In this document: positions 1 through 60,358 of the stretch, piece after piece
Numbering within the stretch: position 1 is the first letter of the stretch
Layout of the letters: every line of letters begins with the position of its first letter
Source: Chromera velia
Taxonomy: Eukaryota; Sar; Chromeraceae
Assembly (NCBI GenBank): GCA_018398765.1
Contig: JAHBMJ010003737.1
Location: 27,501-87,858, forward strand
Direction of reading: 5' to 3'
Length of the DNA stretch: 60,358 bases
Notes under the pieces: generated by a model
The model's database searches: none
Seen by the model: the letters and a program-made list of their open reading frames with translations, nothing else
Told to the model about the DNA's origin: nothing
Program-made: the position numbers and the translations under genes

Positions 1-691
1 GCTCCAAGGAGCACGGAACGGGCTGTGGACGTGGATGGGGACCACCTGCTTGTTGCTCCTCCATGTGCATGCGTTTGTATTTTCAAAATGCTTTCGTGCT
101 TTCCTACAACACCTCCTTTTGAGGTTAAAGATGAAAAGGCACGTTGCAAAACGACATGAAGGCGCTTGTCAAGTCGCAAGGTGTTATCAATTGCAATCAG
201 CTGAAGCAACAACACAAGAAGACGGATCAGGAGTGATTCGGTCGAATCAAGCGTGCAACTGCTCCTCTCACACTTATATGCTTCTCGATCGCAGAATGCC
301 CCGGCCCAAGCATGCATGCAGCATTCCCAAAATGCATGCATGAAAGGCGAAACAGAGGATATGCGGATCGATCGCGAGGTCACGCGCGGAAGATCCATGC
401 ATGGATCGTACAAGCTTATAGGAACGTAATCAGCACATATCAGCACGTTTAGTTTAGCTGATAGCGCTTACTAAAACCTCGTAGTAACTAATAGCAACTT
501 TAATATAGATCATAATAGATCGTTCATAACATAGGTGCTCCAAATGTCCGGTTTTGAAGGCGATTTGGAGAGCTGAGCTCCAAAATGTTACATACGATTT
601 TTATGGAGATCTCTCGAAATATTAGGAAATATATCTAATTAAATCTCCAAACGTTTAAAACTTTTCTTAATATAGAACAACTTGAAACAGT
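1..691. other. Intergenic DNA, no gene recognised
   Basis: No open frame here has exon-like composition or a recognisable domain. The first 350 bases carry two TGCATGCA octamers (about 313 and 333). The rest is AT-rich and leads into the first copy of a 0.3-kb direct repeat. Confidence 0.5.
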
Positions 692-985
692 AATAATTAG
701 AGTAGTGAGCGTAGCGGTATTCTTCCTTCAGAGCTCTTTATGGGAAGTTTGTGAATCTGGAGGATAACCAACATCCGGCTAGATCAACCAAACGCATGAA
801 GTCAGCCTGAATCAATCTGAATGACGCGGTACGCTGAATACGCGCACGGTGAAGAATCGAATTTGCATGCAAGCGGGCCAGACGTACTGCGCGGCTCACC
901 AAGTAGATCACTCCGCAGCCCAGCCCCTCACTGTCCATACAAGCAGAACAACTAACACTCTGTATATCAACTCCCTCCCTCAATT
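692..985 (-). repeat. Direct repeat, left copy
   Basis: It is highly similar to 2992-3284 in the same orientation. Read on the minus strand both copies keep a related open frame of about 90 codons that ends just inside the repeat. The left copy lacks 12 bases found in the right copy, which is an in-frame difference. Confidence 0.85.
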
Positions 986-2123
986 TCATTTCGATGCTCA
1001 AAGAAAAAAATGGAATCAAAACTAAGTTAAAAACAGCTGTTTGCTCTAACTACCTGAGCCAATGAAATCATTCCTTCTTTTCATATTTCTGTGAGTGTTA
1101 CAGAGCAAAGAGTATACAGAAAAGGATAGTAGAGAGACACAGGGCTAGGCATCAAAAGAACAAGGTCAGAGGGCTAGGTATCACAAGACTGTCTATCTCT
1201 GGCCGGCCTCTTAAGTCTACCTTTCTTCGGCTTACCTCTTAGGTCTGGCTGTCTATTGTCTTTCAAAAGATGAGCTGTTCACAATACTGGAAGAACAACA
1301 GAGAAAAGAAGAAGGCATACAAAGACTCTTTAGAGGAATTGAGCGAATCGGGCCATGAATGCGTCTTTATCAAAATTCGAAGGAGATGAAGAGGAAAAGC
1401 TTTCTGTTTGCTTCTCAGTCAATTTTTTTCCTGCTTGCTCGATTTCTTCTATGGATTCTTTCTTCTCTTCTCCCCCCCCACACCCATGCAAGAGCTAGAG
1501 GAGAAGACTTAAATGTAAACACATTCCCTTCTGAAAAAGGATTGTACCCATAGGCATCATAGATACCAGACGGACCATCGGAGTCGGGGAAGACCATATC
1601 CACATCGCCCCTGCGCATCACTTCATATGTTTCCGCATCGCAAGAAGTGAGAACAAACCTCACCTTTTCACTACTTGCTCTCTGACTCGTCTTCTTTTTC
1701 TTGTCAGACTCTTATTTCTCCTGCTGAAGCTGCATCATCGTTCTGGCTGGTTTTTGAATATCAGCATCAGAAAGAGGCAACTGACTGGAGACGGGAGCGG
1801 GAGGTGCATCCTAAACTTTATTCTCAAAACGTACAGGCTAGCTATGCTGGCCACCTTTAACACCACCTCTCTTTCCTCGGAGTCCCCCATTTCACTTGTT
1901 ACCATCACTCTCGTTCTGCTTCGATCATTTTCTACTTGTCGTACTGGATCTTATAGTTCTGGGAGATGTTGGCACTAGCGTTGGGAAAATGACGGGCGTG
2001 CTGAAGATCTATTTGGTCAAAATCTGGCCCTCCATCCATTCTGGTAGAGTCCAAGAGTAACTCCAGTGACGTGTCAATGGCAGAGCTAGAAGGAGCTGTG
2101 CCACCGGCTACAGGGGAGAGGAA

Positions 2124-2912
2124 CTACTTCTGGTGCTTAGAGATTTCGATTTCCTTCTTAGTGACCGAAGAGACAATCCGGAGGATGCCGTTCTTCATGG
2201 ACGCTACCCACTCATTCCGAGTGTGGCGCGCGTCCAGAGTTGGAAGTGCCTCCACAATGATCTCCCTCTGGTATGCCCAAGAGTATCTCGGAGCCACCGG
2301 TTCAATCCTTACCACTGCAATCACCTTCTTCTTCTTCGTGCGAGCCAGTGCCTTTGTCTTATCGGGATGGAGATCCCAGAACTTGAATCCACTTACCCAG
2401 TCCGAAGGAGCGATAGATCTGGCCTTCAAGTCCTTCTGAAGCTCAATGTATGCGGCCACCTCGGTCCCTCTCAGAGACAGATCCATGGGAAGCGCCTTCA
2501 CAAGGATACTAAAGTTCTCCAATGTCTTCCAGGCCGTCTCTTTCTGTGCATCCTCCGGGAGAAGTGCCTGCTCTCCTGCCAGTGTAGACAAGAACTTGAT
2601 GGCCCAGTCTTGGAGACGTTTTTTGAACGGTGCGTCTTGCTCTTCACTGGTCCTTTGGGAAACAGCTCCCTCAGTCGTCGAAGCAAGCTCTTTGATCCAA
2701 CCATGGAGAGCATCGTCTCCAGCAGCAAAAAAAGAAATATGCAAGACCTTGTACAGCTTCTCGAGACCAGTCAGGGTCGCATAACCTTCTGCCCATACCT
2801 TGGTGAGCTTCAGGTATGCGTAGCTATCGGCGATCTGATAACGCTGTGGAGGGTCATTATCAATAAATCGCAGAGGAGTGACTGGGGAAGAACTTCCGAA
2901 GAAGATACATTA
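2124..2912 (-). pseudogene. Protein remnant inside the repeat-flanked element
   Basis: A minus-strand open stretch of about 260 codons has balanced, globular amino-acid use (RYQIADSYAYLKLTKVW near the start, VSGFKFWDLHPDK in the middle). It does not match any family I can name. A further short minus-strand stretch with protein-like composition lies at about 1415-1663 (MRRGDVDMVFPDSDGPSGIY). Position between direct repeats suggests element-encoded protein, perhaps gag-like, but this is inference. The copy looks broken. Confidence 0.4.
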
Positions 2913-2991
2913 CTAAACAACATGCTTGAAGAATTAAATCAGCAGATGAAGACGAGTTCAAAAGAAGAGCCTTCCTGTTAATCATAGCAAT

Positions 2992-3284
2992 AATTAGAGT
3001 AGTGAGCGTAGCGGTGTTCTTCCTTCAGAGCTCTTTATGGGAAGTCTGTGAATCTGGAGGATAACCAACATTCGGCCAGATCAACCAAACGCATGAAGTC
3101 ACCCTGAATCAATCTGAATGAAGCGGTACGCTGAATGCGCACCCGAATGTGCGCGCGGCGAAGAATCGAATTTGCATGCAAGCGGGCTGGGCGTGCCGCG
3201 CGGCTCACCAAGTAGATCACCCCGTGGCCCAGCCCCTCACCATCCACGCAGGCGGAACAACTGATACCCTGTATATCAACCTAA
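2992..3284 (-). repeat. Direct repeat, right copy
   Basis: This is the partner of 692-985. Homology begins at a shared AATAATTAGAG-like edge and ends at a shared CTGTATATCAAC-like edge. The minus-strand frame encodes a basic, Arg- and Leu-rich peptide in both copies. Confidence 0.85.
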
Positions 3285-3364
3285 ACAAAGCCTACGTTTA
3301 GTTTAGATAACACTTACCTAGTAATGACAGATAGATATAGCGGGAAGGCCCTAGGGCGGAACAT

Positions 3365-3395
<31 letters not shown>

Positions 3396-4965
3396 CTAAG
3401 TAAAACTTTTAGTAATTTACAATGCTATGCTATGCTATGTTATGCTATACAAATCATTCGTTCAATATATATGCTCCAAATATCTAGCTTGACAATAACT
3501 AAAATAAGAATAACCAAACAAAAATGTAACCGTTTTAGCTACAACTGAAACAAAAGAACAATTTATACATCTAGTTATACGTGCATGATTACGATGAGAA
3601 TATGTTAGAATATGTTAGAAGATAAAAAAGTGTTGCACTGCACTCATACATCGACTCGCCGCTTTTCCAGCGAAGGCCAGAAGATCCAGAGAAAGGAAAA
3701 GTTCAGAATGAAGATAGAAAGGACAACTGATGTATAGAACGGCCACAAAAGACAGACGACTTTCATCGCAGGACGCTCCCTTTCGACGCGCCTTCTTCCC
3801 TTGATTTTCCTACCCTGACAATTCCTTTCCCCTGGCTCTGGATCTGTCTGCTCCACGCACGCTGAGCATCCATTCCTTTCTCTCTGCTGTCTCACATCCC
3901 TTCCTGACTTCATAATGCTACAGACAGCGTCAGAGAACGGATGGAAAACGCGAAACAATCAACAAAGAAAAATGCTCTGTATTCCGTTCATACAATACAA
4001 CACAAGATCATCAGCAGCAAAATGCATACATACATGAATGAAACAGATAAGTCTCCACAAGCGGCAGGTCCTGCTCTCCCTCCCCCCCCGCCTGCAAGTG
4101 AATCATGCGATCAGGCAGGCGAATTCTTCCTTCCTTCGTCCCTTCCGAGACACGCCTCAAAAGACATCTGTCTCTCCGTCCGTATGGTACACAGCCGACC
4201 GGAAAGACCCTACCGGCTGGCGCGCTTCTATCTTCTTTCCGAGGACCACTAAGCTTCAACCGATCGAAGAGATCAGAAGAGAAATTATGCAGCAGTTAGA
4301 GGGGAAGGGGGAAATGAGCTCAGGCGTCAGCCACCAACCAGACAGACAGACGCTTCCGCCCCCTGTCTTTCTTTCTTTCTTTCTTTCTGCACTCCTGGAC
4401 CTCAATCTCACCCCTCTGTGTCTCTGTCGCTTTCTCAGCCCCACCCCAAACCCATAAAGAAAAGAGAAGAATCAATGCAGAGCTGCCTGACTCAAAGGAT
4501 GGATGGAGGGACCAACAACGCGCACCCACATGGCGAGATTGAACTGAATTAATTTTCAGAGGAAAAGAAGAAGGAGTAGAGAAAACAGGACAAAGGGAAC
4601 TGCCCACTTTCTTGGAATGCTCACAGGAAGGAAGAAAGGGATCGAGGAAGGTGGATAGCAAGGGAAGGAAGAAAGAAAGGAAGGAAGGGAGGAGGGAAGA
4701 TCTCTCCACATCCGGCGACACAGACCATCTCCAAACTGTCTGTCAGATGCAATGCAGGCCAGCCGCACACACTCTGATCGAAAGACGATGCAGCAGAGGG
4801 AGGCCTCACGAGACCCCGATGTCCGTCTGCATGGATGGATCTGTCCGGACGTCTGTCTGACGGATTCTTCCCTCCTTCTCTCCTTCTTTCTGAACTCGTC
4901 TGTCTCCCCCTTCTCCTTCTATTCCCCCTCCCTCTCCCTTTTTCTCTTTCTCTTTCCTCCTGCAA
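3285..4965. other. Intergenic DNA downstream of the SAPS gene
   Basis: No supported gene. The stretch holds an (AATC)n microsatellite at 3364-3394, a TATGC-type tandem at 3422-3450, and purine- and pyrimidine-rich tracts from 4350 onward. The last part probably includes the 3' untranslated region and terminator of the minus-strand SAPS gene that ends at 4966. No polyadenylation signal could be assigned with confidence. Confidence 0.5.
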
Positions 4966-7900
4966 TCAGTGGGAAGACTTCCGAGGGCCCGCTTCCCCGT
5001 TTTCCTTCTCGCTGCCGACCTGCTCCGTCGTCTCCTGGCTGATCTCTGTCGACCGCACTAGGGACCCTCCGGCGTGAGGGGGTTTGTCCGCACTCTGGGT
5101 ACCTGCCCCCCCTCGGCCTACCGCACTTCCTCGTGAGTGCGCACGGTTGCTGGGGCTCGCCTCCCTTTCTCCCCTCTCCCTCAACGTCGTCTTTGTGGAG
5201 GAGCTCGGGGGAACTTCATGCTCCCCGTGTACGTCGGGGGGGGTGGCTGGCCGGGGGCCGTTGGGGGAGGCGGGGGGAGAGTGAACGTTCGGGCTCGGGG
5301 GTAAGGGGGAAGAACTACAGGGGGAGGAGGAGCGGGATCTATTCTGGCTGTTTGGAGAGGGAGAAGAAGAGGAGTGAGAAGAGACACCACCGCTGTTGTG
5401 CCTCTCTCTGTTAGGATGCGGATGGGAGTAGTGGAGAGAAGAGGACGAAGAAGTGTTCAGACCTCCGGAATGTTGGTGGGGTGGGTGGGCGTTGGCTGGG
5501 GGGATCTCGATAGGCGACCCTCCTGCATGAACTTTCTCCCTCTCTCTCTCCCCCCTTTCCCGTTCCCTCTCCCACTCTGCAGCGGGCAGCACGATCAACG
5601 GTAAGGCTTCACCGGCACCGTCAGCACGAGGAGCCATTACGGCGGCTGCTGCTCGCGCAGCAGCTTCTGCTGCAATCGCTGGTGAAGGCGGAGAGACGGG
5701 AGACGGGACAGCCTGGGTGTTTGGGGAAAGAGGGGGGGACCCTAGTGAGGCTCCTCCAGGCGCAGGGCCGAGGCCTGGGGGGTGCGAGGGGGGCAGGAAG
5801 GTTTCCGTTCCAGCAGGCCCCGAGGCGCCCTTCGTCAACAGCATCTGTAAGGAGTCAAAGGGAGCAACAGGGAGGCCTGGGGGTTGACGTGCACCTCCTC
5901 CTCCTTGGGTGAGAGGACACTGCCAGGAATGTGCGGCAGCATTGGCGTCTGCAGTCCCGAGAGGGGGGGATCGGGGAGGAGAGCGGGGAGGCGACCCCAC
6001 GCATTCCCCTCCCGCCTGTCCCGATATAGGAGGAGGGGAGTGAGGCCTTACCCCGGGGGGGGACCACCTAGAACCTCCAGAAGATCCTAGGCTAGATCCA
6101 GACCCCACTTGGGCAGCGATAGCTGCCAAGGCACTAGGTCTCCCGTACCCCCCCGCTGGAGGAGACCCCCTGTGGTTCTCCCGTACCCCCCCGCGATTTT
6201 GGGTGTGCGGTTCTGTTTGCCTCTTTTTCTCTGCTGGTAATGGCGTCGCTGTTGCTGCTCCAGAATCGGGACTCAGGTCAAGTGCGGGCTCTCCTACGTC
6301 TGCAGGGGGAGGGAGACGGGAATCGGGGACGATTACTGGTGTGGGGGAGTTTGTGGATGAATTTTCGGGTGGCGGTCTTGGAGAGGAGCGATCCGCAGAG
6401 CCCATGACTCCTGCTGCTGCTGCGTCGGTGTCTCCTCGGACCTCCGAAGAGTTTCCGGCGGCATGGGAGGGGCCCGGCAAGGAAGAAAAAGGGATCCCAG
6501 CAGACTTTGGAGGCGAGTTGATTCCTCGAGGGCTTCTTCGACCCCCCTTTGCGTTCAGAAGGGGGGCTGGAGGTGGCTGCGGTTGCTGCTTGTGCGGGGT
6601 GGGGGGATGGTCGATTGGTGGCCCCCCTTGTGAGGCAGTTGGGGAAAGGGATGAGGACCCCGTCTGCTGCTGTGTCTCTTTCAATCGTGAGTGAACGGCT
6701 TGGTGGATGGCCTGCCTAAACATGTTTCGGTTCGCTCCTGAAGGTGCGCCTGCCCCTTCTGGCAGGGCTTGGGAGGAGGAGGAAGACGAAGGAGAAATGG
6801 ACGCCTTTTTCGCCTTTGGCTCCTGCGTTTTCCCTGTTTCTCCGTCACACTCAGCTTCGGTGTCGCCAAACGGGGACTCCCCTCGTTCCTCTTCGTCCCC
6901 CCCTTCTCTGGAGTCCTGGGCGTCTTCAGACGCAGAAGGTGACTCGCTGTCCCTCAGAGAAAACTCTGTCATTCCCAAACCGTCTAAGTCGGCACCCACG
7001 GGAAGAGACGGCGGCAATGGTGGGGGGGAGGGAGAAGAAGAAGGAGGACCCTCGTATTGAGCGTGTGGGGACAGAAATCGGTTGGGCCAAGTAGAGGAAG
7101 AGGAAGAAGAGGGAGCAGCTTGGACTGAGAAGTCTCCCGATGCCTCCCTCTCCTCACCCACCTCAAGCTCAGTACTCCCGATCGCTCTATGATCAAGGGG
7201 TTGTCGCTCTACCTCCCGAGCACGGTTTGCCTCCACAATCTCTCTCTCTTTTCGAGCAGGGGCAGGCGCCCACTGCCCGTCACTCACAAAGGAGCCGTCC
7301 CAATTTTTCAATCGGAATTGGGCCTCCGAGGCCGAGGTCAACCCCCCTCCATCCTCCTCGTCCCATAAATAACCGGCATCATATGGCTGTCTCCTACTCG
7401 GAAGCTCAGCGGAAGAGGAGGCGGATACTCCTACTCGGCCTCCCTCTTCGTCTGCTGACTCTTTTTCCTCCCCTCCTACCACATTCATCAACGGCATTTT
7501 GATGCGCGTGTTTGAAGCCTCTCCTCCTGCCCCTCCCTGCTGAAGGTGCTCGTGATGCTGCTCTTCCTGCATCTCCTCATGATGCTGAAACACCCCCTCC
7601 TCCGCTTCCCCTTCTGCGTAGTGCGGATGGGAGGACGCATCCCCCTCTTGCTCTTGTTGAACGTGCTCCCCTCCCTCCTCCTGTATCCCGCCTTCTGCCC
7701 CCCCCGCCCACCCACCCCCAGTGCTCAGCTTGTAGCTCTGCATTTGCTGCTCTCGCATTGCCTCCTGTATCCTCTTCACCTCCAGTGCGTGTTGGCCTCC
7801 GAGAGGGGAAGCCTGCAGGGCGGAAGGAAAGGAGATTACATGCAGGAGGAGAACAAACGACTTGCTCGATCGACAGAGACACTGATCAGATCACTCGCAT

Positions 7901-8334
7901 GCATGCAGTCACTCTTTCTTTCAAGATCTCTCACTGACGCAAGAACCTGAAAAGCAGAGACGTAGAATGAAATGGACCGAAAAGGAACATTTGGTCCCGG
8001 TCCCTTTGCATCCCAACAACGGAACTTTTCTTTTGTGTGCGTTTCTTTCTTTCTTTCTTTCTTTCTTTCTTTGCGTGAGAGGAGAGGAGATCATGCATAT
8101 GAGGGGACTGACTCACCAGCTCGCATCTCCAGGCGTTTAGATGCATGACGATGGGGTCCGACCAGTCGGGCCTCGCAACCAGGAAGTCAGAGAGCTGCAG
8201 TGCATGCAGGAGGTGTTCGTGCTTTCGTTGATTGTCTCATCCATTCATGGACGCGGGAGTACCATGTACTTCTTGGACCAGGCCAAACATATTTCACGCT
8301 CGCAACTGCTTTCTCTCTCTCACACACACACACA

Positions 8335-8370
<36 letters not shown>

Positions 8371-11300
8371 CACAGTTGAGACAAAATCTGCTCGACCATA
8401 TCAGCACACACACCCATGCAGAGCTGCTCCGGTGTCGAAGTGAAGCACCGAGACGACGGTCAAGACACACAGAGAGGCCGGTGAAGGAAATCAAGCGAAA
8501 CAAAATGCCCCCCCTCCACTGACCCATTGAAAACCAGGGACGTAGGAGAGGTCGGCGATGTGTCCGACGATGACCGTCACATGTGCCATGTACCCCATCA
8601 TACACGACTGAGAGAGCCTCCCTCTCTGTGCCTGTGGCTCGGTCTTGGCTCTCCTCAATGCCTCTGCAGTTCTGGTGAGGAACGACGTCCGTGTCAGCAG
8701 CTGCAGCAAGAGCGAACAACCTGGACCTGGTCCTTCCGATCGTCCCGCAGCAGAGGAAGACGACGAATCTGCAGATGGTTCGGGAAACACACCGCTCCCC
8801 CCTTGCATCTCCGCAACCGTCTCTGTCGTGCTGGTCGCTGGGAAGGCGTCTCCCTCTCCCTCTCCTCCTTCCTCCCTAGTGGCTGAAGAAGAAGACGACG
8901 AAGAGTCGATTTGAGGACCATTCTCTTTCTCTTTCTCTACAGCTGCCTCGGACCGGCTTTCTGTCTCATCTACGTTGCTCTCAATCGAAAGAGGAGGGGC
9001 TTCACCCACCCTCTCCCCTCCCCCCGCTTCTTCCCCCAAAGCACCACTGTCACCCTCTGGGTTGCTGGGCGGTGAGGACCCTTCTGCCCCTTCTGCCTCG
9101 TCTGTGAGGGGGGAATTCGGGAGCGCTTCTTCGTTTCCAGGGCCCCAATTTGCCCCCTCCTCCCCCCCTTCCCCCACCGGAAACCCTGTCTCTGGAGAGG
9201 GGGGGGACTGGATCTGGTTGGACAGGCGGGCGATCGTGATGATCTCCTCGCAGATGTCCCTGCATCATGTGTGAACAGAGAAAGAGAGAAAGAATCAAGA
9301 GACAGGGAGGGGGAAAAGTCGGAAGAGAAAGAAGAGTCAAATCGTTGAAGCAAGGAGCGGACGAACACATTGCAGCAAAGCGATGCGATGACGGACAAAA
9401 CAAAAAAAGTGCTGCGAGAGAGATGAAAGGGAATGAAGCTTTCAGAGTCATAGAAGAGAAGAGATACCTTCAAGTTTTGAAGTGCCCTGCCCTCGTACTT
9501 CCTTCCCATCAACACAACCTTTGATACTGACAGAAGGCAAATCTCATTCAACCGACCGACCGGAAGCAGTTGTGCAGCAGCGTGTTCCAGCTCTTCTCGA
9601 AGCAGGCGTCGACAAGAGCCGAGAGACAGCCCGACTCCTCCACCAGCCGAATGCAGTTCTGCAAGATTCATCATCCATGCATCGCACAGGTACAATACGA
9701 TTGCTTTCCCCTTGTTTCCTCCTTTCTGAGGAGACGAACGAATATGTCTCAATTTGGGAAAATACGGGCTCCTCGACACAAGAGGAGAGCGAGGACGAGG
9801 AAGGGGGGCGACCCTGAAACGAAACGAAATGAAACGAAACATCTCGAAAAGTGCCAACGCAGGAAACAAGTGTGTAAGGTCTACTTTAAATAGGAAGCAT
9901 GTGTTTGCAAATCGATCGATCGAAAGGCCATGCAGTGAAAGAGCAAAGGGGTCCGTCGAAGTCCGTCAGGCAGCGCGCAGCAAAGAGAAAAGAGAGGAAA
10001 AGCGTGGGTGAGTCAGTGAGAGAAACGGACCGGCCGATGTGACTTCAGGAGTTGAATGATCAAATACAAGATGTCAATCGACGAGCGTCCGACAGAAGCG
10101 ACTGGTCCTGCGCTTGTCGGCACTGCCAGTCCGTTCCGCAATCTCTCGGTCAACTTGTCAAAAACCGAGGGCAGGCACTTCCAAAGTTCGCTTTCGAGTT
10201 CGTCTATGTCCAAGTTCGGAGTGCGAAACATTGGAAACCCGTCTGATGCCACCCCCACACCCTGCACAATCCCCTGTTGACCTCCAGATGAATCGGCGGG
10301 CGCCCCCCCATCATTCTGTTCCTCTTCCCTCTCTTCCGGAATTGGAGCACAAGTGCCCCTACCCAGATTGCTTGTCGTCCCATCGATATTACACAGAAAA
10401 GCAGAACCTCCGCCAGACCCACCAGAGCCAGAGTCTCCTCCCCCTGAGGGAGCAGAGAAAGGATCTGATGGAGGGGATGGCTCTGCTGAGGGGATCGGGG
10501 AAGAGGAGGAACTGCTACCTGACTCGACTGGCTCGGAAGGTTCTGCTTGGGGTATCGGCGCGCTTGGTGACACATTGGCGGCCGGACTTGGAGAAGGGGA
10601 TGATGCCTCCTTCTCAACTTCCTCTTTCTCCAATTCCCCCCCCTCACCCGGCGCTGGACCTGCACCCCCTTCCTTTTCTTTTTCGGTGCCCTCATGTGCC
10701 GCCTGACTATCGGGAGACACAGCGGAGGAAGAGGAGGAAGCCTCTGCTTCCTCTCCTCCTCCTTCCGCTTCTACCTGAGAGCTCGAACCTTCTCCTCCCT
10801 CTCCTGTGTCTGCCTTCGGAGAGCAGGATTGAGTAGAAGCACATGGACGGTCTGCCTCCTCTTTCCCATCCTCATTCTCATTCTCCTCTCTTGATGCACT
10901 GCCCCCCTCTCCTTCCCTCTCACCCTCACCCTCAGGTTCGTCTTCTATCCCCATGTCAACAGGACCCCCAGAGGCTCCCTCTGCCTCTGCCCCCCCCTCC
11001 CCCCCAACCTCCTCCTTCCCTACCTCTACGATGACCCTCTCTGTAAAGTCTTCTACAGCCAGGGCTTCTGCCTCCGCAGCCGCCCGTGCTGCCCTCTCCC
11101 TGTCTCCAACCAGCGCACAAAGCAAAAGTTTCTGGAGAATCTCGACAGCGATGGCCACGGTCAGCTGATCCTGCACGAACAGACAGAGACGAAGAAAAAA
11201 GTGAGCGGGAAAGGAAAGAACCTTGAAAGATGGAACAAATCCAGATGCAAAGAATAGAGAGAAGAAAATAAGAAGAACGGAGATGAGAAGGGGAAACGGG

Positions 11301-11619
11301 TCGGTTCATACACGGAGAACGCAAGGAACAGAACAGAGACAAACGCTTCGGCATACACATATGCATGTTTCGAGAGTCTCTCTGCCGGCCCATTCACGGA
11401 AGTGAGTGAACCAAACAAACCCACCCACCAACTCATCAACCTACCCACCTCCGCGTGCATACAGTCAGCAAGTGCAGTGATCGTCCCTCTGTGTGCAAGC
11501 TGCGCAGAGAGCTCATTTGCGTAGCTGGGAGAGAGCTGGTCCCAGTGAACTGCAGGAAGTGAAGAGAAGAGAAGTGTACAGACGTGCAGGAAAGAAAGGG
11601 AGGCCAGCGACAACTATGA

Positions 11620-11664
<45 letters not shown>

Positions 11665-11856
11665 GTCCCAGAACACGAGAGGACGGAACCAACAACTTTG
11701 GAAGGCCAAGAAGCATGGAGGAAGGAATGGCAGGAGAAGGGCAAGACAAGCCATGGAATGCACGAGACAGAGATGCAGCCAGTCAGAAAGGGAATACTGC
11801 AGAAGGCAAACAGGCACTTCTTGCGCCCGGAGCCCCACACAAACATACACAGAAAA

Positions 11857-11890
<34 letters not shown>

Positions 11891-14800
11891 GAGGGAGAGA
11901 GTTCTCGACGTCCGAACGACACGGACGCACGCAATCCTCAAAACAAACAAAGAAACCAAGTCCCTCGAGAACTCACCCAGGAGCTCATGGACTAAGTGCT
12001 TCACGTTCTCAGCAAACTGCATGTAGAGAAGAGAACAGGAAGTTCATAAATACATGCACTGATGCATGTATCAACTGACGGACAAGGACAAAAGGCAGAA
12101 AGTGAACAAGGAAAAGCCGAGCGGATGGTTACACACACAGGCATCAGTTGCGACCGGTTGTCTGGAGAAGAAGGCTGTTCTCTGGGCTGAAGAAATGATG
12201 AACTGCAGAGGCAGCTTGGATGGATAAAAGAGAAGCAAACATCGAGAGCAAGATTCCATTCAGCTGAAATAAAAGAGAAAGAAACAACGAGAGCAAGATT
12301 CCATTCAGCTGAAATAAAATAGGAGCACACAACGAGAGCAAGATTCCATTCAGCCGATAGCCTACCTCTTCAGCCCCCAGAGCTGGGACGGGAGGAGGGT
12401 TCTCCCCTGAGGGACTTGTAGCGATAGAAGGGTCCTCTTCCACTTCCCCCCCCACATCGAGGGTCTCCTCACCATGAACCCCTCGGCCTTCCCACCCCCC
12501 CCCAGCCTCTTGTCCATTCACACCATCTCCTTCCTCCTCCTGGTCAGGATCGGGGTCTCCGATTTCATCTCCCGAGTCCTCCGTGTCACCTCCGCCTGTC
12601 TTGGCGCTCCGTATTGATGACGAGTCTGAGAGGTTGCCGTCCTCTCCTTCTCCTTCCACCTCCACTCCCTCTCTGTCCTCCCCTCTGTCGTCCTCACCCG
12701 CAGCAGCTGTAACACCTGCAGAGAGAGAAAGCAGAAAGAATATGGAGAGGCGAGAGAGAAAATAAGTATGTCGTGCACCCACAGAGCAGAGAAACGTCAA
12801 TCCCCCCTCGTCCGGACAGAACCTTGCGTGACACCCCATTGAAGCTCTTTCTTTTCGCTTGACAAAAAACTCGGAGGATGGAGTCGACGTGTTTGCCTTT
12901 TCCTGCTGCCCTTTTCCATTCCGATAGACTGAACTGCAGGAGCACCCTACTCCGCTCTCTCCGGACGTGCCCCCTAATTGTCCGTGTAGGAGACAGAGAG
13001 AAAGAGAGACAAACAGGGCAATTGGGGAGCGAGAAAGGAAGAAAAAGCGAGTAGACGGAAAGAATAAATGAAAGGACTCACCCGTCCCCTGCTCTTGCGC
13101 CTTTGTGGTTGTGTTGACCCCCGTCTCCGGATCTTTGTCGGGAGAGGAGGGACGAGGAGGGGATTCAGAGACGGCACCCTCCCCTGTCCCTTCTGCAGCA
13201 GCAGCACCCGTCTCTTCCCCTTGCTCCGCCTGCACCGTCTCGTTTCCATCTCCTGCAGAGACATTACCCTCTTTTGGCGGCTGTACAGGAGACGGGGACG
13301 GAGACGGAGAGGGCGGCCGAGATGACCGGGGTTGTGAGAGAGTCGTGCGTGGTCGTGAGTGCACATTGGGGGAATTTGCGTTTTCCTCTCCTTCTTTTCC
13401 TTCTCTTTCCCCTCTTTCAGGAGGCATACAGAAGATAGGGGGGGGCTCCAATTCTGCGCGTCTGATGTCCTGAACCAGTCGAGGAAAGAGGTTCAGCGTC
13501 TCCACAGGGAACGCCCCGGAGTCCGCCTCCCTCTCCATCAACAACAAACGGCACAAAACGTCTGCAAGAAAGAAGAAAGGAAAGGGAGGTTTCGATGAAG
13601 AAAGGGATCGAATCAGCTGCTGAAATGATGAATGAGCCTCCCTCCCTCCCGGCTGTTCTGTTCACACAAGAAGTCCGAGGAGGTCTTCCCCCCTCGATCC
13701 TTCCTTCCTCTCTTTTCCCTCCCTTCCTCTCTGAAAGAAAGCGGAGCGAAAGTGGCATGAAAAAAAAAGTGCCGCAGAAGGACTGAGGGAAAGATCTCAG
13801 AATCGGATGGAAAATAAAGACAGCCAATCTCTCTCGCAGGACTACATACAAGCCAAAAGAGCACCCTTTTTGAGTAATGAAAAAAACAACGACGCAAACG
13901 AACCCCCCAAAAGTGAAAGCGTGAAAAGAAGATTATGATGCACACATTCACACCCGTACGTCCGTGTTCACGTACCTGTAATGGACTTGCTGTAGAAGTG
14001 CTGCACAAATCTGTCCAACGACCTTCCCGTGCCCTCGTCTTTTGTCCTGAAGTACTCAACCACCTGTGACAGAACAGAAAAGAAGAAAAGAGAGAAGACG
14101 AGGAGGAAAAGAAGAAAATCAACTCGCTTTGCGACTCATGAAAAGAACAGAACTGCCCTCCCCGACACAAAACAAAAGATCTGGATGGAAGGAAGGAAAG
14201 CTGCGTCACAGCGAATGAAAACACGGAAGGAACAGACGAATGAGAGAGTCGACGCACACCCTTCCTCCCTCCCTCCCTCCCTCGCTCCCTGGATCCCTCC
14301 TCGTTGACTGACCGCCTGAGGTTCTCGTTGTATTAGACATGTGCAGACTCTACAGAAGTACCCAGACAAAACAGGGTTCAGCTGCAACGAGAAGGAAGGA
14401 ACAGTAGAGAGGAGAGAAGGGCATGATTGAGATACAATGAACGATGGCATGCATCTCAAAGAAAAAGGGGGGAGGAAAAAGAAAAAAAAAAAGAAACGAA
14501 AAGAAACAAAAGGAAGGGAGAAAGTTTCAGCGAGAGAGAGACAACGGACATCTCGAGCGGAACAGATGAAAGAAGCGACAGGTCTGCACAGAAGCCTGTT
14601 GTGTCAAAACGAGTGTGCCTCTTTCTCTCTCCCGCTGTGCATGTGCATGGAGACCCCGCACGTCTTCTGCCGGTCCTTCTGTCTGGTTTTGTCCCTGGGT
14701 CTGCACCTACATTGATTGCATGGCTTCGCCTGGATACATGCTATCCACATCCCCCCCCCTGTATGAGAAAGAGAGAGAGAGCCCCTTTCTGACCTTCTTG

Positions 14801-16230
14801 GGAGAGTCAAGAAATCCCCAGAGGAAGTCGAGGATGGCCTTGTTGGACTCCAGAAGGAGGGCGCTGCGTTCATGCGTTGGATTTGTTTGGGCAGAAAGGC
14901 AGAAGAGAGAGAACAGGGAGGGGAGGGTCGGTGTGGGGAGGTAGGGAGGGGGCCCGAAACTATTCTGCGGGCAACCGCGGAGGCGGAAAAGAACTGGACA
15001 CATACATTCACGTCGAAGAAAAAACTGAAAAGAGAGCGAACGTGAAGGGGCCCTCAAAAGACTGATCGAAGCATGAGACCCCGAACAACTCAACTCGCAA
15101 TGATTCTCTGAGAGCACCAGTATCCTTCCTTTTTTCAATCAGATCAGAGGGACGTGTTTCTTTCTGGCTCTCATTTTTCAAGCTTGAAGCGCAAGTCTGG
15201 GGAGGAAAGGGATCTCTCTTCCTCTGTTTCCTTGGAAGAACCCGGTACCGAAAGAGGAGGAGGATGTTCTGAGCAGCCGGCATAGAAACGATGCGTGCGG
15301 CCCTTTTAATTTTGCTCTCTCTTTATCTATCTATCTATCTATCTCAATGTTGGCATCCAAAGCACAGGCGAAGGAGCCAACAGACCAAGCCCTCAAATTC
15401 CATTCACGAACGCGATCTGAGTGAGATGATTGAGGTGAGACTGACTCGGTGATAGCGGTGTTTTCGGAGCATAGGAGGTCGGTAGCCACACTTGGAAACC
15501 TGCGGACAGACCACACAGCAAGCACGGAATGATCGTCTCGTCCCTTTGTTTCTTGCAAACCTTGATTCTCCCTCTCTCCCTCTCTCTCTCTTCCAAGTCT
15601 GCGAAGCGAGGTGCTCCCAGATGAACCCACAGATCGATATATACGAGCGAGTCTCTGGAGGGAGGAGCTCTACTGATCCCTTCACGCCAAGGAAAGCCGC
15701 ATGGAACGCCGCGCGCTCAATGTATACGAAGTGATCGAACGTCATCAAGAGTAGAAAGAGAGAGAGCCGAGCCGGGCGCTGAATAAGTGTGATTGGACCA
15801 TTGGGTCTGCATTGAATCGACGGACTGATCCACTGACTGACTGACTTGGTCGCCTTTGCGATGCTTCTTGGCGAAGCGTCCGGCTCGCACTCGGGCTCCG
15901 AAACAACGTACTCGACCAGCTTTCTCAATATCTCGGGGGTGCAGAGGCTGCATAGAGGGGAGAAAGTGGATAGCGGAGTTATCCAAAAGCAGAGAACGAA
16001 AGACAGAAGGCAAGATTGTCAGGAGAGTTTAAGCGAAGGTTGGCTCTCTTTTTTTCCACTTACAATTCTACCAGCCTCTTGTAGTTGGCCTTGACCTCCT
16101 GATGGACGCTGTCGGAGTCCAAAATCTCCTCCAGGTCCAGGCTCTCCTCTTTCATCATTCTCTCCTCAAGAGACGGCCCAGTGCTGGCCACTGCCCCATG
16201 GAAGGTGGCCCAGAACGTTCCCGCCATCAT
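4966..16230 (-). CDS. SAPS-domain protein, PP6/Sit4 phosphatase regulatory subunit
   Basis: SAPS proteins (yeast SAP, animal PPP6R) bind the Sit4/PP6 catalytic subunit and steer it to substrates. Fifteen exons on the minus strand: 16230-16064, 15947-15846, 15499-15446, 14863-14794, 14381-14313, 14063-13976, 13561-13082, 12715-12366, 12016-11977, 11549-11449, 11170-10031, 9658-9561, 9259-8524, 8194-8117, 7812-4966. They sum to 6420 nt (2139 aa) with the frame kept at every junction. Family signatures in order: MAGTFW at the N-terminus; FPSVATDLLCSEN; LNPVLSGYFCRVC (residues 132-144); CFEKSWNTLLHN (W911); GYMAHV (1142). The order and the Trp-Asn-Leu-His block match the SAPS fold. Long Ser/Glu/Gly-rich insertions sit in exons 7, 8, 11 and 13, and residues 1192-2139 are a Pro/Ser-rich, apparently disordered tail in one exon. 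Animal homologues are about 800-950 aa. The start was chosen by the family's Met-Phe-Trp-like N-terminus. The donor of exon 11 (GTCCGT) is the weakest junction. Confidence 0.9.
8041..8072. repeat. (TTTC)n microsatellite in SAPS intron 14
   Basis: About eight TTTC units lie within the intron between SAPS exons 14 and 15. Confidence 0.9.
8335..8372. repeat. (CAGT)n microsatellite in SAPS intron 13
   Basis: Tetranucleotide CAGT repeats with one interruption. The unit is the same word as the GTCAGT donor used by exon 13 about 150 bases away. Confidence 0.9.
11625..11655. repeat. (GA)n microsatellite in SAPS intron 9
   Basis: A near-perfect GA run in the intron between SAPS exons 9 and 10. Confidence 0.9.
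11858..11889. repeat. (CA)n microsatellite in SAPS intron 9
   Basis: A perfect CA run in the same intron as the GA tract. Confidence 0.9.
12243..12357 (-). repeat. 45-bp tandem repeat at the start of SAPS intron 8
   Basis: Two full copies and one partial copy of a 45-bp unit begin at 12243, 12288 and 12333. The array lies directly after the exon-8 donor on the minus strand. Because 45 is a multiple of three and the exon-8 frame stays open, read-through would add a hydrophobic 15-residue repeat with the core LNGILLSL. Confidence 0.9.
15323..15344. repeat. (TATC)n microsatellite in SAPS intron 3
   Basis: Short run of TATC units between exons 3 and 4 of the SAPS gene. Confidence 0.85.
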
Positions 16231-17218
16231 CGCTCTCGTCCAGCTCCCTTGGTGGCTGAGTCAATACAGCTCTTAGACCACAGCTTAAGAGACGCAAGAA
16301 CCTTCAAGAATTCCTTCCTAGGAAGGAGGAATAGGCCACCGAAGCGGCTCAGATTGATCGTCTTCAAAGCAACACCAATCAAGCTCGATCAGACTGAATG
16401 GAAGCTACGCAGGTTGGAGAAAAGAAACTGTTTGAAGTGCCTGCTGGAAGCATGGCTCCAAACAAAATTAGATGGTTGGCGTAGAGATGGAAAGCTTGGT
16501 AGTGCTGTAGCCAGCGAACTAAAAGTAATGAGAAAGGAGGGACTCTGCTAGAACTTCTTGTCAGGAGATGTCCCAGATGACCTGTGCTTCCGGCCTCATG
16601 CAGATCTCATGCGCAGTTGAGTGACTTGAGTTGGACGTCGGTTTTTGAGTGGCCGAAAAACATGCACGCAGTGCATGCGCCGCGGGGCCGCGCGCGCCGC
16701 GCGGGCCGCATTCGACGTACATGCATGGGGTCCGACCAATCATTCATGCAGTCTGGATACAAAAGTGTCACTTCAAATGTGTCAGGTGTTGTTTTCTGAT
16801 GAGAGCTGTTGCCTTGTTTTGAGCGACACATCGTTTGAACGCGAGGCCCAGACAGGTCGAAGGATGCACGTGAGTGCAAAAGGCGACACACAAGGAATGA
16901 CAAATTGCACCGGACTCTGTTCAAGTTGGCCTCGAATATCTGGATGAAAGACACCGCCATCTTACGTCTCCTTTGTCGTTTTGATCTTCTCCCCTGAGGT
17001 TCTTGTTTGAACACTGATTAGAAGCGTGTGTGGCTTCTCTCAGCGGCGCAGGGAATCGAAAGGAAGGCCATTGTAGTAGCAACTAACGAACCGAATTCGG
17101 CCAAAGCTTCCACTGACTTAGAAGGAATTCCTGTTGGGGTCCACACTGCGTCTTCTTCAGAGACCTCTTTCTCTTTTGTTTGATCGTTGCCGGGTGAAGA
17201 GAAGAAATCCAGATCGAA
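16231..17218. promoter_or_regulatory. Divergent intergenic region, SAPS and ABHD17-like genes
   Basis: About 990 bases separate the two head-to-head start codons, so both promoters must lie here or overlap the first exons. A very GC-rich, partly palindromic patch lies at about 16676-16712 (runs of CGCG and GGCC), followed by ATGCATG. No TATA box is obvious. Confidence 0.4.
16250..16551 (+). pseudogene. Orphan plus-strand coding-like stretch
   Basis: About 100 codons with balanced composition end at a stop at 16551. The peptide is basic and Leu-rich (IKLDQTEWKLRRLEK, CLLEAWLQTKLDGWRRDG). It lies just upstream of the SAPS start on the opposite strand, with no clear partner exon. It could be a transposon remnant or an exon of an undetected gene. 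Function unknown. Confidence 0.3.
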
Positions 17219-19659
17219 ATGAGCGATCCGGAGGGACTCATTTGCTGCTTCAGTTGCCTTTCAGTCTTCCCATGTAAGTCCGTCCTTCCATCTTTCTTTC
17301 AGCGTCTTTCGATGTAAACGCATCTTCGGAGCTCCACACACTTCGTAACCGACCAGCAGCCCTTATCCACAGATCCACGCAGTACTACAAACTAATGACT
17401 TCCTTCTCTCCTTCTTCCTTTCTCGCGCTGTACCTGCAGGCATTCGGAATGCGCTGGTCCGCAAGATCGCCTTCCGGCCCCCTGCCAAGTCTGGGTACTC
17501 GGTCTCTCAAGATGGACAGTTCAGACACCTGAACTCGTACGGAACCTACACGGCCCCTTCCCCCGTTCCTGGATGTCCGTCGGCCTGGTTGTTGCTGTCA
17601 GCTCGTTAGACATCAAAGAGCGTGACGGTGGCTTGTTCCCTCCCCTCTTTTCTTCTGCCCAGTTGGTTCAACAATCTTTCATCCGACAGTGAGTCCCTCG
17701 CTGTCTGGTCTAATAGGAAGAAGTGCCGGGCCTGCTCCTACTGTTGCCATTGGTTTATTCTTTCGCTTCTTTGCTGGCTGTGCCTTGGTCCTTCCTGACA
17801 TTTCATTTCCTTTAAATTCTTTTCTCTTAATTCTCCTGTGTTCCCTGCATGTCTGCAGTGTCGTGGGAGTTGATCGAGCTGGAAGACGGCTGGGGACAGA
17901 CGATCAACGCGCTGTACATTCAGAACGCGAGCAATGTGACGGGGTCGGTCAGTCATGGAGAGTGAGTGCATGAGGTCCAAAGGAGGGATGGAAAGAAGGA
18001 AAGGAAACACGATCGACAGAAAGGGAAGGAGGGAGGAAGGGGACGCTTTCTTCTATGTACTGAAGCAGGACGAGGAAGAAAACAGGAACGTTAAATCAAC
18101 GTCACGAACACAACAGAACAGAAGTGGTAACATACGAGCACAACAAAACAAACGATTCCAGGCGGACGAATAGGTAATGTTCCTCCGTACTTTGGTAGCG
18201 TAGCCGGGAGAGAACAGGAAGAGGAAGATCAGGGAGGAAGAAAAGAAGGGAAAGTCTCACGGTCACCTATGTTCGGTTGTGTTCCATTTGCTGTTTTTCT
18301 TTTGATGGGTTCAATTCAACCTTTTGAAATGATTGCAGGATGACGGTCATGCACTTCCACGGCAACTCAACGTCAGTCTCCCGTCTTCTTTTTGAACTTG
18401 AGGGGCAAGACGGGACAGAACAGGACACCTACAGAGAGAGCGGATGATGAATGGATTTGGCAGCCGTGTGTCTCCCTCGCTATGCGTGATATCATGCCGT
18501 ATTTGGTTGGCGTATCCTTCTCTCAGCATGCAGCAAAGATTGTGTTTGTTTCTGTATCTACCCTGTTCTTTCCTCCCGATTTGACCTGCCTGCACGTGTT
18601 GACGTCGTGCCGCCTGAGTGTGGGGGGAAGCACTGGATGGGGTTCCCTTATTTTGTCGCCTCTCGGCAACCTTTGTGTTCTCCTTGAAGATTCCCTTTCT
18701 CCCCTCTTCCTGCCTGCCTTCATGTCCTTCACCGGTTTCATATTTTCTTCTTTGTTCTTCCTTTTCTCCTTCCACCATTCCTTCATTGATGGATCCTTGT
18801 CTTGTCTCGGTGTATGTATCTGCATGTTTGCTTTCAGGGACATCGGGTACAGCTTTGCGCAGATGAGGGCGTACGCACAAGAGATTGGGTGCAACGTGAT
18901 TCAGCTGGAGTATCCTGGTTGGTCGGTCGGTCGGTCGGTCGGTTTGGTCCGAGACCGAAGTTTTGAAGAGTGGGGAGTGATGCCAAGAGAGACTTCACGC
19001 AAGGGAGGGGGAGAGCTTGTCAATCTATCTGAAAGAGCAGTGAGTGACATCTGAAGGGCTTTTGTTTCTTCTTCAAAGAGAACGCCGATCGATCGATCGA
19101 TCGACTTCCTCCTCCCTCCACGTCTGTGTCTGTCTTGTTCTTTTTTCCTTGTGAGTGATTCAAATCGAATCGAATATGCAGGGTATGGAATGTGCAACGG
19201 TACGCCTGGTGAGGGTTCGATCACGAAGGCAGCCAGGAGCCTCTACGACTACCTTGTGCAGACCTGCCGCATTCCCTCTGGAAGGATTGTCCTGCACGGA
19301 GTCTCCATCGGTAGGGCCAGCAGCAGGCATCAGAAAGGAGGGAAGGAAGGATCATATTTCTCTCTGCGTGTTTGCGTTCATGTCCAAGGAGTTGCGTGGA
19401 GAGTAGTCTCTCTCTTTGAAGGGATTTCAATTAATGAAAAGGACATCGAAGTGTGAGGAGACACATGGTTCTGGCGTTATCTCCGTGTTTCTCTCGGCCC
19501 TATTGAAGCTTTCTATACCTCTACTTTTGTTTTTTTTTGCCTGTCTCCCTGTCTGATTCTGAGCTCAGTCATGCATGCATGCAGGATCCGTCTGTGCCTG
19601 TGACCTGGCGTCTCGGGTCCCTGTCGCAGGTCTGCATGTCTCTTCCCTCCTATTCCCTC

Positions 19660-19732
<73 letters not shown>

Positions 19733-20531
19733 CACAGAGGCTGACCGTCTCCTTCTCTTAGGCAGGCCAGGTCGAGGCAGACACTCTTTCCCTTTCGCTG
19801 CCAGTCTTCTTTGGGATATGCACTCATGCAGGGATCTTGCCTCTGTTTCTCCCTGGGCGGTTGCACTGCGTCAGGCTGGTTCTCTCTCGACTGTGCATGG
19901 GACTGAGTGAAGGTCTCCTCTCGAGGCCATTAATTTTCTTTTCTCCTTGCCTTGATTCCTTTGTGAGGATTCTTTTTTACATTCCTCCCTTCGACCTCCT
20001 TCTCCTCTCTTTTTTTCTGTATTCGGTTGGTTCTAATTGCCGTCTCTCTCTCTCTCTCTCTCTCTGTTGTTTCTGATTGTCGTCTCTCTCTCTCTCTCTC
20101 TCTCTCTTTTCTGGCCATGCACCATGCATCTTTCTCTTCCCCCCCTCACTGCATGCCTTCAGGTGTGATCCTCCAGTCAGGTCTCCGGTCCGGTCTCTCT
20201 CTTGTCAGAAAGGTCAGCACGCTGTATGCAGGGTGTCTGTCCGTCTGTATTTTATTTGCTTTGCGTCTGAGAGCCAGTGAGGCTGCTCAGCCAGCCAGCC
20301 AGCCAGCCAGCCACAGCCGAAAGAAGTCTCTGTCAGGGGCGCCAAAGCGAACAAACATGAAAGGAGACGAGGAGAGAACGAGAGAAGGAAAGAAGAGCGA
20401 AAGGAAGGGAACCAGTGGCGGTAGTTCTTTAGGAGAAAAGCCGAGCACCAGACTGCTGGGAGACGCCACTCTCTTTCCTGTTTGTCGGACATGAACCCCT
20501 ATGAGGACGCCTTGTTGTGTACATATAGGTC

Positions 20532-20574
<43 letters not shown>

Positions 20575-21259
20575 TGTGTGTGCGTGTATTTGATACTGAT
20601 GATTCTGGATGAGAATGAAATCATGAATTGACGGGAGCTCTGTTGCAGGATGCCAACCACGACAGTTGTGCGGACATCTTTCGCAATGCGCATAAGCTTA
20701 GCTCGGTGAGTCGACAGCTCCCCGTTTGGCACCTTTCTTCGGCTTTCTTCCTTGCTAGCTGTATTGCTCGTGCATCCTTTTTCTTTCACTGTTTCTGCAT
20801 ATGTTCCAAAGAAGAAACTGCACGGAGGAGATGAATGAATCTGTCTGTCCTGGCTGAAGAGGGCCGAAGACAAGATTTGTTTTTTTGTCCCCCCCCATTC
20901 TTTTTTTTGGTTGTATGTCTTCTTTCTTCTGGCTTCGTTGCGACTGATATATCTCTCATTGCTGTGATTTCCTTTTTGGTTCGCATAGAATATCTGTCTC
21001 TCCTCGCTCTGTGTTTGTCATCCCCCTCTCCCCCCCCCAGGTGAACTGCCCCGTTTTCGTCATCCACGGGAAACTTGACCAGCAGATCACCGTCAGGCAC
21101 GGCCAGGTGAGCAGAGGGGAGGCGTGGGGAAGGATTAAAGGGAGGGAACGGGCGTGGAAACGGCAGTTTGGGGGTCCTCTTTGCTTACACGGGGGTAAAA
21201 GAGAAAAAAAAAAACTCATGTAGAGGAGAGAGGGAAGGATGACGAACATTTTCAATCGG

Positions 21260-21293
<34 letters not shown>

Positions 21294-21477
21294 CTCTCTG
21301 TCTTTCTCTGCCTGCCTCTCGTTCTTTGTCCTTCTCCTTTTTCACCCCTTTGTTCTCAAAAGAAGGGAGGGAGGGCCAGGGAAGAACAACAAAAAGAGGT
21401 CGAATAGCTCAACATCCCCTCTTCTTTGTAATCTCTTCAGGAGTGAAAGCAGTGAGGTTGTTTTCGTCTGAGGGTTC

Positions 21478-21508
<31 letters not shown>

Positions 21509-22637
21509 TGAATGTGTGTGCAGGGTCTCTACGAAGCCGCCCCCAACAAGTATCCTGCCTGGTCTGTTCTCTTCTTTGTGTGTGCATGGATTACCTTTCC
21601 CTTCTCTCTGTGTGTTGATTTACCAACGAATGACGCCGTCTCCCTCCTGAAAGGCGCAGCTTCAGTCAACGTTCTGTCCAATCAAACAGGGGGTCCATCG
21701 AGGACTTACGCGTCCCTCCCTGTCTTCTTTTCACTCACTCCTCTTTGAGCCTTTCTGCCCTCTCTCTTCCCCTAGCTCCTGCTCTTCCATCCCTTGCAGC
21801 AGTTGGCATGCCGCGTCAAACAGACTTGTCAGCTGTCTGTATCTCTCATATGCGGGAACCTACGGTAGACATGCACACACTCAAGTTCCTACGCAGACAG
21901 ACGCTTCTGTTTCGAGAGAAGTGCACTCGCCAATGCATCTCGATTCTTTTTTTGATGATGAAATAAAAGCGACTCACTGATAGAGAGTGTGGGTGCCTGA
22001 CGCACGCAGGTGGGTGCCCGACGCTGGGCACAACGACATTGAGGTCGGTTGCATGTCTCCCTTCTCTCCTTTCCCCTCACTCTGTCGCTCCCTTGTGTCC
22101 TTTTTCCGCTGACCTGCCGATTTCGGTGCTTGGACGGACACTTGTATGTTCACGTTTATCCAACTCTTTGGTTTCCATATGTCTGAATTACCCAGTTTGC
22201 GGTTTCTTTTTCTTTTTGTCCTTTTTGCGTGGGCGCCGAGAGCCGACCAGCCAGCTGCAAAGATGGGAGGGAAGTTTGATTGATTGAGTGCACGTTGTGT
22301 TGTGTTCATTGCAGATGAAGCACAGGCACATGTTCGCGACGAAGGTGAAGGAATTCCTTGTGTTCGTCGGGGGAGGGGGGGGAGGGGGGTTTGTGGCCTC
22401 CGGCGTGTTCTCCGCTCTCTCGCGTTCAACCCCGGCGGCGTTCTTCGGTGGAGGTGGAGGGCTGAACTACTCACACGCGTCGCTGGGGGGGAACCAGGCA
22501 CTCGCAAAGAGCGCTTACGCACCCCTGGTCCCTTACGGAGGGTGAGTGAGTGAGTCAGGGAGGGAAGAATCCATCTGTGTCTTTTCTGTCCCTTGGTTCT
22601 CTTCTCAAATTGGCGCCCCACAGCGCGCGCGCGCACA

Positions 22638-22679
<42 letters not shown>

Positions 22680-23609
22680 ATCACACGCACACGCATGCAC
22701 TTCTGTCTGAAGGAAAAGGAGCCTAGCACAGGGTCTTACTCTCAGTCTCTGCGTCTGTGTGTTTCTGAGAAAATGTTCCGTCTCTCCTTCTCGTGTTGAT
22801 AGTCCTTTTGTGTGTTTCGAAAGAAGAAAAGAAGAGAACAAAAGGAGAGCATTCACTCTGTTCTTCCGTTTTGTCCCTCTGAACGAAAGACGCAGAAAAA
22901 AGGAGGCGGAAGGAAAGCACGTTACTCATCCCTCTCTTGGCATTCATCATGTCGACTGTCTTTGAGAGTTTGCATCAGTCCTTCAGTCTGCAATCAATAT
23001 ATCAACCATCTGCTTCCGGCACTGCCATGATTCCACATGTAAACAAAAAGGTTCTCTCCCCAATCAATGAGTGCACGAATGAATGAATTAATGACTGCAT
23101 GCATGCAGAGCTCAACAGCCCATGGCCCAGAGCGGTCTCGCCTACTCTCAAGGAGGGGGTCTCTGGGGAGGTCGGCTTTTGTTTTTTCCTGTTCGAGTGA
23201 GTGTCTTTTCTGCTTGTGGATTTTGGCAGAACCTCCCTCCCTCTCTCTCTCACTCTCTCTTTCTCCCTCTCTCTCTCTCTCCCTCCCTCCCTCCCTCCCC
23301 CCCCTTCTTGTCTTCTTGTGGACATTTCTTTCTTTCTTTCTCTCTTTCTTTCGTTTGTTCGTACGTCCACCCAGGCAAACAGTTGTAAAGTTTGACTGCC
23401 TGCATAAGTCGTTCCTTTTCGTTTTTTTGCTTCTGTGGTGCAATGAATGGACCATCAGAGCTTTGCCTTGCCCGGCCCCTTCATTTGCTCTTGCCTTTTT
23501 TTCTGCTTTTTTTTTTCTTTCTTCTGCAGTCAATTCAGCCGAGGCCTTTTCCTGCTTTGAATCGCCTGACCCTGTTCAGTCCTCTTCGATTGATGTGGCG
23601 GTGCGCTAA
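17219..23609 (+). CDS. ABHD17-like alpha/beta-hydrolase (probable protein depalmitoylase)
   Basis: ABHD17 enzymes remove palmitate from membrane-bound proteins by a Ser-His-Asp triad. Sixteen exons: 17219-17273, 17440-17578, 17663-17688, 17859-17943, 18339-18371, 18838-18917, 19182-19310, 19585-19629, 20163-20212, 20649-20705, 21041-21106, 21524-21561, 22010-22043, 22315-22541, 23109-23170, 23530-23609. They sum to 1206 nt (401 aa) and stay in frame. The N-terminus carries clustered cysteines (C9, C10, C13, C19), like the palmitoylated Cys-rich start of ABHD17. The oxyanion-side HGNS motif follows, then LEYPGYGMCNG, the nucleophile elbow GVSIG (S181), the acid loop VIHGKLDQQ (D246) and AGHNDIE (H275). 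All triad residues are present, so the enzyme looks active. A Gly-rich C-terminal extension after KEFLVF is absent from animal ABHD17. Exon 2's donor and the last two junctions are the least certain; an alternative short last exon near 23645 exists. Confidence 0.92.
19662..19737. repeat. (CA)n microsatellite in ABHD17-like intron 8
   Basis: More than 35 CA units between exons 8 and 9. Confidence 0.95.
20043..20107. repeat. Paired (CT)n microsatellites in ABHD17-like intron 8
   Basis: Two CT runs separated by a short spacer; the flanks of both are nearly the same (GTCGTCTC / GCCGTCTC type), so they look like a small duplication. Confidence 0.9.
20533..20585. repeat. (GT)n microsatellite in ABHD17-like intron 9
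   Basis: GT run with a few interruptions, between exons 9 and 10. Confidence 0.95.
21261..21299. repeat. (CT)n microsatellite in ABHD17-like intron 11
   Basis: CT run between exons 11 and 12. Confidence 0.9.
22625..22678. repeat. (CG)n(CA)n microsatellite in ABHD17-like intron 14
   Basis: A compound run: CG units at the left edge, then CA units. Confidence 0.9.
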
Positions 23610-24276
23610 TTTTGGCGTTTGGTTGCGCATATGTTTTTTCGCAGGTTGAGAGGTATCGGTAGATTATCTGTGGCTCAAATGATGCCCTATCGGTTGGGTT
23701 CGTCGGTTGAGAAGAGTCGTTTCTTTGTTTGTTCTTTTGTGGTGGTAAAAGTTTCAAAGTTTTTCTACTTGCAAAGATTGTTGTATCGCTTGTAACACCA
23801 TGACCGGTTGGGGCCCCTGACTCCGAGTCGGGGGAGTTCAAAAAAAGGGTACTAAGTACAGATACTGCATTATTGTTCGGCATAGATTATAAGTGTCGCC
23901 AATTAGTTCTTTTTTATTTTCCTTAGCAAAAGACTACGCAGGCAACAAGTAATTATTTAAAAAATATATAAAATGTAGGACTATTTGCTATAGTCTATTT
24001 GTTGACTTATAGTATAACAATGATGACATATTATAGTTTTTTATATTTACCGCATGATCAACACTAGGCTCTGCACTCTAAACTAGGTTCTACTCATATG
24101 AATGCAAAGGTATCTCTTAGAAATCCTCTCAAAAAGAAATAACCTCTTACACCTCTCTGTCTCACAACAAAAATCTCCTTCCTTCTTACCCTAAAAGATA
24201 ACGACTTTTCCCTGCCTAACCTTAGAAGTATCCATTGGTAGCTAGCTCTCGATATAGATGACAATAGCGCATCATA

Positions 24277-24315
<39 letters not shown>

Positions 24316-25099
24316 AAACCATATAACTTGAACTGAGGTTAAGTAAAACATATTAGAATAATGACTCCGAATGATCTTTTAAAGTACATTAGTCTAAGCG
24401 CTATAGTAGGATTTACTATAAAAATTTATGACATAATATTAAATCCACTGTAATTCTTTAAAAATTATGAAGAACTTCACTTCGGCTTTCTGATTTTTTG
24501 GGTGGCACCTTTTAGCCTGCAAGTCAAACAGAGAACAACCAATAAACAACATTAGATCCAAAAACCGCATTACTATAGGAGAGAAGCCGTACAGGATAAA
24601 AAATGATAGTGGATACAAAAAAACATTCCCGATCTGGAAAGAATATACATAAAAGGTTGAATACACTGCTCTTTTGTGAACAAGGGAGAAAACACAAAAA
24701 ATGCAGGTAAATATTATTATATTGTCCTCGAATTTGACACAGGCTACATACGCCGGTCCACAATTTCAGTTCATCCAATTAATATTTTCAATCCGGCATG
24801 GACCAAACTGAGAGGCCTGACAATATATAAAGCCGCGGCCAAATAATAGTTTGGCATAGTGCGTCTCTCTTCAAAATATACGGCACAATCGATCATCAGC
24901 GTCTCATGCACGCATGCACTGCCAAACTCACTCACCTCCGCGCGCAAAGCGCGCGCACGCACGCACTTGCATGTAATTATTTATTAATTTCTTTATATTA
25001 ATATATTTTCTTTAAAAATCGAAAGTGCATATATACGCATGCATGCATGTGTATCGAGGTTCGTGCAAGCAGCTGTAGGGCTGTACGTATTGATCAGAC
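23610..25099. other. AT-rich intergenic DNA
   Basis: No supported gene. It contains a (TA)n run at 24282-24311 and, at about 24063-24090, a CTAGGCTCTGCACTCTAA word that is also the end of the inverted-repeat element at 52159. CG-rich alternating purine-pyrimidine tracts and a TGCATGCA octamer occur at 24935-25050. Confidence 0.55.
24282..24311. repeat. (TA)n microsatellite
   Basis: Perfect TA run in intergenic DNA. Confidence 0.95.
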
Positions 25100-28000
25100 G
25101 TGAAACCACTCTTTGACTCTTCGCAGATCATCACAGGATCTTCGCATTCACAGCCTGCAGGTTTCTACCGGCAGAGTCATTCCCTTCCGGATGCGAAAAT
25201 TCGACTGCAAAACCACATGATGCAAAAAGAATCTTCTGACCTCTGCAAAAGTACCATGTTCGGCGTCGCTGCGGGCACAAACGCTCTCAAATGGGAACCT
25301 GATGTTTTCCCAAATCCAAATCAAGATCCAGACAAGCGAATCCACCTCTATCTGCACTCGTTCTTCCATGTGTCTCACAAAGGCTTTCGGACGGTTGTCT
25401 TAGAATGCGGCTTCGCTCTCTTTCCCTTGCCGGCACAGCAAGAACTGAAACAGCGGGCCGACGCCCTGAAAGAAAAGTGGATTGAGCTTGCACGTCTACA
25501 TCGAGCTTCCCCTTTCGCTGCTGAGGAGGATCATGCCCGCAAGCTCGCCCGTTCAAAAGACTTTCGTATTCGCCAGAAGTTCCGCACGTACTGTGTTGAG
25601 CTGCAGCACTGCATTGAGCTCTACGAAGACCTCTGGGATCAGTTTGTGGCAGAATTTCCGATTGAGAGGCTGTCACTACCATTTTGGTGGGAGGGAGAGC
25701 TTGGGGGGAAGGCTGACATAGGAACAGATACTTGGTTCGTTACATGGATCGTGGATCCATGCGTGAGCCTTTTGGCTGACTCTCCGGAAGCTCTGAAGCT
25801 GAAGGTCTTGGAGGTGCTTGGACCGTGCTCTGCCGTTCTCGCGCAGTTGAGTGCACTTCCAGCCCGTGACCGCTTGTCAATGCTTGAGCGTGCAGATGCT
25901 CACCACATAATTGGAGAGTACTCTGATTTGCATAGGTATTTGTTCCCCTTGATCAAAAAACTCCGTTCTCTGCGTAGGTGGGGGGGTAAGATCCCTAGAG
26001 CAAGGCATCGGGGAGGACTGTCCCGCAATGACAACATCCCTGAAGGCGTTCGACTTGCCTGCTGGGACTGGGCATTCGAGTTCCATGAATTCTTCGCCCG
26101 TGTCATTTCAGCTCGCCACTGCACGAAGAAGATTCGATATGAATTGGGAAGGCTGACAACGTGCCCTTCGGGAAGGCTGACAAGGTGCCCTTCGACATGC
26201 TCGTCTTCTGTATCGGTGGCTGACTCTGTCAATTCTGCCGACGCCGATGAGGATGCGTCCGTCGATGATCCTTTCCGGGAGTGGGAGATTCTCGACGATA
26301 CAGATCCTGTCAGTTGAAGACCGTCTTTGTCGGTTCTTCTTCTCTCTTTTTCGCTCGCTCGCTCGCTCGCTCGCTCGCGCACGCGCTCTCTCTCTCACTC
26401 ACACACTGTGTATGTGCGTGTGTATGTGTGTGTGTGCGTGCGTGGGCGTGCGGGCGCACGCGTGTGGGTGTTGATTTGCTGGCTAAAGTTCATCAAAACC
26501 ACCAGACCTCGATCCTGTTTTTCTCCCCCATGAATCTTCCCTTGGACTATCTGTATCTCGACGCTGCTTCCTTCCTTTGTACGTTTGTTTTGAACGTGCC
26601 TGCAGATATCTCCACAGACTGAATTGCTCCAGCCCTGTAGCGGAGGCCCCTGTAGGCAAGCGAGCCAAGTGGTAGAGGATTGGGTTCTGATAGAAGAAGG
26701 CAGTGCAACAGTGAGTCATTGTGATTGATTGAGCGGCAATTCAAGCAAAAGGAAAGGATACCTTCTGGAGGAAATTCATATGCAATTCACTGTGTTCTCT
26801 ACTTTCCGAGAGTCTTTTTTTCAAATCTTCCCATCTCCGCATCATTCCTCTTTTTATGTTGACTTCTTCGTCTTTTCTTCCTTCAGGGTCTCCACGAACC
26901 CAGTAGGTCTTTTGGGCCTTCCGTTTCCAAAATCGCTTGGGAAGTTCTAGTTATGGGTCAAAGTCTTTTCTCGCCAACATGTCCGAGCTACTGTGCTCAC
27001 TGAGTCTCCATGCGTCTGTATTTTGCAGGAGGAAACGAACTTTCCAGGAGATTCGGAACCGAGAGAGGGCGCCATGGAAGTGACAGCTCGAGCACAGCCG
27101 GAAGGTGTCGACTCCGAAACGCTTCCTTCTCTTTTCTGCCCCAAAGAAGACGTCAGGAGCACTCCCATCAGCCAAAAGCCGGCCGTTGTACACCCTGTGA
27201 CGCTCACACCCTGTCTGAGTGTTGAGGAGTCTCCTTTGCAGCCTCGGGAGAACGCAACCGAAAGGCAGCCCATCTTCACCTTCGAAGGTTTCAGGGACAG
27301 AGTACGCAGAAGGCACTTCAGTAATCCCACAGACGGGATTGAGCAGTTGATGGCAGCTGCTGCCGGAGAGCGCCTCCAGCCCCCCTTCCCTGTTCACTCT
27401 AAGAATTCCACAACAGACCGGATTTCTGAACTCCCCCCCACGCAACAGCAGCAAGACAAGGACAAAGAGCGGCCCTCTCTTACTCCAAGCTTTTCAACAG
27501 CGACCCATTTGGAGTCGGACGGGATTCCAACGGAGGCCACGTGGACGTTTGTTTCTCTTCCCTCCGAACCCTGCGAGAAGGAAGAGGGCTCTGAACCTCA
27601 AGAGAACGAGGAAGAAAAAGAGGAGAAGATCAACGCCCTTGAGCACCTCGGTGGTCCTTTTGTTCCTCTGCCCCCGACCATTCCCACACGCCGTCGGACT
27701 TTCAAGCCTGGAAAAATCGAGCTCTTCGCTCTTCAGGTTGGTTTGGAGCTTGGCTAGGGAGGTTGGAAGTGGGGCCGAAAAAATAGCAAGAAGGAAGGAA
27801 GGAAGCAAGCAAGGAAGGAAAAAAGGGTCGATAACTAGTTGAGCACCGCAGCTTGACTGAGCGCTGGACGATCTTCAATTGCTTGTTTCCTTCCCTTCTT
27901 TTTTTTTTTCCTCTGTTTTCCTGCTGTTCGGCTGTTTTCTCTTCGGCTACCCATTTGTCGACTCATGTGCGCTCCCCACTGTTGGTTTGTCCCCCTGCTT

Positions 28001-30640
28001 CTTTTTGCCGCTCCCTTGCGTTCGCACTTGCGTTGTGTTTGAGAGCTTGTTGAGTATCCTCCTTGCAATACACTTTCATTTTCACCATTTTTCCCATTAT
28101 TGCGTGCGCCGTTCTCCTTATCCTTCTTGTGGTTCTTATTCTGTTCTGGCTGCTTGACTGCAGCTCGACGCTCGGGTCTCTGACGAGCACAGAGGTTCTC
28201 TAAAGTTCCCCCCTCTGCGTGCCGCCGGACTGCGACAACAGAGTGCGACAGCCCTCTCAAAGGAGGAGTCCAGCCCTCCTGAGGACACTCCTAGCCTCAA
28301 CCCTCTTGGAAACTCTCAATCCTCTCCATCAAGTCTGCGCCCTCACTCTCCGTCTGTACAGCCCTCCTGCGCCTCTTCTTCGACCGAGAACGGGGACGTA
28401 CAAGAGAGAGACAGGAAGCCACAGTCTCCGACTTGCAGCTTTCACGACTTCGAGAGTGAGCAACAACAGCAGCAGTCGCCTCCACAAGACTGTAGGGGAG
28501 AACGCACACATGCAATCGAAGCCGAGGGCTGCCCACGTGCCTTGGCCGCACCGGGGTTTTGGGAAGACTGCCACGAGAAAGTGCGGGCCTTTTTCAGTTC
28601 CCTAGGGGGAGAGAATGTTCCTCAGCCTGCCGCTCAAAAGCCCCCGCTCAAGCCTCAGCGTGACAGACATGAGGATCCCACCCATCCTCAGTTTGCCAGC
28701 CAAGGGGACCTGCACCAGAGACAGCCCGCCAAACAGAAGGTTCCCCCTCACCCCCAGGTTTCCAGACAAAACAGACGCCTCCGCTCTAAGCCTGCCAGAC
28801 AAGAAGCTCCCACGAACCGTGAGCCTAGCCACCACAGTGCAAGGTCCACTAGCGACTCTGCCCGAACGTCTTCTGCCGTTGAAGGTGAAGGCGACCCGTG
28901 GGCGTTGGCCTGGCAGAGCTTCTGCCAAGACTGCCAGGCAACCGTGAGCCCTTTCCTTCTCTCATGGGGGGCGCAGTGGACAGGCAGGTGACTGAATCCA
29001 GATGAGGAGGTGCGTGAATGCGTGGGGATGGAAGGGACCTTTTCAAACTGCATGTAGCACCGTGCATATTCGATTGAATTTTATCAAAGCTCAGTCCGAT
29101 TCTGTCCCCAGAGAGCGCGAGAGAGAGAGACGTTAGATGCAGTCAGTGGCGAATGTCGATCCCTCTCAATCACTCAGCCACAGACAAACGCAGGGGGGGA
29201 CAGAACGAAATTGCGTCTCCCTTTTGCCAGTCCCCGTCGCTGCTCCTTCTTGCTCTGCGTCTTCTGACTCAAAGCGGAAGCTCCCTGAGGAACAGGAAAA
29301 TCCGGCAGGTTCCCCTGGGGGTGTGGGGAGAGAAGGGAGGCGTTTGGAGAGAAGGGATCCAAGACCGAAAGGCTCTAGAGACAATGACAACTGGAGGGTG
29401 ATTGTGTGTTCTACGGCGGTCAGTCACTGGAACTGGAACCTTCGAGCGCTCATTTGCGCACTGCGGCGTGTCGAGTAAATGGCAGTACCAGCTTAGAGGA
29501 TGGAGATTTTATGTTGTAGACTGTTTTGCCTGCCTACTCAAGTCGCTTTTGCCACTCACGTCCCGGCGCTTTCCCTTTTTTCTTCTATTTTTCCGTCCAG
29601 CCACGTTTTTTTCTTTATTGCGCGATCAGCCTTTTGTAACTGAATTTGCTGATGGTCTTTCTAAAGACAGGTAGGTGATCGCGTGCTTCGGCCTGCTTCG
29701 TCTTCTCCGCTGCAGAAGGACAGAAGAGGGGAACGCGAACCAGAGAGACGCACACTTCCAATCTGCTGTGCGATCGGCCCAACAGAGACTTTCGTTGGAC
29801 GTTGGTTCCATAACGTCAACAATTTCAGTGGAGGTCAGCGTTAGGAAATGTGCCGCAATATTTCTCACTTGACAAGTTGGAGTTCTTTTGCAGTCGAAGA
29901 ATTGCGTGCTTGTCTTCTTCCGCTTCGCTGAGGAATCAACACGAGAAGAAGAAATACAGTATTTGCATTGCGTCGGTCCTCATTTCTTCCTTGCAAGCGC
30001 AGGCTAGGCAAAAGTGAGCAGCGCGTCACAAAAACCACGAGCCGAAGTTTCATATTCCGTGCAGCGAGCCTCTCAATTGTGTTTTTTGTGGGAAGCCTGT
30101 TGTGAATTTTGCTCTCTCTAACTCACTGCTTTCAGTTCTTTGTTTTCCCGCCTGTATTTGCATCTAGTGCATATCGCCTGGCATGTATCTTCTGCTTCGC
30201 TGTGTGGATTTTCGCAGACGTCCTCGGTCTCCAATAAGAACAACCGTCCGATGCCCTGTCGAGACGCCGAGCTCACTGCAAGTGCGCGCCTCCTCGTCGC
30301 CCCTCGGAGCGCCAGCTCTTCCCACTCACAAGAGTCTGGCAGGAGGCGGTGAGAGTACGGAGGGAGGAACGAATGCTGCTGACAAACCAATAGCATTCCC
30401 AGATGAACAAGGACGCAGAGCACGTTTCCCCCCCACGTGTTGCGTCCAAAGACGATTTTTTTCTCTTCAGAATTCCTGTGTCCTGATTTTGAGAAGCCTG
30501 AATGTCTGGACAATCACACCTTCATGAACCGTCATGCTCCTTGGCGACCCATGCAAATGAGAGGTGTACGGGGAGCCGACAATACAATGATGGAGTCACG
30601 ACTCCACGCGTGTTTCATGAGGGAAAAACATAACTGCTGA
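25100..30640 (+). CDS. Unrecognised multi-exon protein
   Basis: I do not recognise this protein. Probable exons: 25100-26308 (an acceptor-like TCGCAG at 25126 suggests the true exon may start at 25127, with an upstream exon unseen), 26606-26710, 26887-26949, 27029-27736, 28164-28943, 29143-29397, 29716 to about 29833. These stay in one frame. The end is uncertain: either a short last exon stops at 29931, or further exon-like stretches at 29894-29960, about 30219-30353 and 30468-30640 continue to a stop at 30640. The first exon encodes a mainly helical, globular region (LYLHSFFHVSHKGFRTVVLE, KLARSKDFRIRQKFRTYCVE, RLACWDWAFEFHEFFARV). Later exons are Ser/Pro/Gln/Glu-rich and look disordered. 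Two short acidic Trp motifs repeat: EWEILDD and DWVLIEE. No signal peptide or membrane segment is seen. If the upstream exon is rejected, ATG at 25214 could be the start. Confidence 0.5.
26145..26196 (+). repeat. 24-bp coding tandem duplication
   Basis: Two copies of a GGAAGGCTGACAA-GTGCCCTTC unit lie in the first exon of the unrecognised gene and give a repeated GRLT-CPS peptide. Confidence 0.85.
26352..26400. repeat. (GCTC)n and (CT)n microsatellite
   Basis: GCTC units pass into CT units just after the first exon's donor in the unrecognised gene; a GTGTGC-rich run follows to about 26470. Confidence 0.9.
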
Positions 30641-31404
30641 ACGCAAACAGAGTCCACAGGTCAGGATGAACAGGCGAAGCTGTGGGACGAACAAAGTCGA
30701 AAAGACAGGAAGATGCACGGGCAAGCATGAAGAGAGGTCATGGAGGTTCGAACGTTTCAAAAAGCGAATGTATGAGAGAACGGCTTGGCAGCTACAAGGG
30801 CAGCAAAATGCAGTAAGAGGAAAAGACGGGTCTGATGAGCAGAAAGAAAAAGCAAAGAAAACAGAACGCACCTCCGAGAACAAAAGGGATCCACGGCAGA
30901 CTTTACCCACCAGAAATCACATCAGAGACTTTCCCAAAAGAAGGAGACAAGCTATAACTCAAAAGAAGAAGGACTGAAAGCTCGAGGAGACGGTGAATGT
31001 CGCCTTTGTCCAGACTGTGTCAACTGCGAATCCGTGAACACCCGACAGGTTGAAGTTGACTAGAAAGTCCTATTTCTCTCGAGAAACGTTTCCTGACAGA
31101 ACCGAAATGGACCAAGCATTCCAAAGGGATGAGGAGGAGAATTGAAGATGGAGACATATAATTGAAGATGATCACGAAGGGTCATGCACGATTCGCAGCA
31201 CGAAGGGAGATACCCTTCGCGTGCGATCGATCGTCGCGGATGCATGCATGCACGTGGCGGCGCTTGAACACATGCATAGCACATTTAAGCTTTTATCGTC
31301 GCCTTATGTCGTTCATATATGAGTCCTTTTAGAGGAGGGCCTGCTAGATGTATAGAGGTATAGGATCACGTCTTGCCGAAGGGTTGGCCCCGACAAGCCA
31401 TAGG
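30641..31404. other. Intergenic DNA, no gene recognised
   Basis: Purine-rich DNA to about 30980, with a Lys/Arg-rich open stretch that reflects base composition rather than a domain. A TGCATGCA octamer lies at about 31240. Confidence 0.5.
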
Positions 31405-31595
31405 GTGGCCGATGCGTGCAGGAAAGGCTAAGCTATGTTTTAGCTCTTTCTTAAGCGCCATCGTCCAAAAGGGATCCTAGACGGCTTCGCGTAGGAAAGG
31501 CTAAGCTGTGTTTTTGCTCTTTCTTAAGCGTCATTGTCCAAAAAGGATCCTAGACGGCTCCCTCGTCTAAAAGGGATCCTAGACGGCTCCCACTG
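31405..31595. repeat. 75-bp tandem repeat, two and a half copies
   Basis: The unit carries GGAAAGGCTAAGCT at its start and AAAGGGATCCTAGACGGCT at its end. Two full copies and one partial copy are present. Confidence 0.85.
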
Positions 31596-31781
31596 CACCG
31601 TCCATGGAGATGTCCCCATTACTTTGAGTCCCCCCCCGTTAACCCCATGCTAACTAAGACGGAATAGTCCTTCCCCAGTTGCCCGAGTTCACTATTTGAG
31701 TAGTCAGCCCGACATTGCTGCTAAGGCTTTCAATTGGAGAAAACAGAGTACACAAAGAAAAAAATGCAATGGGTGGGTGGG

Positions 31782-31915
31782 TGTCCATTCACTTTTACCG
31801 ACTGTTTCACAGATGGTCCTTCAGATTCTCTTCTTTTACTGCTCTTGCTGACAAGTTGCTGTTGCGTTTGTTAGAATGTATATGAATGTGCCTTTCTTGC
31901 TGAAATATTATTTGC
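31782..31915. repeat. LTR-like direct repeat, left copy
   Basis: Starts TGTCCATTC and ends TTTGCA. It matches 38669-38804 with scattered, mostly transition-type differences. Confidence 0.85.
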
Positions 31916-32035
31916 AAAATATATATATATTAGAAAGGCGGCTGCTTGGTCACCAGAGTATCTGGTAAAGAAATGAATAATGGAATATAGAAAGCAGTGC
32001 ACTGATGACCAAATAGTCTGCAAAAAGAACAGTGC

Positions 32036-32150
32036 ATACGGGCACAAGTCAGAGCGAATGTGCGTATGGGCACGAGTCAAAAAGGATGTGCGCAAGACCA
32101 CATAAATTAGAGAGAATGTGCGCAGAGGTACGAGTCAGAGCGAATACATA
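32036..32150. repeat. Satellite family A, left patch
   Basis: Four to five units of about 27 bp with the core GGGCACGAGTCAGAGAGAAT, the same family as 37795-38275. Confidence 0.8.
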
Positions 32151-34140
32151 AGGGGAGAAGTCTGCTCATCCAGTGGCTGCTTGCCTAGAGAGAATTCTTT
32201 ACATTCCTTTGCAATGACTGAACGAGTACACAGAGAGAGGAATCTCTGCCATGATCCGGCCTCTGCTTGCAACGACTGAACAGAAACGCAAAGAGAGTCA
32301 ACGGAATCTCTGTTTTGCTGCTGCAATGACCAAATGAACATGAAGAGAGAATTCTGTACATTTCTTTTACAGCGATCGAAGGTCATCGAACAAGTGTGCA
32401 GAGAGAAGAATCCGAACGAGTATGCAGAGAGAGGAATCTCTGTCATCCTCCGCTTGTAACGAATGAACAAAAACGCAGGGAGATACAGCAGAATCTCTAT
32501 CTTACTGCTGCAACGACCGAATCAATAGCAAAAAAAACTCTTTGCATTCCTTTTGCAATGATTGAACGAATATGCAAAGACGAGGAATCAATCTCTGCTA
32601 CCATACACCGGCTTACAACGACTAAACAAACGTGCAGAAAGAATTCTGTGCATTACTTTTGTGACGACCAAATAAGCGTGCAGAGAGAAGAATCTCTGTC
32701 CTGCTCTTGGTCGTGTTCTGCTTACAACGACTGAACGAACATGTAGGAACACTCAGTGGAATCTCTGCTTTGCTGTACCTTGCTGCTGCGATGACCAAAC
32801 AAATATGGAGAGAGAATTCTTTGCATTCCTTTTGTAACGACCAAACGAGTGTGCAGAGACTCTGAGAAGAATCTCTCTTATCCTGCTTGAACGGACATAT
32901 AGGGAGATTCAGCAGAATCTCTGCCTTGCTGCTGCAATGACCAAACAAACATTCAGAGAGAACCTTTGCATTCCTTTTGCAACTATCGAACGAATGTGCA
33001 GAGAGAGGAATCTCTGTCATCTTCTGCTGGCAACGACTGTCAGTGAACAAACACGCAGGGATATCGGCGGAATCTATATCTTGTTGCTGCAACGAGCTAC
33101 TGCAATGACCGAACAAACATAGAGAGAGGAATCTGTGTTATCTTTTGCTTGCAACGACCGAACGAACGTACATGAAGAGAGAGTTCTTTGCATTCCTTTT
33201 GCAACGACCGAACAAATGCGTAGAGAGAAGAATCTTTGTCGTCCTCTACTTGCAACAACTGAACGAACACGCAAGGAGACTCAGCGGAATCTCTGCCTTG
33301 CTGCGAACGAACATGAAGAGAGAATTCTTTACATTCCTTTTGCAACGACCGAACGATTTGCAGAGAGAGGAATCTCTATCATCCTCTGCTTGCAACAACT
33401 GAACGAACATGCTAGGAGACTCAGTGGAATCTCTGCCTTGCTGTTGCAATGACCGTATGAAATCGAATGAACATGAAGAGAGAATTCTTTGCATTCCTTT
33501 TGCAACGACCAAACAAGTGTGTAAAGAAAGGAATCTCTGTCATCCTCCGCTTGCAACGACTGAACAAACAGCCTGGGAGACTTAGTGGAATCTCTGCCTT
33601 GCTGCTGTAATGACCGCACGAAATCGAATGAACATGAAGAGAGAATTAATTCTTTGCATTCCTTTTACAACGACCGAACGAGTGTACAGAAAGAGGAATC
33701 TCTATCATCCACCGCTTGCAACGACTGAACGAATACGCTAGGAGACTCAGCGGAATCTTTGCCTTGCTGCTGCAACCGTGTGTTACGACCGAATGAAATC
33801 GAATGAACATGAAGAGAGAATTTTTTGCATTCCTTTTGCAACGACTCAAGTTGAACGAGTGTGCAGAGAGAGGAATCTCTGTCATCCTCCGCTTGCAACG
33901 ACTGAACGAACATACTAGGAGACTCAGCGGAATCTCTGCCTTGCTAGTGCAATGACCGAACAAAATCGAATGAACATGAAGAGAGAATTCTTTGCATTCC
34001 TTTTGTAATGACCGAACGAGTGTGCAGAGAGGGGAACCTATGTCATTCTTTGCTTGCGACGACTGAATAGACATACAAGGAGACTCAGCCACGACTGAAC
34101 AAACGTACAGAGAGGGAATCCTTCGTCTCTTTGCTGAGAT
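32150..34140. repeat. Satellite family B, about 165-bp units
   Basis: About twelve diverged units. The landmark CATGAAGAGAGAATTC recurs at about 33472, 33633, 33808 and 33974, giving a period of 160-175 bp. Each unit also has a GCAGAGAGAGGAATCTCTG core. Read on the minus strand the units give repeated Ser/Phe/Leu/Arg peptides, which is a by-product of the repeat and not a gene. Confidence 0.85.
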
Positions 34141-34189
34141 AATCAACGATCAAATGAACATGCAGAGACAAGACTTATCTTCGCCTTGC

Positions 34190-34611
34190 TGCTGCCACCC
34201 GGTCTGAGAATGAATGTAGTGAGGGATTTCTGCCCTCTCCTATCTGCAAGAGGGAATAAATGCAGAGAGAAGGATCTGTACGCTTCTCTGTCTGCGACAC
34301 AGAATGAATATGAGAATAACTGTAGAGGGGGATCTCTGCCCTGTCCTATCTGCAGAAGGAATGAATGTAGAGAGAAGGATCTGTGTCCTTTATTGTCTGT
34401 AAAAAGGAAGGAATGCATAAAAGGAGCTCTGTTCTGGCTGTTTGCAAAGCAAGATGAATCTGAAAATGAATGCAAAGAGCGATCTCTGCACTATTCATTC
34501 ACAAAAAGCAAAGAATACAGAGAGAAGGATCTATGCGCTTCTCTCTGGGAGGCGAAATGAATCTGAAAATGAATGCAAAGAGCGATTTCTGCGCTATCCA
34601 ATCTGCAATAC
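34190..34611. repeat. Satellite family C, left patch
   Basis: Units of about 58 bp with the core GAATGAATGCAGAGAGAAGG then ATCTGTGC or ATCTCTGCCC. The patch is broken off at 34612 by an inverted-repeat element. Confidence 0.85.
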
Positions 34612-35229
34612 ATCACGGAACCTTATAGGTACGTTTTACCCGGCAATATCGGCGGTTTAGTACAAAAAATTCAAGAGACTTCCTAAGGTTTAAAAATGAT
34701 AAAACAAACTTTAAAAAATCATTCGGAAACGCTTGAGAGTGAGTTAAGTGATTCTGGGTCAATTTCGGGCTGGCAGGGGCGATTGAAGTTGATATAAAAG
34801 AGAAACTAGGAAAAAAAACGCGGTAGAGAGGCAGACAGAGTCAAAAACTAAGGGTGGATAGATTAAGATAGATTAAGAAGAAACTGGCCTAGGCATAATA
34901 CCCAATACTGTGCAAACTAACGGCCGATATGCTGGGACATGCTATGCATCCACGAACCCTCGTTTAATTTGGAAACATTTTTGAACAAAAAAAAAAAATG
35001 TTTTCTTTTTACACAGATTTGGTTATTTTTCTGATCCCCCCCCTTGTATTTTCACACAAAATCGTCAAAAAGAAATTTTTTTTTTAAACATAAAAAATTA
35101 TTCTAATCGGTTTAGTTTGGTATTAGAAAGCATTTAGAATACATTTGGGAGCCCCTTGAATTTTTTGCACTATAAAGCCGTATCACTATGTAAAATGGGG
35201 GACGGAACGCACCTATAGCTTGCCGTGAT
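34612..35229. mobile_element. Inverted-repeat (MITE-like) element, 618 bp
   Basis: The left end ATCACGGAACCTTATAGG and the reverse complement of the right end, ATCACGGCAAGCTATAGG, are near-identical, and similarity continues inward through AAAAAATTCAAG for about 80-100 bp. The inside is AT-rich and non-coding. It splits satellite family C, and a TA or TAC duplication is possible at the edges. It is a non-autonomous DNA transposon; superfamily unassigned. Confidence 0.75.
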
Positions 35230-36256
35230 ACAAAGAAGCAAAAAATGCAGAGAGAAATATCTGTGCGCTTCTTTCTGGGAGGCGGAATGAATTCGAGAAA
35301 GAATGCAGAGAGGGATCTCTGTCCTATCCTATCTACAAGAAGGAATGACTGCAGAGAGAGGGATCTGTGCGCTTCTCTCTGGGAGGCGGAGTGAATTTGA
35401 AAATGGATATAGAGAGGGATCTCTGTCTTATCCTATCTACAAGAAGGAATGACTGCAGAGAGAGAGATCTGTGCGTTTCTCTCTAACTGGGAGGCAGAAT
35501 GAATCTGAGAATAGATACAGAGACGGATCTCTGTCCTATCCTATCTGCAAGAAGGAATGACTGCAGAAAGAGGGATCTGTGCGCTTCTCTCTAGGAGGTG
35601 GAATGAATCTGAGAATAGATATGGAGAGGGATCTTTATCTTATCCTATCTGCAAGACGGAATGAATGCAGAGAGAGAGATCTGTAAGCTTCCCTTTCTGC
35701 AAGGCGGAATGAACCGGGAATGACTGCAGAGAAGGATCTCTGTCCTCGGCTATCTGCAAGAAGGAATGAATGCAAAGAGAGGGAATTGTGCGTTTTTCTG
35801 TCTGCAAGAATTAAGGAATATGTGCAGAGAGAGAGAGAGATCTGCACCTTTGCCTGTCTGCAAGCCAGAATGCATGCAAAGGATGGTTTGTAGCCTTCAA
35901 AATTATCCCTGTCCACAAAAAGGAGTGGATGCCAAGGGATTGATTCTTGCCCTTTGCTGTCTGCAAAAAAGAACTGTCTGCAAAAAAGGAATGAATGCTG
36001 AGAGAGAGATCTGGGTTTCTTTTATCTAAAAGAAAAAATGAATGCAGATAGGGACCTTTGCTCTTGTCTGGCTGCAAGAAAGCAGGAATGTAGAGAGGCA
36101 TCTTTGCCCTTCACTATGTATAGGAAGAAAGGAGTGCAGATGGATCTGCGTCTGCAAGGAGGAATAGATATGGAGAGAGAGATCTTTGCCCTTCGCTGCC
36201 TGCACAAAAGAAACGAATGGTCAGAGAAGGATCGGTTTGTTCATTGTCTGTAAAAA
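35230..36256. repeat. Satellite family C, right patch
   Basis: Units of about 58 bp, often arranged as dimers of about 115 bp with alternating GGATCTCTGTCCTATCC and GATCTGTGCGCTTCTC halves. Confidence 0.85.
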
Positions 36257-37157
36257 TACCCCCCTGTCTGACTGTGACTCACTTAGTCTATCGACTGAAA
36301 CTTTTTAGGAGATTGAAGTTCAGCCTAAGTTCTGCACTTTTCACCTATAAAATTCAAGTCTATTCCAAAGTTTTACGCTAGGTCAATCTTTACTGGTATT
36401 CAATACCACAGTGTAACCACACTTTGCCATACATACAGTATATTTTCTATACAAATGTCATCATCACTCTCATCGAGGACTTCATTCTTAAAAATGTAAA
36501 TGATACTCAAATTTGAAGGGCTTTCTTTTGTAGCAACATGAATGCAACATAAAGATCCCAAGCCTGGCAATGCTCTGATATATTTTTTATTTCTTTTTCT
36601 GTGTATGTTTTGTTAACTCTAATTCTCTATGAGATACAAAAGAGTACAGAAAAGAAAAGATACTCGGGTGTATTTAAAGACAGATCTGTACAAATTAGTA
36701 CAAATGGAGAAAAAACGCTTGTAAACGTATTAAAATCTGAGAGTCAGTCTTTTTTTAGGTCCTTTTCCTGCGCGAGGCTCCCAGCTAGTGCCTCCCACTG
36801 TTTTGAGGCAGCGACGTATTAGTCAAAGTTAACGCAACTGCCCTTTTCTGCCCTTTTTACTTCGGTAATGGCTAAAAATCCCTCTGTTGTTGTCAGTTGT
36901 CGTACTTTCAATTCCTTTTTAGCTTCCTCTTCTGTGAGACTGTCTAAACCCCTAGCTAACCCCCCTTCTTCTTCGTTACGTCTCTACTAACTTCGTCACG
37001 TCGACATCGGTCGACATTCTGCAGCTTTTGACCGTAGCATCCTGCAAAGTTCTGCACCTTTTATCTCAAAGCACACTCTGAAGTTCTATAACAAAGTTTA
37101 AGACTATTTTAAACTTCTGTAGCCTCAGTTTAAAGAGTCGATAGTGATAGGGGGGTA
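36257..37157. mobile_element. Inverted-repeat (MITE-like) element, about 0.9 kb
   Basis: The ends are TACCCCCCTGTC on the left and, in reverse complement, TACCCCCCTATC on the right. A CTATCGACT word occurs 20-30 bases in from each end. The TA at each edge could be the target duplication of a Tc1/mariner-type element. The interior is non-coding. It interrupts satellite family C. Confidence 0.7.
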
Positions 37158-37290
37158 TGTAAGAAGGAATGATTACAGAGAGGGATCTTTGCCCTCATTT
37201 GGGTGCAAGCGAGAAGAGATGCAGATAAGGATTTTTGCCCGTCATCGTGTATAAGAAGAAACTTTAAGGAATGCAGAGGGATAAAGCGCG
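37158..37290. repeat. Satellite family C, remnant
   Basis: GAAGGAATGATTACAGAGAG-type units resume after the inverted-repeat element and fade out by about 37290. Confidence 0.7.
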
Positions 37291-37794
37291 AGGGTTTTTG
37301 CCATGGGTGCGTTGGCCTGAGTTCTCTGCTTTGATCGCAAAAATTCTTTCACGACTCGTGTGGCCAAAGACTACAAAATGCGTTCACGAGGATGGCTTGG
37401 ATGCTGAGCGACAAAACAGGGTGTGGACGATAGCAAAAAAAATGTGTGTGCAGGAAGCCGAGAACAGAATGCGTTCAGGTGAAGCAGCATCAATATGAAC
37501 ATGTAAAAAGAGACACGAAGGCCGAAGATGCTTCAGAGCACGAAGGTTCTGACTCAGACTGTCTGGCTCGGTAATAATCGTATACGCAATAGTATATAAA
37601 CAGAGTGTGCTCATTTTCAGGGGCAAGAAGAATGCGGTGTGCGGTGACAGGAGATGAGAATATACTCAAGGGCAAGCAGAATGCATATGATCAGGGGAGC
37701 ACAAGGATTGAATGCTCAGAAACAAGAAGAACGCGGTGTGCAGGGGACTGAGGAATGAGTGTATGACCCGATGATGATCATCCGGTATGATCGT
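37291..37794. other. Gene-free spacer in the satellite block
   Basis: No coding or clear repeat unit, apart from weak CAGAATGC-like words near 37620-37740. Confidence 0.5.
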
Positions 37795-38275
37795 GTTCGC
37801 ATGGGCAGGAAGCAGAGAGAATCTGCGTAGGAGCACAAGTCAGAGAGAATGTGCACACGGGCACGAGTCAGAGAGAATGTGCACATGGGCACGAGTCAAA
37901 GAGAATGTGTGCAGAGGCACGAGTCAGACAGAACGTGTGCATGGGCACCAGTCAGAGAGGATGTGTGCAGGGAGACACGAGTCAGAGAGAATGTGCGCAG
38001 GGGCACGAGGAATGGATGCAAATGTGTGTGACTGGTCGATGATCCGGTATCATCGTCTATATAGGGCACGAATCAGATAGAATGTGTGCAGGGGCACCAG
38101 TCAGAGAGAATGCGCGCACGGGCACAAGTCAGAGAGAATGTGCGCAGGGGCATGAGTCAGAGAGAATGTGCGCAGGGGCACGAGTTAGAGATGCGAATGT
38201 GTATGACCGGGCGATGAACCGATGTCATCGTATGTGCAGGGCACGAGTCAGACAGAATGCGGCAGGGGCATAAAG
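37795..38275. repeat. Satellite family A, main array
   Basis: About fifteen units of 27-29 bp (GGGCACGAGTCAGAGAGAAT then GTGCGCA), broken by a GATGATCCGGTATCATCGT-like spacer that recurs about every 170-180 bp. This gives a higher-order repeat. Confidence 0.9.
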
Positions 38276-38668
38276 AATACGTATTCATGGGGCACTGATC
38301 GAAACAGAGCTCCCACTTGACCTAAGCCTTAGGCATGAAGAATGGGCAGGGGTAAAAAGGAGAGTTCACACTTAACTCAAGGTTATCACGAAGAACCTTT
38401 CTGCACAGAGGCAAATGATGAAGTTTATGCTCGACTCAACGCATGAACAAGAAGAGAGTTCCACCATTCAGCTCAAAAGCATGAGTGTATGTAAACTTGC
38501 AGGTGATAAATAGATCTCACACTTGAGTCAAGAGCACAAAACGCATAGTGTGATAAGAGACATGAGCATGAACCATAGTCGAACCAATCCACCCTAAAAT
38601 AAAGGAGGCTGGTTGCTGGGTGCTCACGGAGCCGGGTCAAACGAAGCGGACTCTTCCACATGAGGGGG

Positions 38669-38804
38669 TGTCCATTCGCTTTCACCGACTGTTTCACAGA
38701 TGGTCTTTCAGATTCTCTTCTCTTACTGCTCTTGTTGATAAGTTGCTGTTGCGTTTGTTGGAATGTATATGAATGTATCTTTCTTGCTGAAATATTGTTT
38801 GGCA
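38669..38804. repeat. LTR-like direct repeat, right copy
   Basis: Same orientation as the left copy. It starts TGTCCATTC and ends TTTGGCA. Sequence outside the pair is unrelated. Confidence 0.85.
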
Positions 38805-41800
38805 GCGGTGAGTGGCGGCAACATACAACATCGATGCTTAAACGCTCGGCTAAAGGCTTTGCAGGCGCTGCTACGCCTTCCATGCATGCCGCAGCCGCAC
38901 GCCGCCCCCGCGTTCATACCATTTTTTCACCCGAAATTTATTGCCGCTGGGAAGGGGCAGGGCTTGCACTGCTTTAAAGACGGATTATTCGATCGTTCAC
39001 ATGCATCAAAACATCAGAGTAAGAAATAAATTGAGGTATGTGTACCACACAACAAAGAAAAACCTCACAATCGCTGTGTTCCCCACGCCGAGGCAAAATC
39101 CTAAACAAAATTCTGGGAGTTCAGGGCTAGGTCCAGGGGGGGAGCAAACTGCCCCCTCTCCACGTTCTGCCCCTCAACTACCTCCATCACCCTCCAGCAC
39201 CTCTCCTGGGGAGAGCAGACAACCAAAAACTCTCTACCACCAACAGAGATGGGGATAGGCCAGAGGACCCTGGTATTCCTCCTCAAAAAGCTGGGAGAGG
39301 TGAGAGGAGGTGTGCTGTGGAGGTGCCTGCTGTTGCTGTTGCTGCTGCTGGCCATCCAAATTCATTTCTCTAAGCGTGGCTGCTAGGAGGGATTGCGGCT
39401 CAGGGCCTGGCTAGGGAGGCATGTTCTCAAAAGGGTTGCTCTGTACAATGTGTAGATAAAGGCGGAGGGGGGCAGAGTGAAGCCAGAAACATTTCAATCA
39501 TGAGTTCACCACATGAACAAGCAAATAAAATGCAGTTGCATACAGATATGTACATATTCGTGCACTGTACAAAAATGTGGACGAGATCATCGAGATGTGG
39601 ACTAACCATTTTTTGGAGACCTCCCAGCGGTAGTCGAGACTAGAGATCGATAGAGGCAAGCAAGACGGGCATTGCTTATCCTTTCCTGGGCTTCTTTGGA
39701 GAGAACTTGAAATCCAATTGCGACAGAAGCAAGAAGAATAAATCGTGAACGGACAGACTTTGATAGCGAGGGCAGTGAATAAGGCCGGCGTGTCCCAAAA
39801 AAGTTCTTTAATTCTTTTGATCGATGACGATTGTTTTTTTTTTGTCTAATGGGGCTGCGTAAACATGCGTAGAGCCCCTCCCCTGGGCCCGGCAAATTCG
39901 TGCAATTGTCCTTCTTTCTCATTGCTTTGGACTTTTTTTTTGTTTGCCTATTCTCTTAAATTTCTTCTTCAATCTTCCTGCCTGTCTCAGTTTCCATCCT
40001 TGCCTGTCCGGTCATCCTTGCAGCGCGTGTCTACCTGCGTGTCTCCTTGTTTGCGATATTAATATTAACCGACCTACCGATCTGCCCCTGATTGTATATG
40101 CTAAACTACAGCTGTCCCTCTCTCTATTTATCAAAATCTCTTTGCACTTCCGTAGTTTTCTTCATGTGCTTCACAGTCTCCTGTTTTTTGGATGAATCTC
40201 GACGCTAGTTTGCTTTACATTCTTTTCCTGTCAAAGCGGGAGGCAACCAGAAATACAAAAAGACACATACACAGATATACGTATGCACGCTTGCACACAA
40301 ACATAACTGCACACACACACGCTTACATACACATACACACATACACACACACATACACACACACATACACACACATACACATATACACATACACACACAC
40401 ACAACTACACACACACACTTACACACACACATATACACACACACATACATAAACACACACACACACACACACACCTATATATATATACACACACATACAC
40501 ATACACACACACACATACATACACACACATACACATACATACTCCATACATATGCGTGCGCACATACATGCACAGACAGGTATGTATGTACGTACGTACA
40601 TACGTACGTAGACACTGAGACATGAGCCGGGCTGGCAGGCAAGAGACAGATATAAAAGACACCTGTCTGCCGACTCTCATCGTTTGTGTGTCCTTCTCTG
40701 TTTTTTATGCTGCAGGCCCTGAGCGTTAGTGGTGGCAGCGTTGTATGGAAGCGAAAGGTTTTGACGTTTTAGGAGGGAGAGGAGAGTCCGAAGGAGAGTC
40801 GTGGGAGAGCATCATTGTAGGCTATGTGAGATTGGGTTCAGTGGGGTTTATGGGAAAGGGAATGGAACGGAAAGCAGTCTGCAAAAACCATGTTTGATGG
40901 AGGGACACGCTGCTGCACAGAAAGAAGGAGAAAGAATCAAAGAAAGAGTGGGAAAAAAGAGTTTCACTGTTTACATGTGAGGCTAAAATTTTGTGTGCTG
41001 CACTGATTAATCATTAATGACTTTCAGTTCTTCTGACAGATGACAAGCAACTGTACCCTAGACTGTACCATCTACAATATATTCTTATAATAACCTAGAT
41101 AATGACCGTAACATCATGATGTGACCATATTAGTTGGTCATCATGGGTTCTCAATTTTTTACAGGAAACGGCCTGTATCTTATTCTATTATTTTGTATAT
41201 AATAATCGAGCTAGTTACTTCATATTGAATGATAAATTTATTTCTAGCATAGAATAGCATAGTATTGATGTTCCGGGTCTAGCATAGTATAGCATAGCAT
41301 TGATGTTCTAGGTTTTAGATTTGTTTGCTTTGTGAGTTAATTACTACTACTATTCAAAACTTTACTTATTTTTATAGAATCATTTTGTGTAATATTTTAA
41401 TTATGATTATTTTATGATCTAGTTTATAATTTATTACGATAAGTGTTATGATGACTGGTATAGACCATGCAGCTAGGACTTCCGAGGCTACTACTAGGGC
41501 TACTAGCTAGTCATACTACTACTATCATCTGAGTAATTAGGATGTAACCCATGCATGGTACTGGATTTTTGGAATGTTAATAATAGAGTCTCTATATAGA
41601 AATTATAAATAACCTACTAAATACTAGTAGGGGCTTAAAAGGCTAGTATAACAAATTTGTGACATTATTTGTCCTATAATAGCTAGGCTAAGCTAGCTAG
41701 ATAGCTAGTTACAGCGGAGTGTTGAAGTGCATGTCCTAGGCTAGGTCCTAGGCTGGGTTATAAGTATATGTCGATCACTGGCGGTATTACTAAAGCCAGA

Positions 41801-42194
41801 CTAACAGCCGGGTTGTGTATATGAATAAAAAAATCGTATGGACAGAATGTGATGCATTTCATACACTGCCAGACAGAATGTTAGTATACTTCTAGGTGCA
41901 TAGTCCTTAAAGTTACTGTTCTTGAGTGATTCGTGACGGGCAGTGACGGGGAAAAAAGATGAAAAAAGGTTTGCTCGTGCCATGCGCATGCGTGTGTTTC
42001 CAGCCGGCCTTTGCGTGGGAGTCTGCCTAGGAGTCTGCAAAATCCGACCCGAGTCGCTGAAGTCTTCTTGTCCCTGGAGCTCAGAGCTCTCCTATATACG
42101 GCGCTGCTGTCACTGCACCATAAGAGCTTTACTCGTTAGTGAGTAATCACCTGCACAAGCCATGCACCACCTATACGCAGAGACGCCTCCTCGC
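38805..42194. other. AT-rich intergenic DNA
   Basis: No supported gene. A Pro/Ser-rich open stretch at 38941-39258 has no partner exon. The CA-type microsatellite lies at 40258-40545. From 41000 to 41790 the DNA is AT-rich with many CTAG words. The 3' end of the polymerase eta gene lies at the right edge. Confidence 0.55.
40258..40545. repeat. (CA)n / (ACAT)n microsatellite, about 290 bp
   Basis: Long, imperfect run of CA and ACACAT units; the Cys/Val- or Thr/His-rich open frames over it are by-products of the repeat. Confidence 0.95.
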
Positions 42195-45100
42195 TCAATC
42201 ACGCTGTGTCTGCACAGATGTGCTCCCATCCCATAGGGTCAGCTGCCGCTTTCCGGTACCCCTCGCGTGCCCTCTGCCCTGCTGTCTGACCGTTGTTCCA
42301 CCTGCTCCCCTGGATCCGGCTTTACCTACCCTGCCTCCCCCCTCTTGCCTCTTTCTCTCTGCTGTTGCAGATGCCACCCCTCTACCTGCATGAGGGGCAG
42401 GGGGTCTGTTGCTGAAGGCCTTTGGGGCTCCGTCAAGGGCTCGTGCATGTACGGAGTCAAAATGTTTCTGCAGCTGGTTCAGTGGAAACTGGAAGCTGCA
42501 AAGTGGGCACTGCTCCTTTGTAGAAGAAGAAGGATTTGTCTGGACAACCCGAGGACGTTTTATGACACGGTCACAAGGCCTGTCTCCATCTGTGCGCTCA
42601 CGACCGGAGGCGGACCCCGCAGCAAATTCTCCAACAATAGCGACGTCCTCGTCTGACTCTTTTTCGTCTGGCTCTGTCTTTGTCTCTGTCTCCTCAATTC
42701 GTCCAGGGATTGAGCCCCCCTGTGAGTTGTCTACTTTGTGTTTCGACTGATGGTTGGGATTAACGGAGCCAGTCTTCATCAGCTTGCCTTCTTCTCCTCC
42801 TCTTTTTTGGGGAGGAGAGCCGGTACTTTGTTCCCCCAGATTTCGTCTCTTCAAGTTGACCTTTCGTGCCGTCAGTTGAAGAGGGGGGAACACCCCTGAG
42901 GTGGGGGGAGAGAGGAGAGACCTTGAGCCAGCCAGAGCGCTAGCCTCTGATACACATAGAGGAGGGGCTTTTGGGAGAGAATCATCAAGTGCTTCATCTT
43001 TTTCTGCTTCTCTTCTACTTGCCCCCCTTGCTTTTTTGTCGGGCTGTTCATCTTGGCTCTCCAGATGCTCTACTGGATGAGAGACTGCAGCACTCGCATT
43101 TCCTGCTGGCAAGCGCTGAAAGAACGTTCGGATGTCCTTCCCTCCGACATTCCCTTTTCCCTGAGCAGGAAAACCTGTGGCCCCAACAACCAAACGCGTT
43201 ACACCCGTCCCCACCTCTACCGTCCTGTTCTTGGCCTCACTGGCCGAGTGGCCTGGCTGTTCCAGTCGCGTTGTATCAAAGGCTGGGGGCGTGTGTTGGG
43301 AAATGAGCCTGACGACCTGGGCAGAGAGGTCACGCAGGGCTTTGGAATGCCGAGAAGAGGAACAGTGGTTGTCGGCCCCCGTCTTTCGAGGTCCCTCTTG
43401 GAGGATTCTCTTACCGTCCGCTTCCTCGTTCTTCCCTCCGCTGGTTGAATATGTCGAAGGAGAATCTGAATCTGCTGCGGGCGACGGTGCCGTTGTGAGG
43501 GGCAGGCAAGATGAGGAAGAGGAGGAAGAAGAGGAAGACAAAGGCTTCCGAGTCGTCTCCAAGGAGCCCCCAGATGCGGAGAGGAGACTTGTCACTGACT
43601 GCGGAAAGTCTGCCGCTGCAGCTCTGCAGAAAGGAGGAGAGAGATAGATACACACGAGTTGGAAACAAGAGCTCCGGTAGTCATTGAATGACCAAGTCTC
43701 TGTCTCTCCGTCGAGCAATCTACGAGTTCACCTTCGTATCTATCTGTCCACTTGTCTATCTGTGCATCTCCTGCCAATTTGTCTCTCCGTCTGACTATGA
43801 ATCACCTTGTCAGTCTATTTATTCATCTGCTTCTGTGTCTGTCAGTCAGTCTGTCTGTGTCTGTCATTCTGTCAGTCTATACATACTATCTTCCAGCAAC
43901 TGTGTCCATGCAGCTCTTTCCATCTGGCCGTCCATCCATCTTATCTAACTGTGTCTCTCTCTGTCTGTCTATCTGCCGATTTTTCCGCCCGTCAGCCTCT
44001 CATGCAACGTAGATGTACATCTGTGCTATCATCTGCCTGCAGAGTCTGTGAACCGTCAAGCCTCAACTGACTTTGTCCCCGCTGGCATGCCCATTTTGTT
44101 TTGGGAGTAGCCGTCCCTCCACCTCACTACCTGCACAGGGAAGGGGGCGGCGAAAAGGGAAGAAGCATGTTTTCCAGAAATGGTGATGGGTCTTCTCAGT
44201 CCCCCTCATTGCAAAAATCGACGTTCTACAGGAGAGAAAAATCTCAAGGGGGGCATGTCGGGAGACAGGATGAGGTGATGTAAAGGGACGGACGATCAAG
44301 TCGGACAGCATGCCAAACGAAGCATCCAGAGATGAAAAAAGCTCAGTCGGTAGCAGAGTGGACCGTCGACAGGCAGAGGGACACAAAGATAAGTCCGACC
44401 AATTCAGCAGCCATGAATTCAAATTAGTTCGAATTCTTCACTCACTCATTCATTCCCAACGTGGCACAATCATTCACCGAGCAGCTCAGCCACTCACTCA
44501 CTCACTCACTCACTAACTGGCGAATGGACCGACTGGCTGACTGACTGACCCACCCACCCGCTGACCGACTGACCACACGTCGAGGCACCTCTCCCGGTCT
44601 CTCCTCCAGCAGCCTTCGAAGAAGCTCCGCAGATAGTTTCTCTGACCAACTGAATACACAGTTTCACAACAGGCAGGGAAGATAGAAGGGGAACACATTC
44701 CTCCATCCATCCATCCATTCATCCATCCATCCAATACTTCTCCACCCGTCTTCGATTTTTACTCAAATCACCCGCTCTGTTCCTGGTTTTTTCACAAAGT
44801 CATCTGTCCTTCCATTCTTTGTCTCACTCTGTCAACTTCCAAAGCATCCATTCATACTTCACAAACCCACCCATCCTTTCGGTCTCTGCATTCCTCTCTT
44901 GAACGGAAGCTGTGGTCGCTGTCCCAAACGGAAAGAGAGTTCGGGAAAGGAGTTTCTGTCTGTCTGCCTGCCTGCCTGCCTTTCTCCTTACACTCAGAAG
45001 ACTGCTGAGAAGGTCTGCCCACCTGAAGAGCTCTGCGTGTCCCGAGAGGGGACAAAAGGAGCGCTCAGCGATCATCGTCTTCGGCGCTCCCCTCTCTGTC

Positions 45101-45412
45101 ACCCCCCTCCCGTCCCTTCCCCAGCAGATCTGCGACAGACGAGAGGAAGACGCGAAGGAATGCGGCAGAGTAGAGAGGAACTCAATCCAGCGTACCGATC
45201 CGTAAGGGCCCTCGCAGTTGCCAGCGTACTTGTTGGAAAGGTCGGAGCCATGAACAGAAAGAGAAGAGGCAAGCCAGTCACCCATTCCATGAAGTCACTC
45301 AAGAACAAACGAAACACACTTATAACACGGCTCCATTCCCCCGCTTCCTCTCACAGACGGAAAGGGAGGTAAAGAAGCAGGAGGGGACAGACAGACAGAC
45401 AGACAGACAGTC

Positions 45413-45492
<80 letters not shown>

Positions 45493-48206
45493 CTCCGAGA
45501 GCCAAGACCCTCTCGCCTTCCCGAAATGCTGGAAGAGGAGGGAGACGGGGACACACCGCAAGTCCACCAGAGAGGGCAGGGGTCTCCTCTCTTCGTCTTT
45601 TCCCTTCACTCCGGCTGTCCTCTTCTCTTCACTCTCATTGCTAGCTCGTCTTCGAGACCCCATCGCTTCCCTCTCGTCCTGTCCCCACGGATTTCCTGTC
45701 GAGGTCCACTCCTGCTGAAAGGCCAGGGGGGGAGAACGCACCGGGAGGGTATCTCGGAGAAGAACAACACACGTCATCTGAAAAGCACGGCAGCCTCTGA
45801 ACAAGGTGCAAAACGGTTACCGACTGATTGTCATAAACATACGCTGGAACTCACGGGATGAGACACAGAGAGGCGAGCAGACAGAATGCCTGCTTGGGCT
45901 CGCAAGACAGCAGAGAGTGACAGAGGACGAAAATTTTGGAAGTTGGTACACGGGCAGGCAGAGGGCGCGAAGACGAGCAGGTCGAAAGGGGAATCGAAAG
46001 CCAATGACAGGAAAAGAAGAATATGCGAACACCAACTGCGTTGAGTAAGGCAGCTGGCTGACGTCACAATTCACGTCCTCTGTTCTGATTTCGTCTGTGA
46101 AGAAAACATTTACCTCTCCGTCCTCTCCGGTGCCTTCTTCCTCTTTCTCTGCATCCCATCTTGCCTCGTCATCCTCTCCCTCTCCCTCTCCCTCCGAATC
46201 CCCTCCTTCATCTCCACAGAAGCCAAACCGAAACGACGGGGAGGAATCAAAACAGATTCCTCCGTCGGCATACCCACCCTGCAAGCATCCCCTCCCCCCA
46301 TTCTGTGCCGATTCAACTCCGCCCTCCTCTGCCCTTGTCATGAGCCTCATATGCGAGATGACCAGCTTCTCGAGTTGTGCCCCCATTTCCCCTCTGCACG
46401 CGTTTTTTCGTTGATTCGATCGACCGCTCAATCATGCAGGCAGGCAGGAGGGCAAAGAAGGGAAGCGTTAGAACGCGGGAGCCGGTACCAGGGGAAAGGT
46501 GTGGGAGAGAGGGAGTTCTGTCTGGAGGCAGACTCGATCTACCGAGCGAAGGCTTTTTCTTTAGTTCCTTTCCAATCTGACAGCATCTGTCGTCTATCTG
46601 TTTCTATTTTCGAACATCAGACACATAACGGAGTGGGGCACAGGGAACAAGAATACAGAGCGCCAAAGATACATACACACACACACACACAGACACACAC
46701 ACACACACGCGCGCGCGCGCGCGCGCACTGACCGAAGCAAGGGCACCTCTCGAAGAGGAGAAGCTCTCAAGAAAGACTCCAAAGCCCCCACTGCATCCAC
46801 CGCACTGCCCGCCCTGCTGCCGGGATCACTCGAAAGAACAAGCGTGCCCCCGTCAGGTTTCGTCAAGGGAGACGCCAATCGTGCAAGGAGCCGGTTGGGG
46901 GCAAGAGAGGCACTGCAGGTGACCCCCCCCACCTTCCGAATGGACGCTCTGATGTCCTTCAGAAGGGAGAGAAGGGTCTCTATCTCCTGCAGAGGCCGCG
47001 TGCAGAGGGGGCGTCATTGTTTCCTCTGTTTGCATCATCTGAGCATGCATCTCATGCAAGAAGGCAGAGGTGTTGTTTGCCATCTGCAGCTGTTCCTGGG
47101 GGCGGGAAGGAAGAGGAAAAGGAAAAGGAAAATGGCGTCCCTGGGCACAAACAGAGAGGACATGAGGTAGAGACTGCTCGATGGAGTTCGTGCCAGAACG
47201 TCCTTGCAGCACTCACCTCTCTCTCTTCTGACTGTGTCTCGTCCAAGTGTCGGAGAACGCTGTGGGCTGGTACTAGGCCGAATCCTTCTCGGTCTCTGTC
47301 CCTGTCTCTGTCTGAACCAATGCCTTCTGTTCCTCCTGAGTTGGTGTCGAGGTTCTCGTCCTCATTTGCCCTCCATTCAGTCTTCACTGCACACTCCCTC
47401 TCTTGAAGATTTCCAGTATTTCGCGAGTGGCTGACTTGCATGGACGAAGAGAAAAAGAACTCCCGTCCCACAACAACACGGAGATTGCACAGTGCAGAGT
47501 CACAAACACCTTTGATCGTCTCCCCTCCCCTTTGTCTCTGCCCCATCCCTCTCCCTCTCCCTCTCCGCCCCCCCTCCAATCTCCTTGCAACTTCATCTTT
47601 CAAATCCACGTAAAAGTCATCCACTGATGCACGCTCAACCTGCGAACGGGGGAATGCGGTCTTCAGCGCTTCCTCCAATCTTGACGTCACCTTTCTGTAG
47701 AAGGGCATGTCCATCTCAAGCACCTGCAGCCCCGGGCACTGCTGTCTTGCCGCAGGGAGAGAGAGCCTCTTGCTGAGGAACTCTATAGCCGCCCTGCCCC
47801 CCTCACCCGCCCCATCTCCTTTTCTGATCCCCTTCGCACGAGCCTCCAGCGACACGGCCACAAAGCCACCTGCAGAGAAGACAACGGTACGACAGGTGCT
47901 TGACGAAACAACAACCCCACGTTGCGTCACACCATGCATGAGAGTTGCAGTGCGATGGTCTGCACCTCGGAAGAGTGCCGAATTCAAGAACGCAACCGGC
48001 ACATCCGACCAGCGACACGTACGCAATGCCACACCAAGAGAACGTACAGCGTGACTCAGAGAGACCTGCAAAGTTCTCCACCAGCCAGAAATTGGCTCAC
48101 CTCTGTTATGCTGCGACACTGCGACGGGCTTTCCTTTCAGCTGCGGGTTCCTCAGACACTCCGCCTGGACGTAGAAAGCGTCAATGTCGATATGGGCAAT
48201 CGTCAT
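42195..48206 (-). CDS. POLH: DNA polymerase eta (Y-family translesion polymerase)
   Basis: Pol eta copies past UV lesions at stalled forks. Nine exons: 48206-48101, 47869-47217, 46986-46733, 46393-46114, 45714-45493, 45129-44992, 44639-44574, 44130-44072, 43623-42195; total 3207 nt (1068 aa), in frame throughout. Family blocks in order: HIDIDAFYVQ (metal ligand D7); FVAVSLEARAKGI; ERASVDDFYVDL (residues 114-125), where the usual SIDE has Asp120 in place of Glu; TCSASLAPNRLLARLASP; thumb RGEMGAQLEKL; FQHFGKARGSWLSEICWGRD; GAPKTMIAERSF; then little-finger blocks ending TRLVVGATGF. Exon 9 adds a PIP-like GGKDIRTFF (near 753-761), a UBZ-type zinc finger (C965, C968, H980, H985) and a second Q-L-T-L-W motif near the end. 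An acidic insertion splits the thumb. The exon 7 acceptor is the weakest junction. The gene is head to head with the methyltransferase. Confidence 0.91.
45385..45492. repeat. (ACAG)n microsatellite touching a polymerase eta donor
   Basis: About 25 ACAG units. On the minus (sense) strand this is (GTCT)n and its first unit is the intron 5 donor itself. Confidence 0.95.
46673..46726. repeat. (CA)n(CG)n microsatellite in polymerase eta intron 3
   Basis: CA units pass into a perfect CG run that ends at the intron 3 donor on the minus strand. Confidence 0.95.
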
Positions 48207-48951
48207 CCTGCAGTGTAGCTGAATGGGCGAAAGTAGAAAAGGTTCGACCCAGAGAGCGACTTCGAATTACTGGACGCTTGAGTCTGGATCGATACCGAGA
48301 AGAAGCGATTTTCCGACTCGTATACACATGCAGCCGTCGAGCAGAAGCTTTCTCAGCGAATGGAGATGAATCGAAGAGCTTGCCCGTCTCCTCAAATCAA
48401 AAAGCCCAGCCCAAAAGCCGCACTTCTTGGTCAGCACAGGGTCCTGTCTTGAGATCCTAATACTTCAGCGGGACCCTTCTGCAGTGGAACTGCGCGGTTT
48501 GATGAAAGGGGCGGCCGCTCTTTGCGAGTTCAAAAGCGGGCTTCGTCTCGTCGGTCTATATAAGTTGAGGGAAGAGCCTCTCCGCTCCCTCTCTATTTTT
48601 TAGCTCGGACGCCGTCTCCAAATCGCCTGAATTAGGATGAATTAGGAGACGGCTGTGCGTGCATGCATGCATGATCCACGTGCATGTGATCTACAGCAAA
48701 GTCTCCTTAGCTGCCCGGCTTCTCACCATGTTCCTATCCCACACATTCGATCGAAGCCTGTTGCACAAGCCTCGTCGCTCCGCAAGAGGGAGTAAGAAGC
48801 GGCTCAGAAGTCCCCCAGAATCGGGTGTGGAAAACAGATCATGAGAAGTCGCTGCAGTGTTTCGTCGAGTGCTCACAAGCAGTGCACTGTTTGTTGAAGT
48901 CTGACAGTCAGTCACAATCGAACTTCAAATCTGAAAGCAGAAATTCTCTCA
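48207..48951. promoter_or_regulatory. Divergent promoter region, polymerase eta and methyltransferase
   Basis: About 745 bases separate the two start codons. A TATA-like TCTATATAAG lies at about 48555, oriented toward the methyltransferase. A GC-rich GGGGCGGCCGC patch lies at about 48508 and a TGCATGCA octamer at about 48660. The assignment of any site is inference. Confidence 0.4.
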
Positions 48952-51353
48952 ATGGGCAGTAGAGGTTCTGCTCGGAGTTTTTTCCGCACGCCTCTTGGGG
49001 CCTCTGCGCTGGGTGTGGGTGTGGGGTGCTTTCTAGGCAGTCTCCGGATGACCTTTGCGAAGGAAGGCAAGCCAGCAAAGTGTGAAGGAGAAGGAGAGTG
49101 GACTGCTTATCCCGAACAGCGAAAGCCGAGAAGGCTGTCTATCACCGAGAGGCTTTTCCACAAAGTCGAAAAATTCCGATTCAAGATTGCATTTGACCGT
49201 GTTGGGTCAGAGTCTCTGGAGACGATTAACAATTGTGGGTACAGATATCTGCCCAGTGGGGTCACCAAAGCAGAGGCAACTGCGCAGGGAAAGGAAGAGG
49301 ACCCCGCCCTCTCACTTGCAGGTGCGCCGGTTGGAGAGAAGAAGAATCGCGTGATTGCGAGTGACCTGCTCGACGACGGAGAAATCGGAAAATCCAAACA
49401 GTTCATCGACCCGTGCCCCCCCCCCGACTTGGACGCCATGTTCCCATTTGCAAAGGTTCGTGTGCATGTGCATGGACGGGTTAGGAGAGGAGGTAGGGGT
49501 GTGAGGGAGACGAGGAAAGTGATCGTGAAGGGAGACAGTGAGAGGCAGCAGAGCAGACGGAAGCGAAGGGGGAAAGAGAAGGACAGAATGAGGAAGTCGG
49601 AGGGAGGGCGAGGCGCGCGGGGAGGGGGGGCGGAGAGTCAGATAAGGGACAATCAGAAAGGGTAGGAGAAGCGAGCACGAGGAGGAGGGTCACTGACAAA
49701 CACAGAGCTGGAGAGCAAGGCGAAACCGGACAGGATTGGAGGAAGAAACGATCAAGAAGAGGGGAGGGTGGGAATGCTTTTGGAAATGGCAGAGAAAACA
49801 CGCAGCAACTCTGCATGGAGAGGTGTACAGAACCTGGTGGAATGAAGAGAAAATTGAAGAGAGACGAGCGAAGCAGGCAACGTGAGCGTGAGACTCACGA
49901 ACAAAGGAGAGGCGAAAAAGCAGCAAGGAAGGGATCAGGTGAAGCATAAGTTTGTGAAGGTGCGACCAAGTGGGAGAAAGAAACGGAAGAGACAATGAAG
50001 AAGAAGTAAAAACTTTCCTTCCTTTTCTGCAGAATGAAGTACACGCACAGGCATGCGCTCGCGCTCGCGTACAGAGAGAGAAGGGGGGGCGAAAGAGGAA
50101 ATGAAAGAGAGATAGAGGAGCGCATGCAGATAGCAAGGAAACGAAAAGGAGGAACGAAGAGATTGCGAGAAAAATGCCCTTTCTGTCATTTCTGGTTCTC
50201 TTTCTTTCCTTGCAGAACACCCGAGCAGGTGCCGCCCTCTACCACCACATTTGCACAACAGGCTTCATGGGAGAGAGACAAAATTTGGTCAAAGGGAAGA
50301 GGGTGCTGGACGTCGGATGCTACTTGGGAGGGGGTGCTCACTACATTGCGGAGAGTCTGGGGGCTTCTGAGGTGGTGGCCATTGATTTCCTTCCTTCAAC
50401 AATTGACCAGTGTCACCAGATCTATTCAAAGGAGCCTCTGGACAAGAACAAAGCGGAAGAGAAGGAAGAAGGAATTGAGTGGAATCCAGACAAGATGCAG
50501 ACCCTCCGAGATGAGAGACGGGTGTACTCTCCCAAAACGAAATTTCTCTTGGCGGACGCGCTGACGCTCCACGAAATATTTCCTCCAAAGAGTTTCGACG
50601 TCATTGTTTGTATCGACACTGTGAAGAGCTTTGCAAGCATACCTCTGTTCTTGGAGGTATGTCCTGTCCTGTCTTATCAGACTCACTTGTTTCTTGATGG
50701 GAAAGAAATGAATGATACAGGCGAAACGTTCTTTATGGTTGAGAATCTTCCGGAGGGCCAAGGAAGCTCTTTCGGTCTTGCTCTGTGTTGTGATAAAAGC
50801 GATCAAAAGATCACATTTGAAGGATCGAGTTTCTCATTCGCTCTCCCGTCCTCACGATTGTCTTTTTTTCAATCACTCCGGGTTCGTTCCTTTATTTTTT
50901 CTCTTCTCCCTTTCATCTGCTACCACTTCTCTTTCAACTATTTGGTTGTATTCAGAAGATAACTGCGAGCAACAACCAAAGAAAACTCAGACCAGTTACT
51001 TCTTCTAAAAGGCGACACCCTCCTCACAATTTCTTTTCCGTAAGAACCAAACGGGTCACATTGTATACTCTATGCCATGTTCTTTTTTTCCTCTGCAGAT
51101 CTGTCGCTACCTTTTGAAGGACGACGGTCTGCTTCTCCTCTCCGATATGCTGGGAGGAGAGAAGGTGCAGCAGGTCCACTTTTTCATGGAACGGCAGTTC
51201 AGGAACGCAGGCTTCGACGTGGCTGTGGCAGGGGACCTCTCGGCAGGCGTCAGACTTGCTCACTGGGAACGGTTTCAGCGTCCGTACCCGTACACAGGCT
51301 TCCATACGGCGCACTACGTCGCACTGAAAGCGCCAGAACTACCTCAAGAATGA
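48952..51353 (+). CDS. Class I SAM-dependent methyltransferase, substrate unknown
   Basis: Three exons, 48952-49455, 50216-50656 and 51099-51353, give 399 aa in one frame. The nucleotide-binding motif I is VLDVGCYLGGG (residues 198-208), followed by VVAIDFLP and, later, a motif IV-like FDVIVCIDTVK and LLLLSDMLGG, the usual class I Rossmann order. The N-terminus (FFRTPLGASALGVGVGCFLG) has a short hydrophobic stretch after basic residues, which could be a mitochondrial or plastid presequence or a membrane anchor. Residues 40-170 are a helper region I do not recognise. The small-molecule-type MTase fold is clear; substrate cannot be told. The third exon ends in PELPQE. The gene is divergent from polymerase eta. 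Confidence 0.83.
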
Positions 51354-51508
51354 ACTTGAATGACTTGGTAAGATTTGACGGTGTCATAGCAAACAATTAT
51401 AGTATGTATAATGTATATGGAGACACTGCTGCACCGTTCAATCGTATCTGCTAGTATTTGCATCTTAACCTATAAAAGCTCGTCTAGAGACTAGTTTCAA
51501 AAGCAAAA

Positions 51509-51512
<4 letters not shown>

Positions 51513-51545
<33 letters not shown>
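51513..51545. repeat. (TA)n microsatellite
   Basis: TA run about 160 bases past the methyltransferase stop codon. Confidence 0.95.
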
Positions 51546-51547
<2 letters not shown>

Positions 51548-51724
51548 GTTAAATTAAATGGGAATAATTTGAATATAATAAGGAATGACCAAAAATTTAG
51601 AGACAAATAATGAATATAATTCATTGTTAATTAGTGGAATTAATTGAAGGATCATTTCATGATCAAATTGTATGTCTAGTTGCATGCATGTAATTTATGG
51701 ACTCGCTAGTACATGTAAAATGAT

Positions 51725-51790
51725 AAGTGAGTGATTTAGTGGTACCCTAGAGCACTGTCGCCGTTTTGTCTTATAGAGGTCGCCCCCGCA
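51725..51790. repeat. 62-bp direct repeat, left copy
   Basis: GATTTAGTGGTACCCTAGAG through CGCCCCCGCA, the same as 52866-52928 except for a few bases. Confidence 0.9.
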
Positions 51791-52158
51791 AAAGGTAGGG
51801 GGGTGTACCTCATTCCTGAGGCTCAGACCACACTCTGTGGCCCGCATGGTTTCCCAAACCGCTATCAACTAACAACTGTTCTGAACTTTACATGTTTTGG
51901 GCCGCTGACTGAGATCTCCGATTCAGACTGATCTCGAGGGAACTATTCCAAATATGATCCCAATGACACCAGACGATAGGGCATTTTAGCGCTGTATTCG
52001 CGCTTCTTAGCTGTATCTGTCTCTCTACCTTGCTCTCTCCTCCCGCTCTTATCTCCTTTCCTTTTTTAATTGCTTCTAGAATCCTCTTGTAGTCTTCTTT
52101 TCTTCTTTTGTCTCCTCCCCTTCTCTTTATGATTATTCCGTGCCTTTGTGTCAGAACA

Positions 52159-52497
52159 GCTAGGCTCTGCACTCTAAAAAAAAAGAAAAGAAAAAAAAAA
52201 TAAACGGTGCTCATATTTTTTTTATTTTTTTATATATCGGCACAACAGCTGTTGTTTTTCAAGCAACACTATGCAACACTCTTTGCAATATCTGAGCAAC
52301 ACCCTAGCAACAGCTTAACAACACCTGAAGAAGGGTTATTCTTTATGCATCACTCTTTAATACTCTTTATAACATGTAGACAAAAACCCTGCAACACTTT
52401 GACAACAGTTGTTTGTCATGATCTATTTAAAAAAAAATTTATAAAAAAAATTGACCCCGATATTTTCTGTATATCTTTTTATAGTGCGGAGCCTAGC
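52159..52497. mobile_element. Inverted-repeat (MITE-like) element, 339 bp
   Basis: The left end GCTAGGCTCTGCACTCTAAA and the reverse complement of the right end, GCTAGGCTCCGCACTATAAA, match over about 20 bases. The interior is AT-rich with scattered CAACA words and CAACAGCTGTTG-like palindromes, and is non-coding. Confidence 0.7.
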
Positions 52498-52865
52498 AAA
52501 ACAGTCTCATCCAGTAAGCTCCCCGGTGCGTATCTTCCTGGGCTCTCCTTAAAGACTTTTCTGTGGAATGTTGCCTTCCCGAGAAACTAATCTATCGCGG
52601 TATGTCCTTCATTCATCAGAAAACCAAACAGAACATCTATATGAGGGGCTCTCCTCTCCCTCCCCCCTTTCTCTTTTTTAACTACATTTTTAAATAGTAA
52701 ATTAATATCTAGTTAGATTTTAATGTAGTAATAAGTAATAAGTGATTTTTTAATATAATTTTAAAGAAACAACTGTTAGTTCAATCTAGTATCGACCTCA
52801 ACCACCTATGGGCTCTTCATGTCCTCCCACGACCTTGCCTTAAAGTTTTCCATTATGAGCGGCAA

Positions 52866-52928
52866 TAAGTGATTTAGTGGTACTCTAGAGCACTGTCGCC
52901 GTTTTGTCTTATACAAGTCGCCCCCGCA
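52866..52928. repeat. 62-bp direct repeat, right copy
   Basis: The partner of 51725-51790, same orientation, about 1.14 kb away. Confidence 0.9.
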
Positions 52929-53429
52929 GTAGATTTAGAATCTAGTTTAGAATAATTTAGAATGTTAATTAATTAGCTATTAAAATAAAGATTTTAATGT
53001 TAGCTGCATGGGCATTTGGCTATAGGCTAAGAGAAAGACGCGCAGTGGGACCGGCACCGGCCAACCGGCTCCGCGGCGTGGCGTCCTTCCATTAAGCCAA
53101 GACTGAGCGCGTGAACATCGTGCAAATCCATGCATGCAGAATTAAATGCATGTATGCAAATGCATGTATTGCAGTAATTATATTCAGATTGAAGAGTCAG
53201 ATAAAACAAGAGACTGCTGCTTATATTAAGTTGAGAAAGAGACTCTGTTTATACAACCTCTAGAAATAGGAGCAAAGTAAGAGTGCTGTGTGCCTGTGGC
53301 CCGAGGGCCGTTAGATCACATATAAATCTTACTGGTGACGCCAGCAAGAGAATGTCTGACTCCGGTGGTTTGCCTTTCCCTGTATTGGCCGGGAGCGAAT
53401 GACACCTTTCAACCCTGGTAGGGTTCTTG

Positions 53430-56400
53430 CGAGAACAGGACTAAAGGAGATCAAAAACTGTTTGGCGCCTCAGAAGAGCAAATTGCTCAATGGCAAGCCA
53501 GCAGAATTTACGCAGCAACTCATAACCATCACATCGTAGGCAATTCCATTCAACTGTTGTTTGACCAAAAGAAAAACCCTCTCGACACCACCTTTCGTTT
53601 CGGTGGGAAGATTAAGTGGGTCAAGTACAGAGACGCATTGAGGGACAAGGTGAAGCAACTTCTGGATAAGACCTCGAGAACAAAGAAGAAACAGAACGCT
53701 CAACAGTGGCGGACCCTTACCAATAACGGATATGGATATAAATCCTTCCAACTGATGGTAAACTCTTTTGAGACCCTGGTTAAGGAAATGAAGAATTGTG
53801 GCGCAGAGAGTGATGTCCCTGTATCATTGAGAGGAGAAGCCATGTTTGCCTGCTTTCCCCGGTACAACCAGAAGAAGATGGAGAATAATTGGGATGAGGA
53901 CGATCATGGCGGAAGCCAAAAAGCTTGCTGCCAAATCCTATACCAACACTATCGATGAGCCTCCTGATGGCCCCCCTGTCTGGGTCAAAGCACAAGGCTC
54001 TACGCCAAACCCCCCCAAACAGAAATCTCCCATTGTGAAAGAGGAGGTTCTATTTGTTGGGGGTGCAGGGTTTCCCCTGAGGGGGAAAGGCCACAGGGGA
54101 GGCAGAGGCAGGGGCAACGCAGGGTCAGGAGGAAGAGGTTATCAAGGGAGTCGGCAGGGGAGAGCAGAGGGACAGAATGGATCCCATAAACAGAAAGACT
54201 GCTCCAGATGCGGTCGGAAGGGGGGGCATGATGCCGAGTGGCTAGTATACAACGAATGCCCCGGGATGTCGGCTCATTGCGACATCTGTCAGAAGACGGG
54301 GCACTTCACCCAATGCTGCTGTGACAAGAAGGCGAAGGCACAGCAGCAGTCCCCTTTATCTTCCTTATCCAACCCTCGAGGCAAGGGGTGTTCACAGGCG
54401 TACAGAGGACGTGCATGGAGGAATATAAGCAGCGCATGGAGATAGCCCTGGTCGATACGATGGAAAAGCGGCATACACTGCTGACAAGTGGAAAGGTCAA
54501 GGGCAATCACCTGACCACGATGAGGTCAGCAGATTTGGGGGGCAGAATGCCCTGACTGGGAAAGCATCTCAGAAGGCAGGCCACTTTTCTGAGTATTTTT
54601 GACAGCATATGTGTATGACTATTCTTCCTTTCTCATCTCTTTTCTCTCTTGCTTTGCGACATTCTCAGGATACGGAGGGAGGGATCATCAAACAATAACA
54701 GGGCACCACGTTTCAGTTCTACGACGGGGCACCGAAGCCCTGGTTCGTGACAGAGACACACAAGGCGTACGTGGTTCCAGAGCACGAGATCGAGAAGAAG
54801 CCACCCGATCCCCCAAAACAAGTTCAGTCAATGGTCAGTCAAGTCGATCTACCAGGCCGCCTGTCTATACAGATGCATATAGACTCGTGTACGACTGCAC
54901 CTCTTGGCTGGGAGAAAGAGCTTGGGGGGATGGTAGTCTGGAGTGAGCCATGTGAGGGTTCATTCGGGGTGGCTCTAAAAAAATCCCCCCAAAAAATTCA
55001 GATCTCTCGTCTCGCTTGCATTGCCCAAGAGAATCGAGTAAGAGGGAAAGGATGGAAGGTTCTGCTCCTGTGGGTGTATCTGACCGAAGACCCAGTCCCC
55101 TATCTGATGTAAAAAGATCATGAGGAGGGGGAAACCCCCCTCTGTCGTGAGGGAAAGGACTTCTACGTGATCATGCGGGAAAGGACTCCTGCGCGAGGGG
55201 TTTTCTCGTTGAGGTGGTAGTTGAGAATCCTAAGGGAGACGCCACCTCCAACCTTCCATTCACAACCACATTCATTCCCACAGCAGACAAAGTCAAAGAA
55301 GCAATGCAGAAGACTGAGGAGGCATGGGCAATCAGAGAGAGAACAATCAGTTTTGAGGAACTGAGGGCATACCACAGACGATTCGGACACGTCAGTCGAG
55401 ACAAACTAGAGCCAACACTAGTAAGCAGGGGGATGCACGCAAGGACTGAAGACTGGAAAAGGTTTGAGACAGAGTGCCGGCTGTGTCCCCTCAAAAACGC
55501 AACCGTCCCCACCCTCGCACCTGTTCCCACCCGACATAAGGATGCGGATGGGCCCTTCCAAATCATGTAACTCGATCACTGGTTCTCAAATGATAATGAG
55601 GTCAACGGGCCTCACGCATGCTGCCTGAGTGTACTAAATGAGTACAGTGGCATCGATGTAACCACTCCGTTGATGGAGTGCGTAACCACATTGAGTTTGT
55701 GGAGACGTTTAGGGATATTCAATTCCAGAAAGAAGGTCCGAAAGCTATGGCAGGCAGAATCTGATGTGACAAGGCACCCGAATTTCGTGAAGGACCACTA
55801 GGAGATTTCATTGAACGCAGAGGCATGACGTTTTTTGATAACCCTGCAGGAGAAAAGGGGCCACTCGGGTTTGTGGAAGGAAAGAACCGCCACAGAAGAA
55901 CCGAGCTAGTAGCCCTCAGAGCCAAATGGAAACGTCGGTTCGGTTCATTCCTCAAATCCCTCTAGGGCCATCAAGCTAGGGGGGTGGCACTAACATGTGC
56001 AAAGCTCTACAGCAAAGTCCTCAGGATGAGTCAGTGGGAGAAGGCATTTGGCGTCCCTCCTCCCTTCCGATTCCTCATTGGAGATGTCGGTGTGTTGAGG
56101 ACAGTAGAGAGCGGCATTGAGCTAGCAGGGAATGAGGTGGTATGGCTGTATGAAAAGAACAAAAGCACCGCCGTCGTAACCCGAAAACAACCGAACAGAG
56201 ATGTCTGGGACATCCTCAAAACCCACCCTCAATATGTTAAACCAGTGAAGTGCGGGGTCGTGTCCTGTTGGGGGGGTCCTGATTGGGCTCCAGACAGCGT
56301 GGAGATGCCACCATGCCCTCTATCCATTCCAGATGATGCATCTGATGCCCTTCCCTCCTACCCTCTACACGGGGCTGCTGCCAGTCCTGCCGGGGGTAAC

Positions 56401-58440
56401 AATAGAAGTGAGGGAGTGCAGGCGATTAGGGGAGTAGATTTCCCTGAACTGCATGGCGCAGACGTTCCTGCCGATGCTCATGACCGATTCACTGGCATCC
56501 TCATTCGAGGACCCGACAACAAACTCACTCCTCTTATCATCACTGGAAAGTCTTGCAAAAGCACCCATGTAACTTCCAAAATCCAGCAGCAGCCAGATGG
56601 TAAGTGGAAGTTTGCAGGCCTCTCTGACATAACTGTCTGTAAGATGGACGTCCTCCGGTACTTCGAGTTTACTGGAGAACATTTGCCTCCTGCTATTGAG
56701 GCAGAAATCTCATCCCCTCCCTCTGCACAGGTGGGGGGGTATGAGCAAGAGGCACCAGCACAGAGGGAGGAAGAGGCCAAATCCGGAGATCAAGCAGAGG
56801 GGGATGAAGTTCAAGCTACGGGAGGTAGAGACAACAGCGATGATAACGATTCTCTTTTCGGAGAGAATCATCTTATACCTGATGCACTGACTGGTGGGCA
56901 GTTGGGTGAAGAGAGAAGGAACAGTGAGGCAGAGCAGGAAGAGATGAGAGACAATGGAGAGAGATCTAGTGGGGGACCTCCCGGGTTTGACCTGGGTGAG
57001 CGACCTCCCGCTCAGAACGTCTTCTTCCTTGCCCCCACCCATGACTGCTTCTACCTGGGCTCCAACCCTGAGTACCTGCTCACGGTCCCCGATGACTTTA
57101 AGCAGGGGTCCACCCAGACTCCTGCACTCCCGGAGGAGGTCGCAAGGGGGGACTTCGATATCGTGTGCCGAGACGAGTGGTTGAAGAACATTGTAGGTAA
57201 GGGGGTTCTGGGCAGGGTAGTCGATAGGAAAGAAGTTGACTCTATCATGCAAATGGGCTGGAGGCTGACATGGAAAGAAAAGGAAGCCCAGCAGGCAGAG
57301 AAAGAGAAGGAAGAGAACAGACAGGAAGAAGAGAAGGCAGCACAATCAAGATAGACCATGTGTAAGGGTGATAGGCTGCAGTGCGACAGAGAGGGGGAAC
57401 AGCTCCAGAAGTATAAGGGCAGGAAAAGAAGGATAAAAAGAACTGGAGATGAGAACGAAGGAAGGCAGAGGCAGGGAATCAACAGAAAGCCGAAAGCGAG
57501 GTGCTTTAGTAAGGGTTTCACGAACAAGAGGGCGGTCGATACTTATATTGGCATACCTTCTGTCTGGGCTATTCTGATCTTTGCCATCTTCTCTTTGACT
57601 TTCTCTCTGAATCTGTTCGCCGGAGACATCTCTGGTGTATTCCTTATACCCCTTGACAGAAACGAGAAACGTGCAGCCGTCATCATCCCTGATTGGCTGC
57701 CTGAAATCCCAAACATAAAGCCCTATGACGACATCAATGATGAAGACTATGCAGAGCTGCGCAGAGCCGCCCTGCCCATCAAGCCGGAGGAGTTGCGATT
57801 GATTGAGAAGGGCCTCTATGGAATGCCCTGCTCAAAAAACATATTCAACAAGAGCCTTGCTGAAGTGCAGGGACAGGCAGGCTACAAACGCATAGAGATG
57901 TGGGTCGCGATCAAGGTAGGAGAATCTGGACAGCCTGCTGATGGTGTTCAGATCAACTGGATTGACGACGTGTTTGGAGGAAGAAAAGGAAAAAAGGAGA
58001 TGGAGGGAGAGATCGAGTTTTTGAAGACAAAGTTCGATTGGGGGCATCTGCGGGAGCTCCCCCCTCAGTCATCAATCAAATATACAGGTATGGACTTCAT
58101 GTTATCCCATAGCACAGCCAAAATTTCCCAAGAGTCCTACTGCAGAGGGGTGAACACGGATGCTATCTGGAGGGTTTTGGGGGAGAAAAGAAAGGGGAGA
58201 GAAGTCAGAGCAGCCAAGCTTGAACCTGTAACAAAGAAAAAGAAGGAAAGAAGGTTGGAACCCTTGATGAGAAGCATTAACGAAGTCCTTCACTGGATGG
58301 TGAGGACGCGACTGAACAGACGGGTGTGGGCTGATGTGTTGAGCTGTCACTCCACACAGCCTTGCAGACGGATTATGCGGGCAGGCATCAGAGTAATAGA
58401 AATGCTCAAAAAAAAGAAAGAGAAATCAAAACACAGAGGG
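53430..58440 (+). mobile_element. Copia-type LTR retrotransposon, broken
   Basis: Parts in Copia order on the plus strand: gag-like region (about 53430-53960); zinc-knuckle Cys/His region (about 54195-54330: CSRCGRKGGHD, CDICQKTGHF); a possible protease area (about 54850-54920); the pre-integrase HRRFGHVS and CRLC motif (about 55370-55500); integrase (about 55550-55970); a long acidic linker (56600-57000); reverse transcriptase (about 57540-58080) with a DISGVFL block and the INWIDDVF active-site block near 57955. Integrase before reverse transcriptase is diagnostic of Copia. The copy is a fossil with at least five breaks. LTRs were not identified, and its 3' end is cut off by the LINE. Confidence 0.85.
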
Positions 58441-60358
58441 GAGGGGATAATAAACCCGCTGCATCTTCCTTCACTCAGTTCTGGGCTGGGGTCTTCGATG
58501 GTTCTGGTCTTCCGCCTGCACCTGTTGGTCTGGCCTTCCCCCCTCCTTCTCAGCCCGCCTTCCCTATACACATGATTGAGGAAACACTGAAAGGAATTGA
58601 CCCAAAGAAGGCGTTGGGGTTAGATAAGGTTGGCCCCTGTCACCTCTCGTTATGTTTTGGTTTTTTTCCTCCCTCCCGCTTGCTGCTCTTTATCTTTTTC
58701 AATTTGTTTCACCTTTTTTTTTTTGGCCTGAACGCTGGAATATGTTGCACATTGCTCCCGTCCCCAAGGGCCCGCCGAGTCTCGACTGTAACGAATGGCG
58801 CCCGATCCACATTATAGGGCTTCTGGGTAAGAGTTTTGCTTTATTGATGAACTCAAAGATCAGAAAAGATGTGAAAATTGACGAAAAACAGCTTGGCTTC
58901 AGACAGGAGGTATGGACAAGGGAGGCCTTCGCTGCTCTGTCTTCGTTAATTCTCAGCTCCAAAAAGAAGAAGAGCCCTCTGATTGCCGCGTTTGTTGATT
59001 TTAGCAAGGCGTTTGATACAATTCCTTGGGTCAAAATGTTAGAGAGGCCCAGGGAGGAAGGAGTAAGCCAAGCCGATGTTTGGATGATTCATTTGATGTA
59101 TAGTCAGGTGAAGGCTTGGGTGGATAGGGCAACAGAATGCTTTCCAGAAGGCGGAGGAGTAAAACAAGGCGATCCTCTCTCTCTTCTCCTCTTTTTTCTT
59201 TTCATTAACAATCTGTATAAGTCTGTCAGCTCCGATAATGAAAACAGGAATCAAAGCTTGGCTGGGGATACTGATAGAGAGACTCCTGTCAGACTGTCTA
59301 ATGTTTTAATCGAAAGCATCGGGTATGCTGACGATCTTGTTCTGTTTGCCCACAGTGCTTCAGACTTGCAGAAACGTCTGTCTCGCCTCGAGGACTATTG
59401 TAAAGAGCACGGCCTGAAGGTGAATTTAAAAAAGATAAAAGTTATGCATCTCTCCTCCCCCGACCCCGACCTAGTGCCGCGGACCTCTTTTTTCTTTATA
59501 AAGGCAGACCAGTGGAAGCGGTGAGTAAGTATAAGTATTTGGGCAACTGGGTTTTTGAGGACGGGGACCTTAGCAAGACAGTCGAAGCCCGCATTGAGGT
59601 GGCAGAGAAGGCACTGGGGGCTGTGTTTGGTACTCTCTCTTCTTTGAGCTTTGTTTTTTCCTTTTCTAAAATTACTTTGTTCAAGGCTCTCTGGCTGCCA
59701 GTCGTACTATATAGAGTGGAAACAATCCCACTGAGAAAGACAGACGTTGCTTGCCTCGATGCTTTACAGTTACGTTTTGTTTAATATTGTTTTGGTCTCT
59801 CTTATCACTCCTTTGTTTCACCTTCCCTTCTCTCTCTTTCTCTTAAGCCATTCAGTTTTCTACTTGGTAAGCTGAGTGGGGGCTTTATCCAATGTATTAA
59901 ATCGATTGACCATGCTCTACCCCGGGCAGTGTGGAATGAGTGCTTGGCTAGCTTGTACGAACCCTTCGTTAAGACAGTAAAATGGCTGGCCGTTCCATTA
60001 GATTGCTCCCTTTTATGGCCTCCATTGCCAAGCACAGTGGGGGATAAGTTTAAAAAGAAGGGCAAGGACAGAAGGAAAAGGGCGGCGAAAAAGATCGTGG
60101 AGGGTGCCTGGCTGTCCGACTGGTTGAAAGAAGAAACTAGAAACGTTAGAGACAGAGATGCAATTTTCCCCTGCCTTACGAATCTCTCCCCTTTCCAATC
60201 AGAGAATCCGACCAGACAGCGTTTGGCCATGCACCTTCTGTGTCAAAGGAAATGGCGTCTGAGAAGTGAAATGATAGACTGCAGTGTTGAACCTGTTGAG
60301 CCGCCATGCCTGAAGTGCCCACCGCCATGCGCGCCGCCTTATAGATTGATGAGCTATG
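58440..60358 (+). mobile_element. LINE (non-LTR retrotransposon) reverse transcriptase, partial
   Basis: Motifs in order: IDPKKALGLDKVGP; NEWRPIHIIGLLGKSFALL; the catalytic block AFVDFSKAFDTIPW (about 58988-59030); GVKQGDPLS (about 59158); YADDLVLFA (about 59329-59355), the active site; GLKVNLKK; then YKYLGNWVFEDGD and a thumb-like region, and a basic C-terminal part that is open to the window edge (EPPCLKCPPPC at the end may be the start of a Cys-rich finger). The frame shifts near 58714-58724 (an 11-T run) and near 59485-59500, and a stop near 59782 precedes a pyrimidine-rich gap. The endonuclease domain is missing, so it is 5' truncated. The left edge is uncertain by about 80 bases. It continues past the window. 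Confidence 0.88.

Follow-up and report, generated by a model that had tools for sequence, protein, structure and literature searches.

Intron starts reading GTC made up more than half of those that could be reliably located in the Chromera velia genome. Among 103 strict GT-AG introns, position +3 of the donor was C in 57 (55%, CI 45-65%), G in 24, A in 13, and T in 9. A purine was present in 37 of the 103, so the majority-purine preference usual in eukaryotes, a typical and not an obligatory feature, did not hold here. At the neighboring positions, +4 was A in 57 donors and T in only 6, +5 was G in 102, and +6 was T in 76. For the window (the whole stretch of 60,358 nucleotides analysed), the initial annotation had read C at +3 in about half of its donors (19 of 39) and a near universal G at +5 (38 of 39). 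Our independent rebuild, which was not a donor-by-donor comparison, gave similar proportions, and the 55% in the 20-gene sample far exceeded the genome-wide 10% that had been set as the lower threshold for the claim. Thus, the +3 C observation was real and reached beyond the window. Together with ordinary recognising RNAs, the GTC donors suggest that the intron start is chosen by different rules in this genome.

To call introns, we mapped conserved proteins onto the DNA using an aligner that took no account of positions +3 to +8. Strict introns had flank scores of at least 8 on both sides, a score drop of at least 8 when the donor was forbidden, and a GT donor. In this way, 169 candidates in 20 genes, a sample and not a full genome tally, gave 103 strict GT-AG introns, with 10 located in the window and 93 elsewhere in the genome (CCT1-8, HSP60, V-ATPase B, ATP synthase alpha, LUC7, and HSP90-family genes). 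The aligner permitted only GT or GC donors with AG acceptors, and introns with other ends would not appear in this set. No GC donor outside the CCT set passed, and two GC candidates from the CCT genes were left out without a score-drop check. An artefact of model building was rejected as the source of the pattern: when the donor was forbidden for 64 CCT introns (from 78 candidates), the alignment score fell by at least 8 in 57, and C persisted at +3 in 31 of these 57.

The homology set of the window comprised 26 candidates in ABHD17-like, pol-eta-like, and PPP6R/SAPS-like genes, and its 10 strict introns had C at +3 in 5 cases, A in 2, G in 2, and T in 1, with G at +5 in all 10. Six strict introns belonged to the ABHD17-like gene on the forward strand. 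Namely, their donors were GTCAGT (+3 C; 18372..18837), GTTGGTCGGTCGGTCG with a period-4 tail (18918..19181), GTAGGG (19311..19584), GTCAGC (+3 C; 20213..20648, where the first ab initio run used other donors nearby), GTGAGT (20706..21040), and GTGAGC (21107..21523). Two more +3 C introns of this gene were left uncounted, GTCTGC at 19630..20162 (drop of 7.89, below the limit of 8) and GTCTGT at 21562..22009 (weak left flank). The PPP6R/SAPS-like gene on the reverse strand contributed strict introns with donors GTAAGT (15948..16063) and GTCAGA (+3 C; 14382..14793, for which the ab initio model had the same donor and a different acceptor). Its uncounted introns also had +3 C: GTCAGTCAGTCAGT with a repeat tail (15500..15845; weak left flank, also found ab initio) and GTCAGT (14064..14312; drop of 6.9, absent from the ab initio model). 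On the same strand, two pol-eta-like introns with +3 C passed the strict rule in a weak alignment, GTCAGT at 46394..46732 (112 of 332 residues identical) and (GTCT)n with a repeat tail at 45130..45492 (drop of 8.69). Alignments of pol eta and PPP6R made without an acceptor model were rejected for their many spurious introns.

Ab initio prediction was the only source for two introns that fit the ends of the range initially annotated: a PPP6R/SAPS-like one at 8195..8523 on the reverse strand (GTCAGT, +3 C) and a methyltransferase-like one at 50657..51098 on the forward strand (GTATGT). The methyltransferase-like gene, with donors at 49456 and 50657 from ab initio runs only, was identified by phmmer matches to phosphoethanolamine methyltransferases. 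The 30 ab initio introns between 8.4 and 51.2 kb had +3 C in 12, G in 8, T in 7, and A in 3, with +5 G in 28, from a run that included false exons and had +5 among its training positions, +3 and +4 being excluded. In the 13 introns flanked by exons that each scored 8 or more, C was found in 5, T in 4, A in 2, and G in 2. The first ab initio run had fused the window into giant genes, and a harsher run still linked unrelated exons. Our conclusions rest on the homology counts only.

The genome has a high baseline of C after GT (about 30%), which was overlooked in the initial annotation. In 260 kb of background sequence, C followed 30.5% of GT sites and occupied the same position in 31.8% of GTNNG and 39% of GTNAG sites, so the fair contrast is 55% against 31%. 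Background sites in period-2 or period-4 runs of at least 10 nt were dropped in this comparison and donors in such runs were kept. Donor +3 C was 1.7 times the GTNNG background (chi-square over four bases, p = 5e-6) and 1.65 times the background within GTNAG (p = 0.0016); A and G showed no enrichment (0.89 and 0.73 times). Given this excess, base composition alone was insufficient as a cause. The combination GTCAG stood out with 36 donors against 8.2 expected (4.4 times), as compared with 6 against 3.1 for GTAAG and 11 against 7.6 for GTGAG. Relative to T, the additive log2 effects were 1.8 for C, 0.39 for A, and -0.04 for G at +3, and 4.0 for A, 3.4 for G, and 1.75 for C at +4.

The canonical U1 5' end and the ACAGAG of U6 were both in the genome, which fits U2-type (major) GT-AG introns. 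None of the 103 had a U12-type donor (GTATCC or ATATCC; the aligner admitted no AT donors), and U12 introns were rejected on this count. Introner elements were likewise rejected as the cause. Taken in bulk, matches between introns occurred in 34 of 5,253 pairs at E up to 1e-3, none of full length; the longest covered 70 bp, close to an intron end consisting of a (GT)n run. No intron of the 103 had terminal inverted repeats of at least 8 nt between its first and last 20-odd bases.

The initial annotation had proposed that U1 pairing leans on +5 and +6 or that the U1 RNA or its protein partners are altered. The first proposal agreed with the near invariant G at +5 and the common T at +6. A changed U1 RNA was unsupported: only one U1 copy found was complete, and this copy, L001 (79.3 bits, above the Rfam cut-off), starts with AAACUUACCUGG and has the normal 5' end ACUUACCUG, and three of the four further, incomplete copies kept the base opposite +3, which was U in each. 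An altered U6 pairing box was also unsupported, with ACAGAG in all seven copies found and ACAGAGA in six (L009 had ACAGAGU); the U1 and U6 copy counts are lower bounds. A SNRNP27K gene with the RQYMNRKGGFN stretch was present, together with a METTL16-like gene, a putative orthologue (two exon matches at one locus), in line with A at +4 and the few donors with T there. The features of the U6 class of Parker et al., +4 A, +5 G, and METTL16, were found as 57/103, 102/103, and METTL16-like exons. LUC7 was found at one locus, a lower bound. LHC genes were also present and mark the source as a photosynthetic alga.

Beyond the first unit, the donors continued with a period of 4, as (GTNN)n, up to about +18. 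This tail showed copying of the unit, exceeded the seed-matched background, and was not caused by introner homology. Phase-locked G occupied +9 in 64, +13 in 54, and +17 in 50 of the 103 strict donors, against 33.5, 35.2, and 35.4 in control sites sharing the same six initial bases (for 102 donors). Positions +3 and +4 were identical to +7 and +8 in 26 of 103 donors, against 9.9 by permutation (maximum of 21 in 10,000) and 13.9 in the six-base-matched controls. Likeness to the first unit fell with distance along the tail, and the match between +4 and +16 was not beyond chance (P = 0.18). An early GTNNGT control (33% against 29%) hinted that the tail was mere background; with larger seed-matched controls, an excess was seen for phase and for short copies but not for long exact runs. 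Among 72 donors collected earlier under less strict rules for the window, exact period-4 runs of at least 8 after GTCAGT occurred in 6 of 19 donors and 23 of 99 sites elsewhere (p = 0.56), and runs of at least 9 showed a weak donor excess (6/19 against 11/99, p = 0.03). The covariation demonstrated unit copying, for which slippage would be the cause. Since G at +9 exceeded simple copying, selection may act on some tail positions.

The account that we favor, with roughly even prospects of being correct, is that U1 leans on -1, +4, +5, and +6, +3 C is kept through U6 pairing, and GTNNGT seeds slippage that duplicates the unit. The introns would be ordinary major-class GT-AG introns in which the donor demands GT preceded by a G at -1, a purine at +4 (A being the best), a G at +5 that hardly ever varies, and in most cases a T at +6; the favored base at +3 would be C. 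A normal-ended U1 would pair through -1, +1, +2, +4, +5, and +6 and tolerate the C mismatch opposite its nucleotide 6. After transfer, +3 would oppose the G of U6 ACAGAG (human G44), where only C makes a Watson-Crick pair, and C may be retained because it strengthens the U6/5' splice site helix. The selected GTNNGT would then seed replication slippage, which places copies of the first unit downstream, as (GTNN)n, that later decay.

Several pairing data speak against this account. Enrichment across the 16 NN pairs tracked U1 pairing (Spearman 0.63, p = 0.008), with +3 C as the exception to the trend and no gain for T at +3 or +4. No such relation was seen with a simple U6 pairing score (-0.33, p = 0.21), which alone does not account for the 16 frequencies. 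Elsewhere in the donor, U1 pairing of +3 C donors was not significantly better (4.21 against 3.95 pairs, p = 0.11), and no difference was found at -1, -2, or -3; thus, a U1 trade-off was not proven. G at +4 was less frequent in the +3 C class (8/57 against 16/37, p = 0.003, uncorrected for base context).

A less probable alternative is relaxed constraint combined with mutation, where +3 is near neutral, GTC is common, (GTCN)n slippage rewrites the first unit, and C is merely tolerated. The 30-32% of C already following GT (39% in GTNAG), the unenriched A and G, and the covariation of the +3/+4 and +7/+8 units all agree with it, but it does not readily explain the excess of C over both GTNNG and GTNAG sites or GTCAG at 4.4 times expectation. 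A bolder form of the U6 idea, which we hold more tentatively still, is that U6 leads donor choice with normal snRNAs: GTCAGT would trade one U1 pair for C:G with U6 G44, commitment would come at the U1-to-U6 handover, and slippage-fed (GTNN)n arrays would offer tandem registers at most introns.

Since the pairing parts of U1 and U6 were unchanged, an altered preference would need proteins or modifications. A variant U1C, LUC7, or Prp8 that prefers +3 C, or else a weak U1 helix at that position, easing U1 release, would suit these unchanged RNAs and the single LUC7 locus found; we consider it improbable, and the intact RQYMNRKGGFN stretch of SNRNP27K speaks against it. Least likely of all would be a functional tail, with GTNN repeats providing more than one U1/U6 register and so attracting snRNPs to the vicinity of the exon edge, while the exonic G at -1 fixes the cut. 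G at +9, +13, and +17 above the six-base-matched background, and at +9 above the copying level of other unit positions, would be expected from such a tail, but the NN covariation between units equals the slippage expectation and resemblance to the first unit fades farther along the tail.

Position +3 is held to be a purine because of U1 pairing, and a genome with normal U1 that favors C splits the demands of U1 and U6. It offers a natural test of whether U1 or U6 commits the donor. The tail points to splice signals as possible seeds of microsatellites, which bears on donor evolution. For gene prediction, donor models from species with a purine at +3 would score more than half of these sites poorly. 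Among the open-licence PMC papers surfaced, titles and abstract openings did not name a +3 C donor pattern.

Several known systems resemble parts of this picture. The introner elements of Amoebophrya (PMC7789003) are likewise a case of a protist whose introns have unusual ends, whereas the 103 Chromera introns, all GT-AG, had neither a family sequence nor 8-nt terminal inverted repeats. Standard donors strongly prefer A or G at +3 (PMC1779574), and tandem 5' splice sites, short-distance donors such as GYNGYN (PMC1779574, PMC2423196), share overlapping GT units at the intron start; in Chromera, the spacing between units is 4 nt, and across the genes sampled they tend to recur as far as about +18. 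The two-class model (Parker et al., PMC9803359; PMC11732430) includes U6-class sites that have in common with the Chromera donors +5 G, +4 A, METTL16-like and SNRNP27K genes, and +3 facing the G of U6. According to these papers, +3 (usually A or G) contacts U6 G44 only weakly at an early stage and more stably in Bact. The review (PMC11732430) gives +3 as usually A or G, in contrast to 55% C in the Chromera sample, where +3 C and +3 purine donors showed no exon-side difference. Finally, the +4 shift of Saccharomycotina (PMC10581693) is likewise a changed 5' splice site preference with the U1 and U6 pairing parts unchanged. In those intron-poor yeasts, as described there, +4 moved from A to U and both METTL16 and SNRNP27K were lost, whereas in Chromera the shift is at +3, in an intron-rich alga with both METTL16-like and SNRNP27K genes present.

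Donors in the window had been described in the initial annotation as following GTNNG, with C at +3 in about half of 39 cases, and this description held in introns that we rebuilt from homology. Namely, the base at +3, counted from the donor GT, was C in 57 of the 103 GT-AG introns retained (20 genes), followed by G (24), A (13) and T (9). Position +5 was G in 102/103 introns and +6 was T in 76/103, while +4 was A in 57, G in 29, C in 11 and T in 6; the last exon base was G in 92/103. The share of C at +3 was 31/57 in CCT genes, 5/10 in the window and 21/36 in the others. Ab initio reading of the remaining fetched chaperonin loci gave 11 more introns outside the 103, with C (7) or G (4) at +3.

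These introns were obtained with a custom spliced protein-to-DNA aligner that accepted GT or GC as donor and AG as acceptor (other termini were invisible to it) and left +3 to +8 unweighted. For each intron, we recorded the similarity of 8 residues on either side and the score loss with the donor forbidden. At the window and HSP60 loci, an acceptor profile was added and the intron cost raised. The strict rule (flanks of at least 8 on both sides, a drop of at least 8, a GT donor and no N close to the start) was passed by 103 of 169 candidates: 57/78 from CCT1-8, 10/26 from the window genes, 2/4 from HSP60, 16/25 from V-ATPase B, ATP synthase alpha and LUC7, and 18/36 from the HSP90 family. Two GC-donor candidates of the CCT set were excluded from the count.

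The background consisted of 260 kb of the window and fetched loci on both strands, from which candidate donors and runs of period 2 or 4 had been removed; since it may include unannotated donors, contrasts with it were conservative. Here, C followed GT in 30.5% of cases, and +3 of GTNNG was C in 31.8%, G in 32.4%, A in 14.3% and T in 21.4%. Relative to these values, GTNNG donors had 1.7x C, 0.89x A, 0.73x G and 0.41x T (p 5e-6), and the enrichment of C was 1.65x when restricted to GTNAG (p 0.0016). CA was the leading one of the 16 +3+4 types in GTNNG, with 36 sites against 8.2 expected; next came AG (6 vs 2.8), AA (6 vs 3.1), GG (10 vs 6.8) and GA (11 vs 7.6). Thus, the preference for C at +3 was genuine in this 20-gene sample, and a purine preference was absent.

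Two similar HSP90 genes (L046 and L047), both with about 70% identity to the human reference, shared two intron positions where +3 was equal within each pair (T/T, C/C) and later bases differed.

Four spliced genes lay within the annotated range of the window. The PPP6R/SAPS-like gene (about 8-16 kb, minus strand) and the ABHD17-like hydrolase (about 17.4-22.3 kb, plus strand) were named from our own reading and spliced alignments. The "eta" label of the pol-eta-like Y-family polymerase (about 45-48.4 kb, minus strand) had the same basis; its PDB phmmer matches were Y-family polymerases, pol iota being the best. The fourth was a methyltransferase-like gene (about 49-51.4 kb, plus strand). Retrotransposon-like ORFs, judged by eye, occupied 53400-59600; they comprised a stretch resembling copia gag/pol and a reverse transcriptase resembling that of LINEs. 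The source genome comprised 4040 contigs (177.8 Mb), with the window at C3438:27501-87858. It also contained a large LHC family (58 matches to Chloroa_b-bind). Two LHC exons compared with PDB had their best matches in the long LHC chains of 9vfj, a hint of possible fusion of several LHC units.

At the 3' end, the acceptor was CAG in 103/103 strict introns from 20 genes, and an extended site, TGCAG, was present in 76/103. In the 12 window and HSP60 introns, the acceptor profile may have contributed to this.

Downstream of the donor, the introns carried a tail of period 4, with G at +9 (64 of 103), +13 (54) and +17 (50) and T at +10 (52), +14 (51) and +18 (47). The base at +3 recurred at +7 in 48/103 introns (35.3 expected, P 0.002) and that at +4 recurred at +8 in 42/103 (25.8 expected, P 0.0002). 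Both matches occurred together in 26/103 vs 9.9, the maximum of 10,000 permutations being 21. Matches were also above chance at lag 8 (+3=+11, P 0.007; +4=+12, P 0.04) and, for +3=+15, at lag 12 (P 0.0002); +4=+16 showed no excess in the 103 introns (P 0.18). At lags 3, 5, 6 and 7, one of nine comparisons reached P 0.04 and the others were not significant. Compared with background sites whose first six bases were identical, the 102 donors had more G at +9 (64 vs 33.5) and +13 (54 vs 35.2) and more unit copies (26 vs 13.9; P <=0.001 for each). Examples were (GTCA)5 in CCT3 and (GTCG)4 and (GTCC)3 in ATP synthase alpha. Enrichment of exact runs after GTCAGT was at most weak. In an earlier control, runs of at least 8 followed 33% of GTNNGT donors vs 29% of internal first-copy GTNNGT sites. 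In 72 donors collected under less stringent rules for the window, exact runs after GTCAGT showed no significant difference at 8 nt (6/19 donors vs 23/99 elsewhere, p 0.56), and at 9 nt the counts were 6/19 vs 11/99 (p 0.03). Tetranucleotide repeats were abundant in the 184 kb of window and loci (182 runs of at least 12 nt), led by the classes ACAG (39) and AAAG (34).

As lower bounds, the genome held at least five U1 copies, at least seven U6 copies and at least one LUC7 locus. Of the five U1 copies found, only one (L001 on contig C723) was complete; it scored above Rfam's cut-off and carried AAACUUACCUGG. The other four lacked the 3' part or both ends; they were scattered over the genome and resembled retro-pseudogenes. 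ACAGAG was found in 7/7 U6 copies, extended to ACAGAGA in six of them and to ACAGAGU in L009. SNRNP27 was matched at 87 bits with RKYRQYMNRKGGFNRELDK, and METTL16-type Methyltransf_10 gave two exon matches at a single locus.

With these donors, U1 would have to pair without +3 at over half of the sites. The enrichments of the 16 +3+4 types tracked U1 pairing overall, C at +3 being the exception, as would be expected if C brought an extra benefit with U6. This pattern could also be due to a protein preference or to mutation supply. As for U6, PMC9803359 and PMC11732430 place its G44 opposite donor +3, and we infer that a C there would form a Watson-Crick pair with it. The avoidance of T at +4 would fit a putatively methylated U6 A43. 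In the 103-intron set, donors with C at +3 and those with a purine there showed no difference in exon-side bases; these donors therefore gave no sign of the published U5/U6 trade-off.
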